In this document: in pieces, positions 1 through 64,000 of the stretch | Layout of the letters: every line of letters begins with the position of its first letter | Position numbering within the stretch: the first letter of the stretch is position 1 | NCBI GenBank assembly: GCA_907163375.1 | Contig: CAJQUW010008625.1 | Coordinates: forward strand, 1-64,000 | DNA length: 64,000 nucleotides | Direction: 5' to 3' | From: Prostheceraeus crozeri | Taxonomy: Eukaryota; Platyhelminthes; Polycladida; Euryleptidae | The notes under the pieces: model-generated | Told to the model about the DNA's origin: nothing | Database searches by the model: none | What the model saw: the letters and a program-made list of their open reading frames with translations, nothing else | Translations under genes and position numbers: made by a program

Positions 1-1240
1 AACGTACATTGTTTGGATGCAATCAAAAACTCCACAATGGAAAAAAATCAATATATTAGTAGAAAAATATCAATCTATGGAAAACAAGACAATACAAAAG
101 TTGAAGTAAGTTCTCATCCAGCAAGAGATATGATTAGCAAATGTTAAGGAAAAGATATTAATACAAGTAAAAACAAAGCTGTTTAACAACAATATTGAGC
201 AAATCGGTAAAATGAAGGCGAACAATGAAACTTTCACGAAAGCCACAGAAGAGAGTTTCAAAATATCCTACAAATTCGAACTGATACAAAATGTGTGACA
301 TAGGGAATGTTTTCATGGGAGGAATACACGGTTGTCTTCACATTTGCGGTCATGATGTCGAAGATATTTACGAGCACTCCTTGTCCTATTACTAAGTAGC
401 GCAACTGCCGATTCATTGTAAATTAGGAATTGAAGCAGTCTTTCATTACATTTAAATTTTGAATTTTGATCAATACATTGAGAAGTGGTTCTTGTGTCAA
501 CAATCTACGCGTAAGGATATCATTGCAGCTCCTCGCACTAGCCTAAACTTCAACATATACAAGAAACACCGCACAGCTCAGTGTAATTCCAACATTAGTT
601 GAACTCAATGTCTCCGCTTTGCTACTCGTGGCGTGCTTCGGATAGCATGGAGAGATCACTGAATTATGGTGGAACCACTAATGTAAGTCAAAACAATTGA
701 CATTTCCTCAGGGGAAAATTCCTAGACTTGATGTCACAGATTATTCACATTTACAAGAATTCAGACAATAAGTGACACAAACAAAGCAATCGGAAACAAC
801 CTATCATCATGTAAAAGATTAATTCTTTGCATTAGAACTATGGAAACTTCACAACCACCAAATAAAACATTGATGATGCGATCAAGTAGGAATGATGTTG
901 AAGATATTTCCACACTGAATGTGATACACGAAGATGCCATGTCTTGAAGTCTGAGAAGTTTTAGTGCTGGTGACCATTGTTGCAATTAGTTGGTCAATTA
1001 CTCCATTATCCGCTTATATGATTAACCTACTGACTACTTGGAAATTTCCGATATCTTAAAACCAACAAAATATAAAAGAATATGCATTATCTTCTCTCAT
1101 CCCACAAATTCACCGGCTGCTTTGTGCTCGGCAGCGTCTTGTACCTTCCACAAAGCTTTCAAGGGAGCACTTCACTTTGAAAGACTTAGTCCCTCAAAGC
1201 GTCTCCTACCAGTCAAGAATGAACGAATTAACATGCAGTC
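1..1240. other. no gene recognised
   Basis: AT-rich sequence without a convincing exon, RNA gene or transposon terminus. The short open frames here have no recognisable motif and no good splice context. Confidence 0.5.
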
Positions 1241-1261
1241 ACAGCTGCTGATTTAGCTTTT

Positions 1262-2066
1262 TTAGCATGGATTCTTGAGGGCAACAATGTAGGACATTTG
1301 AGCGCCTGTGAATGTCCTACATTGTTACTGAGTAAGTAGGGTTGTCAGCCGATATTTCACTTGTCATTTTTCTATGAAAATCGTTTATATATCTCCAATT
1401 CTAAATTAGATGGCCTTTATTGCATGATTAAGGCCGTCTAATTTCCTATGTAATACCATTGAGGTAGGAGCATTTCACCATCCATGTTCGCATTCCCAGT
1501 GAAAATGGCATTGAAGTGATTTATGGCTCTCAATTTGGACTCGTAGATATCTCAAGCTTGACATACTTTGACGCTCTGAGCTGCATGGGCTATGTAGAAA
1601 ACTATCATAGATTTTAGTCATTTGCAGATCAAAATCATAAATTTTTGATGTCATAGATTTTAGGTTCAGTGACAATGCATATATTACCTTTCAAATTATC
1701 AGCCTAAATCGTCTGCCGCTACGCGCCGACCAAACTGTCATTTGAAAGGTAATATATCTTCATTGTGTACTTATATTTCGAAATCTATGGTGCAATAATA
1801 AAGGAATAATGGCATTACCCTGCCGTCATTTTTCAATCCTTATAACATAGAAGTTACTGCTAACATCATAGACTTCTAAATTGCAGAAGAATGTTCTGTT
1901 ACATGAAGTCTATGGATAGATGTAGATGTAAGTAGACAATGGAAACACCACATGAGATTTCTCGGTAAGTAATGGACAAATCGCCGTCGCGGCCTCTGAT
2001 TTGTACATTACTTACCTTGAAATCTCATATGGTATTCCTACATCGTTGCCCTCAAAAATCCATGTT
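1262..2066. repeat. composite foldback repeat (host family A)
   Basis: The ends are inverted copies of each other: a segment reading about ATGGATTCTTGAGGGCAAC near 1267 is mirrored near 2045-2064. Nested inside are further palindromes: 16-base perfect arms at 1283-1298 and 1311-1326; arms around ATATTACCTTTCAAAT at about 1678-1693 and 1741-1756; and arms of about 19 bases with one mismatch at about 1961-2017. Parts of this unit recur at 13230-13401 continuing at 30731-30850, and at 36135-36320, so it is a dispersed non-autonomous element. No coding capacity was recognised. Confidence 0.6.
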
Positions 2067-2532
2067 AATACTATTGTGCGCAATTAAAATTGGCTGAGCA
2101 GCAATGTAGGGAAAAAAGCGGGTAGCAATGCTATGAATACACACATAGATATCCGCTGAGAATTCTAGGACATCTTTCACATACATCCATATGGATGTAG
2201 ATATCATCATTGCGAGATGCATTGTTGCCTCCCTTTTCCTGTACCATAGCTAAATTACGCACAATATCACTGCCTGCTTCTGATGCGCATGCTTCGAATC
2301 AGTTAATGAAGAGAGAGCTATGAAGTGACAGGTGGATTGAAGATGCTCAACAATGATATACTTAGTGACATGTGCTGATCAGATGAAAGAGTCTGACGCA
2401 GTTAGATTCAAGTAGATTCCCCTCTGTTTGAAGTTTAATTTGAGATCAGATGTCAATAAAGTCCTTTCAATGTTACAAGGAGGACTCTGATGGAGAGGAG
2501 ATGGCGTCACCTGACTTGACACCGTCAGACTT
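2067..2532. other. 3' flank of the DIPK1-like gene, no gene seen
   Basis: This stretch lies downstream of the minus-strand stop codon at 2533 and should include the 3' untranslated region. I could not find an obvious AATAAA on the minus strand. No other feature is seen. Confidence 0.35.
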
Positions 2533-3060
2533 TCAGGCCACAGGGTGGCGCAGAATGGCTAACACACGTATCAATGACTTCTCCATCTTTGCATAAGCTT
2601 CTGTAATCGTATCCTCTCCTGGATTGAGACAAGTTTGGACGGCCATTCTCACTTCTGCAGTGACCGCAGCTGGTGAGGCAGACAACAAACCCCGCCATGA
2701 GTTAATAGGCGCAGGAGAGAAGATAGAACGACATGCGGCTTGTACAAGGGAAAATCCCGGCTGTCTTCTACACTGACCATCAACACATTGTCCACGGCAT
2801 GCGAAAAGTGAGCACTCTTCATCACGGAGACATTCACGGAGAAAGAGATCTTCTTCTACAAAGACAGTATCCAAATCAAGCAGTCTCAATGTTCCATCTC
2901 CTCCAATACCGAAATTGTCCGATTTCATATCACAGAGCAACAACCGCGGCGTCGAGGTGAGCTGAAAATAAGCGAGATACATGTGAGACTGACCGCGGAT
3001 AATGATTTTAACTAGCGACCTAGAATGCAGCAATTCTTCTAACTCCATGTCCGGGAGCAT
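2533..3060 (-). CDS. DIPK1/FAM69-like protein, terminal exon (exon 3)
   Basis: This exon encodes the C-terminal kinase-like lobe of a FAM69/DIPK1 family protein, which are divergent kinase-fold proteins of the secretory pathway. Visible hallmarks are LLLCDMKSDNFGI, which stands for the catalytic-loop Asp...Asn-Phe-Gly arrangement, then LLDLDTVF in the place of the DFG metal-binding motif, then a Cys-rich stretch (DEECSLFACRGQCVDGQC) typical of the family. The acceptor is TAACGTCCAG just before 3060, with a consensus TACTAAC branch point at 3067-3073. The exon starts in phase 0 and ends at a TGA (2533-2535). Joined to the exon at 7064-6438 in phase 0, it completes the kinase-like domain. The family assignment is firm; activity is not inferred. 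Confidence 0.8.
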   Translation of the reverse strand: MLPDMELEELLHSRSLVKIIIRGQSHMYLAYFQLTSTPRLLLCDMKSDNFGIGGDGTLRLLDLDTVFVEEDLFLRECLRDEECSLFACRGQCVDGQCRRQPGFSLVQAACRSIFSPAPINSWRGLLSASPAAVTAEVRMAVQTCLNPGEDTITEAYAKMEKSLIRVLAILRHPVA

Positions 3061-3145
3061 CTGGACGTTAGTATCAAATAAATATTAGATAGAAAAATAT
3101 TAACTAAGTAAATAATATGAAATCAATACCTAAATTTGAGCTAAT

Positions 3146-3472
3146 AATAGCCTCTGACGTCATCAGATGACCTTAAATGATCTTTTTGACCTCATGGCAT
3201 GATAGATAGCGGCCATATTTATATTCGTTGACTCTAAAATGCTTGGTTTGGTCACAAATTGACATTTTATGCTCTCGTACTATGCAACTGCATTGATCAC
3301 GTGACCGATCTAAAGGCATGATTTTCGGACCTTAAATGCCATTTTGCGATGAAACTAAGCATTTTAGAGCAATAAAATATATTTTACCAACAAACAGAAA
3401 TGTGACCCTAATCTATCATTTTACGAGGTCAGAAAGGTCATCCGAGGTCACGTGATGACGTCAGAGGCTATT
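3146..3472. repeat. foldback/MITE-like element
   Basis: Terminal inverted arms at 3146-3165 and 3453-3472 share 18 or more bases around CCTCTGACGTCATCA, and similarity continues inward through copies of GACCT/AGGTC. It lies wholly within the intron. No coding capacity; non-autonomous element inferred. Confidence 0.5.
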
Positions 3473-6060
3473 TTTAGCAATTTTTGCACATTTGACCTCT
3501 CTGGGCGACTCCTAAACCTTGACCAATGGAGCTAAAACTTCACATGTACAATTTTCTTACCAAAAGGAATACCTTTAGTGACGTGCACCCTGACTTTTCC
3601 AACTTTCGATTTTTTTTGACCATCCTAAATCTATTTGCTATAAATAGAATCAGAATTTCGTTACCTTCAAAAATTTGGCATGACGCTAATTTGATCAGTT
3701 AACGCATGAAAACATCTGAAGACAATATTTGGAGTGTGTCCGTTTGCATTGGGATAGTTGTTGGATATCGGTTCATATCCTTTTGAGGTACTCATAGATT
3801 TCTTACTATGAGCCTGGCCATGTATGAGCCATGGACCTTATTTAAGTTATCTGTGTTCTTAGTAAATGACTATGATTTACGCTACCATAATGATGGTAGT
3901 AATTTGTATTTGAATTTATAATAGATCTGTCTATCTAGAGTGCCGAAGTCTTTTAGAAGAGCTTATAGAGAGAACTATAAATTGGGGTCATAAATACATA
4001 ACAATAGTGAAGATTTTCGAAATTATATGCAAATTATAAAGTCTACTGGAATCACAGTCCGGTGTTGAGAGCAGTACTAGATATTAACGCAACAAGTGCA
4101 TAATTGCATTTCACGAGTTAGATATCTTAAATGGCCAATCCCGTAGGATGAGAGCTATTTAAATCTAACGAGTTCGAATGCTATGATGAAGCAATCTCAT
4201 GCACGAGTTTTGTAGAGAATTTTATTTGACGACGTGCTATGATGATCAAGGACAGATTGTGATTGACATGTCTATGATTATCAAGAATATTTGAATAGAA
4301 ATTTAACCTGACCAATATAGTAAATATCTATTCTCAGATCTAATTATACTAAACCAGTCAAAGCTCGCCCATAATAACCATAGATTGCGTTCCTTCCCGT
4401 GCATTGGAGTAAATATTATCTCCTACGCGGGCAATAATCTGCTTTATAGGTCAAATAAAGTGAAAGGATATCTACATTATGCTCCCGAAGACAAATAAAA
4501 TACAGCAGCCGCTCATTTAAATACAAAAATGCATCTAGAATATTGACACAGGATAATCTGGCATTATTTTGTAAATAGAGCAATTAAGCATTGAATTGCC
4601 TCCTCAGTTGAAAAATGGGAACGTACCTGAATTACAATGAATAGGAGGTTGTGTCGATGTTGAGAGATGTAAACTAGGCCTGCTGATGATACCTGATATT
4701 GGATGGAATGGCAGCTATTCAAGTCTGTCTCCATTTTTCAACTGAGAATGCAACTCAATATTCAATTATTCTATTTACAATGAGTTTACACAAAGCAGTA
4801 TTTATGAATACCACATCTAAAACCATTAAATTAATGGAAAAGATACAAGATCTTCAAGATGTCCTTGTAACAATTTCATCCCTCATAATTACAGGCGTTT
4901 GATAATTGTCTTGAATCTTTTCAACTCATTGTGTCAAGATAAGGAACATCCTCTGCATTTTCTTGAGCACCGAAGGTTGCTCCATACCAATAAGCATTGT
5001 GTGCCACATTGCATTTCGATCCTGAGACAGAACAGTTTCATCCTAACGATGATTCGACTTACGAATGCCGGTTTCAGATAGTGGTTCCCAGCATTCACCC
5101 CTACACTGTCCGATGTCATGTTACTTCTTTCTTGACCTCTACTGGCTGGACTCTGTCCTTCTTTCAAATGCCTGAGGTACATTTCAGTCAACAGTGACTC
5201 TTTTTTATTTTTTGATAGATGCTAATCTTTCTCTATTATAAATTTAATTTTTAAGGCTGTGCATCTTTAATGTACAGGACCGCGCTTGGTCGAGTTTGAG
5301 CGTCCAGGATTAAGCGATCGTCCTGACCAAGTTCCTGTTGATGACCTCATTAAAAATAGTCAAATAATTTGTATGCATATTTTGTACAATTCTATTTCAC
5401 GTTTTAGCTTAAGGAACTAATATTAATTCTCTTACACACCTGGTAGATTTTAGATAGCGTAATCCCTCTGTGTTAGCTAGATCTGGTATTTTGATTGGAA
5501 ACAGACCTGTCCTCTTATCATCTGAATGGGCAGACTATTAAATAGGATCTTTTCAATATATAAGTGATAAACATAATTTTGAACAGAACGACTTACTCGC
5601 CAATTCATTACACATGAGGAGAGGAGAAGCGTTGTTTGTCCTTCTAGTAAGTATTTTTAAAATTTTTAGACATTTTAGGATATAAAAATTTTCTTTTAAA
5701 TCATATTTTGTACCTATTGAAAATTAACTAGTCATTAGCTTGTTTTTTTTAACTTTGTTACCTTGAAGCACTTTGCTACGTTGAATTGTTACTTTTTCTT
5801 TTATGTGATTTATTTGAATGAATATTGAGGCATTTTTGGAAAATAAACGCATTATTATCATTATTAATTACTGCAGACGTACAAACTTAGGCGATTTGCC
5901 AGTAGTGTGTTTAAAGTGATATTTAATGAATTTCCGCTGAATTTTCACTAATTTGCAGATTGCACATCTCAACACTGTATTTGTAGTAAAAGACTGACAA
6001 TATTGCCTATAAATCTATCATGAGTAGCAGTTACAGTTCATCGCTATTACTAAGAATAAC

Positions 6061-6120
6061 ATTGATTTGATTTTATTATTTGACTGCTTGATTGATTTGA
6101 TTTTATTATTTGACTGCTTG
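6061..6120. repeat. 30-bp exact tandem duplication
   Basis: Two identical 30-base units directly abut, each beginning ATTGATTTGATTTTATTATT. Intronic; no function inferred. Confidence 0.9.
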
Positions 6121-6437
6121 ACCAAAATAAAAACACGGAGTTCACACTGAAAAGTGTTCTTGCTTTTACTGGTAAGAATAACAGTTACAAAAATTATGAT
6201 AACTTCATATGCAAATTTTCGATGCTCTGCAACTGATTTGATTAATTCCGTAAGAAATTGAAAAAAATTCTCGATTTTCCCATGAACCAAATTGATAAAA
6301 TTTTGATTGGTTATTCAAAATGCATAGAAACTAAAAAATCACAAGATCTTTGAGTGGCAGCTCGCGTAGATATGCAGTAATATCAGGGTCTAGGGTTCTC
6401 CACCTTGCTAATGTCATCAAGTCTTCGTCTGACTCAC

Positions 6438-7064
6438 CTCAAGATTCCGAAGGACTTTAATGATTTCCACTGCGTACACCGCTCGCTTCTCCCAAGACTG
6501 AACAGTGTGTGACCGCAATGTCAGCATTCCCAACTGCAACTCAGCCGGTGTTGAAGCATCGTCCACAGCGTACAGAGGTCCACATGACCCAAGCAACGGC
6601 GGGACGAGATTCTCAACATTCAAGTGCTTCAAGAGAATGTACTCCCGTTGCTCCGCCAAGGCCCAGACCGAGTTCTTGAGGATAGCGGGCGCTGGGATGT
6701 CGCTGCCAACAAGAGGACGATCCCAGAACTCGCGCATCAACTCATCTGTGTCCGGTTGGCGCAGGAACACTTGTGTAATTGAGGCAGTGATTCTTTTCCG
6801 CGTCTGTTCCGTCCAAGTTCGGTGAAGATCGAATTTTCCAGCATCGAATTGGACGGATGTCTGTGAAGATTTCATCACGAATGAGGTGATTTGAGGATTC
6901 GGAAGTACATTCGTGGCTTCATCCGGGGATTTCGAAGGATCACGATGAAATAGAAGAACTTTCTTCCCACTGGAATGCCCAAGACAACTTCGAAGACGCC
7001 AGGTTGGACTGCATATGATTGGACACATCTTCCCATCGATTATATTCTGTTCATATGAATGACA
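6438..7064 (-). CDS. DIPK1/FAM69-like protein, exon 2
   Basis: A 627-base internal exon of exactly 209 codons. It follows a strong acceptor (TTTTCCTTCATTTCTGCAG) and ends at CTTGAG/GTGAGT. The start of the encoded segment shows the family signature C..Y...IIDG..C..(I/L)C, here CHSYEQNIIDGKMCPIIC, followed by a Cys and a Gly-Lys segment corresponding to the start of the divergent kinase domain. It splices in phase 0 to the exon at 3060-2533. The phase-0 start also fits a signal-anchor exon at 50463-50317. I chose the exon boundary at 7064 rather than the upstream in-frame ATG because that ATG lies inside the polypyrimidine tract. Confidence 0.78.
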
Positions 7065-7814
7065 CTGCAGAAATGAAGGAAAATTCATCAACAACTGCTA
7101 CAGAGAAGTATTTGTTTCTTATGAAAATCAGTTGACAGTGACGATCTGTAGTTCATCAAGAGACTACAACAGGGGCTGAGATCAAGCTTTTCAATTTTTC
7201 ACGATGGTCTCCGTCCGTTTATTAAATAGGAAAACAATATAGGAATTATAGCTATCTGTCGTAGGCATAAATTGGAAGACATCCGAGAGGGTGTAGCTCT
7301 CTATGACAAAGTAATGTGTCACCTATTTCTGGCAATCATATGTCTATGCGCATAGCTCTACCATAGCTGAGGAACATTGAGTTGATTTAATTTTCGAAAA
7401 AACTACTCAATAACTTAACCCCTCTTGAGAGGAAGATTAAATTTTATGAATAGTTAGTCACCAATTGGTCTATTAATAGGAAGTGTAGTTCCCGATTTCA
7501 TTTTCTTCATGGAGTAGTTCCAGCTTCAAGTGAGACGCTGTAGGTTAATTCTAGCAAGTTTAGTACTTATACTGTAGTTTCGCATGCATTTTAATTTATT
7601 TTCTTCAAAGTTCATTACAGATTCATTATTTTGTACAGTAGGCTCAATCTTAGTTTATTTTAGGTGGTTAGCTGAGATTCCTAGGGGATGATGATTCTTA
7701 TCTAAATATTAGTTCATTCATTTGCATGATCGCTCAAATCTGATTTGTATCCATAAAGTCCGTCAAGGGACAATAGATATGCTAGAAATGAGGGTTATAA
7801 TAAGAAAACAATGT

Positions 7815-7895
7815 AGGAATTATAGCTATCTGTCGAGTGTGCCGCGCAGGAGGACATCTTCCGATCTATGGCCTCGACAGATAGCTATAATTCCT
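7815..7895. repeat. perfect 22-bp hairpin, foldback relic
   Basis: The 22-base arms at 7815-7836 and 7874-7895 are exact reverse complements, separated by 37 bases. A further copy of one arm lies at about 7240-7255, so the arm sequence is repeated locally. Likely the remains of a foldback element. Confidence 0.75.
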
Positions 7896-7974
7896 ATTCA
7901 AGCCTAAACCATCATGGATTAAAATATCTTTTTTCTTGAGAGAGGGAATATCAACTTTTCCTCATGCAGCTATG

Positions 7975-8390
7975 TTGTACAGCCCGAGCACAGCGAGGCC
8001 ACGCCGACCGCAACCGCCCGACCCAGGAATCGAACCGAAGTCCGCGGTGGAGACATGCTCCCACCTTCTTCACTAGGCCACGCTGACGGTGCAAAAGATG
8101 TCCCATGACCAGCGTGCGAATCATCACAGCTTGACAATTGATGAGATAAAAAAAAATAGAATAAATGTTCCTTGCTTATACTCGGAAGCACATTTGGTGA
8201 AACACCGCTCTTCCATGTGGCCGAGTTCCATTTATCCCATTCTCGTTCTTTTTGTGCTGAGTGTTTAGCAAGAACGCAGAGTGCACCTATTTTAAAAGTC
8301 TCAGGTTTGACCCGACCAAGGTTCGAACCAAGGTCTCCCGGACGCAGAGCGAACACTCTACCACAAGGCCACAGCGCCGGGGAGAGATGC
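7975..8390 (-). mobile_element. tRNA-derived SINE remains (two tRNA-like heads)
   Basis: On the minus strand, 8385-8300 contains an A-box-like TGGCCTTGTGG and a B box GGTTCGAACCT in tRNA spacing. A second head at about 8105-7990 has TGGCCTAGTGAAG and GGTTCGATTCC. Neither folds cleanly into a functional tRNA, and related heads recur at 52180-52260, so these are SINE copies rather than tRNA genes. Confidence 0.65.
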
Positions 8391-8690
8391 TAATTCCAAT
8401 CTGACTGCTAATGATATAAAATCGAGCATCTCGCAACAAAAGGATTGATAATCGATTGTATATTTAGATCAGTTGATGATCAGAAACTACTAAGTTCAAC
8501 TATTCAGCAAAACACAAGCCAAAATAGAAATTAGGAAGAAAAACAGACATTTTATGCTTCATCGCTACTTCTCCAGTCATTCTCATCTGATGGATCTTGA
8601 TTTTAGACAGATGAAGCGCATGTCGGCTCATTATTTAAACCAGTCAAATAAGCTGTCTTATGTAAAAGCCGGATATGATATGGAGGCTGA

Positions 8691-9300
8691 TTGCAAAAAG
8701 TAGCGGACGGAGCACAGAACCTTGATGGATTCCGCTTCAATGTCACTGATGGAGTTCATCAGGGTTCTGTGCTCAGTCCACTATTTTTTGCAATTACTCT
8801 CGATGTTGTGACCGAAAACTATGGGTATACTGATGACCTCCTCCTCATCGCGGAAACGAGAGAGCAACTGTCTGCTAAGATTGCTTTATGGAAAGATATC
8901 TTTGCCGAGAAAGGTTTAGTCGTAAATATTGACAAGTCCGAAGTCATGCGATGCAAATCCCAGTTCAACGCTTCCTGCACAATCTGCCAGCATGGTGTCG
9001 GTGCTAGCTCATTATTGTGCACTTCCTGCAATGGGTGGACGCATAAGCGGTGCAGTGGCGTGAGTGGCAGCTTGAGAGCCGTAGTGAGTTACGTTTGTGG
9101 ACGTTGTCGTGCAGCTTACAAGTGATTCGAACAGCGCTCACTTGGAGATCAACGGTGACCGGCTCCAAAAAGTCAAAATTCTATTACCTTGGGGACATGC
9201 TGGAAGAAGGTGGGGCGCTGTCGCTGCCGTACAGACTCGAATTAGATGTGGTTGGAGTAAGTTCAGAGAACTCTCGCGCTTTTTGAAAACCAAAGCACCA
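8691..9300 (+). pseudogene. RTE-like LINE fragment (RT C-terminus plus zinc finger)
   Basis: A degenerate non-LTR reverse transcriptase. Visible are GVHQGSVLSPLFF (RT motif before the catalytic loop), YTDDLLLIAE (the catalytic Y-x-D-D box), KGLVVNIDKSEVM, and a PHD-like Cys/His cluster (CTICQHG...CTSCNGWTHKRCSG). After about 9120 the frame breaks and continues as YLGDML-type thumb sequence in other frames. It is 5'-truncated and frameshifted. The zinc cluster after the RT suggests an RTE-related LINE, but the clade is uncertain. Confidence 0.7.
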
Positions 9301-9429
9301 AATTTAAGAACAAAGGCAAAGGCACATCGTTGGACTTCGCATCGGCCACTGGTCATCACTGAACATCTTTCATCCTCATTCTCCCTTGGATTACGCCGTT
9401 ATTCGTCTTTTTTGGCAATATCTGCAGTC

Positions 9430-10180
9430 CCTCCGTCTCCGTGTGAATTGTGATTACCGGCTCCACCTCGTCTCCAGTGTTGGGTCTCTGTTATCAGCCG
9501 GCCCTTTGACTCATCAATTTTCGCAGTCACTTGAAACTTCAGAATTTCCTTCACTATGGAAAATCGCCCACATAAAACCTATTCCCAAAAGGCAATGTCA
9601 AAGTATTGATGACCTCAGACCAATATCATTATTGCCTGTTTTCTCTAGAGTGTTTGAAAAATGTGTGTCTGACTCTATTCGCGACAAACTGCTATCGCTG
9701 AACGGAGCTTCGACTCTTCAATCTGTGATCACTATTCACGACTTTGCCACAGATCAGCTGGATAAGACACTTAAGGAGTCATTATATTATCTTCCGATTT
9801 GAGACGTTTATTTGACATACTCAACCACGAGCATCTCACCCAGACACTTTGTGACGGAAATCTTCCTCCTTCATTCATTCATTGGTGTTCCAGCTATTTG
9901 ACCGGTAGAAAACAAAAAGTGGCTATTCAACGATTCACTCTCAGCTCATTAAGAGATGTTGCTTCAGGTGTTGCTCAAGGCTCAATTCTTGCTCCTTACC
10001 TTTTCTCTGCTCATATGGGTTCGCTTGCAACTGATGACCAAATGCGCTGATAACGTTGTGATAGTCATCCCATATCACGATGTATCATCTGTACTAAATA
10101 TGGTGCAAAGAGAAATTGACAACATTCAAGGTTGGTGCGACAACCATGGTCTGGAGTTGAACAGTAGTAACATTCAATGA
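9430..10180 (+). pseudogene. second LINE reverse-transcriptase fragment (CR1/Jockey-like)
   Basis: Three successive frames together show the RT domain of a different non-LTR element. One has SLWKIAHIKPIPK and LRPISLLPVFSRVFEK (RT motifs 0-2). The next has FDILNHEHL, the SYLTGRKQKV region and GVAQGSILAPYLF. The last has a degraded catalytic box (ADNVVIVI in place of ADD). At least two frameshifts and loss of the second catalytic Asp make it non-functional. It directly follows the other LINE fragment. Confidence 0.65.
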
Positions 10181-12368
10181 AAGGTTAAAATGGGATTCTC
10201 ATGTTATTAAGTTAGCCAGTCAGTGAAAATATCTACTGAAGCAAATACAGAAGTTGCCAAATATGTCTGATATGCTAATTCTTTGATTCGATGGATATAA
10301 CGTGCGTGAATTCCCGTATTGTCCACAAGAAATATAACAGCAGCATCAGTCTGAAGGACTTGAAATTATCGGTAGACTCGACAATCTGGCATCTTCCGAA
10401 GTTTGGAGAAAGCCGACGACGATGTGCTAAAGAAAAGTTCGGGAGGAAAACGTTCATTTCTAACATGTGATGTGCCCTTATGTTTGTTGAAAGAAATTGC
10501 TTTCGAGACTATCATATTGACGCATGATGGAAAGTTATGAAAATGATGTGTTCATATATTGCTCGATACAGAATATACATTGTACAAAAGTTGGATAAAT
10601 AAGACGTTTGATGACATCTACTGATTCAACGTAGTAGGAAAAAAATATTCATGAAAAAAATCTAAATTTTTACCCTTAGCGACGATTGAATCAGTCTACA
10701 GATTTCCGACATTTAGTAAATGTATGACAATATGAATACATAAGAGTATTATGCTATCTTACTGCTTTAACATCCACATGAAAAAAAAAAATTTCCAATT
10801 CGCTCTCGCTTGTCTCGGAGAGAGGCGTCATCCTGTGCAACTCCCACAGACTTAGGATTAGGGAATATGTTTGTTAAATGATTCGTGAATATTTTGTTAA
10901 ATTGCTAGATTAACAAATGCACCTCAAGCATTCAACAAATGCATTCAAATGCACCTCAAGCATTTAACTGGTCGAGAGAGTGCTGATAAAACCAGAATGT
11001 GACGTCCACATCTTACTCTCATCATTGAAGTACCAAATTTTTGATAATTAGCATGCTTTGACAACATCTTCTATGTTCACAGATGCTAGGCTGATGAGTC
11101 CTGTGTTTGAAGTAAATAATAACTGATAATTTTATTCTTGACTGAAATTTGGATGGCTGCGATGACTGGCCTGTGAAAATCGAGCGACAAATGTTTCAAC
11201 TTTTATCACTTCATTCGCTTCCGCGTAGTAATTTCGATCTTCTCAAAACTTGGTTGAGTATCATAAAAAGAAAGAACTTCATCCCCGTTAAAACTTCTCA
11301 TTCATATGTGCTGCTCACTTCGTTGGCGGTGATTATAACTGCGCAACACTGAGTTAGAAATTTACGAGCTTTTAAACTGACCGCGCTCATTACGTTTTTC
11401 GCGCGAGCCTCAGCAACCGAAACTAAGGAAGAAATGGAGAAGCAGTAACAGTCAGAGCAGAAATATATTCAATTTAACAGGAATGTCCTTGAAACTGTAT
11501 ATTCACCTTAACTTCGGGCTCGGTTTTATTTATGTGGAACTGGATCAGCCAGATTCCGTCGAAGAGCACGCATTGGTCTTCCAACTGATCGGTCTAAAAA
11601 GGTAGTTGAAGTTACCTGTGGCTTACTTAAAATGAATTGCGAACACAATTGATTCATTGACTCTAGCAAATAAGTTGGGATTAAAGCATAAACTGGCAAT
11701 CATGAAGGTGTTCATATTCATAAAAGGAACGTTCATCTATAACTACAAAGCGTTTAATTGCAAACTTGCCATGGAAAGAGATGCAATTTTATCAAGCTGT
11801 AATTACGAAAAGACTAAATAAACACCTGTATCAGAAACCGCACGTGCTGCGTGATTACCATAAGTGGAAATGGTGTCAGTATTTACCTACCATCATATGA
11901 GCTTCTAATTATGATCGCTTTTATCAATGAGTTATTGCTACGACTCTAATACTATCCGCCAACTTCTTGCCCCAGTATTTTCTGGTGAGAGACATTTATG
12001 ATTTGTTTACCGACTTCACATGTTGATGAGAGCAAGTAGTCTTTCTATAATCCTGGCTAAGTTGCACTGACTAGGATGTTGGATAGACTGTGTACGTGTC
12101 GGGAGAGTGAAGTCGCTTCGTGTTTCTATTCATTATCCTAGTCAGTGGTAAGTTGTCACTTCTGCATGAGTGGCATGAATTTGCCAATGACACAGTAGCA
12201 ATTGTATCGTGAAATTCACGCCAGCCATCAGCCAGCATACATAAAAGATTGCGAACTGTCGGAACATCCTGATTCTTCATTTACTTCCATTATCATTACA
12301 CCTCTGCGCTTGGCGCCATACTAATAGTGTGTCCTACTTCCTATCTGTGAGACTCATTTTCTGCAAGC
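10181..12368. other. no gene recognised
   Basis: AT-rich intronic or intergenic sequence with short meaningless open frames. Just before 12369 there is TTTTCTGCAAG, which could be a splice acceptor for the caspase-like exon, but no upstream exon was recognised. Confidence 0.4.
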
Positions 12369-13109
12369 ATGACGATGGTGGATGAACATGTCTCAAATCT
12401 CAATCAATATAAGAATCCGAAAGTGTGTGTTTTCTTCAATGATTCATCTCGTCTGCACATGAATGAACGGGGAAATGAATTTGGCGAAGATGCCCAGAAA
12501 GCTCAAAAGTTGCTGAAAGAAGATATCGGCGAATTGACCGAGTGGATAAATGACTCTTCGTTTCAATCGGTTGAAAAGATTTCCAATATCTCCAAAAGTG
12601 ATAATTCATCGAATGACAGCATTCCTAATTTCGAGAACTATGTCAAGAAATTATCAAAGGATCAATCTCTGGAGAATTGCGACTGTTTTATTGTTTTTAT
12701 GATGGGAATACAAGGAGACCGTGGAACAATTTGTTTGGAAGACGACAATTTCACTCTCGATGAACTTATTGAGCCTTTCAAAGGAGATGAGTGCAAAACA
12801 TTGATAGAAAAGCCGAAAATCTTCATCATACACACATACGCAGGTGTCAAACAAACCGAGATGTCGCTGTGTAAAACTGCGGAAAAGATAATACCTGCAG
12901 ATGCGCATATCTTCATCAATTATTCAATTCTGCCACTTGATGAGAGTCGTTTTACTGTCATGAAATGGTTGAAAAATAACAAAACGGTTCAGAAGTTGGA
13001 AATCCATGATTTGTTTACAGAAGTTAACAAAATGATCCGTGAGAAAGGAGGAATGGCATTATACAGCAGTACAATGACTGGTTTAGTATCTTTGGAACTT
13101 TTACGTTGA
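12369..13109 (+). CDS. catalytically dead caspase-like protein
   Basis: A 246-residue open frame with the caspase (peptidase C14) large- and small-subunit layout and no prodomain. The first strand is KVCVFFND, followed by a helix rich in Lys/Glu. Residues 105-119 (DCFIVFMMGIQGDRG) match the region that in active caspases carries the catalytic His-Gly; here the His position is Gln115. Residues 149-159 (PKIFIIHTYAG) match the QACRG active-site box; here the Cys position is Tyr157 and the Arg is Ala. A small-subunit start follows (ADAHIFINYSILP). With both catalytic residues gone it cannot be a protease by the known mechanism; a FLIP-like regulatory role is only an inference. The frame is uninterrupted, arguing for selection or youth. 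It lies opposite the DIPK1-like gene and ends about 290 bases before the viral element. Confidence 0.72.
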   Translation: MTMVDEHVSNLNQYKNPKVCVFFNDSSRLHMNERGNEFGEDAQKAQKLLKEDIGELTEWINDSSFQSVEKISNISKSDNSSNDSIPNFENYVKKLSKDQSLENCDCFIVFMMGIQGDRGTICLEDDNFTLDELIEPFKGDECKTLIEKPKIFIIHTYAGVKQTEMSLCKTAEKIIPADAHIFINYSILPLDESRFTVMKWLKNNKTVQKLEIHDLFTEVNKMIREKGGMALYSSTMTGLVSLELLR

Positions 13110-13229
13110 TAAACAAATTGAAGAATACTTCAGACTTCATTTCATCGCGATTATGATATACACGCTTCGGGAAAACTTGCGCCTTCTCATTTACCTCGTT
13201 CAATGTATTTGCGGGCATAGCTAGTCATT

Positions 13230-13401
13230 GTTACTAATCAAGTAGGGTTGTCAGCCGATATTTCACGTGTCATTTTTTCTGTGAAAATCGTCTATATATC
13301 TCCAATTCCAAATTAGACGGCCTTAATTGCATGATTAAGGCCGTCTAATTTGCTATGTAATACCATTGAGGTAGGAGCACTTCACCGTTCACCTTCGCGT
13401 T
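13230..13401. repeat. host repeat family A, left half of the split target site
   Basis: This is clearly similar to 1330-1500: both contain AGTAGGGTTGTCAGCCGATA, the ATTAAGGCCGTCTAATTT palindrome and ATACCATTGAGGTAGGAGCA. The homology resumes at 30731, on the far side of the viral element, so this is the left part of a repeat copy split by the insertion. Confidence 0.85.
13396..13401. repeat. target site duplication, left (CGCGTT)
   Basis: Six bases immediately left of the terminal inverted repeat, identical to 30731-30736. Six-base duplications are characteristic of Maverick/Polinton integration. Confidence 0.93.
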
Positions 13402-13968
13402 AGTAATGGGCAAAAGACCGTTCCAGGCCACCATAAAATTCAAAAAAATAGTATCTTTAAAAACGACATAAATTCATGAATTTGAACCCTTTTTCAGGTT
13501 TTTAAGACCTAAATACATGAATTTAGTCCATTCAAAAGTACCATTTTTGAAAAAATGGTACTTTTTAAAAACGACATAAATTCATGAATTTGAACCCTTT
13601 TTCAGGTTATGAAGACCTAAATTCACAAATTTGGGCGTTTTTAAAAATACCCAATTTTCAAATTTTTCAAAATCTCAAATTTGAGAATTACAATTTTTAC
13701 CTTGAAAATCATGACCGTTCTAGGACACCGAAAAAATCATAAAAGTTGAGAATCTCAAAATTTGAGAATTACAATTTTCACCCTCGCCAAAATCATGACC
13801 GTTCCAGGACACCGAAAATTAGTATTTTTAAAAACGTCTTTTAAATCTATTTTTTCAGGTTTTTAAAATATATCATGTGACTAAAAATATTTCTTTAAAA
13901 ATGGAAGAAACAAAAGTGGAAGGAACTTCAGAAATGGAAGGAACCTCAAGAATATATCCTTCGTTATC
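13402..13968 (+). repeat. left terminal inverted repeat
   Basis: Pairs with 30172-30730 in inverse orientation. It contains internal subrepeats (AAATTCATGAATTT, TCTCAAATTTGAGA) and a hairpin around GTACCATTTTT/AAAAATGGTAC. It runs into the first codons of the gene starting at 13901. The two copies differ by small indels, notably in the run of GGAAGGAACTTCAGAAAT units, which is longer in the right copy. Confidence 0.9.
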
Positions 13969-14614
13969 ATATGAACGTAGTTCTACTTTAATGGACATTG
14001 AAAAGATTAACATTGAAAAAATGAATAAAGAAAAACACAAAGATAGAGTTAGGTATATGAAAGATAAGGAATCTCAATTATTATTAAGATTAGAGCATTA
14101 TAAAAAATTAAGAAAGAGATGGACTAAAGTTAAGAATGTAACACAAGGAATTGGCATATTCTTAACAATAAGTTTAGGTGCTTTGACAATTGTTATATCT
14201 TCAGGTGTTTTAGTAATTCCAGTAGTTGCTACAGCTTTAACAGTTACGGGTGTTTTTGCAACTTCACTTGTTACAATGTTAGATAAATCTTTAATAACTA
14301 AGAAACGAAAATCATTAAAAACTAAGCATTTACATATTAAAGAAGTCTATGATAAACTACATTACTACTTTCAAAGAGTATGTGATGATAATGTTATTAC
14401 GTTAGATGAGATTGAAAAATTTGATCAAATAGCTAATGAAGTAAATCAAATATCATTTCAATCACAGACAGAAAAAGTTGATGATAAAAATAAAAAGGAT
14501 GGCAAAATTTCTAGTGATGCTAAAATTTCTAATGAAGAAAATGACAAATTTTTTTTAGAAGAGCTAAAAACTTTAAGCGAAAATTTAAGCAAAACTTTAT
14601 TAAACAAAACTTAA
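13901..14614 (+). CDS. adintovirus membrane/coiled-coil protein, unknown function
   Basis: A 237-residue open frame. I start at the ATG at 13901 because it has the TTTAAAAATG context shared by other genes of the element; an in-frame GTG lies 24 bases upstream. The N-terminus is a Glu/Thr/Ser-rich repeat (EETKVEGTSEMEG) that lies inside the terminal inverted repeat. Next comes a basic helical segment, then two hydrophobic membrane-spanning stretches (around GIFLTISLGALTIVIS and VLVIPVVATALTVTGVFA) separated by a short turn. A charged, partly coiled-coil tail ends with the Glu/Lys-rich C-terminus. The family is not recognised; a virion or host-membrane role is inferred only from topology. Confidence 0.7.
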   Translation: MEETKVEGTSEMEGTSRIYPSLSYERSSTLMDIEKINIEKMNKEKHKDRVRYMKDKESQLLLRLEHYKKLRKRWTKVKNVTQGIGIFLTISLGALTIVISSGVLVIPVVATALTVTGVFATSLVTMLDKSLITKKRKSLKTKHLHIKEVYDKLHYYFQRVCDDNVITLDEIEKFDQIANEVNQISFQSQTEKVDDKNKKDGKISSDAKISNEENDKFFLEELKTLSENLSKTLLNKT

Positions 14615-14748
14615 AACGAGAAAACTTAAAACGAGAAAACTTTAAACGAAAAGATGTCAAACAACAAAGCAATAAAAAAATAATTTGTTCAGTAAAATGT
14701 TTTTGCTGTATTCCAATGTTACCACAAAATTCAAATATTATATTTTAA

Positions 14749-15595
14749 AAATGGATAAAATTAGAGCTGATAATTTTAAAAGAATAAAACAATTAGAAGA
14801 GTTAATAAAACAAAGAAATATTATGAAAGAAAATCATCTTCAACATAGAATGATAAAAGCTGGTATTCAATCTGATATGTTTGAAAAAATGCAGCAAACC
14901 GAGCAAATAAAAACTGATTTTGAAAAAACTATGAAACCATTTAAAACTCTTGAAAAAGAAAGTACAAATAATGATAAAAAATTGATATAACAGATCCAGA
15001 GCACAAAACTATATTAGATGACTATGGATTACTAGAATCAAACATTAATAAGAAATTACCAAAATCTATGCAATTTGAACATTCTATTTCATTTATAGAT
15101 GGAAAAACAATACCTAGATTTTATCTCGGACAAAAAGAAATATTTCCACAACCTTTTCGAGGTTTAATTTTTTCACCAGATAAATCTCCTTTTAATTTAG
15201 ATAGAAATTTTGTTAATCTTTTAAGAGGAGCAGATTTAAATAATTATGCTGTAGAAGATCTCATAAAATATAAAGCTATGTTAGACAGAGTTGGTGCAGT
15301 AAAATATCTTAGACGTTATAAACAATTAGAAAATTTATTATCAACGGGAGTTAAAGTAGGAAAAGGTTTATCTGAAAAACAGAAAACTGAAACAACTGTA
15401 TTTTTACCAGATGATCCACAAGAATTACTAAATAGATTAAATATTTTAATATCTGCAATAAAAGAAGGACATAATTCTAGTTTCAATGAAATTCATGCTA
15501 TATTGAAAAGACTGTTAGAAAAGAAGATTCTAAATGAAGAGGATTATAAAAGTATAACTGGACATCTGAGATGTCTTCCAGGGCTTCGCCCGTAG
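14749..15595 (+). CDS. conserved helical adintovirus protein, frameshifted
   Basis: Two abutting frames, 14749-14990 and 15004-15595, together read like one protein of about 280 residues. The first part is a charged coiled coil (RADNFKRIKQLEELIKQRN); the second contains a segment FRGLIFSPDKSPFNLD, LDRVGAVKYLRRYKQL and a C-terminal helical repeat ending KKILNEEDYKSI. The frames are offset by one base at the A-run near 14979-14984. I prefer the ATG at 14749 (TTTTAAAAATG context) to one 64 bases upstream. The last codons run into a GC-rich mini-palindrome at 15561-15591, so the C-terminal residues LRCLPGLRP appear to come from that insert. It is placed between the membrane protein and the minor capsid gene; function unknown. 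Confidence 0.6.
15561..15591 (+). repeat. GC-rich mini-palindrome, full 31-bp copy
   Basis: Two hairpins in tandem: GACATC-TGA-GATGTC, spacer TTCCA, GGGC-TTC-GCCC. It is the reverse complement of 21545-21575 with one mismatch in 31 bases. It supplies the last codons of the upstream gene. Confidence 0.9.
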
Positions 15596-15676
15596 CTGAA
15601 ATATGTTGTTGTTTTTAATTTTTTATAAAAAAAAATATTTCATAAAAAAATATTTATTTAATTTTTTAGTTTAAAA

Positions 15677-16465
15677 ATGTGTTCAGCAGATTTAGACAAA
15701 ATTAATAATCATTTAGAAAATTTGATAGAGATTTTGGGTTCATCAAAATTTAGTACGACGTTAAAAATTATAACAACTACTTCATCACACACTTGTAATT
15801 TAGAACCCATTCTACATTTGGAACAAAATAAAAATTATCAAATTGCATTGACTAGTTTCTCTACATTTAACACTATTCAAAACGTTATCAAAGATGTGAA
15901 TGATCAATTTAGATATTCTACTGATAAAGGCAAAACATGGAAAATACTAACTTTTCTTCCTGGTTCTTACGAAGTTGAAACAATATCAAATGAAATTAAG
16001 AGACATTTAGGTATACCATTTAAAGATAAGAAACAATTACATTTTGCAGTTGAACCGGCAGTTAATAAATTTTCTCTTACTTTAGACGAAAATCATCAAG
16101 TTGATTTTAATCATGATAGATCATTGTCAAAGCTATTAGGATTTAATAAACAAACCTATAGTCAAGGTTATCATTTAGGTGAGAAGATTCCAAAAATAAC
16201 TGAAATAAATTCAATTGTTGTACATTGTGACATTATTGAAGGAGGATATATAAATGGTAAATTATCAAATTTAATATTCAGTTTTCCAGCTTTTACTGTA
16301 CCCATTGGTTATAGATTAAATGTAATTCCACAAACATTAATATATTTTCCTATTACAAGAAAAACTATTAACAACATTGGCATTAGAATCACTGATGAGA
16401 AAGGACAAGAAATAAATTTTGGAGGTGAAGAGATTATGATAGATCTTTTGGTTCGGGAGGTATAA
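15677..16465 (+). CDS. minor capsid (penton-like) protein
   Basis: A complete 262-residue frame after a GTTTAAAAATG start. The N-terminal half shows the Polinton/adintovirus penton pattern: a strand with Ser/Thr-rich TTSSHTCNLEPILHL, then NKNYQIALTSFSTFNTIQNV, the conserved 'aromatic-x-x-x-Leu-x-x-Phe-x-x-Tyr/Phe-Asn-x-Ile' segment seen at the start of these jelly-roll proteins. Regular alternating strands continue to the C-terminus. Its size matches minor capsid proteins of the group. In the particle it would form the pentameric vertices. It sits directly upstream of the packaging ATPase, a common order. No interruption seen. Confidence 0.78.
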   Translation: MCSADLDKINNHLENLIEILGSSKFSTTLKIITTTSSHTCNLEPILHLEQNKNYQIALTSFSTFNTIQNVIKDVNDQFRYSTDKGKTWKILTFLPGSYEVETISNEIKRHLGIPFKDKKQLHFAVEPAVNKFSLTLDENHQVDFNHDRSLSKLLGFNKQTYSQGYHLGEKIPKITEINSIVVHCDIIEGGYINGKLSNLIFSFPAFTVPIGYRLNVIPQTLIYFPITRKTINNIGIRITDEKGQEINFGGEEIMIDLLVREV

Positions 16466-16552
16466 ACTCCCACGCGAAGCTAGAGAAGTTTAATTTTTCT
16501 TCTTCTTCTTTAAAAACAAAAATAAAATAAAAATAAATTTTTTTATTAAAAA

Positions 16553-17319
16553 ATGAGTGAAGTGCTACCATTAAATAAAAAAAACTTAAATTTAATCATC
16601 ATCCAAATTTATCTAATAAAGTTTTGTCAGTTATTTGTGGAAGATCAGGTTGCGGAAAAACGTATCTATTATTTAAAATTTTAACGACTCCAAATTTTTT
16701 GGATTATAACAATCTTATAATTTATACAACAACGGCAGAACAACCCGTCTATCAATTTTTAAAATATGGATTTGAAAATAATCTTAAAAAAACAGCAATT
16801 GCTTCATTATTCAAAGAATATGAAAAATCTGAAGATGAAGAAGAAATAAGTTCGTGGTGTGAAGAAGCAGCAAAAAATAATCAGTTAGTAGAATCTAATA
16901 AAAATAACCATATAAAGATACAATTAATAGATGATAGTGGTAATATGCAAGATCCTAGTAAACTAGATAAAACAATGAAACATTGTGTAATTTTTGATGA
17001 TTGCGTTAATGATAGAAATCAGTCAGTTCAGAGAAATTATTTCACAAGAGGTAGACATAATAACTGTAGTGTATTTTATTTAACACAAAGTATGTATTCA
17101 TTAGACGGAAGTGTTATTAGAAAGAATGCAAATATATTTATACTATTTGAAATAAATGCAAGAAACTTAAGTGATTTGTTAAGAGATTTATGCGTAAGAA
17201 ATAAAGATGAATTTAAACAATCGTGTAATAATGCTTGGTCAAAAGATTATGGCTTCATTACAATTAATATTGATAAAAAAATTCATGAAAGAGTTATCGA
17301 AAATATTTTCGCGGAGTGA
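16553..17319 (+). CDS. FtsK/HerA-type genome-packaging ATPase, one frame offset near the start
   Basis: The main open frame (16624-17319) begins just before a Walker A motif, CGRSGCGKT, and has a Walker B (CVIFDDC) about 115 residues later. Then comes RNYFTRGRHNNCSVFYLTQS, the conserved sensor/arginine region of A32-like packaging ATPases. The likely start is the ATG at 16553 with the element's typical leader; its frame runs about 10 codons to an eight-A run (16577-16584) followed by C. The ATPase frame is offset there by -1. The sequence fits both a single-base loss and a canonical A-AAA-AAC slippery heptamer. It would drive DNA into the capsid. Confidence 0.82.
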
Positions 17320-17401
17320 TAAAAATATACAAATATAGTGTTACAATATTTTTTTTTATTTTATATATATATCAAATTTGTCTATCTTAGAAATTAGAAA
17401 A

Positions 17402-20400
17402 TTAAAAAGGTGAAGTAGTTATTCCATCAGGTAAAATTTTTCTTTTATCATCAAATGGATCTAATGCTAATTGATGTTCTTCTTTTAAATACATGTTATG
17501 TTTTTTTGAATTAAGTCTATAATTACATGCTGTTTTTATTTCATTATTAAATAATACATTTTTATAATCTTGAAATGTTATTTGATTAGCCACTTATGCC
17601 TTTGAAATTCCTTTTAATGTTTTATGTGTTTTAATATTATTAGTTGTATCATAACAGTAACATTTAGATTTTAAAAATATAGCTTCTGTTATGAAATCTT
17701 CATTTCCTTCTAATTCATCTTTTACTTTACATAAATCAGAAGGATGAATGATATCTTTTATTTTATCTATTTCTTCATCAAGTGTAGAATTATACGGTAT
17801 TGTTAATTCTAAGAAAACAGAATCGGTATCTGTAAAGTGTAATTTATAGTTTTTGCCATAAGCAGGTGCTAAATAATCATATATAAATCTATACATAAAT
17901 AGTTTAGCTAATTCTAATATAGTGAAACCAATAAAATTAAACTTATCATGTTTTACGCTAATTCGACGTAAATGTACAGCACATAGTTCATCACTAAATC
18001 TAGTAGTTCTTTTATATGTAGGTTTCCTTGTTAAATTTTGAAACCTATCTTTATCATAAACTATTTCAATATTTTGTCTATTACGCACATTTTCTAAAGT
18101 CTTACCATAAAATGCATTATTCATTAATTTGAAGAACACGTTTCCAAAATCATCTTTATTTCTTTTAGCTATTTTACGTTTTTCAATATTGAACTCTATA
18201 TAATTTTTTAACCACCTAGATTTTTGATAAAATGGTTTTCGATGTATTTTGGTGAGAATCATTCCATGATCTAAATACCAATCTAGCATTCTTCCTTCAA
18301 CAACATACTTTCCTTTATTGCTTTGTGTTAACATAAGTTTTTTTTGTTGGTCTGTATTTTTTAGGAATTAAAGATTTTTGATAATCTGAAAAATCTTCTA
18401 TATTAGGAATTTTGTTTTCGGGACAGAAAGGAAAATATTTTGTTTTATCTTTTATTTCATCAGGGTACACTAAATCAACTTCATATACATAACCAAAATT
18501 ATTTTCACCATCATATGTTTTTTGATAATCTAGAATATTACACCATGACATTTCACCTGTTGGTAATTCTTGTATCATGCAAGAAGAATATAAGCTATTA
18601 AAATCATAATATAACAAATAGTTTTCTCTCATGAATTCATCAATTGCATTTTCACGTTCTACTCCTTCTCGTTTCGTTCGAAAAAATTTCTAATATTTTT
18701 TCTTTTTCTTCTGGAGATAAAGGTTTCATTATTCCATATTCTTGTGGATTTACTTTCTTATTATAACATTTAACATATCTATTACCTAAAACTGATGAAA
18801 CTCCACCTCTAATTCCAGATTCAAAAAATAATAATTTATCATATGTATTTTCTTTATAATGTTTAAGTTTAACATTTGTATGTTTTAATCCTGCTAGCCA
18901 TGTTAAACCTGGTGTAGAATAACAATAACATGGATCTATTCCGTAATATTCTAAACACATATCACGAAAGTTTTCAAAAAGATCAGCTAGTATTAATACA
19001 TCTATCTGTAGATATTTCATTGTATAATCATACATTGTTTTACAATTTAACTCTCTCCAATTTTTTTCAGCTTCTGCATAGTCTTCGTCAGATAATTTTG
19101 ATTGTTTTAATGTTGATTTAAATTTATTTATTGGAGGAAGTTGTTCTTCTTCCATAATTTTATTCACAGAATTAAAATCAGTCTTCGACTGTGAACCACA
19201 GTTTTATCTCCCATTATATACTCATACGGAAATATTCCTTTTAAAGGTTTTAAATTATATTTATTTAATATTTTACATTGTTCAGATTTCAAAGTTTTTC
19301 CCATAACATCTAATGAATAAGGAGTAAAAAATCTAAATGCATCTAAAATTCTAATGCAACCTAATTGCATTGAAAAATATTCTTCTTCTGTTTTACATAG
19401 TACATTTATTTGTTGTTGTTGTAATTTTTCAGATGAAAATAAATCTTTCATTACTAGATGGAAATCATATTTAGAACCATTGTAGAAATATAGAGGAACA
19501 AAGTTATATTTAAATTTATTAGCATTAAGATTACAAGAATTATGTGCTGCACCTCTATATAATCCATTTAGATGATCATGATCTTTTACCTTGACGGCAG
19601 AGCCGTCGCTTCGCTTGTCAAGATATCTACCTTTGCCATTTTTATAATTTTTTGTAAATTCTCTTCCACAGTAATAACATTTTGTTTCATTAATAAAATT
19701 TAATTTTTCTTTTTCTGTTAATGGCATCATTGGAATATTTGTTTCAAGCAATTGTGAAAAACGTCCTTGTAATTCTTCTACTTTCTTTGTAAACATTTCT
19801 GAACTATCTTCACCATAGTATTGTAAATATTCTGATTTAAATAATTCAGGATAATTTGAATGAATGTACATTCCCCAACATAATGGTTTTTGTTCAAATA
19901 AATATTTTTCTTTACTTTGTTCAGCTGAACTTTTTCCAGGTGCACTTTTTTCAGAATTATAATTTTCAGAATCGGTGAAGCCCTGGAACTTTCCGTTCGA
20001 TTTTGTGTCATATTAACATTATATGCTTCAAAATCACAATAAATAGTAAAGGGTACTTTATTTTTAAAATACCATTTATTATATTCTAAATAATCATCTT
20101 TAGGAAAAGTATTTTGAACTGCTTCATTTTGTTGGCAATTCTCCAAATGTCTATTCATTTCTTCTAAAGTTCTAAAACTTGTCATACATTGAAGACAAGG
20201 AAAATTTTTATTATCTGAAGTTTTTGTAAATATAGAAACATCTTTACACAATATAAAATGTCCCTGATAATATAATATATTCGCTTGTGCTGGTTGTTTT
20301 GACTGTTCTAGTTTTTCAAATTTATCTTGATATATTTCATGTGTTTCATCAATTTCTTTTGTAATATTAAATGTATTTTGATGATAATTTTGATTTAATA

Positions 20401-21964
20401 TTTGTAGCTGATAAATATATTCTTTATCATATTGTTCTTTATAATGTTGTAGACATTTTTTTAAACATTCATTTAATCGGAGCGAAGCTCCTCTGGCTTT
20501 AGCCGATTCTTTATTTTCTTCATTATTTAATTCTTTATTATTTTCTTCATTTAATTTTTGAATTGTTTCTATCTCATTTTGATATTTATGGTGATATTCT
20601 TGTAGCAACATTTTTATTTGTTGTTGATAATCTATTTTACATTTTTGTAAACTTTTATTTAAATTTTCTAATTTTTGTTGATATTCTGAAGATAAAGATG
20701 AATATTTGTAATTATAATCATCAGTACGTCCTTTATAATTATTATGATTAATCATTATTGGTGATAGTGTTTTAACAAGTTCAAATTTTTCAGTACATAT
20801 CATATTTCCTTGGTAAAAAATATTATGATGCATGTAATTTCCTCTATCATTATATACTATTTCTGATTGACATAAATTTTTATTATTCAAATAAAATTTT
20901 TTTGAATCTGAGTAAAGTGGAATAATTTTACCAATAGAAACATAATTCACATTTAATTCAAAAACATTTACTTCAATTAAATTTTTATTCTTTTTATGAA
21001 ACTTTATTAATCTATTATAATCATATGGAAATTCATCTAAGCCATCAGAAAGATCAAATTCATTTATGTATTCTTCTTTATTATAATGACTTAGTCTTTC
21101 TTTATGATATTCTGCAGGATGTAAATGTGCTATAATACTCCACAGAAAACAATAATCATCTTCATTTTTTATGTTGATTATTTGTGGTGAACTGAAAGGT
21201 AAAGAAACATAACTACCACCAGTATTATTTTTATATTTATCAATTACTATTTTCTTAGATAGTATTTTAACAAATCTCCAACCAGATTCACGTAACTGGG
21301 CTTCAATTATACAATTTTCTAATTTAAGTATCATCGATTCAAATATGGGTTGTATATCATTTACATTATGAATTTCTTGTGAATTTGTAAAATGTCCTTG
21401 TATTATTTCTTCAGGAATTCCATCAGGTCCATTTTTTGTATAAAGTACTTCTACATTCATATAACATTTGAAAGATTTCTTAAATATATTATAAAAGTTG
21501 GTTAGAATATCAGAAAAAGTTTTATCGGTTTCATTATATTCAACGGGCGAAGCCCTGGAAGACATCTCCGATGTCCCGCGAAAAGACTGATTAAATAAAT
21601 ATTTTATATTTGCTAAGGCTTCATCAAATTCATCTATTTCGTTAAATTCATCAGTATCGCCAAATAAATATCTTCCATCTGGTACGAGCGAAGCCCTAGA
21701 ACCTTCGGTTTGTATGGTCTCATCTTCACTATCAAAAACTTTTTTATATTCCGAATGTGAATAATCATCAAACATTTTTTTAACTTTTATATCAGTAGGC
21801 AATGTTTCTAGATAGTTTTTATAACTATTTAATTTTAATATATTTCCTTCATCAACTCGTTCTACATTTTGTAAATGCATTTTACTTTGTAGATGAGATT
21901 GATAACTTCTTTTTGTTTGCAACTTTTTTTTACATAAGACACAATAAAACTTGGTATTTTCCAT
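17402..21964 (-). CDS. polB: protein-primed family B DNA polymerase (PolB), disrupted
   Basis: About 1500 codons across six consecutive frames. The N-terminal part (from 21964) has a C2H2 zinc finger (CVLCKKK...H...H), a conserved Polinton segment INIKNEDDYCFLWSIIAHLH, a long Gln/Glu/Lys coiled coil and a second zinc finger (CLQCMTSF...H). Exonuclease motifs follow: CDFEAYN at about 20030, NGSKYDFHLV at about 19460 and YLQIDVLILAD. Polymerase motifs are DFNSLYSS (A, about 18600), KLMNNAFYGKT (B, about 18115) and TDTDS (C, about 17825). Breaks are frame changes near 19980, 19185, 18660 and 18340 (an eight-T run on the plus strand), plus an in-frame TAA at 17594-17596. Three of the frame changes coincide with GC-rich inserts. 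As it stands the enzyme cannot be made whole. It would replicate the element from a terminal protein. Confidence 0.9.
19179..19191. repeat. mini-palindrome at a PolB frame change
   Basis: CAGTC-TTC-GACTG, a perfect hairpin with a three-base loop. It lies exactly where two PolB frames meet. Confidence 0.75.
19591..19621. repeat. mini-palindrome inside PolB
   Basis: GACGGC-AGA-GCCGTC at 19593-19607, enclosed by TTGAC...GTCAA outer arms. It is translated in frame as part of LDKRSDGSAVKV, between the exonuclease motifs, and looks like an in-frame insertion. Confidence 0.8.
19974..20000. repeat. mini-palindrome family, degenerate copy at a PolB frame change
   Basis: GAAGCCCTGGAAC...CCGTTCG, related to the copies at 21688-21710 and 22660-22686. 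The PolB frame changes at this point. On the minus strand it encodes TESSRASP. Confidence 0.7.
20477..20506. repeat. GC-rich mini-palindrome, 30-bp copy inside PolB
   Basis: TCGGAGCGAAGCTCC followed by TCTGGCTTTAGCCGA: a GGAGC-GAA-GCTCC hairpin plus GGC-TTTA-GCC, with outer arms TCGG/CCGA. Nearly identical to 24455-24485. Translated in frame within the coiled coil as AKARGASLR. Confidence 0.9.
21545..21575 (-). repeat. GC-rich mini-palindrome, full 31-bp copy inside PolB
   Basis: GGGC-GAA-GCCC, spacer TGGAA, GACATC-TCC-GATGTC; reverse complement of 15561-15591 with one mismatch. Translated in frame in the PolB N-terminal region as part of EMSSRASPVE. Confidence 0.9.
21688..21710. repeat. mini-palindrome family copy inside PolB
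   Basis: GCGAAGCCCTAGAACCTTCGGTT: the GAA-loop hairpin followed by AACC-TTC-GGTT. Encodes TEGSRASL on the minus strand. Sister of 22660-22686. Confidence 0.85.
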
Positions 21965-22084
21965 TTTTTTTATTTTTTTAGAGAAAATTTAAGAAAAAAT
22001 TTGTGTTTTAATTTTAGATATAAACATTCTAATATCAAGGACTTGAGTGTTATTTTATATTATTATATATTTCACGTTCTTTAG

Positions 22085-22150
22085 TTATTTTTTTCTTTAT
22101 CACATTAAGTTTTATCACATTAAGTTTTATCATATTAAGTTTCATCATAT
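22085..22150. repeat. short tandem repeat upstream of PolB
   Basis: About four copies of a 17-base unit TTTTATCACATTAAGTT with small changes. It lies between the clamp-like gene stop and the PolB start. Confidence 0.8.
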
Positions 22151-22155
22151 AATGT

Positions 22156-23411
22156 TTAATCAAAAGATAATTTAAATTTATTTTCACTAACTATTGATTC
22201 TTCATCATCATCATAAATTGATTCTTCATCATCATAAATTGATTCTTCATCATCATCATAAACTACACTTTTTGGGATAGGATACCATTCTCTTATTGGA
22301 ATATCTAACTCTAAATTACATCTTTTATCTGATAATAATATAATAGAGAAAAATATTGGTCTTTGATCTCTTTTGGAAAATTTAATAACACCACCATAAT
22401 CTGAATCACTTTTAGTTTTTATTAAAGATGATAAAATTTTAAATTGATTAGATGTAAATCCTAATTTAAATTTTGTAGACCCGACACATAGTTGTCTAAC
22501 AGTATCTTCAACTATACCATCATTATTATTTTCAATTGTAAGAAAATGAAATTTAGATAAATTTTTATAATTACTAATATTTTTATAATCTTTTTTACCA
22601 TTTACACCATTTTCAGATGTTACAGAATCATCATTATTATCATAAGATTCTCTAAGATCGGGCAAAGCCCTAGAACCTTCAGTTCGTTTATTATGAATAT
22701 GATTATGGTCATTGTTAATAGTATAAGGTGTAGACCACATATAAATTTTCTCTTGTTGAGCTAAACCATTATATAAGATTTTAATAAATTAATATTGAAG
22801 TTGGAATATAATCCTATATACGTATCATCATCATATCTTTGGGGCATTTCTAATGTTTCTTGTTTATAAATTGTGTCTCTATAATAAACTTGACATAATA
22901 ATTCTTCATTATGTTTTTTACTCTCTATGTGAATGTTATATTGATTTTGATCGTCAACAAATAATCTAATTTTTTCTTTCGAAAAAGATTTTAATTTTTT
23001 AACTAATTCTTTAATATTGATATAATTAATAATTTTAGTTTCTATCCAATCAGTATTACTAATTGGTAACACTGCTCTAATAAATCCATAAACATTATTA
23101 TGACCTATTATAACCATATTTTCTTTATTTAATTCAACATAAGCTACATCATTATATTTACTTACAATCTCCATAAATTTAATAAATGGATCCCCCGGAA
23201 ATAAACAATAATTAGTTTCTATAGAAGGTAAACCTTTAGTCTGTTCTCTAAATATTTCGGCTTGTAATTGAAATAAAATATTAACATCTATACATGGATT
23301 ATTATTATTATTATTATCAAAACATTTATTTTCAAATCCCGTTGATCTCGTCGAATAAGAAGAACAGGATGATGCGGGCGAATATAATTTTTTTAAATTT
23401 GGATTTTCCAT
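22156..23411 (-). CDS. possible sliding-clamp-like protein, frameshifted
   Basis: Two minus-strand frames, 23411-22761 and 22740-22156, meet with a one-base offset at an AAAA run near 22770. The second frame is open upstream of its first ATG into the overlap, so they are probably one gene of about 415 residues. The first part has alternating strand/helix segments (FIKFMEIVSKYNDVAYVEL, then VYGFIRAVLPISNTDWIETK). The second has KFKLGFTSNQFKILSSL, then GGVIKFSKRDQRPIFFSIIL, which recalls the C-terminal clamp domain of PCNA/Rad9-type proteins. The tail is an acidic repeat (DDDEESIYDDEES). The similarity is judged by eye only. Its place beside PolB in the same orientation fits a replication role. 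Confidence 0.45.
22660..22686. repeat. mini-palindrome family copy inside the clamp-like gene
   Basis: GGGC-AAA-GCCC, then TAGAACCTTCAGTTCG. Encodes RTEGSRALP on the minus strand, close to the peptide from the copy at 21688-21710. Confidence 0.85.
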
Positions 23412-23543
23412 TTTTTTATTTTTATTAGAAAAAATTTTATTTTTTATTTTTATTAGAAAAAATTTTATTTTTTACTTTTATTAGAAAAAATTTTATTTTT
23501 TTATTGTTATTAGAAAAAATTTTATTTTTTTATTGTTTTAAAA
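23412..23543. promoter_or_regulatory. divergent intergenic region with tandem repeats
   Basis: Four to five imperfect copies of TTTTTATTAGAAAAAATTTTA fill the 132 bases between the minus-strand clamp-like gene and the plus-strand fibre-like gene. Both starts read from it, so it probably holds two divergent promoters. No exact box can be assigned. Confidence 0.5.
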
Positions 23544-24427
23544 ATGATGTTACCAAATGTTGGTGGAGGTGCATATATCCCGAATAATCGTGAATTAGAA
23601 AGAGATAGAAAATTATATCATGAAAACTGGAGACGTTTTATCTGGACCATTGCATCTTTCTATTCTTCCGCAACAAAATACAGAGTTAACAAATAAACAA
23701 TATGTTGATACACAAATCAATGATTTAAAGGAAAAATATATAAACGATGTTTTGGTTCCACTGATGAATGAATTAAAGTTGCTAAAACTTAATGACAAAT
23801 CATTAAACGAAAAATTATTAAAACTTGATAAAAAGGATAGAGAGCTAGAAGCAGATATAGCAAAACTTTTTAAAAAGATTTCTGAACAATCAAAAATTTT
23901 AATATTACTTTCTATAAATTTAAAATCTGCAGTCATTAAAAATAAACATCAGATAAAAATGTTAAAAGAACAATTAGAAGATGAAATAGAAAAACTACCT
24001 GAAAGAATTAAAAAAAATTTAAAGCAGTTACAAACTACATTCCAAAAAAGTGTTGATGAATTAAGTTCTAAAATTACTCAACAAATGAAAAAGATGAATA
24101 GAATAATAAATGAAGTAAACTCACTTAATGAAAAAGTTGATAAAATGAAAAATCTGAAAATCAATTTAGAAAATGAATTAAAGAAAAATTTACAAGAAAA
24201 CTAAAGAAAATAAAGAACAGTTAGATTCTGTTAAAAGACAATTAGATGTTCTTAAAATTAAGTTAAATGCACTTAAAACGGCGTTGAAGATGAATCAGGT
24301 GAAAATGCAAGTTAATAGAAAAGAAATTAAAGTACATCACACGCTGCTTGACGCAATAGATAAAGTGCAACAGGCAATTAATAAAGTTATCTCGAAGTTG
24401 TTGTCCATTCACAAACGTAAATCTTGA
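23544..24427 (+). CDS. fibre-like coiled-coil protein, two frame offsets
   Basis: Begins at an ATG in the TTTTAAAAATG context (MMLPNVGGGAYIPNNRELE), changes frame near 23621-23625, runs open to 24204, changes frame again near 24197, and ends at TGA 24425-24427; about 290 residues in all. The middle starts TGDVLSGPLHL and NTELTNKQYVD, closely resembling the G-D-x-(M/L)-(T/S)-G-P-L...KxYVD repeat of phage tail fibres. The rest is a long Leu/Lys/Glu heptad coiled coil. Both offsets are +1 and both occur at the same heptamer GAAAACT. A trimeric attachment fibre is plausible but not shown; there is no obvious globular knob. Confidence 0.55.
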
Positions 24428-24441
24428 TCGACGAAGTCTTG

Positions 24442-24485
24442 GGTTTCTAACCTATCGGAGCGAAGCTCCTCGAGGCTTTAGCCGA
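24442..24485. repeat. mini-palindromes after the fibre-like gene
   Basis: GGTT-TCT-AACC (24442-24452), then the 31-bp unit TCGGAGCGAAGCTCC...GGCTTTAGCCGA (24455-24485), nearly identical to 20477-20506. Here they sit in the intergenic space and could also end transcripts. Confidence 0.85.
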
Positions 24486-24526
24486 ACGTAGATATTTTTC
24501 CCAAAAGTCAAATTTAATCCTAAAAA

Positions 24527-25087
24527 ATGCCTATAATTTATAAACACAATCTTAAACATTTTGCATCAAATAATAAGATTGCTCATGAACCATCTCAGAA
24601 ACCTGTGTACCATTATGATAGTGTAGAAACTGTCGGAACACAAAAGTTCCTAGGCACCGCAGGTGCCGTTCACACGGAAGGAGCTGGGATCTTCTCTGGT
24701 ATTGGTAGTATCGTTAACTTAATTAAAAATAATAAAGATTTGATTACATCTGCTGCAAAAGGAGCAGCTGCTATAGGTAGTACAGCTAGTGCAATATCAA
24801 ATGCTGTCAAGTCTCAAAACGAATTAAAACAACTAGAAGCTATTCGTAAACTTAGGAATGATTCTGAAGAACTAAAAAATTTAAAAAAACTTTCAGAGGA
24901 AACAAAAAACAAAATTGCTAACATAGCTGTTGGGGAAACCTTGAGGAGCGGAGCTCCGTCTAATAGTAAACATAATGAAAATAAAAATAATAAAAAAACA
25001 ATTGAAGAAATAAGAGGAAATGGCGTGAGTAGCAACCTTCGGTTTAACCAGCAAAGCTGTAGCGGAGCTGGTCTAGCAAAATTCTAA
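24527..25087 (+). CDS. small virion protein with amphipathic membrane-active-type segment
   Basis: A complete 186-residue frame preceding the major capsid gene. After a basic N-terminus it has a Gly/Ala-rich segment, GAGIFSGIGSIVNLIKNN then SAAKGAAAIGSTASAISNAV, of the kind seen in adenovirus protein VI-like and related minor virion proteins. A Lys/Glu coiled coil follows. The C-terminal 60 residues look partly built from GC-rich palindrome inserts (24945-24957, 25034-25044, 25047-25072), giving LRSGAPSN and NQQSCSGAGL. Another insert (24653-24667) encodes LGTAGAV. A capsid-interior, membrane-disrupting role is inferred from composition and position. Confidence 0.55.
   Translation: MPIIYKHNLKHFASNNKIAHEPSQKPVYHYDSVETVGTQKFLGTAGAVHTEGAGIFSGIGSIVNLIKNNKDLITSAAKGAAAIGSTASAISNAVKSQNELKQLEAIRKLRNDSEELKNLKKLSEETKNKIANIAVGETLRSGAPSNSKHNENKNNKKTIEEIRGNGVSSNLRFNQQSCSGAGLAKF
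24653..24667. repeat. mini-palindrome in the pVI-like gene
   Basis: GGCACC-GCA-GGTGCC, six-base perfect arms with a three-base loop, in frame. Confidence 0.8.
24945..25072. repeat. cluster of mini-palindromes at the 3' end of the pVI-like gene
   Basis: GGAGC-GGA-GCTCC (24945-24957), AACC-TTC-GGTT (25034-25044) and ACCAGC...GCTGGT (25047-25072) with an inner AGC-GGA-GCT. All lie in coding sequence. Confidence 0.8.
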
Positions 25088-25213
25088 AATATATTTTTTA
25101 GTAAAATTTTTTTAGTAAAATTTTTTTAGCAAAATTATTTTAGCAAAATTATTTTAGTAAAATTTTTTTCTGTCTGTGAGAAAAAACAAAAAGTCAAATT
25201 ATTTTTTATAAAA
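25088..25213 (+). promoter_or_regulatory. repeat-rich leader of the major capsid gene
   Basis: Five to six imperfect copies of TTTTTTAGTAAAATT precede the ATG, followed by a short unique leader ending TTTATAAAAATG. Similar AT-rich repeat leaders precede other genes of the element. A late-promoter role is inferred. Confidence 0.45.
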
Positions 25214-26548
25214 ATGTCTTCGCTTATCGAAAATAAATTTAGATTAGACGATCCTCCGTTCGTCAGTTATAATCAAAAAAAGAATGACTATATAAGAATT
25301 GCTATGAATCCCGGATCTTCCAGTAGAGTAAATACTGGAGGTGATTTAATTTTTGAAGTTGATAATCAGCAGAGTTATTTATATCTACCTGATTCATTTT
25401 TACACTGTGAATATTCTTTATATAGTGATGCTAATTTTACAACACCATTACCAGATACCGATAATATTGCACTAGAGAATAATTTCTTTCCAAGATTATT
25501 TACACAAATGCGTTTAGATGTTGCAACTCAAAATATAGAAACAATAAGTGATTCTCCAGGTGTAATTGATACAATGCTTAGATTTGTAACAATTGGTGAA
25601 AATAATAAAAAGTATGAAATCGAAGGTTGGTTTCCTGATACTAATGATGGTATAATTGTTGATGATTTAACTCACGCTGGAACAGATGCAGCAGGAATTG
25701 CGAAAGATGTAGAAAATATTGCAAAACATTTAAATAAAACAAATAATGATGCATATAAAGAAAGACGTGAATTTAACAAAAAAAGTAAACAGACAGTAAA
25801 TTGGTCATTGTCTCCATTATTCGGTTATTTAGATTATGATAAAATATCATATCAATTAAAATTTAAATTAATAATTCATCGTACAGCAAATAATGAATTA
25901 ATCTTTTTTGGTAAGACTGGGAAAAAAGCATATTTGAAAATTGATAGACTTGAATGGTGGATTAAGCATATTACTCCTAGTTTAGAGGTTGAAACAGCTA
26001 TTGCAAAAAGATTAAATACTAACAAACCAATTCCAGTAAATTTTCTAAAGCGTACTGCTAGTTCAGTAACTTTTTCCGAACAAAGATTTAACTGGCATTT
26101 TACTAGAACTGCGAATACTCCAAGATATTTATTACTAACATTTCAAAGAAATAATTCTCCAAGTTTTGATAAGAACAACAATATTTTTCATATTAATACA
26201 ATTCGAAGTTTACAAGTTTCATTAAATCAAACCCGATATCCAATTGATCCATTAAGATTCGATGATACCAATAATCAATTTATGGAAGGATATGATTCTT
26301 ATCGAAATCTTTGTATAGAATTTGGAGTTGAAGCACAATTAACTCCTGGAGATTGGAGACATTTATATCCTGTTTTCTGTTTCGATTTAAGTGCACAATC
26401 TGAAGATATTATCAAGACTGGCTGTGATGTAACAATTAATATTGAAAAAAAAGATTCCACAACTTCATTGATGGCTTATGGTTTATTGCTAGAAGATGTA
26501 AAATATTCTATTGAAATTCTTAATGGAAAGATGGTAAGGATAAGTTAA
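25214..26548 (+). CDS. major capsid protein (double jelly-roll, hexon-like)
   Basis: A complete 444-residue frame. The N-terminal PPFVSYNQKKNDYIRIAMNP and the strand FEVDNQQSYLYLPDSFLHCEY match the start of Polinton/adintovirus major capsid proteins, followed by ALENNFFPRLFTQMRLDV, also typical of the group. A second jelly-roll begins around LEWWIKHITPSLEVE, and the C-terminal part has GDWRHLYPVFCFDLSAQSEDI, a well-conserved signature. Length is close to that usual for the family. It would form the pseudo-hexameric shell. No frameshift or stop is present, unlike the replication genes. Confidence 0.88.
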   Translation: MSSLIENKFRLDDPPFVSYNQKKNDYIRIAMNPGSSSRVNTGGDLIFEVDNQQSYLYLPDSFLHCEYSLYSDANFTTPLPDTDNIALENNFFPRLFTQMRLDVATQNIETISDSPGVIDTMLRFVTIGENNKKYEIEGWFPDTNDGIIVDDLTHAGTDAAGIAKDVENIAKHLNKTNNDAYKERREFNKKSKQTVNWSLSPLFGYLDYDKISYQLKFKLIIHRTANNELIFFGKTGKKAYLKIDRLEWWIKHITPSLEVETAIAKRLNTNKPIPVNFLKRTASSVTFSEQRFNWHFTRTANTPRYLLLTFQRNNSPSFDKNNNIFHINTIRSLQVSLNQTRYPIDPLRFDDTNNQFMEGYDSYRNLCIEFGVEAQLTPGDWRHLYPVFCFDLSAQSEDIIKTGCDVTINIEKKDSTTSLMAYGLLLEDVKYSIEILNGKMVRIS

Positions 26549-26750
26549 TTAAAATTTTTTCATAACTAGAATAGATTAAAAATTCTTAACTTAAAATTTT
26601 TTCATAACTAGAATAGATTAAAATTTTTTGGTAACTTAAAATTTTTTAGTAACTTAAAATTTTTTCATAACTAGAATAGATTAAAATTTTGATATCTTAA
26701 AAATTTTTCGTAACTTAAAATTTTCGTAACTTAAAATTTTTTTATTAAAA
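26549..26750 (+). promoter_or_regulatory. tandem-repeat leader between capsid and pX-like gene
   Basis: Repeats of AAAATTTTTTCATAACTAGA and shorter AACTTAAAATTTTTT units fill the 200-base gap. No open frame. Probably transcription-control or spacer DNA for the downstream gene. Confidence 0.5.
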
Positions 26751-27236
26751 ATGTCGCAAGCGAAAAGTAATATTAATAATAAAACTGTTGAATTAAAATT
26801 ACGTAATATTGTTGACAAAAATACCCCTAAAACTATTACGATTAATAAAAAAAAGTATTACATAAGTAAACCAATGATAGAGAATATTCAATTACAAGAA
26901 GAAAAGAATGGCGGGATTCTCCCATTAATTCCACTAATAATAGGTGGCATAGCTGCAGCAGGAAGTGTTGCAGGTGGGACAGCTGGTATTGTCCAAGCAG
27001 TAAATAAAAATAAATCAGAGAAGGCAGCATTAGAAGAACAAAAACGTCATAATAGAGAGTTAGAGAAAGTTGCTAGGGGAGAAGGAATAGTAGATAATTT
27101 TATTAGTAAATTAAAATTAGTTGATGAAGGAAAACGAGTTCTTAAAAATATTCTCCACAATGTTGATGATTTAATTGAAATTAAAGAAACTAAAGATGGT
27201 TCTGGAATATATCTAAGTCCTAGTATGATAAGGTAA
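26751..27236 (+). CDS. small hydrophobic virion protein, pX/Mu-like
   Basis: A complete 161-residue frame directly after the major capsid gene. A basic N-terminus (TITINKKKYYISKPM) leads into a strongly hydrophobic Gly/Ala segment, GGILPLIPLIIGGIAAAGSV, then a charged helix. The 'GG-I-LP-L-I-P-L-I-I-GG' motif is shared with small core or membrane-active proteins of adenoviruses and related Polinton-like viruses. A minor virion component is the best guess. No interruption. Confidence 0.55.
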   Translation: MSQAKSNINNKTVELKLRNIVDKNTPKTITINKKKYYISKPMIENIQLQEEKNGGILPLIPLIIGGIAAAGSVAGGTAGIVQAVNKNKSEKAALEEQKRHNRELEKVARGEGIVDNFISKLKLVDEGKRVLKNILHNVDDLIEIKETKDGSGIYLSPSMIR

Positions 27237-27244
27237 TAACCTCA

Positions 27245-27257
27245 GAACCTTTGGTTC
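27245..27257. repeat. mini-palindrome after the pX-like gene
   Basis: GAACC-TTT-GGTTC, just beyond the stop codon. Could act as a 3' hairpin. Confidence 0.7.
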
Positions 27258-27314
27258 TTTTCGGTAAAACAATTATTTTATTTTATCTTTTAAATTTTTT
27301 TTTTATCTTTTAAA

Positions 27315-28697
27315 ATGAATTCTAAAAATTCCGAAAATTTAATTAAATTAAAAATTTCTAATTTAGATTTATTGAATTATCTATTAAACAAAAATAAAAA
27401 CTTAAATTGTAAAATTTATGAAGGTAACGACGACAAACAAAGTTTGGCTACTACCTACGGTGGTGACATACAAAAAACATTAGAAAACTTTCCTGGATTT
27501 ATTTGGAGTAAATATTCGAAAGAAAAACATCTTCCTGGTCATTCATATACCGGTCCAGGAACTCGATTAGATATAAGACTAGATGAGAATAATAATCCGA
27601 AACCAGGTGAAGAACCGATAAATAGAGTAGATGCCGCAGCTTACAGGCATGATTTAGCTTATCGAAATCATGATCTAAGTTCTCGACATGCAGCTGATAA
27701 GAAGATGATTCAAGAATTAGATAGTATTCAAAATCCTACATTTAGAGAAAAAATTGAAAGAATGTTTGTTAAGAAAGCTTTACAAGCTAAAATATTATTC
27801 GGTCAGGGTTTAAATGAAACGACAGCAAAGCTGTCTGAGAGCAACGCTCGAACTAATAACTCTGAGAGCAACGCTCGAACTAATAACTCTGAGAGCAACG
27901 CTCGAACCTACGCGTCTGAAATTCATAAAGAATACAGAAGGCCTAAATATTTATTGAAAGTAAAAGTATTTAATAAAGATGATATTTGGAGTGCTGATCT
28001 TATTCATATGCCGAATGAAAGGGACTACAAATACGCATTGACCGTTATAGATTTATATACACGATACGCTTGGGTAAAGCCTTTAAAAAATAAAAGTGGT
28101 CTTTCAGTTAAATATGCGTTTGAAGAAATCTTTAAAGAAAGTAAGAGAAAGCCAAAAAAATTGTTTGTTGATAAAGGGTCGGAATTTTATAACCGAAACG
28201 TTCAGCCACTATTTGAAACTGTTTATTCAACTGAAAATGAAGGGAAGGCTGTAGTGATAGAAAGATTCAATCGGACGTTAAAAAATAAATTATTCAAGAA
28301 ATTTACTGAGCAAAGAAATCAGAAATGGTTGAAGATATTACCAGGAATTGTAGAAGAGTACAATAATAAAGTTCATTCTGGTATTGAAGAAACTCCAAAG
28401 AATGCTTCTGACGACCCTGATTTAATACGAAAGAAAATATTCGAGAATAATAATTTGAATGAGAGTAATCCGAATTTGCAGAAACTTAAGCCGAAATTTA
28501 AAATTGGAGATAGAGTTAGAATATTTAAATATAAGAATAAATTTGAAAAAGGCTTTGTTGGTTATTGGACTAAAGAAATATTTGAAGTTTGCAAAATAAA
28601 TCAAAGTTATCCGATTACTTATGAAATTAAAGATTTAGATAATGAGGATATCAGAGGCCGTTTTTATCAAAATGAATTACAGAAAACAGAGCTTTAA
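27315..28697 (+). CDS. phospholipase A2 - retroviral-type integrase fusion
   Basis: A 460-residue frame. Residues 70-135 are a parvovirus-type phospholipase A2: calcium-loop YTGPG (78-82) and VDAAAYRHDLAY with the His112-Asp113 catalytic pair. A linker follows (residues 169-200) made of a palindrome-derived codon run and three copies of the 9-residue unit SESNARTNN. Residues 221-390 are a DDE integrase core: Asp228 in IWSADLI, Asp286 in FVDKGSEF, Glu316 in VIERFNRTLKN, then an SH3-like tail (FKIGDRVRIF). The second Asp and the Glu are 29 residues apart instead of the usual 35, so a short loop is missing. No N-terminal HHCC finger is evident. The integrase explains the 6-bp target duplication; the lipase would breach endosomal membranes during entry. 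Confidence 0.88.
   Translation: MNSKNSENLIKLKISNLDLLNYLLNKNKNLNCKIYEGNDDKQSLATTYGGDIQKTLENFPGFIWSKYSKEKHLPGHSYTGPGTRLDIRLDENNNPKPGEEPINRVDAAAYRHDLAYRNHDLSSRHAADKKMIQELDSIQNPTFREKIERMFVKKALQAKILFGQGLNETTAKLSESNARTNNSESNARTNNSESNARTYASEIHKEYRRPKYLLKVKVFNKDDIWSADLIHMPNERDYKYALTVIDLYTRYAWVKPLKNKSGLSVKYAFEEIFKESKRKPKKLFVDKGSEFYNRNVQPLFETVYSTENEGKAVVIERFNRTLKNKLFKKFTEQRNQKWLKILPGIVEEYNNKVHSGIEETPKNASDDPDLIRKKIFENNNLNESNPNLQKLKPKFKIGDRVRIFKYKNKFEKGFVGYWTKEIFEVCKINQSYPITYEIKDLDNEDIRGRFYQNELQKTEL
27821..27915. repeat. 27-bp tandem repeat built on a mini-palindrome
   Basis: GACAGC-AAA-GCTGTC (27821-27835), then three units each containing GAGC-AAC-GCTC (27839-27849, 27866-27876, 27893-27903) at an exact 27-base period. 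In frame as SESNARTNN repeats joining the lipase and integrase domains. Confidence 0.92.
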
Positions 28698-28731
28698 CCT
28701 TTAGGTGGCGCTTTAGCTAGCTTCGCTTGAG

Positions 28732-29220
28732 TTATAGATTGTTTAACTCTAACATAATATCTAGAAATGGTACTCCTTTTTGTAATTTGTACAAAACGTA
28801 TAAACATAATTGTCCACAATAGGTAGTGCCTGGTTTTTGAATTTGAAATGTATTGTATGTTCCCGTTCCAAGTAATTCTTTTACTTCATTTGTAGGGGGC
28901 AAACCGTATGAATCGAACCAATAGTTCTCAGCCTCCGGGCGATCAAAATAATAGTTCTGCTGATGATTTTTAACGCCTGCTGACCAATGTACACCTTTTT
29001 CATTTGACGTATGAAGATTTGTTATGAAATTTACAGTTATTGATGGAACTTTGTTCCGGGAACTGAAGGTTCCTGTTGGCCTATTTTTTAGGAATTGTAA
29101 TTCATCCCTCATCAATATGTGAAAATTCTTTATTCCTAATCGATTAGCGATTTTCTTTAGGTCGAAATTCGTTGTCGTTTGTGTTCCATATAATTTCAAA
29201 AACTCATTTATGTTGCTCAT
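28732..29220 (-). CDS. adenovirus-type cysteine protease (adenain-like, C5)
   Basis: A complete 162-residue frame convergent with the integrase, 34 bases away. The catalytic layout is His78 in GVHWSAG, Asp103 in YWFDSYGLPP and Cys135 in TTYCGQLCLYVLY, in the order and spacing of adenain. The N-terminus (INEFLKLYG, then GIKNFHILMRDEL) is the usual start of the Polinton/adintovirus protease. It would mature virion proteins. A mini-palindrome pair (GGAAC-TTT-GTTCC at 29045-29057 and a neighbouring GGAAC...GTTCC) is in frame near residue 55. Confidence 0.9.
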   Translation of the reverse strand: MSNINEFLKLYGTQTTTNFDLKKIANRLGIKNFHILMRDELQFLKNRPTGTFSSRNKVPSITVNFITNLHTSNEKGVHWSAGVKNHQQNYYFDRPEAENYWFDSYGLPPTNEVKELLGTGTYNTFQIQKPGTTYCGQLCLYVLYKLQKGVPFLDIMLELNNL

Positions 29221-29257
29221 TTTATAATAAAAAAAATTTCTTATGGGACCCCTAGAA

Positions 29258-29440
29258 GTCAGAGGGGGGGTATTGATTTAAAACTGGTCTCTAATGATGT
29301 CTTTCTTTACTACTTAGTCAGAAGGGGTATTGATTTAAAACATTTTTATAATGATGACTTTCCTTACTACTTAGTCAGAAGGGGGGGTATTGATTTAAAA
29401 CTGGTCTCTAATGATGTCTTTCTTTACTACTTATTCAATT
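29258..29440. repeat. about 58-bp tandem repeat downstream of the protease start
   Basis: Three units beginning at about 29258, 29317 and 29374, each GTCAGA(A)GG-G-run-TATTGATTTAAAA followed by TAATGATG(T/A)CTTT. Units 1 and 3 are almost identical apart from the G-run length. It lies just upstream of the minus-strand protease gene, so it may carry its control region. Confidence 0.85.
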
Positions 29441-29530
29441 TTGAAATGATTTAATTTAATCTAAATTTAAACGTTACATTGTTGCATTGCATTAGTAGAG
29501 TAAATGTTTCGCACATATTTTATCAATAGT

Positions 29531-29653
29531 AATTCATTACTCATCAATATGTGAAAATTCTTTATTCCCAATTGCTTAGCAAACTCATTTAAATCGAAAT
29601 TTAATGTGGTTTTGTTTGCCGTATATTTTTAGAATGTCTCTAATGTTTCTCAT
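29531..29653 (-). pseudogene. degenerate duplicate of the protease N-terminus
   Basis: Reading from an ATG at 29653 on the minus strand, the sequence parallels the first 40 codons of the intact protease: a KIYG segment, then a frameshift, then FDLNEFAKQLGIKNFHILM. Only this N-terminal piece is present; the catalytic part is missing. A partial tandem duplication within the element is the simplest reading. Confidence 0.75.
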
Positions 29654-30171
29654 TTTAAATGGAATAAAATCTATTTCAGAACTTTCTCAAAAGAATTAGC
29701 GTGTAGCAGCTGCTAAAATTGTTTCAGCTGATAGGGGTGAAGGAAATCACAGACAATAGCGCATAATGCGAGTTGTGAAATCTCATTCACACTATGAGAA
29801 CAAAAGAACAAATACAATCTAAACACAATAGACATATGAGAGAGAAGAGAAATGAATGAGCATTTCTCTTCATTTTGGGTTTCCATAACAATCATTCATG
29901 CGACATTGCTTTGAATGGAAAAATACACCAACTGTCGCGCCGATGTCAGAAAGTTTGTCGATAAAGCTGTCGACATGGTTCGATAGTTGGTGTATTTTTC
30001 CATTAGCGTTCAAGGTCATTCTATTAAAAGCATATGGGAATTATTCTCATTGAAGACAAGCAATTGTTTTAAATAATGCATGTCATTGTGAATACAATAT
30101 TCCTGTAACAGACAGGAACGAGAGAGAGAAAGAAAGAAAGAAGACACGCTGCTCCGTAAAAGTTTAATTGA
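29654..30171. other. non-coding right arm with a foldback insertion
   Basis: No viral gene is seen between the protease fragment and the right terminal repeat. The segment holds a foldback unit (29914-30004) and an AGAGAGAGAAAGAAAG tract at about 30120-30140. Base composition is nearer to the host flanks, suggesting host or transposon DNA acquired by the element. Confidence 0.5.
29914..30004. mobile_element. foldback/MITE-like insertion
   Basis: The 20-base arms AATGGAAAAATACACCAACT (29914-29933) and its reverse complement (29985-30004) are perfect. A second inner pair around GTCGA/TCGAC lies between them. No coding capacity. Confidence 0.75.
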
Positions 30172-30730
30172 GATAACGAAGGATATATTCTTGAGGTTCC
30201 TTCCACTTTTGTTTCTTCCATTTCTGAAGTTCCTTCCATTTTTGTTCCTTCCATTTCTGAAGTTCCTTCCACTTTTGTTTCTTCCATTTTTAAAGAAATA
30301 TTTTTAGTCACATGATATATTTTAAAAACCTGAAAGATGGATAAAATTCATGAATTTGAAATTCTCAAATTTGAGATTCTTAACTTTTATGATTTTTCGG
30401 TGTCCTAGAACGGTCATGATTTTGGCGAGGGTGAAAATTGTAATTCTCAAATTTGAGATTTTGAAAAATTTGAAAATTGGGTATTTTTAAAAACGCCCAA
30501 ATTTGTGAATTTAGGTCTTCATAACCTGAAAAAGGGTTCAAATTCATGAATTTATGTCGTTTTTAAAAAGTACCATTTTTTCAAAAATGGTACTTTTTGA
30601 ATGGACTAAATTCATGTATTTAGGTCTTAAAAACCTGAAAAAGGGTTCAAATTCATGAATTTATGTCGTTTTTAAAGATACTATTTTTTTGAATTTTATG
30701 GTCGCCTGGAACGGTCTTTTGCCCATTACT
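30172..30730 (-). repeat. right terminal inverted repeat
   Basis: Inverse copy of 13402-13968. It carries a truncated copy of the first codons of the 13901 gene, here with three additional GGAAGGAACTTCAGAAAT-type units, and then leaves the homology at 30172. The terminus AGTAATGGGC is exact. Confidence 0.9.
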
Positions 30731-30736
30731 CGCGTT
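30731..30736. repeat. target site duplication, right (CGCGTT)
   Basis: Identical to 13396-13401. Host repeat A resumes from here. Confidence 0.93.
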
Positions 30737-30850
30737 CTCAGTGAAAATGGCCTTAAGGAGATTCCTATGGTTCACAATTTGGATTCGTAGATTTCTCAAG
30801 CTTATATTATAGGAATATTGTCATAGTTTAGAGGACAATAATGCAGATTA
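30737..30850. repeat. host repeat family A, right half of the split target site
   Basis: TCAGTGAAAATGGCCTTAAG...CTCACAATTTGGA-type sequence follows the same order as 1495-1565, continuing the copy interrupted at 13401. The joined halves form the empty-site equivalent. Confidence 0.75.
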
Positions 30851-33400
30851 TCCGAGGACGCACTAGCGTTATAATTATCCTACTATAATTCATCCAAGAT
30901 AACGGCTCGGACTATGTTAAAAATGACATAGAACATTAGAGTTCAAATTCCTAGCAGTAGAAATTTCATGTCACATTGATCAAAACTTTCCAGACTACAG
31001 GCTGTGTAGGCTATCTAGCAATGGTTAGTCAAAATAAGTATGGAAAGCAGCGCAACCCTATAACGTGAACAGAATGGTAATTAAAAGTGACTAGGAGTAC
31101 TTATGATTCATTCAGTTTGCTTATTTATACTTTCTTAAGTTTCATCAACTGCATTTCAAGAAATGGTGGCTGAGCAAGAAAGGAGAATTAGTTCATAATG
31201 TGAATATCAGCGGATGGCAACTAACTCCATTTCTAGTGAAAATGACAGGATAAATTTGTGAACATCTTCATCCGGAATGCTAATCTTCATGGAAGGATTT
31301 GAGAAAAGAGATTTTCAAACATGGACATTACAACATGTAGTTCAAGTAATTGATTCAACAACCATTGATGAGATTTAAAATTCCAATCAAATTTAATGTC
31401 ACGATGATCGAAGGATGCTGATATTATGCATGAAATTTATCAGAGGACGAAGCATGTGCATCCTCGCTCAGTTAGAAACAAATCTTCCGAAGAATCTCTG
31501 CCTGTGAGGTCACATGATCACAGGACCCAAATAAATGTTTCATATACGTACTTGAATGTATTGAATCCATTCTTTACATCAATGCTAATAGGCGATGGGT
31601 GAATCCAAATGTCGAAGCAATGGAAACGTAAAAAACACAAATGATCTCATTCTTTGGTCATGGAGAAATTTGCTTTACGATTCGTTTAAGCGATTGCATT
31701 ATACCTACAACGGCCATGCTTAATTCATAGTGATCAATGAATCGCTCAAACATCTGTGGTAGCGGACATATATTGGGCTTTTTTCTTCCATAGGAATTGC
31801 ATGGCATTTACCGGACAATATTGCAACTAAGAGCAATATTGTCCGGCAAAATGTAGAAATCTCATGCCAAGATGAATTATAATGTTGAATATGTCTATAT
31901 CTAGTCAAAGCAGTAAAAAATTTAACATTTTCTATATTAATTTGTTGACACAGATTTTAACATTGAATGAATTCAAAACATTGCCTTTGTGACATCACCT
32001 TCAAACATAGAAATTAACAATACCATACAAAGTCCTAGAATGGAAATTGCATGAAAATTATGGCACACGCCGGGGGAACTTAGTTGGGGCAAAAAGCAAA
32101 TTTTGCGAGCTGGCTTTCTTGTTTTCGGGTTGGCATTTTCAATTATCAAGTCAATTTGTGATGTGGATTGTTGCCCCTTGTCCAAAGATCATGTACACAA
32201 AAGCAATAGTGAATTTACAAAATAGTGCAGCGACAGGATGACAAAGTAGGAAATCCTTTAAAACATTCTGTACGTTCATCATTTTGAAATATCGCTCCTA
32301 TTATCAATCAAGAGTATAATCAGAAACATACGCAACTTGTGATGTCGATTTTCAGAGCACGCATTGCTCCAGCTTGAAATCAGAGGCCAAGAAATCTCAG
32401 AGTATTCATTTTTTTGGAAAAAAAATATTTTAACAATTTTCAAAACCTTTGCATGCTTTCGAATATGAGCTTCCAAAATATCATCACACTATATCACATA
32501 AGTCATTCAGCGATTAATTGAAATGTCAATGACTGCTACAAATAGACACACTATACTAATCCATGGAATAGTAGGCTAATTCACATGAAACAATGCCACC
32601 ATCTCACTTAAAATTCTCTTCATGAAAATCCTGTAATTAGGTGTCAACAACTTCCACAACCAACTTGGCAAATAGTTTGTCTATCATACGATGTTTTTGA
32701 TCGAAGCAGATCTACAAACCATGGATTTTTCCATGTGCCATCATTGCACATAGGCAAGATATCAAACTTCCATTCTAGTGTACTATTATCCACTTCTATG
32801 CCTTCAAATAAATATTTATCACCAGTACTTCTATGCCAAAGATATCATTTCATGGATATCTTGTCTACACATCTCTGTAAATCTATCATGGACTCCTAGA
32901 TATGTAACACATGCACTGTTAGCTCAAAATTGCAAGCGCACAATTGGCGATTAATGAAAAGAAAGGTAATTGTATAGCGATGTTTATTTGCAGCATAATA
33001 TTCATGCGCATAAGCAGAAAAAATGAGATTAATCGGAAGAAATGGATGAGCCCTAGATTGATAGAAGTTATAAAATAGATTATCTATTTATTTTTCTATC
33101 TGCATTGCTATTTGCATTGAAAGTTCGTTTCAGATTGAAATGTTGGTGATGAAAAGTCATATTTCTGGTGCCGCAGATCTTTTCATTATTGTGTTACAAA
33201 ATCTTAGACTACTAAATAGAGCAATAATGCGCAAGCAGTGACCAATTGTGCAGGCATTTCTGCCAAAATTGTAATTCAAATGAAGAACATTATCCAAGAG
33301 GTTTTCAAAACAGTTTTCCCAATTTTGAAGCTTGAATTTCAAGACTGAAAGAGCTGGGATTTTAATTGCTCATCTGAAAATGCTTCCTCAAAAATTTCGA
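30851..33400. other. no gene recognised; short host hairpins
   Basis: AT-rich intronic sequence. A perfect 14-base hairpin, CCGGACAATATTGC at 31811-31824 with its complement at 31833-31846, is the clearest structure. No exon or transposon protein seen. Confidence 0.4.
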
Positions 33401-34347
33401 TAACCCTATCTGTCCTGGGGAGGGGCCGATTCGGCCCCGACCTAGATACTTTTTAATTCCACAGCTGAACGTCTTTGTGTGAGAATTCTACCTTCCGTGA
33501 CTTTTCCTAACTTTTAATTGCGCATCTTTTGGGAGTAAAAGATTTAATTTTGGCCGTACGAGCTAAATGAAAACTAGTTACGACGCCTAAAAATCGTTGG
33601 AATTTACCGTCTGCTCTCATTTCAAACTTTTTCTCGAATAAATTAATGTAGTGTTGCATAATAGACACAAATTAATGATTTTGATCACATCAATGCTTTT
33701 TATAATATGATATTGGGATAGTATTTGAATGCTTTTTAGTCTTATATCCTCCATATACTACTCATGAATAAATAGTAGAATAATGAGCATTTTCTCATTT
33801 TTTAACGAATAATGAAACTTTTGGAAAAACGCATCATTGTAATAATTGCGTATTTGTCTTCAGTTAGGTTTCTTTGTGATAATATATTCTAGCTAATGAT
33901 AGATAGCCAATTTGGAATGAAATTCTCGCACATGAGAACTACTGTTTCAATGTTTGAAATTTGAAATACTATTCATACAGCATTATTATACATGTATGAA
34001 TAAAAGCAATAAATTAGCATTGATATAGCAAGAAACATGCCAGATAGAACACTTTCGCGTTATGTTTTAGTATTTTTAACATTCCGAAGCGATTGGTTTT
34101 GCAACAATAATAAGTATCTAAAATTTGTAAAAAAAATGCACTTTCAAATTTTGAATTGCTATTTATAGCATGGAGAAATTGAAGTTTTGAAAAACCGACT
34201 GCACTACTGAAAAGATCATGCCCGAAATATAGCATGCATGTAATTTCATTGAATTTGACCATTTAGTTTAGAAAATCTGAGGGGGGGGCCGAATCGGCCC
34301 CTCCCCAGGCTGAGACAGTTAAAAAAAGCCCAGGTCAGATAGGGTTA
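33401..34347. mobile_element. piggyBac-like MITE (about 0.95 kb)
   Basis: The left end TAACCCTATCTGTCCTGGG and the right end CCCAGGTCAGATAGGGTTA are inverted copies. Just inside both lies the palindrome GGGGCCGA(A/T)TCGGCCCC. The termini CCCTATCTG next to TTAA-like flanks suggest a piggyBac-type non-autonomous element. No transposase is encoded. Confidence 0.6.
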
Positions 34348-35035
34348 ATGCAAATGTTGTAAAACTTTAAAAATGTTTTCATCACCATCAGAGGGTAAAT
34401 CCTTCATTTCAATATTATTTGCAAGATATTCTGCCACATTCTCAACATCGGATTACACGTCTGAACATCAATAATTGAATTAATTTCATCAGGGTTAATA
34501 TCTCAAAACATAAAGAGCGTAAACAGCACGAATATTTTGATCACTTTGAAAGATTTGGAGGTTATCGGAGATTGGGTTACCTTCTGCAACGTACCAGCAG
34601 GTGGTAGACACAATGCCCGATGTTCTAATAAAGTAAATAAATGCCATAAGAATCACAGAATAGTGACGACCAAGTATATTCCCATCTAGCAGCTAGATCT
34701 GTTCAAACAAGACCGTACCTCCTCTGTTCTTCTAACTCACACAATTTCATAATTAAATCAATAGCGCTATCTTTGTACACATTATTCCGACTCTCATAAT
34801 TTTTGTCGCATTCCAAATGTTTCACTCTTGCCATGAGGATAAGCACTTTTGAGGAAGACGTAATAACTTGATCATAACAGATCAACTACTGTCTTATCGT
34901 TCTTAATTAATAATTATGCAACCGCCAATTCATGCAGTGAACATTTTATTGGTAGCAATGTAGTTCACTTCAAGAGATTCATGGAAAAGCCAAGTTATAA
35001 TTATATTCATAAAAATATTTGCAAAATCTTCTCAA
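34348..35035. other. no gene recognised
   Basis: AT-rich, without supported exons, RNA genes or element termini. Confidence 0.4.
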
Positions 35036-35600
35036 TATACAAGGTGGCCATAAAGTCGCGCACCAAAGTTTATCTGACCTACGTCCAAACTTTAAGCTTC
35101 AATCATACTATTATAGAAATTCCTAGTTTCGTCGTGCGCATGTGGAGTATACTTCGTTCTCTTAACTTCATGAATGAACATTATTTGGTGCAGATGATCG
35201 CGCGACTGCCAAAATGAGAATTACTCTGAAAAAAGCGAAGAAGTCAAGATAAATGGAAGCTACATTGCCTTCTTAATCACAACCAGCGAGTATGTCCTTG
35301 TCAATTGAACACAGAGTTGAAATTATCCTACTTTATGGGCGAGAAGGTGCGACAAACTGGTCTGTTACTGAAACGCTCAATTCAAAGCATGAAGGAATGA
35401 ATGTTAGTCACACGGCAGTTGGTCGTTTACTTGCGAAGTTCAAAGAAACTAACGTTCACGACAAAGAGCTATGTGGACGTCCAAGAGTATCTGACCCATT
35501 CTCGATGAAATTGAGCAAAGTCCAAAAAAATCCGTGCGTAAGATCATCTCGCGAAATCAACGTTTTTGATTTTGCCTCTTTATGACTGCTTCTTCGGATT
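35036..35600 (+). pseudogene. Tc1/mariner-like transposase N-terminal fragment
   Basis: From 35292 the frame reads SIEHRVEIILLYGREGATNWSVTE, then NVSHTAVGRLLAKFKET and CGRPRVSD: the paired helix-turn-helix DNA-binding region of a mariner/Tc1-type transposase. It breaks off before any DDE catalytic segment. An upstream ACAAGGTGGCCATAAAGTCGC resembles the terminal repeat of such elements. Confidence 0.65.
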
Positions 35601-36134
35601 CCACAAAGTGTAGAGAGCACATTCTGGAGCTCTCTGTTCAGGTCAAAACCCTTCAATGGATTATTGTTCCATCCCCTCAAAATTTCCTTGTTATTGTGGA
35701 GGAAGCGATGAAGTATTATACTGCGACCTTTCTCATTATACTTTTGTAATCAAATATTAGACATCGTCTAGCTTGAACAGGAAAATTGACAGAAATATTG
35801 CAAACGTTGTTTCTAAAATTGACAGTTATTCGCCAATTGTACACTTTCTGTGAAAAATTTGAAAAACGAACAGTCCAGGTGTTATATCTAGGAGTCCATG
35901 GCTTAATCCATTGATGATTTGTATTAAATATAATATAAGTAAACATTCTATAGCTAATCGTGATGTCTATGTATATTCAGCAACAGCAATGTTTATACTC
36001 GTCTATACTCGCTTCGTTCGTTCTATATTTTCAGTGTCGAATAGACATCGCATTAACATCACTATAATGTAATATTACAGCTAAACAGGCATATTGCGGC
36101 TCATTATTTCAACATTGAACCTTAACACAATGTT

Positions 36135-36320
36135 CTCAGCTTCATGGGCTATGTAGAAAATTATCATAGATTTGAGTCTTTTACAGATCAAAATCTTGGA
36201 TTTTTAATGTCACAGATTTTAGGTTCAGTAACAGTGCATCTTTCAAATGATCAGCATAAATCGTCTGTCGCTACGCGCCGACCAAGCTGTCATTTGACAG
36301 GTAATATATCTTCATTGTGA
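36135..36320. repeat. host repeat family A, third copy (partial)
   Basis: Shares with 1580-1770 GGGCTATGTAGAAAA-TATCATAGATTT, TTTTAGGTTCAGT-ACA-TGCAT and CGCTACGCGCCGACCAA-CTG. The 5' part of the family is missing here. Confidence 0.8.
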
Positions 36321-37236
36321 CATCCTTGCCGCGTGCGCCAAGTAATAATTGAAAAGCTATGTAATGTACGAACTGATATCTACATGGCATCATTCAGTGT
36401 GCGGAGACTCAAATTCTGTCTATTTTATCTACAATGAGGTACAGTATCATAATTCATCGATTCGGGAACTGAGTCTCACACCCAAGATGCAAAATCAATG
36501 TCACAATCCGATTCGATGTCACAGAGCTTGACCAACTCCTTGAAATGTAATAGGTGAACATGCCGTCTTTCAAAAATGAATCAATTATTCGACGCGCCTT
36601 CTTCTCATTAGAAATAGGGTGGTGCAAATTCAGCCACCACTTTGATTTTCTCACTTGCATTCATACGGAGTGCAGCTGAGGCCTGAAAATTGCGTCATAT
36701 ATATAGGAGGAGATTAACCAGGGGCGTACATACGCGATATTGTAAGACCGATTCAACGACCAATTTTAACGAGACTGCATGCACTCTCATACACACAATA
36801 CCAATGGCACGATCAGGTTCTTGATAGAAAATATCAATCATAGAAGATAGGCTGCCTCATAAAGATATAACATTACAAGACTAACTCAAGACATAACAAG
36901 CGTGTACTATAATTAATCAATGAGTCTGTTAAAGGAAAACATGTAATGGGCTGATGCTGTACCGTATTTACTCCGTTTCGAACAACTGTTATGATCACAG
37001 ACTCATTTGACCAGACTCAGGTGTCCATGTTCAGTTTTGGAGACCGGACCTACACCTCCTGAATTTCCGCCCTTGTCATGAGCATCACAACCAAGCAGCT
37101 AGCTTGGAAAAATGTTTGATGTATAACAGTGGCGTAGCCTGCTTCAAACCGTTTCCGGGGCTAAAGTCAGTCTTGGCATCGGTGCACCTTGTAGCATGCA
37201 GCACATAGGCAAAGTGCCCGGTGGGAACTTCTAATC
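36321..37236. other. no gene recognised
   Basis: No supported coding exon or repeat terminus; short open frames only. Confidence 0.35.
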
Positions 37237-38222
37237 TACAGGGTGTCCGAAAAGTCTGGACACATAGAAAGCAAGTGAAAATTATGTCCCAGATTATGTA
37301 TGAAAAGTAAAAATATGGATGTCTTATTACAAAAATTTACAAAATATCTACAAGGCTAAAATATGGAATATTTAGTACAAAAGAAGACTTACAAAACATG
37401 ATCTACATTCTACCCATTACTGGCGCACACAATCGACAACATTTAAGAAAATTAGCTTCAACTCTGTGAAGCACTTCAACGTCACCATTGATCGCACACT
37501 CTTCACTTCTTTTTGAGATGATCAATGTCTCGAATCTTCACTCGGTAGACACAGGCTTTCAGGTAACTCCGGAGGAAATTCTAACGGGTTTAGATCGAGG
37601 GAGCGTGGTGCCCATTCCACGTCACCTCTTCTGCCAATCCATTTAGGAAATGTATCGTGCAGCCACTGCCAAACACTTGTGGCATGATGTGGCAGTGCCC
37701 GTCTTGCTGGGACCATTGTGGAAACTTTTCAAGGTCATTTAGTTCAGGTAGTAAATTCATCTGCAAACACTCCACATAGGATGTACCTGTTACTGTTCTA
37801 TCAAAGAAGAAAGGACCCAACAATACAGTGTCAAAGATTCCACACCATACCATTAATTTTCGGCCACCTTTTTCCTTACAGTCTGATATCCAATGTGGGT
37901 TGTTTTCTGACCACTAATGAGAATTTTGCTTATCTACCTCGCTATTTACATATAACATGGCCTCATTGGAAAACAAGATGTTGAACAAGAGAAGCTTGTC
38001 TCCTTCACATTTCTGAATAAACCAGTCACACAACCAGTAAAACATTTGGCAATCAAGAGAAGGATCTTGATGCAATTATAATCCAATAGAATTTATGAAC
38101 CAATAGCTAGCCAAGGTCACCCACGCATTAATCACGCCATAATCAAGCATCAAAACGAGTGAGCCATCTCGAATTAATTTTCGCTTATTTCCTATGTGTC
38201 CAGACTTTTTGGACACCCTGTA
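37237..38222 (-). mobile_element. degenerate Tc1/mariner DNA transposon with intact TIRs
   Basis: The 31-base terminal repeats at 37237-37267 and 38192-38222 are inverse copies with one mismatch, start TACAGGGTGTCC, and include the TA target. On the minus strand two frames show the C-terminal half of the transposase: VWCGIFDTVLLGPFFFDRTV and TSYVECLQMNLLPEL (37853-37590), then FPKWIGRRGDVEWAPRSLD and LNPLEF in another frame (to 37522). These contain the second and third catalytic-region motifs of DDE mariner-like enzymes, with frameshifts. Internally deleted and inactive. Confidence 0.85.
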
Positions 38223-39800
38223 GAAGTCACTTTGATAAAAAATAATAAAGAATTCAAATAATGAAGAAATGAAGGTATGCATGTGCAAACATTTAGCTAC
38301 GCGTTTGTCAGACACGCCGTGATTAGCCAGTCACTCGTAAAGAATTCCCTGTCTTCGCCTGGGTTGAATCACACAGATGGATTGCTTCTCTGTGGGTTGC
38401 ATGCAGTGGCCGCGATGAGCTGAAAGGCGCGCGCGAACTGCACATTGATAGATTGGCTGAGTTGTCGATGACATCAACAAGCCATTGCTGATCATGTGTG
38501 GCTCGTGTTAGATTTTGGCCAATCGGTGCAATCTCAGCGACACTCCGGCGACTGCCCCTGACAGAGGTAGAGAGATAAAACCACCGACAGTTATACATGC
38601 ATCTGTTGGAAGAATAAAGACTTAAGATAGGATGTAGCGCTTGGTCACTGATGCACATTGTACATGATTAAAATATGTCGGAGAATTTCTTTGAAAATAC
38701 ATTCGGGGCACTGCCCCGAATGCCTCAATGGACACTACGCCCCTGATGAATAATGAGTGAGAATAATTCCATACAAGCATAAAAATCACTGAAAATTTTA
38801 AGCTCTAGAACTTCAGCTTGACTTTTTGAAATGTCTTGTGATAATCCAAACTCCATTTGATTTTAGTCACCCATCTATAAGCCCAAGCCTGTCTATCGAC
38901 TGACTCTTTCATAGGGGCGTTTTTTCAGAGTGCGGCTAATTCGGCTACTCCCTGAGGCTAATTATTTCGTACTCCACTTCAGTTTGCAGCTGTTCGACGA
39001 AAGAGGAATAGATAACACTAAGATACAAATCAATCCATGTTTGACGCATTTTATGCCTATATGACCTCTGCTCAAAAGTAGGCCTACCTCATCATATGTT
39101 CATAGGGCTATGCATTGTTCAAATTATATCATTAAGCCAACTAGAAAAGTGTGATATATTATGACTTCGGAACTAACTTTTACCCCCATTAAATCATTGT
39201 TGAGGATTTCAGTGGCTGTTTTGTCAAACAGCGGTTGCTAGAGGAGCTAAATCTCCATGGCAACCACTGACGCATGATGGGTAGGGCGCATACCCGTAGT
39301 CGAAAACTACAGGAGCCTAAAGAAATAGTTCAGTTATGTATGGTTAGATCTTCTGACATCCTAGTCGACGACAAATCTATTTAAGTTGTTACTAATCAAA
39401 TGTAGGTCCCTCGCAGCCGTTGCTAGGTAACAGTATGAATATTTAAATTTTCACTACTGATTTCTATTTCGACAACAAAGACTTTTAATTAGACCTCAGA
39501 ACGTTTATTACCCTTTTTACGCAAAACATACAGTCGGCAGCATGGGATGAGGTCTGATCAAATGTAGTGTGTGAGAGTGACATGGCTAATGGCAAAATGA
39601 TAAATGAGATGAATATATAAAGAAGCATTCTTCAACTTTGGCGGAGAGAAGACATTCTGGAACAACACTGAAAATTCATTCACTTCTTGTGAATACAAAT
39701 ATAAGTTCCAAAAGGCTAAATTATGAGAGAGCATAAAAGATAATTCATGACAACGGATTCTAATCTATTATAAGTCATAATTATAGATCATGTAAATGAC
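38223..39800. other. no gene recognised
   Basis: AT-rich to moderate-GC sequence with no supported exon. Short frames on both strands have no known motif. Confidence 0.35.
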
Positions 39801-39862
39801 ATGGTTTCAGCAACGGCTTCATTGTTTGGTTAACTTCATACCAAAAATCCTGTGTTCAAAGA

Positions 39863-40680
39863 GTGCATGTTAATGGTATTATTGGTCCTCAGGTGAAAGT
39901 AGAGTCGGGTGTCTCGCAAGGGAGTGTACTTGGTCCTAACTTTTTCTGCATGTATATGACCACATTGATGCTTCAAGAAGACTACACTAGAATAGTGAAA
40001 TATGCCGATGATATCACTCTAATTGAGGCATTTACCCTGGATCGGTCACCACATTGCTTACTCCGAATTCAGCAATGGGTGGAGGCCTACAAGATGACTC
40101 TAAATCTAGAGAAATGTAAGCAGATCATAATCAAGGAGTCAATAACTGTATCACTTCCACTATACGACGATATTGTTCTTTCTGGTCATTTCATATCTTG
40201 GGTGTCTCGTGGAATAATCGAAAGTCATGGGAAGACCATTTCAGTAACGTTGTTCGCTCCGCTTGCATGTTTTGAGAGTCATCAGACCATTTGTAACAAA
40301 AGAGAAGCTTTTCATCGTGTTCAATAGCATGATCCTTTCCCTCTTACTTCATGCCACACCGTTATTCGGTAATATTTCCAATCCGATTTCGCTCAAACTT
40401 CATCGGGTATTGAAGCGTGCGCATCATATCATCTGTGAAGACAACTGCGAATGTTCAATTATGCCTTGCTTGAATTCTCGTCGTGAAACTTTGACGCTGA
40501 GACATTTCAGAAAGTGTGAATTCCCGGATCATCCGTGGCATCATCTTTTACCAAGCAAGTTATCTGTTACAGGGCATTATCGTCTTCCTTATTGCTCAAC
40601 CGTTAAACATTCTAAATCGTTTCTTCCTTTTGCCTGTGACATTCTATCATCCGTAAAAGTACTACTTATGTAATTTCTGA
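39863..40680 (+). pseudogene. LINE reverse-transcriptase C-terminal fragment
   Basis: The first frame has VKVESGVSQGSVLGPNFFCMY and IVKYADDITLIE (catalytic Y-A-D-D box) followed by LRIQQWVEAYKMTLNLEKC. A second, overlapping frame continues with the thumb (LRVIRPFVTKEKLFIVFNSMI, LKLHRVLKRAHHIIC). 5'-truncated with at least one frameshift. Non-LTR (CR1/Jockey-like) by motif style. Confidence 0.75.
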
Positions 40681-42167
40681 TTTTCATTTCTTCAACATAG
40701 TGCTTATTATTATCATGTCATAGCATAAAATAGACCAATCTGCCGAAATTATTTTTTGAAATGGAGTTGGGCAGGCCATCTCGCGAGAAGACATGACAAT
40801 AGATGGACTAGAAGTGTAACAGAGTGGCAGTAAGAAATCGAGGAGGACAGAGACGACTGTGGAGAGATGAGTTGCCAGCGAGGTGGCAGTCGATGCAGGG
40901 ATTGCATCGGGTCAAGATCCGGGATCCGGCGGATCTGGGTGTAGATAACCGGATTCGGGATACGGTGGCATGTCCGCCCGGATCCAGCGAAGAGCGTTGA
41001 AGATAAAATGTTGATGGTCATTAATGCTGCGGAATTTAACGATTCACACAGGCAACCTGCCACTGGCACAGCAAAATCACATAGTCAAAGACAATGATTT
41101 CAATTAACTTTGAAAGATGTAAACAGGTCCACATCACTATTCAGATTCAAGAAATGAAACATGAATTTTGTGAATCATAAAATCATGTCGGTGAAAACTG
41201 AATTACAGAATTGAAATTTCAGCCTAGAAAGCACGAATAATATCGTGACTTTTTCATGAAGACTTTCATTATAATACCATTCATGAAATTCCCTTGATAA
41301 TCAGCTCAATTTCCGCTTAGTTAGGATGCTTATTAGTAAATATTCACTCCTCTTCATATCCAACTTGTTTCATACTACTTATATAGGGGTGTCATCTCGG
41401 TAGTATTTAAATTGGCAAAATTCTTTGGACCACGGGAACGTAATCTCCGCAAAAAACTGTAACTTTCCATATAAAAATTTTCACTGTATACAGATACATT
41501 TTTTGAGTCGATATTCTACCCATATATCCATACTCTATGGGCCTCAGTAAGACCAGCAGCCTCTGTATGTTTATACTACTATACTAATAGACGAGTCATA
41601 TTTAAAGATCCGGAAACATGCAACAATTCAACGCTTATTCATGAACAGTAAAGTAGAGGTAGGGTTAATACTTCATCGTAGTCCTAAATGACATTATCAT
41701 AAGGATCTCTCTGAGACTCACCTGTAAAGAATTTGAAAATTTACCCAGCAACACCCGCCCTAATAGATTTTTTCATCGATCATCATTTCATATGTTTCTA
41801 CTCCAAGACGTCAAAACGTGCTTTAAAAACCTGCCAGCGAAACCTACGTTTATGGTGACGAATGTCATCCGTGAGCGGTACTGTATTTAGGAGTTTGCTG
41901 AAATTGAATTGTCTCCGGACTTTGTGACTCGTTCGTTTCGTTAATGTACGTTATGTGAATTGACAACCTCATGAACCTATTGCTTGTATCGGTGAATACG
42001 GCTCAGCACACTGATTGCTGGAAATCTGCTAGTATCCGATGTGACTGTCACTTCGACAACAAAGACTTCAGTTTAGACACTTTTCAAAATAAAATAACAG
42101 CGTGAAGATGATAACAATTAATGAAATAGTGCTAACAATTCACCCATTTTATTGTGTGCATGCATAC
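40681..42167. other. no gene recognised
   Basis: No supported exon, RNA gene or element terminus. Confidence 0.35.
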
Positions 42168-42258
42168 TTTAAAGCAGGGTTGCGGAGTCGGAGTCCTATC
42201 ATTTTTGCTGGAGTCAGAGTCCTATCAAAATGATAGGACTACGCATCCCTGCTTTAAA
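42168..42258. repeat. small foldback element
   Basis: TTTAAAGCAGGG at the left and CCCTGCTTTAAA at the right, with inner arms around GTCCTATCATTTT/AAAATGATAGGAC and repeated GGAGTC.AGTCCTATCA units. Confidence 0.7.
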
Positions 42259-44016
42259 GAAAAGAATTAAATTGATATCGTGAACATCATCATACCTGTG
42301 TACCTCAAAATTTCAGAAATCGTACAATCTTTCCGGGAAATTCGTGCAAAATACCCTTAAAAATTGTACAATTCAAAATTGTCTATAATTTCAATAAAAT
42401 TGTATATTCCCTGTAATTCCCTACTCCTTATGCAATCTTGTACTAAAAAAGCATAATAATCTGAAATAATAAAGATAAAAGCTTAAAACACCACACCCAT
42501 GTACAATGCAGAAAAGCGTAGTCCACTCCGAATTCCAAATAGGCCTACGTACACGTAGAGGCGTACGACTAATAATCAGAGAAAGATTTATAACAGCAAT
42601 AGCCTATGCAGTAATGAGATAGAAAAGCCTACTTAATAACGGATGAGACCTACATTCACTAGGCCTATTACACCTTTATAGACCTGTTCCACATTGGAAC
42701 TTGCCCATGTACGAGTATGTTCATGCATTATTCACCATAAATTTATGTCGAGTTGCAGATAACGACTAAACAGTTGCGAAACTTAAAGGCGACGGGTGAG
42801 TTCGGCTGGGGACCGGTCGCAAGCCTCACCAACAAGTACTTTCATTCCTAACAAATACGAGTTGTTAGGATCAGTATCACACCTTTGTATGGCCTGGCTT
42901 TCTGGCTTTTAATGTGGATAGGCCTATGCTGACGCCTCGGACGGCCACAACTTATGATTTCTGAGAAGCAACTGCATTGTTAAAATGTGTTTGACTGAAG
43001 CTCACACCTCAAGTATGTAATAAGAAAGTGACTTTATCGATAGCAAGAATTCCTAACGACAATCGAGCACACTAATTTCGAAAACTTCTTACAATTATAT
43101 AAAATCGATGAAAAATCGTACGATTGGCTGAAAAATCAAAAAAATCATCGAAAAATCGTGAAGTCGCACAATTTTCCGAAAAACCCCGAAAATTCGTACA
43201 ACTTCCGGGATATGATCACAAAGATTTAATTGACACAACACGTTTCGGCCAGCTCTCATTCACGTGCAACTCTGCAATCGATGCATGCGGCAGCACAGTG
43301 GAAACACAGAAGCAAGCAAGAACATGTTCAAGTATGTAATTGTTATTATGCAAGAGCTTTGTCATGTTTTAAGGATGTTTTCTAAAGTGATCGGCGCCTG
43401 TTATTACGTATCCTGGAAGCTTTGTCCATGAAAGTCTTATGAAGTCTTATTCCACCACCGTAATTATCTCTCGCTGTATTTATTTATTTATATGATCTCT
43501 TACTAATTTTTTTAGTAATTTTAATAGTATAATCATTAATTTTGTAAATTTGTATTACACCTTGCCTTGCAATTTTATGGTGCTTCAGCTTCAAGTCTAC
43601 CTTATACGATATTTGACATCATTATTTACAGCATTATGACCTTTTATGGTACTTCATCTTGAGCTTTGTGGGTATAATTTTTGATTTTTATGTTTACAGT
43701 ATTGATTTTGACTTTCTTGTAATACAGTATTATGACTTTTCTCTTTCAACGTCCGATTCAATAGTCGCTATTGCCCTCTCGCAATTAGTATTAATGTATT
43801 AATCTTGTTTTTGGTCTTTGACAGCTTGTAATCTTGCTTGCTTCTGAGTTTCCACTGTTATGTCGCATGCATCGATTCGTCAGCCTATGTTCACTTGTGC
43901 CAAATTGCATCGTTGTAACCTCAGTCCAGCGCTGCACCTGATGGAGAGATGACCGAAACATGTTGTGCCAATTAAATCTAGAATCAAATGTGTCCCTTCT
44001 TACTTATTACTTATAC
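42259..44016. other. no gene recognised
   Basis: Low-complexity and AT-rich stretches, e.g. short A/T runs around 43080-43160 repeating AAAAATCGTACGA-like words. No supported gene. Confidence 0.35.
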
Positions 44017-44454
44017 TTATGCGTTTAACGTCCGTTTTCTTCGACTTCGTAGGGTTGGACGATTCTTCCCAATGCTGTGGATCGCAGAGCGCCAGCGTTG
44101 ACGATCGTTGGCGTCATCCGGTTTGAGACCATTCTGCTTGAGATCAGCGGCAACAGAGTCACTCCATGTCTTCCGAGGTCGGCCTTTTCTTCTTCTTCTC
44201 TCTACTTTCCATGTCACAACTTGGCGGACGCAGTCTTCGGGCCCTTTTCGCACCACGTGGCCAAACCATCTGATTCTGTTTCGTACGATAACATCGGATA
44301 TTGCTTCGATGTTAAGCATATGCCTCAAGTCTTCACTTAGCTTCGTGCCACACATCCACCTTACCATGCGCATTTCCACCCTCTCCAGACGTTGTTGACT
44401 GTCTACTTTCAGAGCCCATGTTTCCCATGATACCCTTCCGGACACAGGCATCAT
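44017..44454 (-). pseudogene. RTE-like LINE 3' end (post-RT domain)
   Basis: The 145-residue frame shows QRLERVEMRMVRWMCGTKLSED, VRNRIRWFGHVVRKGPED and RRRKGRPRKTWSD, the C-terminal signature of RTE-type retrotransposons (RMVRWMCG...RWFGHV.R...GRPRKTW). No RT core remains upstream. It may belong to the same family as the fragment at 8691-9300, on the other strand. Confidence 0.8.
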
Positions 44455-44579
44455 ACACTCTTCCTTTCATGTGGAGGGACGGAGCACGTGAGGTAAGGAA
44501 CGGCATCAACGCCTTGAAGATTGCCCAGCCGCATCGAATTCTTCTATTGACAGCAGCATCTACTCCACCACCTGCCTCT

Positions 44580-44650
44580 AGTTCGTCGCCAAGATATTAT
44601 ATTATATTTATATTATTTTTATATATATTTATATATATATTCCTCCATAT
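44580..44650. repeat. TA-rich microsatellite-like tract
   Basis: ATATTATATTTATATTATT and (TA)n-like runs near 44593-44640. No function inferred. Confidence 0.6.
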
Positions 44651-45456
44651 TATTTATAAAATTTGTAAGGGATCAAACTTTTCCCGAAATATGATTAGTG
44701 GTAAATGAGAAGGGAAAGATGACAATGATTGAATGAAATGAAAGATAAAGAACTGCTCTGCACCACATCCGCCGTTTCTCACCATGAAATAAAATGTTTG
44801 GAATGAAAGTCTAGATAATGCCTAGGATAATGATGTTACATGCATAATGATATGAATTACATGAAGACATCAAACCCAGCATTAACTATCACATGCGAGA
44901 TTGAGGAGAGACATGGCATGCATAAAAAAGTTGCATTGATAATTTCATTTCAATATTTTCTTATCATTAATTTTCTCTTATTTAGCGTTCTAAGGTAAAC
45001 ATTTTCTTTTAATAAATGGTCAATTCCACGCGACTGTCAACATTTAGGTATAAAATAATTTGCAATTGATTGATTGCAAACACACTTTTTTCACATCAAA
45101 ATTTGCCCAAAAGTACGAATATGATGTTGAATTTCACTTTTGAAGTCGATTTGTGGCTGAAATTTTCATTCAAAATTCATTTTTTCAATTTTGCATTGTT
45201 TTTCACATGAATTTCAACAAGAATTTTCAGACAAGAGACTTAGATATCTTTGTTTCCAGCTGATGTACTTTTAAAACAAATCAAGATTGATAGATCTTTC
45301 TATTCATTCTATCATTATTATTTACTGAGAAATTATTTATTATGCAACAAATGTAGAAAAATGTGACGTTATTTCGCTTCAGAACGATTCTTTAATCTGC
45401 AGGACTATCTATCGAGGCGAATGTGGTAGAATCGCATTACCTTAGCTACCGTCGTT
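44651..45456. other. no gene recognised
   Basis: AT-rich spacer before the satellite array. Confidence 0.35.
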
Positions 45457-48400
45457 CATAGTCCGGCAGCCAGCGCGAGTTTGTGCAGGGAACGATGCCG
45501 GGAATGAGACTTTCACAGAATGATGTACACCTCATAGTCCGGCAGCCAGCACGAGTTTCTGCAGGGAACGAGGCCGAAAATGAGACTTTCACAGAATGAT
45601 GTACACCTCATAGTCCGGCAGCCAGCACGAGTTTGTGCAGGGAACGAGGCCGAAAATGAGACTTTCACAGAATGATGTACACCTCATAGTCCGGCAGCCA
45701 GCACGAGTTTCTGCAGGGAACGATGCCGACAATGAGACTTTCACAGAATGATGTACACCTCATAGTCCGGCAGCCAGAACGAGTTTGTGCAGGGAACGAG
45801 GCCGAAAATGAGACTTTCACAGAATGATGTACACCTCATAGTCCGGCAGCCAGCACGAGTTTCTGCAGGGAACGATGCCGACAATGAGACTTTCACAGAA
45901 TGATGTACACCTCATAGTCCGGCAGCCAGCACGAGTTTGTGCAGGGAACGAGGCCGAAAATGAGACTTTCACAGAATGATGTACACCTCATAGTCCGGCA
46001 GCCAGCACGAGTTTCTGCCGGGAACGATGCCGACAATGAGACTTTCACAGAATGATGTACACCTCATAGTCCGGCAGCCAGCACGAGTTTGTGCAGGGAA
46101 CGAGGCCGAAAATGAGACTTTCACAGAATGATGTACACCTCATAGTCCGGCAGCCAGAACGAGTTTCTTCAGGGAACGATGCCGACAATGAGACTTTCAC
46201 AGAATGATGTACACCTCATAGTCCGGCAGCCAGAACGAGTTTGTGCAGGGAACGAGGCCGAAAATGAGACTTTCACAGAATGATGTACACCTCATAGTCC
46301 GGCAGCCAGCACGAGTTTCTGCAGGGAACGATGCCGACAATGAGACTTTCACAGAATGATGTACACCTCATAGTCCGGCAGCCAGCACGAGTTTCTGCAG
46401 GGAACGATGCCGACAATGAGACTTTCACAGAATGATGTACACCTCATAGTCCGGCAGCCAGCACGAGTTTCTGCAGGGAACGATGCCGAAAATGAGACTT
46501 TCACAGAATGATGTACACCTCATAGTCCGGCAGCCAGAACGAGTTTGTGCAGGGAACGAGGCCGAAAATGAGACTTTCACAGAATGATGTACACCTCATA
46601 GTCCGGCAGCCAGCACGAGTTTCTGCAGGGAACGAGGCCGAAAATGAGACTTTCACAGAATGATGTACACCTCATAGTCCGGCAGCCAGCACGAGTTTGT
46701 GCAGGGAACGAGGCCGAAAATGAGACTTTCACAGAATGATGTACACCTCATAGTCCGGCAGCCAGCACGAGTTTCTGCAGGGAACGATGCCCCGGACAAT
46801 GAGACTTTCACAGAATGATGTTTACACCTCATAGTCCGGCAGCCAGAACGAGTTTTGTGCAGGGAAACGAGGCCGAAAATGAGACTTTCACAGAATGATG
46901 TACACCCCCCTCCCCCACCCCACATATAGTCCGGCAGCCAGCACTAAGTTTCTGCATGGGGAACGATTCCAGACAATGAGACTTTCACAGAATGATGTAC
47001 ACCTCATAGTCCCGGCAGCCAGAACGAGTTTGTGCAGGAACGAGGCCGAAAATGAGACTTTCACAGAATGATGTGAACCTCATAGTCCGGCAGCCAGAAC
47101 GAGTTTCTTCAGGGGACGATGCCGAAAATGAGACTTTCACAGAATGATGTACACCTCATAGTCCGGCAGCCAGCACGAGTTTCTGCAGGGAACGAGGCTG
47201 AAAATGAGACTTTCACAGAATGATGTACACCTCATAGTCCGGCAGCCAGCACGAGTTTGTGCAGTGAACGAGGATGAAAATGAGACGTTCACAGAATGAT
47301 GTGCAGCTCACAGTCCGGCAGCCAGCACGAGTTTGTGCAGGGAACGAGGCCGACAATGAGACTTTCACAGAATGATGTCCACCTCATAGTCCGGCAGCCA
47401 GCACGAGTTTGTGCAGGGAACGAGGCCGAAAATGAGACTTTCACAGACTGTTGTACACCTCATAGTCCGGCAGCCAGAACGAGTTTCTTCAGGGGACGAG
47501 GCCGAAAATGAGACTTTCACAGAATGATGTACACCTCATAGTCCGGCAGCCAGCACGAGTTTCTGCAGGGAACGATGCCCGACAATGAGACTTTCACAGA
47601 ATGATGTACATATCCTCATAGTATCGGCAGCCAGAACGAGTTTGTGCAGGAACGGGGGGCAGGCCGAAAATGAGACATTTCACAGAATGATGTACAACCT
47701 CATAGTCCGGCAGCCAGCACGAGTTTCTGCAGGGAACGAGCGCGAAAATGAGACTTTTCACACAGAATGATGTACACCTCATAGTCCGGCAGCCAGAGAA
47801 CGAGTTTCTTCAGGAACGATGCCCGAAAATGAGACTTTCACAGAATGATGTACACCTCATAGTCCCGGCAGCCAGCACGAGTTTGTGCAGGGAACGAGGG
47901 CCAGAAAATGAGACTTTCACAGAATGATGGTACACCTCATAGTCCGGCAGCCAGCACGAGTTTCTTGCAGGGAACGGATGCCGACAATGAGACTTTCACA
48001 GAATGATGTACACCTCATAGTCCGGCAGCCATAAACGAGTTTGTGCAGAGGAACGAGGCCGAAAATGAGACTTTAAACAGGAATGATGTACACCTCATAG
48101 TCCGGCAGCCAGCACGAGTTTCTGCTTGGGGAACGAAGGCCGACAATGAGACTTTTCACAGAATGATTGATACACCTCATAGTCCGGCAGCCAGAACGAG
48201 TTTGTTGCAGGGAACGAGGGCCGAAAATGAGACTTTCCACAGAATAATGTACACCTCATAGTCCGGCAGCCAGCACGAGTTTCTGCAGGGAACGAGGCCG
48301 ACAATGAGACTTTCACAGAATGATGTACACCTCATAGTCCGGCAGCCAGCACGAGTTTCTGCAGGGAACGATTCCGACAATGAGACTTTCACAGAGTGAT

Positions 48401-48559
48401 GTACACCTCATAGTCCGGCAGCCAGAACGAGTTTGTGCAGGGAACGAGGCCGAAAATGAGACTTTCACAGAATGATGTACACCTCATAGTCCGGCAGCCA
48501 GCACGAGTTTCTGCAGGGAACGAGGCCGAAAATGAGACTTTCACAGAATGATGTACACC
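45457..48559. repeat. 76-bp satellite array (about 40 units)
   Basis: Unit starts such as CATAGTCCGGCAGCCAGCAC recur every 76 bases (45457, 45533, 45609, 45685...). Two variants alternate over much of 45609-46368: one with TTTGTGCAG and GAGGCCGAAAATG, the other with TTTCTGCAG and GATGCCGACAATG, giving a 152-bp higher-order unit. As 76 is not a multiple of three, long coding is excluded. From about 46780 to 48290 the units carry many scattered one- to few-base indels that the flanking units lack. Confidence 0.97.
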
Positions 48560-49155
48560 CTATGCCTACTACGAATCGGCACGTCTGCCGAGGTCTAGTC
48601 AGTTCCTCTTCTTGTCAGACAATATCAAAAACACATGCAAATCCAATGGGACGCACATCACAGTTTTTAGATAAAATGAATTTTTTTGCATGTTTTCTCT
48701 GATCAAACGACACGTACTAAGCCCAGAGTCATAATTTTTGACATGAAGTGTCTTCAAGTCATTTCCTATTATGTGCATGTGCTATTATCATGCTAATCGG
48801 CAATGCATGTGAGAATGTGATTGAATGTGGATAAAGTTGCTCAAAATGTTTCTGTTTGCCGACATTAAGAGGCTCGCCAAAATTAAATGCGTTTAGCTAT
48901 ATAGACAGAGGCGCATGAAAATGAAAGAAAATGACCTGAAGACATTCCATGCCAAAAATCATGACTCTGGGCTTAGTACTTTTCGTTTAATCATAGAAAA
49001 CATACGAAATTTCATTTTAGCCAAAAACTGCAATCTGCGTCCCATTGGATTTCCACGTGTTTTTCTTTGATCCTGTCTGACAAGAAGAGGAACTCACTAG
49101 AACTCAGCAGACATGCCGATTCGTGGTAGGCATAGGGTGTACATCATTCTGTGAA
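48537..49155. repeat. long inverted repeat at the end of the satellite
   Basis: Arms of about 225 bases (48537-48765 and 48925-49155) face each other across about 150 bases. Both contain TACGAATCGGCA, TGTCAGACA, CCAATGGGACGCA-type and AGCCCAGAGTCAT words or their complements. The right arm ends with the complement of the satellite words TTCACAGAATGATGTACAC. A diverged third copy of one arm lies at 50869-51010. Confidence 0.85.
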
Positions 49156-49545
49156 CAACTCTGAAATCAATTTTCACTCGCGTGATAGATGCTCTATGAA
49201 ATGTAACGTTATTACGTTTCAAGCGACATAACGTTACATTGAAACGTACTAACGTTACACAAAATATTTATGATCATTATAAACAACAATCTAAAGAGGA
49301 ACGTCGCGACATAAGATGTGATAAATTTCAAATCATACCGTGAGCTTGCTTTCAATAGAGGGCCTATCTAAAAGGATAATTGAAATTTCGATGCGCTATG
49401 ATGCTGCATCGCACGCAAATTCTAAATTTCAGTACTTATTTTCTACTACACTGGTACCTGTAGAATAGGTTGGCATCAATTTTCCGGGTAAGATAAAAAG
49501 GGACTAAAATGTATCTACACGTTTAATGCATGCACTCTAAAGGTA

Positions 49546-49880
49546 AGCCTACCATCGCACAGCTATTCAAATATCTATGATAACAATGTAACTCATCAGT
49601 ACACTACATGAATGATAACTGCGTTGACGAGCTATGCCCGCCATCTCACAGCTATTCAAATATCTATGATGGCAATATAACTCATCAGTACACCACAGTG
49701 ATATCTCCGCTGACGAACTACGCCCGCCATCGCATTCAAATGTCTATGATGACAATGTAGCTCATCAGCACACTGCGTTGACGAGCTATGCCCGCCATCT
49801 CACAGCTATTCAAATTTCTATGGAGGCAAATTATCGCATCAGCACACTACTATGAATGGTAACTGAGCTGACGAGATATG
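49546..49880. repeat. about 105-bp tandem repeat (3-4 diverged units)
   Basis: Units contain CGCCATC-CACAGCTATTCAA, TCTATGATG-CAAT, CTCATCAG-ACAC and TGACGA-CTA-GCCCGCCAT in fixed order. Units differ by small indels. Confidence 0.8.
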
Positions 49881-50316
49881 ACTGTTTTATATCAAATCAA
49901 ATTTACCAAAGCGCAGCGGGCCGGTTAAATTGAATACATGCAAAATCAATGTTCTTTGACTGCGAATTCGTTTCTCACCAATTCACACAATCTCACACAA
50001 TCTGCTTGAGTTCAAGAAGCTCTGCGACGCCCGGCTTCGATATAATCAAAGTATGATGATGCTGTGTAACAACCATCTAGCGCACTACACAAGTCACATG
50101 TTCTTGCTGTATGATGTGTTATTGAAAACATTGTGCAAGACAAATGCGTCACACTGTGTGCTCCAAAAACACGTCATCACGGCGTTCCTCAAAAAAAAAT
50201 TAAACCATGAAATGCACTTCACTTCACTTCAGAGGTTATGTTAATTAGTGTAATGAGACCAGTGATACAACATGCGACAAATATATATTCAATACGCATT
50301 CAGGAAATGTACTCAC

Positions 50317-50463
50317 AATCGCACGCAGGTATATTCGAATATCAAGGAGAACACATGGTTGATCCATTTTTGCACGCATCAATAAATACGCAGAAACAAG
50401 CAAAATACTGACAGCTATGCCCAGACAAAATAGTATGTTCCTCCATCTCAGTTGGAGCTTCAT
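50317..50463 (-). CDS. signal-anchor exon, probable exon 1 of the DIPK1-like gene
   Basis: An open 49-codon exon from an ATG at 50463 to a strong donor (GCGATT/GTGAGT). It encodes a short basic N-terminus (MKLQLRWRN) and one hydrophobic segment, ILFCLGIAVSILLVSAYLLM, i.e. a type II signal anchor as in DIPK1/FAM69 proteins. Then come a Cys and a segment ending YLRAI. It ends in phase 0, as exon 2 at 7064 begins. Joined, the three exons give 49+209+175 = 433 residues, close to the roughly 420-430 of vertebrate DIPK1 members. The alternative is that this belongs to an unrelated membrane protein. Confidence 0.5.
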
Positions 50464-50868
50464 CCAGCCGTTTTGAATTCTCTGAAATGTAAGGCACTGA
50501 TTATCCTTTATGCAAGTAGCACCCAGAAGATTTTCACATCTCAGGTCAGATTTCTATGACATTTTTTTACATTTTCACTGATCGAAATATCTTCGTAAAA
50601 TGTAGTCCTAGGATAGTCAAAAGTTTGACACGCCTTGAACATTTAATGTCTGCCGGTGGGAACGCACCACCTGTCCTGTTAAGGGCAAACCTTAAGTCTT
50701 ATTAAATATAAGTTTATTAAAATTATGAAACATTTAGACGTCGTTATGGGAATGTCCCAGCTTTAATTCCAACTAAGTTTTGTCAGCTAGACACCCAGTA
50801 ATTGAGAGGAAATCCCACTTTATTGTACTACTCGCTAGGGTCACATGTATTCAAGTTCTGGAATTCTG
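50464..50868. other. upstream flank of the signal-anchor exon
   Basis: Would hold the promoter and 5' leader if the exon assignment is right. No clear TATA or initiator element identified. Confidence 0.3.
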
Positions 50869-51010
50869 ATGTACACCCCATACTTACTACGAATCTACGC
50901 GTCTGCAGAGTTTTACTTGGTTACTCTTATTGTCAGACACGATAAAAGAAAAACACATGTGAATCCAATGGGACGCAAATTATAGCGTTTGGTAAAAATG
51001 AAATTTTCAA
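50869..51010. repeat. third copy of the satellite-associated repeat arm
   Basis: GATGTACACCC-ATAC-TACTACGAATC..., CTTATTGTCAGACA and AATCCAATGGGACGCA follow the same order as 48547-48680 with about 20 percent difference by eye. It shows the satellite edge is part of a dispersed family. Confidence 0.75.
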
Positions 51011-52137
51011 TGTTTTCATCTCAAATAATCCTTTGGCAGTAAAAGACCATTTTATTACTGATCATCGGGGGAATACAATTCAGATCGAATGGGAAATTCA
51101 CATCGTAACTTACAGTGTTATTTGAAAAGAAGGAATCTGGAAAGCATGTGCATAAAATGTGCCTGCCGGTAGTGATGCGATCAACAGACAAGAAATCGTT
51201 TCTCTAACGTGATATTTGAGTTCTACCTCTTCATGCTACTTTTATTGTTAGTACGAGTAGTTAAGTTATTTTATGCATCTTTATTGCATGCATTGTTACT
51301 TCTATAGAACGCTCCCTTGATTTATATATCGATTTATGTGAGCTACGTTAAAAGTGTAATACACTGCACATTGCAAGTTGGTCTGTCATTCGTGCATGAT
51401 TACGCCGTCAAGGCGAAACGTAGTACCGAATTAATATTACATAAACGTAGGCTAGTGTCCGAAGACGTTCTTCAAACTCTATTAAAGGATATAGGCAGTT
51501 CCATTTGATACGAACGTAGTTTTCGTCAACTTTTGGAATTCATTTAATCAGAAATATATGTTGCCATCACTTGCATCCTTAACTGGCATGTACATCAATA
51601 AAGGACCGAAGACAGCTTGTGATTTTGCCTTTCAGACATTTCTAACTAATCCTCGTTCATACTTGTATTTAGGTACATGTGTTTGCTTGTTACGAACATA
51701 CGCCATTTGGACAAGGAAAAAATTGACAATTCGAAATTTGCATTTTCTATCAAACCAAAAACGTCAGTGCGAAAATTCTTGTTCTCCACAAACAGCAACT
51801 TACCCGGGAACTCAAAAATAGCGAACACCAGAATTCATCAAACAGAAATACTCATATATTGATTTTGAAGCTTTGTTACGAACGTACGGAACGTTTCGTT
51901 ACGAACGTACGAATTTGTCCATGTATTTTCATCACAGTATTACATGCTCTATGACAAACATCAGGACTTTGTAGTCTTCTGCGCCTCGTTGCGCTTCGTT
52001 TCTCATCTTTTACAACGAAAAAAATGACAATCCGCACAACGATGTGCTTTTGTCAGTACAGTACTATGTTCATTCCATTTATCATCAGCGGTATGGTTAA
52101 TTCTTTGAAGTTTTTATACGTCAAATTAGGATTATCT
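51011..52137. other. no gene recognised
   Basis: Several short frames, none with a known motif or coherent splice signals. Confidence 0.35.
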
Positions 52138-52531
52138 AATGAGAATGACAGCGGTTAAGTCAATAAACGACCCTTGATCCCCCGACCTCACTCGCCCGAC
52201 CTTGGAGTTGAACCGAAGTCCGCGGTGGAGACGAGCTCGCACTTTCTTCATTAGGCTACTCTGTTAAAGAACTCTTAATGATCACAAGCTTCTTTATTCA
52301 TCAAGAGAAATTAATCCCCCTGCACAACAGAACAAACGATGATAACGATGCAAGTAATGAATAGCGACATATGATCAGACACATGCAGAAATGAGGTACA
52401 TGGATGAGGTGAATACGTGCAAACATACAGACACAACAGCACAACACACTCTAGCGGATGAAGTGTTCAGTGTGTTAGTGAATCAAGGGTTTAGTGTCTT
52501 TTATTGACTTGATCGCTGTCATTCTCATTAA
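52138..52531. mobile_element. foldback element carrying a tRNA-like SINE head
   Basis: The left arm (TAATGAGAATGACAGCG then AAGTCAATAAA) is mirrored at 52485-52531. Inside, 52180-52260 on the minus strand has the same A-box/B-box arrangement (TAGCCTAATGAAG, GGTTCAACTCC) as the SINE near 8 kb. Confidence 0.7.
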
Positions 52532-52536
52532 ATATT

Positions 52537-52896
52537 CTATACTACGACAGACCCTTGTTGTAGATTTGGGTAATGTAAAAAACAGAGTATAGAGTCTAAA
52601 ATATCTGTATGTTTAGAAAGCACGTCACAGTCAAATAGAAAATCCTTCTCTTTGATCCATGATTTGTTGCTCATGACAGAGCGAAAAGTTTTGTCCTGAT
52701 TCTGTAAACGATCTTCGTGGGAAGGAAATACGAATACATTGAGGCATGTTGATTTTGAGTATTTCAAACACATCTGCACGGATTCAGGAGAAGACAAGAC
52801 CATTGCTATGAAAAGTCTGCAGGGACCGGTGGATGGAGATAATTTTACTCCAACAAGCTGCCTGCACGAGGATTCGGACCATTTTCTGACCAGCAT
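52537..52896 (-). CDS. unidentified open exon
   Basis: A 119-codon minus-strand frame with protein-like composition (e.g. VFPSHEDRLQNQDKTF and KEKDFLFDCDVLSKHTDILD) ending at a stop at 52537. An acceptor-like CACTAATAG lies just before it and a donor GAGGAAG/GTGAGT lies upstream at 53646, so it may be a terminal exon. The frame does not match a family I recognise. The upstream partner exon is ambiguous: two different frames are possible at about 53646-53720. Confidence 0.35.
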   Translation of the reverse strand: MLVRKWSESSCRQLVGVKLSPSTGPCRLFIAMVLSSPESVQMCLKYSKSTCLNVFVFPSHEDRLQNQDKTFRSVMSNKSWIKEKDFLFDCDVLSKHTDILDSILCFLHYPNLQQGSVVV

Positions 52897-52979
52897 CTAT
52901 TAGTGCACCACATAAAATTGGTGGAACATGAAAAATCTCTCTCTATATCCATCACTGCATTCAAATTATGATCTGAATG

Positions 52980-55800
52980 AATACCTGAAATAGAAAATAC
53001 ATTGTTGAGTATATTCAAGGTTGTAGTGTATTAATATTTTTTCTTGATTAAGTAAGGAAGATACTTCATGATTTCTGACTCATAACTGATTCGTTTCATG
53101 ACTCTGCAATACTTTTTCTTATCTGAAATGTGATAATAATGTCACGAATAGCCTAACATTTATTGATTTCCTGAAACTCTCGGAATATCAATGACTTATT
53201 GAAGCCTCGGATCAATGCGAATCTGAATGCATCATCTGCGTTGTATTATGGCTAGACCAATTGAAATTGAAAACAAATAGAGCAAGTTATTGAAATTTCT
53301 CATACAGGCCTACTATTTTTTTTCCTTTTTCTGGGATATGTCAGCATACTGTTATACACTTTTAATTAATTGAACACTGTTCGATTAAATGATGCCAAAA
53401 ATGTCGAACATTTTCTGGTAAATTAACGCAGGAAAAGCACTAATTGTAAACGGCGCTTGAAAAATATTGATAATGATACTTCTAAACCTAGACTATCGAA
53501 AAATTGAAACTTACACACGTTTGTGCACATGTAGGCCATATATCAGAGATTCTTCCTACTTATGTTCAGCGCCTAACAGCTTTATTGCAGTGTTTCTTCA
53601 ATGTTATGGTAATTGTTAGGAAATAGTGTCGTATTCCTTACTCACCTTCCTCGGAGGAGTAGACGAAAAATGATTCCCTGCAGCAGTTGATGATTTCCAG
53701 GAATTCGTCCGGGTCTCCAAGACGAACTGTTTTTTAGATATGAAATACCGTAATCGGGATTCTCAGAAGGCAAATGTTGCGTCAATTCTCCCACATGATG
53801 GAAAACATCTTGGAAAGCATGACTTGCCGACAAAAAGTTACCAGAATCGATATGTTATGAACGTACGGATGTGAGATAGTACGTTCGTAACGCCGGGTGT
53901 TGCGGACGTACGAAAACATAGTTAGCTGCATCTTCTCAGAACATGAAAGCTCAAATTTAACACTTGAAATAGCGTGACTACAAGATAGGTGAAGTGCTTT
54001 CTTTGAACTGATCAAATTGAGCAGCATGTTGAATTACTTGGATAAATTCGAACTTTTAGTACTTTTTTCGTTACAAACGTACGCTTTGTAATGGACAGAA
54101 TCAATTATGAACCAATAGAAGATAATCAAACCATGACACAGAAATATCACTTGGACTTTTTCGGTGGAACGTCTTTTTGTTATTTCAGCCATAAAGATGG
54201 AAACCTGTGGTGAATTTACCACTAATTAATTAATTTGCCCGAATAAGTTTTTCAATTTATAATGAATTAATAATACAATCTTTAAATTAGTGATAATTTA
54301 CTATAGAAATTATTTAATTGAAAATTTCATTCGTATTTTCATAAAATTAAGGGCATGAAGTTATGGGAAACAAGTGGTTTTAGTTTCAAAGCAAATTTTT
54401 ATTTTTTGCCTTTCTTGTCCGCTTTCACGTGGAACTGCGCACATCAAGTTTATAAACATCGAATGTAATCCACTTCTATTCTACTTCTGTATAGTTTTGT
54501 AAGTTTTTGTTATAAGAATCATTCATCATAACTAATAGCGTCACTCAAATATGAACATTTATTATATAGAAGTTTTCTTCAGACCCATCATATTACACAT
54601 AGAGCAACACATTATTTCGTTCATACAAGGTGGCAGCCAGATTTCATTTTCAAGCTTCAAATTCCCAGGCTATTTCATCGAATTTCCACGCTATTTATAT
54701 ATTGACCAGAAAAATTTTTCAAACATTTTTTCAGCTATTTTTATCATAAAATTTGAGACATTTCCTGTTTGAATCTTGTCACCAAATTTTAACCTGAAAG
54801 ATATTTGACTCGTATCGCACAAATTTTCTTCACAAAAAATATTCAAAATTTTATTCTGTGAGGTGTTTCTTTACCTCAGTACACATACAAAATGACAGCA
54901 TATATAACATCAATAACATAGCCTATACTTTTCCTCAATAGTCTGCAGGCAGTGAACTGCTTATGAGATCTAAAGGATTTCATGCCGATAGATAAGTTCA
55001 CTTCCAGAATTTTACAACGATCAAAAATACTTCATTTTCATCATCTGATTCACAAAACTCTATGGAAGTTATATTTGGCCGATTTTTCGGTCTCAATTCG
55101 TGGGTAGGTCCCTAAGTCAGTCAGATTGAGAATAGGGTTAAAATGTGTTCAATTTGGTGAATTAATGTCTCAGAGGTCTTATTGTGTGCAAAAAGCAATC
55201 AACGCAGAACAGCGAATGAGTTGACATGACTAATTGTATTGCAACTTCGCCGAATAATGAAGAAAGTGGAAGGCTAAGGAGATCACCTTCGACGTTCATA
55301 GGTTAATAAAGTCACTCAACGCAACATAAACAAGAACCCAATTTAGGTCATTATTTGCGGATAATTTCTTGCTATATTTACTTATGAGGCAATCAATGTT
55401 ATTGCATCAGCGGGAACAACAGCCACTGCTGAAGTACTACGGTAATCAACTACTGATAATTCATGAATTGTTGATGAATTGATACATTGACATGGTTGTC
55501 CAACCCTCAAAACTGGTGGAACCAAGGACGTAAAACCGGTCAGTAAGTAAGTAAGTTGTCAGAATTTGAAAAACAATGTAAAACCCGGACGTGGCAGCAC
55601 GATCCCAGCCTTAAGTAGAAGAGAAATGCCAGAGCTTCGTCTATAATGCTGCATCATAACAATGTAAAATGATGAAAATTATAATACTGGCTTTGAATTA
55701 CTGATATCCGGCTAGGCCAATTGGTATTTTGGCTGGACCGTTATGCTGTTATCTTGAAGGATGGACTCTTGGATGGATTACACAGATTTTTCGATTGAGG
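52980..55800. other. no confident gene
   Basis: Contains the donor-like site at 53640-53646 mentioned for the exon at 52537-52896 and several short frames. A repeated word GTTACGAACGTACG (direct or inverse) recurs between 51690 and 54080, suggesting diverged local repeats. Confidence 0.3.
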
Positions 55801-55814
55801 ACTTCAGACGTAAT

Positions 55815-55900
55815 GTCACCCGTCGATAGCTCACTTACTAGAGCGATGGCCTAGAATGCCAAAGGTTGGTGGCTCAAATCGAATCCACCAATACGCTAAG
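55815..55900 (+). mobile_element. tRNA-like SINE head
   Basis: TAGCTCACTTACTAGAGC followed by GGCTCAAATCGAATCC at tRNA-like A/B-box spacing. It does not form a clean cloverleaf, so a SINE relic is preferred over a tRNA gene. Confidence 0.5.
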
Positions 55901-56690
55901 TTATTTTCCGTCTGTTAAATTTTCTCTTGTCCTCAAACATGGCCGTATCTAAATTCTCATAGCACTTCCACACAAAGAGTCTAAACCACTTATAAATTTA
56001 TATGTTGCATTTCCTCCGTATGTCCGGATGTCATCATAAATATATGAATAACAGGATTCCTTCAACGGACACTATTGTATTAGCGGTTTGATGGCAGACG
56101 TTTCACCCGTAGGCTTTCTCAATGCCAAATGACAATCCATGAAAACTGGTGCAGCACATTTGACATCATTAATGACAGTTCACACAGCTTTACAACAAAG
56201 TCAATAATTAAAATCAATTGATAGATACATAGATTGGAACATCACACTTCTGTGACAACAAAGAACAAAAGAATCTCTACATTATAGAGCAGCCAGCAGG
56301 ACTGACAAAAGAATTGCAAGGCCACATAGTCAAACTAAACAAATTCACAAACAAATACCAACAAAATATCCAGAAAGTAATGAGCTGGAATAGATGCAGC
56401 ATAACTAATAAAAAGAGAGACAGCAGCACTGACAGAAGAATTGCAAGGCCACATAGTCAAACTAAACAAATTCACACTGTCTGAATACCAACAAAATATC
56501 CAGAAAGTAATGAGCTGGATGCAGCATAACTAAAAAAAAGTGAAAACGGGCTATACATACAGAAAATATAACAGCGCCAAAAGATTTTAAAAGGGAAGAA
56601 GAAAGGTGGGTGAAAAAGGCAAGAATAAAAGAGCATGACACCTGCGAAAAGAATGTTGCTAGATGTTGGAGCACACAGAACAGACAATTT

Positions 56691-58607
56691 TTAAATCACA
56701 TTTTTAAGGAAGCATTCTGTATGTTCATTCAAATTGGTCACACAGGTACTACATCCGGAAGGACAGGAAGGGTACTCCTTAGGGGGATGAAAAATCCTCC
56801 GCAAAGGCTTCCCGCCATCAAACCACAGAATTACGTGGTTACGAAGACCAGTTCTCAGAACCGGAGTCATGCAATGTCTCTTGTGGGCTTCATTCACATA
56901 CGGAACTCGAAAGAAAACACGATCGTTGGACTCCGCTCTGTCTTCATTTTTTCCGCGGTCGAATCTTCGGATAGTCTCTTTAATAAATTTACGTGCATGG
57001 CCATTAGCCACAAATCGATCCACAACAAGATCTCTGGAAGATGTAGCATTATCGGAAGTAGTAGAGCGTGCTGCTGCACATCCAAGTTCTCCCATCAATA
57101 ATGCTCGTTTTGATGATATTGGAGTATGCGAAGTCCAATGTAAAATGGAACCACTGTGAATCGATTTTATGTAGAGTCTAGACTCCAGTCTATCTTGAGT
57201 TCTTACGACTTCGCAATCCAAAAAGGGAAGATGACTATTTTGTGGATATTCTGATGTAAACTGGATTCTTGGACACACGCTATTTGCAATATCACATATG
57301 TCTGCAAGATCAATCGAACACGGTCACATCAAAAAAATATCATCGATGTATCTTCTCCACTGCAGGACTCCGTTGGTCAAACGATGAATTTCTTCTTCGA
57401 CGAAGTTCAAATAAATTACTGCTATTTGTGGTGTCATAGCATTACCCATAGTCAAACCATCTATCTGTTTAAAATGCTCTCCTTTGTAGAGTACCACATC
57501 ATGATCGAGGGCTAAATGGACAAGTGATTCAAAATGATCCTCCGCAAGAGTTTTGAGCCATGTTGGGCAAAGAAACGACCAGCCACTGAGAATAAGCTTG
57601 GATAATTGTCACCATTCATTCGAGGGACACTACCATATAGGTTTACGACGTCCAGTGAAGCAAAATTGTCATTCAAACTGCGTTGCTGTTGTAGCCACGT
57701 CACAAATTCATCAGAGCTCTTCAGATGAGCTGGGACGCAAGCCATTAAGTCATTCAAGTACTTTGACAAAAATTTGGCCAGTGAGGTCGAGGGACCGTCG
57801 AGAGAGGCTATAATAGGTCTGCCTTTCAGATCACCCTCCTTGTGATCTTTTGCTAGGACATATGAAGAATTTGGAGTAGGCGTCGAACAGCGCAGATTAG
57901 TCAATGTTCTGTAAGTATTGAGGAAGGTATGTTCATATTTCTTTGCTATTGACATCAAGGCACGATTAAACTTAGATTGCATTGTCGTAGGTTTAACTTC
58001 ACGCACCTTTCGAAAGTTGCCAGAGTTTATCACTGATTCTTCAAGCATTTGCTCACATTTTCCGTGGGTAATAGCAACCAGACGCTGGGATTTGTCCGTT
58101 GGGATAACAGTGACATCTTCCACTTTCTTGATTTCAATGTGTGTTATTGCTTGAACGCACTACTTTATCATTTGCCTTTTTAAGAAGTTTAATCATCCCT
58201 CCGGCAAATTCATGAATGGATTCTTCTGGTACCAAAGTCTTGAGTTTATGCGATCCATGCTCAATGTCTGCAAAACACTCTGCCGACATCTTCATAACTT
58301 TCACACTAGGCTTTTGTGGTACCAATGACGGTCCTTGATTGAGAATAGAAACCGCTTCCATTTGAAATTCTGTACTTGTCATGTTCACAAATCCAGTCGG
58401 TTCACCAACATTCTCCCTCCTTTTCCTTGACAATTCATCCTTTCTTCTTTGCTGCGAGAGTAGACCAGCAAATTTCTCATCTTTCTTCGCTCGAAACTCA
58501 TGTCGGAATTTGGCAATCTTGATATCCTCAAGATTCTCCAAGGGTAGGAAGGTCGAAGTAGTCAAGTGTTGTAGTCTTGCATATTCCAGATCTAGTGTCA
58601 GCTGCAA
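56691..58607 (-). pseudogene. Penelope-like reverse transcriptase, interrupted
   Basis: The N-terminal segment (58607-58134) has the PLE linker words NMTSTEFQMEAVSILNQGPSL. The RT fingers (58123-57512) show YVLAKDHKEGDLKGRPIIAS and ASLDVVNLYGSVP. The palm continues at 57530-57324 in another frame with LTMGNAMTPQIAV and the catalytic RRYIDDIFLM, followed by an in-frame TGA (57324-57326). The thumb (57278-56691) has IQFTSEYPQNSHLPFLD and GSILHWTSHTPISSKRAL. A frameshift near 57570 and the stop inactivate it. A Cys cluster ends the frame (CPSGCSTC); no GIY-YIG endonuclease follows. Confidence 0.85.
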
Positions 58608-58674
58608 CCACTGTCTGTTATACCGAGTTATCAGCTACAGAGACTGGAGCTATAAGATAGAATTGAGTCTAGAC

Positions 58675-59159
58675 TCTACATAAAATCGATTCACAGTGGT
58701 TCCATTTTACCTTGGACTTCGCATACTCCAACATCATCAAAACGAGCATTATTGATGGGAGAACTTGGATGTGCAGCAGCACGCTCTACTACTTCCGATA
58801 ATGCTACATCTTCCAGAGATCTTGTTGTGGATCGATTTGTGGCTAATGGCCATGCACGTAAATTTATTAAAGATACTATCCGAAGATTCGACCGCGGAAA
58901 AAATGAAGACAAAGCGGAGTCCAACGATCGTGTTTTCTTTCGAGTTCCGTATGTGAATGAAGCCCACAAGAGACATTGCATGACTCCGGTTCTGAGAACT
59001 GGTCTTCGTAACCACGTAATTCTGTGGTTTGATGGCGGGAAGCCTTTGCGGAGGATTTTTCATCCCCCTAAGGAGTACCCTTCCTGTCCTTCCGGATGTA
59101 GTACCTGTGTGACCAATTTGAATGAACATACAGAATGCTTCCTTAAAAATGTGATTTAA
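58675..59159 (+). pseudogene. inverted truncated copy of the Penelope RT thumb
   Basis: From 58752 the frame is almost identical to the thumb of the minus-strand copy (MGELGCAAARSTTSDNATSS) through the terminal Cys cluster. It lacks everything upstream. Confidence 0.85.
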
Positions 59160-59796
59160 AAATTGTCTGTTCTGTGTGCTCAAACATCTAGCAACATTCT
59201 TTTCGCAGGTGTCATGCTCTTTTATTCTTGCCTTTTTCACCCTCCTTTCTTCTTCCCTTTTAAAATCTTTTGGCGCTGTTATATTTTCTGTATGTATAGC
59301 CCGTTTTCACTCTTTTTATTAGTTATGCTGCATCTATTCCAGCTCATTACTTTCTGGATATTTTGTTGGTATTCAGACAGTGTGAATTTGTTTAGTTTGA
59401 CTATGCGGCCTTGCAATTCTTCTGTCAGTGCTGCTGGCTCTCTTTTTATTAGTTATGCTGCATCTATTCCAGCTCATTACTTTCTGGATATTTTGTTGGT
59501 ATTTGTTTGTGAATTTGTTTAGTTTGACTATGTGGCCTTGCAATTCTTTTGTCAGTCCTGCTGGCTGCTCTATAATGTAGAGATTCTTTTGTTCTTTGTT
59601 GTCACAGAAGTGTGATGTTCCAATCTATGTATCTATCAATTGATTTTAATTATTGACTTGTTGTAAAGCTGTGTGAACTGTCATTAATGATGTCAAATGT
59701 GCTGCACCAGTTTTCATGGATTGTCATTTGGCATTGAGAAAGCCTACGGGTGAAACGTCTGCCATCAAACCGCTAATACAATAGTGTCCGTTGAAG

Positions 59797-61379
59797 CAAT
59801 CATGTTTTTCATATATTTTAACACTTACAAATTGTCACTTAATTTCTTTCAAGGCATGTGAACAAAAATCACAGACCTTGAGTTCAACCCAAATACTAAA
59901 ATTTTTGCCGAAGCGTGTCTGAAACAATTTTTGAAATATGAGAAAAGTACGAATTCAAGCACTGTTGAGTATATAAATATATTAAAATATTCAACGTGGA
60001 GATAGTTCTTCTCAACCTTTGATTTGGAAACACCATGGGCTTTCTGCATGCTTTGCATATACAGGCCGCAAAGTGCAAGGAATGCTATCATTAAGTGATA
60101 AAAACGAGCATCACTTCCAGTACTCCGTAAAATTTTCCAGAACTTGTATTCGGAAAGCGAACTTGACTTCCAAAAATGTTGGAACCCACAGAAACTTGCT
60201 GCAGTAGTCGGCAGCGATCGAACCAACTAAGGAATAAACTCATAATCTATAATTTCATTCATGATTTCCATCATATGATCACTATGATCATATTGAATAT
60301 TCACGTGACCTAAAGTATTCTTTAGATTGAACAGAGGTAGCAGGGATCTTAAAATCAGTTCGTTATTCAGCATCATATTAATTTTAGACAAGCTCTTTTA
60401 TGTAACATATGATCGTTCGAACTGGCATGTCTTCTCAGCTGATGCACTTTCGAAATCCAAGAAGCCGGTATTCTTAATGATTGATTCTTGCCTAGCCCTA
60501 ATCGGAAACAAAAATACAAAACGGTACAAAGTGAGTAACATATTTCAACTGACAATTATCAGTAAGAGATATGCTTGATTTTTTAAATGGGCAGTTTGCA
60601 ATGAATTGTGTACGTCATACTCGTTGGACACGAGCTAGAATCCGTTCAGGTATGCACCGGATGTATCTTGACTCACTTTTATCCGGACGCACTTTTGACT
60701 GGCCGGTGTGGGCCATGGCATCGGCTTCGGTAAACATATTTTGAAAATTTATTATCCGTCTCCCCCTCGTGCGCGACTGACCTTGGTTTGTATGCATTCG
60801 GTATGAATAATTCTAAATATAGATTACACACCTGGCGCGTCAAGTCAGCGGGCTCGAGTTTGAAAGAAACTAAAATTAGAAGTTACCTTCATCGCAAGAG
60901 GGCATCAATTAGTGCACTCCGTCGCTTTATCTCTGTCGGTCGTGCCAATTTTCACGCCGTTCCGCATGGGTTTCCCTTTTTCTAAGTTGTAGATTGGTCT
61001 CATTCATTCTATACAAAATTATATTTATATCAAAATCGTCAATCTTTCACTTGGCACAGCGTTACAAACAAAATTAAAGTGAGCATTCAAAAGTATAAAG
61101 TCACCAAGCAACACATTCAGAGTCATATCACGTCAATGCAAGCACAAATAACAATACAATATCTTTCTAAATGTCACCAAGCGATATGAGACCCACCAAG
61201 AAATTCAAGAGCCGCACATGAAGGTATATCGGATATCTACAGAGCAGGATATCTACAGAAGATAAACGAAACACAGTTGAGCACGTTCCGAAGTCTAAGT
61301 TCGGGCTTGCCAACAAATAACTGGCTTCTTCAGATGAATAAGAGAGCACAATTTACACTCCCCCATGATCTATAGATCA
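59797..61379. other. no gene recognised
   Basis: Short frames without known motifs. Nothing supported. Confidence 0.35.
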
Positions 61380-63200
61380 TCAATCAATGCGAAAAAGTTC
61401 AATCACATAGCGTATTGCCGAAGATATGCAGGCGGCCGGCGAAACCGAGCAGGTACTCCGTCTGGGAGAAAAGCTGACATCAACAGGGGTGGTTTTCGCT
61501 TCAGGTTCAAGACCGCTGTGGACCCACTCGTCACTGTTGCTGCCAGATAACAAATCTCCCGCCAGAAAGTCCGCCCTGTCGAACACGAAATTCTCAGATG
61601 CCGCTGAGTCACTATCAGAATCGTCTTCATTTTGAGACGCATCAACGTCCATCCTGACACTACGTGGAACACGCTTCAGATGAGTAATGTGTCTAGAAAC
61701 CCCGTCACAATTCATCTCGAGAGATGCAGGAGATTTGATTGCTGTTACTCGCTTTGGTCTGCTCCACTCACTGTCGCATTTTCCGTCCGTTCTTACATAG
61801 ACTTGATCACCAATTGAAAAACGAATTTTTGCTTTCCATCACTTCCTCTTGATGTTGACGAGGTTGTCGCTTCACTTCCTCACAAGAATTCTCTGCACGA
61901 ATGTCAGGCATCCAGGGTTTCACGTGGAACGTCATCGTATGTGGCGATGGTGAAAAGCGATTATGAGTCACATTGTACCAAGACACACATTCAGGAATTG
62001 AATTGCCAGATCTTGCAGCCATAATTTTGATGGTCTTGTGATTCCTTTCACTTATTCCATTGCCCTGTGGACGATAGGCACACGAGAATTCCTGCTGTAC
62101 AGACCAGCGCTTCATCAACTCTTACATCTCAGAACTACGATAGACTCTACCACTGTCGGAAAGAATTGATTCAGGAGGTCAAAACTCGCTAAATATCTGT
62201 CTCAAATGAAGACACACCCCTCTTGCAAACTCATTCTGAAGACTTCCAAGCACAGTATCTCGATGACAAGTCAATTACAGTCAGATATTTTTTTTCTACC
62301 AACATGAGTAATGTCACTAGACACACGTCTCCAAAATTCGTCACAGGAAAGCGAACCTTTCTTATAGTGAGGATTGATTGAAGGACAAATCCTTGCACAC
62401 TGATCACAGTCCCATATTACCTTCTTCACAATGCTTTTCGACACTCGATCTCCATACCACTCAGCAACCAACTGTTGCGCTCGATCAATACCCATATGAT
62501 GTCGCTGGTGAATATCTTGAACAATTTTGTAGACATTGTCTTCCTCCGAAACTGTTCCGACAAGAGCATGCGATTTAGTTGTTGCAAGACATGCTTTTGG
62601 CACCCTCGTCAACCTATCGGAAATGTTGTTCTCCGACTTGACCAAATCCACAACGACCTCTAAACTTTTTTGTTTCCTAAGCTCTCTCAGTACATCAATA
62701 CGGCGACGAATTAAAAGCTCAGAAAGCGCATGAGTCCTGACGTTATGAGTTTCATGCAGAGCTGAGTTGAGCCAACTTCTGATAGTAGCAGAATCAGTCT
62801 TGACCGTAAAAGTCTTGGCACCCCATTTAATGGCCATGTTGATACCACGAATACTAGTAGTATCGTCAAGTTCACAGATGCTAATGTGAGATGAATCCTT
62901 ATCTTTTCGCAAGCACGCCGCATCCTCCACGACCGAATCATTGACGCACATCACAACACCCATTGCCAGGTTGCTCGCATCTATCTAGACCGTCATCCTC
63001 CCATTCAAAGAAACCAACCATTTTCCCTTCACCGGATCATCTCCTAACTTCAGCCTGTGATCAATTTCTTTCACATTATCGAATATTGTCGTCGATCGTT
63101 GAAGAAACGCGCATGCCACTCTGAGCCAGTCCCAAAACCCTGTGCCAAAACCGCTCCGAATGAGCAGATACGGGACCCCAGATTGACGGAATCGTCAACG
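61380..63200 (-). pseudogene. LTR-type retroelement remnant (RNase H and integrase)
   Basis: Minus strand, 5' to 3'. A fragment resembling the RT/RNase H linker (about 63200-63060) leads to RNase H (IDASNLAMGVVM) with an in-frame TAG just before it (about 62985). RNase H continues with KWGAKTFTVKTDSATIRSWLN and NNISDRLTRVP. The integrase zinc finger follows (IHQRHHMGIDRAQQL, CDQCARICP), then the start of the catalytic core (FWRRVSSDITHVG), which breaks at about 62271. The core end resumes at 62118 (AYRPQGNGISERNHKTIK). The C-terminal domain (about 61826-61400) has IGDQVYVRTDGKCD and an acidic tail. No LTRs, gag or complete RT were found. Ty3-like by motif order, clade unresolved. Confidence 0.75.
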
Positions 63201-64000
63201 ACTTCCACACTCGCTATTGATCGGGATGGTGTTCGTAACATGTTGAATGAAGTTAGACAGCGATTCCACCCTGGTCTACAAGTGCAGAAAATGCATATAT
63301 TTTGGATTCGAAAATTCTAATTTGCCGCAACGCGGTAGCTGCCTTGTGTACCTAAATGTGCGAGCAAAAACAATGCTATACGAGGTTTGTATTTCGAACG
63401 AACTTTTGGCTACCGGTCATCAAAGTTGGTTTGGCATCACCAATATCCGATAGCAGCAAAACTAGTCAGACAAGCGTCAATGTAGGAACTATGCCAATCT
63501 GAAGAAGGCTTTTATGACGATAATCTGAGGGAGCGTTAGTGCCGAGGATTTTGTCATCAAACCCTGATTCAGATGGGTGAATATTCGTATTATAGCACAA
63601 ATGAATGTGTCCACATGGCTTTGATGCCAGATGTATTTCCAGTGTAACGGCATTAAGACCCGGTCAAAGAGAAAGCTGATGAGCATCTATGTCACAAGTT
63701 TTTACCAAAAAGTCCTGTCTGTCTATTGAGTGAGGGATAACTGAAGGATGCTTTCTCTGAAATTTCAAGGCTTTAATACTTTTACTCTCAATAAATCCTA
63801 CAGAGGAAATAGATAAGAAATGAGGCTTATAATAATTAGCATTCATGCAAATTAAATCACAAATATCATCACACTAATGCAGTCATACAAGCTGTCCATT
63901 AATACTGCAACAGATTTTTTTATAGGGCCTGCCGTACATGCAATCAACCGTCGTTCAGCAATCAGATACAAAAGTTCAGGTCAGTGTCAGTGTTTATTAA
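63201..64000. other. no gene recognised
   Basis: The sequence changes character beyond the retroelement break. Short frames only. Confidence 0.35.

Follow-up and report, generated by a model that had tools for sequence, protein, structure and literature searches.

Bacteria and organelles are known to carry dispersed hairpin elements. In Rickettsia, GC-rich palindromic elements lie in-frame within the protein genes of an AT-rich genome, as do hairpins of the virus described here, although the Rickettsia elements are bacterial and longer (about 100-150 bp). To our knowledge they have no defining triloop signature, and the likeness drawn here is one of description. The mitochondrial elements of Allomyces, for which mobility was proposed (Paquin et al. 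2000, cited in PMC2800124), are according to the excerpted text of that source double hairpins without flanking duplications, like the virus units, with an insertion frequency that varies between closely related species; they differ in being mitochondrial and fungal, and the likeness is again one of description. The palindromic repeats of Volvox organelles, as presented in excerpts of PMC2670323, have plastid loops of 3-5 nt, occur in both orientations, are nested in one another and are seen as selfish DNA, whereas nearly all of them lie in noncoding DNA, their loops are mostly TAAA/TTTA and their average length is 50 nt. The loop class of the virus is that of d(GCGAAGC)-type GNA minihairpins and of Streptomyces telomere palindromes, the latter located at linear replicon ends with terminal proteins and exposed in replication; in the parts of PMC4686876 and PMC7205883 that describe them, these are telomeric, neither dispersed insertions nor mobile elements. 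Among the literature matches listed, largely titles and the starts of abstracts, there was no description of such a hairpin family in Polintons, adintoviruses or other viruses, and nothing containing the core hairpin words dealt with such elements by its title.

Here, hairpins of an endogenous virus are analyzed, which we read, with moderate confidence, as a small mobile non-coding family of GC-rich double minihairpins that multiplied inside one Polinton/adintovirus lineage. The units are mostly 24-34 bp long, and about 12 units plus single hairpins are present. The comparison with Rickettsia palindromic elements and organelle GC clusters, made in the initial annotation of this locus, is supported.

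Carrier Element

The window, a stretch of 64,000 nucleotides from Prostheceraeus crozeri, contains a Polinton/adintovirus-type element at 13402-30730, the borders of which are backed by terminal inverted repeats and a 6-bp target-site duplication, CGCGTT. The duplication stands directly to the left of the left repeat (13402-13968) and directly to the right of the right repeat (30172-30730); 501 of 511 ungapped columns are identical between the two repeats, with 11 gap events (approximately 98%). The features of the carrier class are present, namely long inverted repeats, the 6-bp duplication, an rve integrase, a double-jelly-roll capsid protein and an ATPase. On the plus strand are found the packaging ATPase (Pox_A32-like, 16624-17319), the double-jelly-roll major capsid protein (25214-26548) and a protein with a PLA2-like domain and a retrovirus-type integrase (27315-28697). 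The DNA polymerase B region on the minus strand (17594-21964), with a zinc finger and an endonuclease-VII-like region, is broken and spans several frames (ORFs 17594-18334, 18652-19167, 19164-19871 and 19778-21964); its fragments are at most 84% identical to the relative P0041, and the family to which the polymerase belongs suggests that it is protein-primed. A probable adenovirus-type protease is located at 28732-29220 on the minus strand. Its ORF had no Pfam match, and the homologue in the relative L039 matched Peptidase_C5 weakly (E 0.064). Searches by capsid, integrase and polymerase gave no relatives in IMG/VR, none in phage records and one, L039, among genome contigs. No tRNA was found in the window, Rfam gave no gathering-level match over it, and a known RNA family was rejected.

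Hairpin Excess, Loop Signature and Units

Triloop hairpins were defined as perfect, with a 3-nt loop, an arm of at least 4 and at least 3 G/C at 60% G/C or more. It can be observed that 17 such hairpins lie between the inverted repeats, whereas 60 dinucleotide shuffles averaged 1.18 and never gave more than 4, so that the dispersed family proposed in the initial annotation is real and its frequency far above that of shuffled sequence. With at least 4 G/C in the arm, the element contains 9 against 0.03 in dinucleotide shuffles. Other loop lengths (0-2 and 4-12) gave 1-8 hairpins against 0.92-1.22, an excess that is milder at most. For the core class, defined as C[R-N-A]G hairpins, 14 were counted against 0.165 (maximum 2) in 200 dinucleotide shuffles and 0.178 (maximum 2) in 500 shuffles within 200-nt blocks. 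Chance origin is ruled out by both kinds of shuffle. The inserts are GC-rich in surroundings of 27% GC, and there are no core hairpins in the capsid protein, the ATPase, two polymerase fragments or the integrase core.

Loops of the types C[GNA]G, C[ANA]G and C[AAC]G predominate, accounting for 13 of 17 distinct hairpins compared with 14% by chance; the corresponding p value of 1.5e-8 is too low, because the units are partly related, and AAC joined the class only after being seen. A C-G closing pair with a GNA or AAA loop occurs in most hairpins, not in all, and AGA, AAC and TGA/TCA loops are also present. GNA loops form compact, nuclease-resistant DNA hairpins, according to excerpts of PMC4686876, and the AAA loop is a compact DNA hairpin according to the title of a reference in PMC6479982. 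Furthermore, a neighbor lies within 8 nt of 9 of the 14 core hairpins, compared with 6.2% at random positions, the other 5 having no partner at that distance. Inspection of 12 units, made with no null model, gave no support for an outer stem that generally closes the pairs.

Two dispersed homologous families and shared single modules were found by comparing the units. Family A (U1, U5, U7, U8 and U9) occurs in both orientations. U1 (15560-15593, minus strand) is a double minihairpin with plus-strand loops TGA and TTC, in which the ORF 15068-15595 ends; it is near-identical to U7 (21543-21576, plus strand; GGGC GAA GCCC followed by GACATC TCC GATGTC), kilobases away and in the opposite orientation. 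The reverse-complement match first described between 15561-15591 and 21545-21575 is correct and longer, with one mismatch in 34. U8 (21686-21712, plus strand) joins GAGCGAAGCCC to AACC TTC GGTT, and U9 (22657-22688, plus strand) joins GGGC AAA GCCC to GAAC CTTCA GTTC; the sharing of GCCCTAGAACCTTC by 21688-21710 and 22660-22686 was confirmed. The decayed U5 (19969-20002, plus strand) lies in a variable stretch with a polymerase frame change and its insertion borders are indistinct. Family B comprises U6 (20477-20506, plus strand; TCGG-AGC GAA GCT-CCTCT-GGCTTTAGCC-GA), the intergenic U10 (24442-24486, plus strand), preceded by a GGTT-TCT-AACC hairpin, and part of U12 (24945-24957, plus strand; GGAGC GGA GCTCC). 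Unit comparison bore out the near identity of 20477-20506 and 24455-24485.

Among the remaining units, U3 (19180-19205) consists of two overlapping hairpins, CAGTC-TTC-GACTG from 19179 and ACTGTG-AAC-CACAGT to 19202. U4 (19590-19622; CTTGAC-[GGC AGA GCC]-GTC-[GC TTC GC]-TT-GTCAAG) codes for LDKRSDGSAVK within the endonuclease-VII-like region of the polymerase. U11 (24653-24667) is GGCACC GCA GGTGCC, U13 (25034-25072, plus strand) is AACC TTC GGTT with ACC-[AGC AAA GCT]-GT-[AGC GGA GCT]-GGT, and the intergenic U14 (27244-27258) is AGAACC TTT GGTTCT. In U15 (27821-27903, plus strand), located in the linker of the PLA2-like/integrase protein, GACAGC AAA GCTGTC precedes three copies of 27 bp (27834-27914), each containing GAGC AAC GCTC. 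U17 (29045-29073, minus strand) reads GGAAC TTT GTTCC and then GGAAC TGAAG GTTCC on the plus strand. Two possible half-units, U2 (16463-16495, plus strand, perhaps decayed) and U16 (28702-28733, minus strand), share GCGAAGCTAG with a score of 22, within the null range. Hairpins are present at the positions initially listed, with 27245-27257 corrected to 27244-27258; at 21688-21710 one hairpin is perfect (21700-21710) and the other imperfect. The arms at 24442, 25034 and 21700 contain two G/C pairs only.

Insertion Relative to Relatives

At seven of the eight sites with an alignable relative the hairpin unit falls in that relative's gap, as expected of the gap-bounded insertions initially predicted; the relatives compared are only 44-84% identical, and none of them is an empty allele from the same virus or host. 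Compared with P0040, U6 adds exactly 10 residues, SAKARGASLR. U3 is a 26-29-nt insertion in the polymerase gene relative to P0041 and P0042: the match to P0041 stops with residue 557 at 19206 and resumes with that residue at 19179, and the match to P0042 stops with residue 656 at 19206 and resumes with residue 658 at 19176. U4 is missing in P0041 and P0039, while P0042 carries an unrelated insertion at that place. In both P0039 and P0042, U7 falls inside a larger gap and U8 inside one of 10 residues. U15 is missing in all 15 aligned relatives, with variable linker length, and U17 lies within a 14-residue gap of L039; for U7, U15 and U17, the gap exceeds the unit or the linker length varies. 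Insertion and copying of the units are well supported.

The well-delimited sites U6 and U3 bear directly on foldback template switching in protein-primed replication, an origin proposed in the initial annotation. In its fuller form, the nascent strand would fold back and switch template wherever it meets a local imperfect palindrome, so that each hairpin is born independently, the fold being kept for nuclease resistance. Many hairpins are indeed alike in fold and not in sequence, so that independent origin is possible for some, and the tandem triplication at 27834-27914 demonstrates that local duplication occurs. However, local foldback switching is poorly supported because both arms are new at these two sites, instead of an old arm and its copy. 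Near-identical units of 30-34 nt are separated by kilobases and, in the case of U1 and U7, inverted relative to each other, and the GC-rich composition of the inserts amid AT-rich sequence also counts against this explanation, which we regard as unlikely.

Most units within genes leave the reading frame open, as would ordinary coding sequence for GC-rich low-complexity peptides such as GSRAS and SSRASP. That explanation is scarcely credible, since the units are read in several frames, occur between genes as well and fall in the gaps of relatives. Hairpin pentapeptides are not over-represented in the proteins of relatives, with 9 matches in 182 proteins against 18.85 when permuted, so the peptide conservation that the initial annotation had named as contrary evidence was not found.

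The polymerase changes frame four times, once at U3 and once in the stretch holding U5; no core hairpin is present at the other two places. Tolerance of the elements through skipping at the RNA or ribosome level has a precedent in the bypassed insertions of Magnusiomyces mitochondria, described in excerpts of PMC5009743, and would suit the two changes associated with units. It appears highly improbable here, given the two further frame changes and the chance that the virus copy is simply dead. We know of no bypassing of insertions by animal cytosolic ribosomes. New with respect to the initial annotation are the signature of the loops, the occurrence of hairpins in pairs and the position of two of the four frame changes at or near units.

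The frame changes are also relevant to the proposal that the hairpins are selected functional parts of the virus, acting in packaging, replication restart, nuclease protection or mRNA structure, with insertion merely their origin. The strict loop signature is in its favor, as are the GCA/GGA loops of Streptomyces telomeres, for which a protective role is proposed in excerpts of PMC7205883. Selection for function would disfavor a unit at one polymerase frame change and another near a second, the terminal repeats contain no GC-rich triloop hairpin, and the equally AT-rich L039, the single relative whose DNA was examined, has no core hairpin as a counterpart. This functional explanation is quite unlikely, and mobile double minihairpins remain the preferred reading.

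Host Flanks and Other Viral DNA

Within the 46.7 kb of host flank, core hairpins numbered 1 and 0 on the two sides against 0.7 and 2.2 expected (30 shuffles each). All triloop hairpins together numbered 23, within the range of 14-31 for other loops, and those with at least 4 G/C formed a slight peak, 8 compared with 0-5. Non-random structure in the element, with no core-class enrichment in the surrounding host DNA, is well supported. Insertion after integration, through a process of the host genome, would fit this slight peak, the divergence of the inverted repeats to 98% identity and the frame change at 19180-19205, which suggests insertion once the polymerase had become dispensable. It is very unlikely in view of the single core hairpin in the flanks against 2.9 expected, and of ten unit words tested there, none of which was present.

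Two long unit patterns had no match in IMG/VR, and two short words were found in 38 and 54 stretches, as raw counts with no chance expectation attached. A total of 93 loci were fetched, 92 of them chosen by hairpin words. The 10 loci below 40% GC contained 13 core hairpins, 9 of which were the search seeds; the 4 left compare with 3.84 expected (12 shuffles each), and the idea that AT-rich viral DNA generally has such hairpins was rejected. Across all 93 loci, 337 core hairpins (minus one per locus) were counted against 192 in shuffles, which counts against a mobile-element reading; the excess comes mainly from a few contigs, e.g., L043 and L063/L084. Triloop hairpins also abound in some of the viral contigs retrieved with a hairpin word, and the fold is therefore not unique to this virus.

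Possible Mode of Movement and Its Meaning

Inspection by eye of U1, U6, U7 and U10 for a target-site duplication gave repeats never above 1 nt, and no transposase signature was found for the units; the case for mobility therefore rests on the repeated copies and the absence from relatives. As mobile elements, the units, each typically two adjacent minihairpins with compact DNA loops, may move as nuclease-resistant folded single-stranded DNA. The single strand would be exposed in protein-primed strand-displacement replication, and end joining or synthesis would put the units back into the genome, producing no target duplication. Insertions into conserved gene parts would mostly be lost, leaving survivors in linkers, at the ends of genes and between genes. 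Both the single-strand route and any enzyme involved are put forward as inference, and excerpts of PMC2800124 suggest an RNA intermediate for the Allomyces elements, not single-stranded DNA, which counts against such a route. A bolder version is speculative and improbable: a new class of mobile elements born from single-stranded DNA and parasitizing protein-primed viruses, in which pairs of minihairpins with one-residue loops, some Y-closed by an outer stem, survive as nuclease-resistant fragments of the displaced strand, and in which the endonuclease-VII-like domain of the polymerase helps to cut and re-insert them.

How dispersed hairpin elements move has so far been unsettled. Here they are found in a linear DNA virus, the replication of which presumably exposes long single strands, and have a loop class defined by DNA structure, so that a single-stranded-DNA route is directly testable. 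For Polintons and adintoviruses, hairpin insertions represent an added source of gene disruption and of new linker peptides.

Carrier element

The element at 13402-30730 is a Polinton/adintovirus, given its inverted terminal repeats of ~560 bp, which agree in 501 of 511 ungapped columns and differ by 11 gap events, its 6-bp target duplication (CGCGTT), its genes for a packaging ATPase, a capsid protein of double-jelly-roll type and a protein combining PLA2-like and integrase parts, its polymerase fragments, at most 84% identical to the relative's protein P0041, and a probable protease gene. Its GC content is 27%, that of flanking 1-kb windows 30 to 51%, mostly 33-45%. The adjoining ORFs, with matches to FAM69 kinases and a caspase domain, point to an animal host. 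Four frame changes are observed along the polymerase region (17594-20100, reverse strand), and this copy is therefore broken at the polymerase. An apparent frame change is also carried by the relative P0040 in the same neighbourhood.

Other repeats were also observed. Each terminal inverted repeat holds a 108-109-bp tandem duplication (13439-13645 and 30469-30686), and AT-rich short tandem repeats, mostly intergenic, lie at 23382-23552, 25082-25169 and 26545-26724. A 57-60-nt repeat starting AGGGGGGGTATTGATTT or similar occurs three times at 29263-29437. Diverged copies (78% and 71%) of 105-nt and 65-nt stretches, ~432 nt apart at 29076-29242 and 29508-29675, overlap the start of the protease ORF and are likely a remnant of gene duplication. 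The host flank contains a reverse-transcriptase fragment (39863-40327) and, at 46001-48000, a strongly AT-skewed stretch of 51% GC.

Hairpin excess and loop signature

The hairpins with 3-nt loops (triloops) that the initial annotation described in the element are real, and their number is far above that in shuffled sequence: 17 perfect triloop hairpins with GC-rich arms were found, compared with a mean of 1.18 and a maximum of 4 in 60 dinucleotide shuffles. Those with at least 4 G/C pairs number 9 against 0.03 expected, while other loop lengths within 0-12 display a milder excess (1 to 8 hairpins against ~1 each). In the host flanks (46.7 kb), the 23 triloop hairpins fall inside the 14-31 range of other loops, with a slight peak at no fewer than 4 G/C pairs (8 versus 0-5). 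The core class, C[R-N-A]G for loop plus closing pair, reaches 14 against 0.165 expected in the element and is not enriched in these flanks (1 versus 2.9).

It is the loop that the hairpins have in common, since stems vary freely (GGGC, GGAGC, CAGTC, GACGGC, GGCACC, GACAGC, AGAACC and others). Read on one strand, most hairpins show C[GNA]G or C[ANA]G as loop plus closing pair, and one tandem group shows C[AAC]G. This signature is present in 13 of 17 distinct hairpins with at least 3 G/C pairs (17/21 with copies counted), against 14% (63/439) of chance hairpins from 300 shuffles; the binomial p of 1.5e-8 overstates the significance, since units are in part related to one another and AAC joined the class post hoc. 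AAC and AGA loops are here presumed to belong to the same single-residue DNA loop class, and RNA is presumed not to share the loop preference. GNA-loop minihairpins like d(GCGAAGC) have a melting point near 78 C and are nuclease-resistant (PMC4686876), and reference titles in PMC6479982 name AAA and GCA triplets as single-residue DNA loops.

Hairpin units and repeat families

A second hairpin lies within 8 nt of 9 of the 14 core hairpins, compared with 6.2% of random positions; two of these nine are mutual partners, and the remaining five of the 14 have none. Family A, CGGGCGAAGCCCTRGAA plus a variable second hairpin, comprises units U1 (15560-15593), U5 (19969-20002), U7 (21543-21576), U8 (21686-21712) and U9 (22657-22688), among which U1 and U7, 6 kb apart on opposite strands, agree at all but one of 34 nt, the single mismatch falling in a loop. 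Family B comprises U6 (20477-20506), U10 (24442-24486) and part of U12 (24945-24957). Modules are also common to U8 and U13 (25034-25072; AACCTTCGGTT), U9 and U17 (29045-29073; GAACCTTCAGTTC), and U13 and U15 (27821-27903; CAGCAAAGCTG). The best unit pairs score 63, 52 and 38, higher than any of 4000 comparisons between shuffled units (maximum 25). When random pieces of the element were paired 3000 times, the 99th percentile was 24 and the maximum 76, a value that could arise from overlapping pieces or tandem AT repeats.

Insertion relative to relatives

Judged by alignment, the hairpin units appear to be insertions. As the initial annotation had anticipated, the unit falls within a gap of the relative at seven of the eight sites where a relative could be aligned. 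U6 (30 nt) forms ten extra residues in a 728-aa ORF, exactly where P0040, 84% identical in this alignment, runs NKE|LNE. U7 and U8 are missing from P0039 and P0042, with a gap around U7 longer than the unit. At U3 (19180-19205), 26-29 extra nt in the polymerase accompany a frame change at the same place: the match to P0041 stops with residue 557 at 19206 and resumes with it from 19179, and P0042 residue 656 lies at 19206 and residue 658 at 19176. U4 (19590-19622) adds LDKRSDGSAVK, which neither P0041 nor P0039 has; at that place P0042 carries an insertion unrelated to it. The four hairpins of U15, in the integrase linker, are missing from 15/15 aligned relatives, these being 15 of the 120 matches listed out of 1991 hits; this linker varies in length, and P0071, P0084, P0090 and P0098 have long unrelated ones. 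Fourteen residues around U17, in the probable protease ORF, are missing from the homologue on a Polinton relative's contig, L039. The eighth site, U5, is a variable stretch, also with a frame change, where insertion borders are unclear.

U1, U9, U11 (24653-24667), U12 and U13 lie inside ORFs with no homologue among the relatives compared, and U10 and U14 (27244-27258) are intergenic. Intergenic cores are 2 of 14, in 3415 of 16203 nt. Core hairpins are absent from the capsid gene, the ATPase, two polymerase fragments and the integrase core. By eye, no target duplication longer than 1 nt was seen at U1, U6, U7 or U10. Conservation of the encoded peptides in relatives, which would mark ordinary coding sequence, was not found: hairpin-encoded pentapeptides match 9 times in 182 proteins, against 18.85 when permuted.

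Occurrence elsewhere

L039 (7.2 kb, 27% GC) has zero core hairpins, and two long unit patterns have no match in IMG/VR. L039 is CALZFZ010000048.1, filed in a Bacteroidota MAG, probably as contamination, and encodes the relative's integrase, protease-like protein, Adeno_PX-like protein and polymerase. Among IMG/VR contigs selected via a hairpin-word seed, L043 (5.2 kb), in which hairpins with other loop sizes also abound, has 31 core hairpins against 1.3 expected, and L063 and L084, with hairpins in common, have 28 and 27 against 2.6 and 2.2; the fold can therefore accumulate elsewhere. L058/L067 are also dense in triloop hairpins. L063 is probably a tailed phage, since it encodes a terminase.

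Proposed mechanism and relation to known elements

The findings support insertion, copying and scattering of the units within this viral lineage. Long single strands would be displaced by protein-primed replication, on which minihairpins may fold and withstand nucleases, and hairpin-bearing fragments might then rejoin the genome through end joining or primer-like synthesis. The folded-strand idea is reasonable because GCA and GGA loops are used at Streptomyces telomeres, the ends of a linear replicon that bear terminal proteins, and a protective role has been proposed for them there (PMC7205883). For the Allomyces hairpin elements, an RNA intermediate has been suggested instead (PMC2800124).

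The polymerase's endonuclease-VII-like region (CxxC ... DHDHLNG.YRGAAH..CN; 19164-19871, reverse strand), which contains U4, is a possible partner. All 14 of the 14 aligned polymerases share its C..C, D-H-.-H, R-G-.-A-H and C-N residues without variation, and the window has them too; PF02945 scores above cut-off in P0039, P0047 and P0062, and below it in P0041, P0042, L039 and the window. T4 endonuclease VII cleaves branched DNA. Such a role is a guess, because one published view regards endonuclease domains of Polinton polymerases as intein invasions (PMC11071308).

Regarding timing, U3 coincides with one polymerase frame change and another falls in the stretch holding U5, which suggests that some insertions occurred after this copy's polymerase became dispensable or came from another source. 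The two further changes (18679-18710 and 18339-18361) have no core hairpin.

In their workings, the units resemble Allomyces mitochondrial double-hairpin elements, sponge RHE and Volvox palindromes as these are described (PMC2800124, PMC2670323). A literature search, covering listed records and PMC11071308, found no such family for Polintons or adintoviruses.
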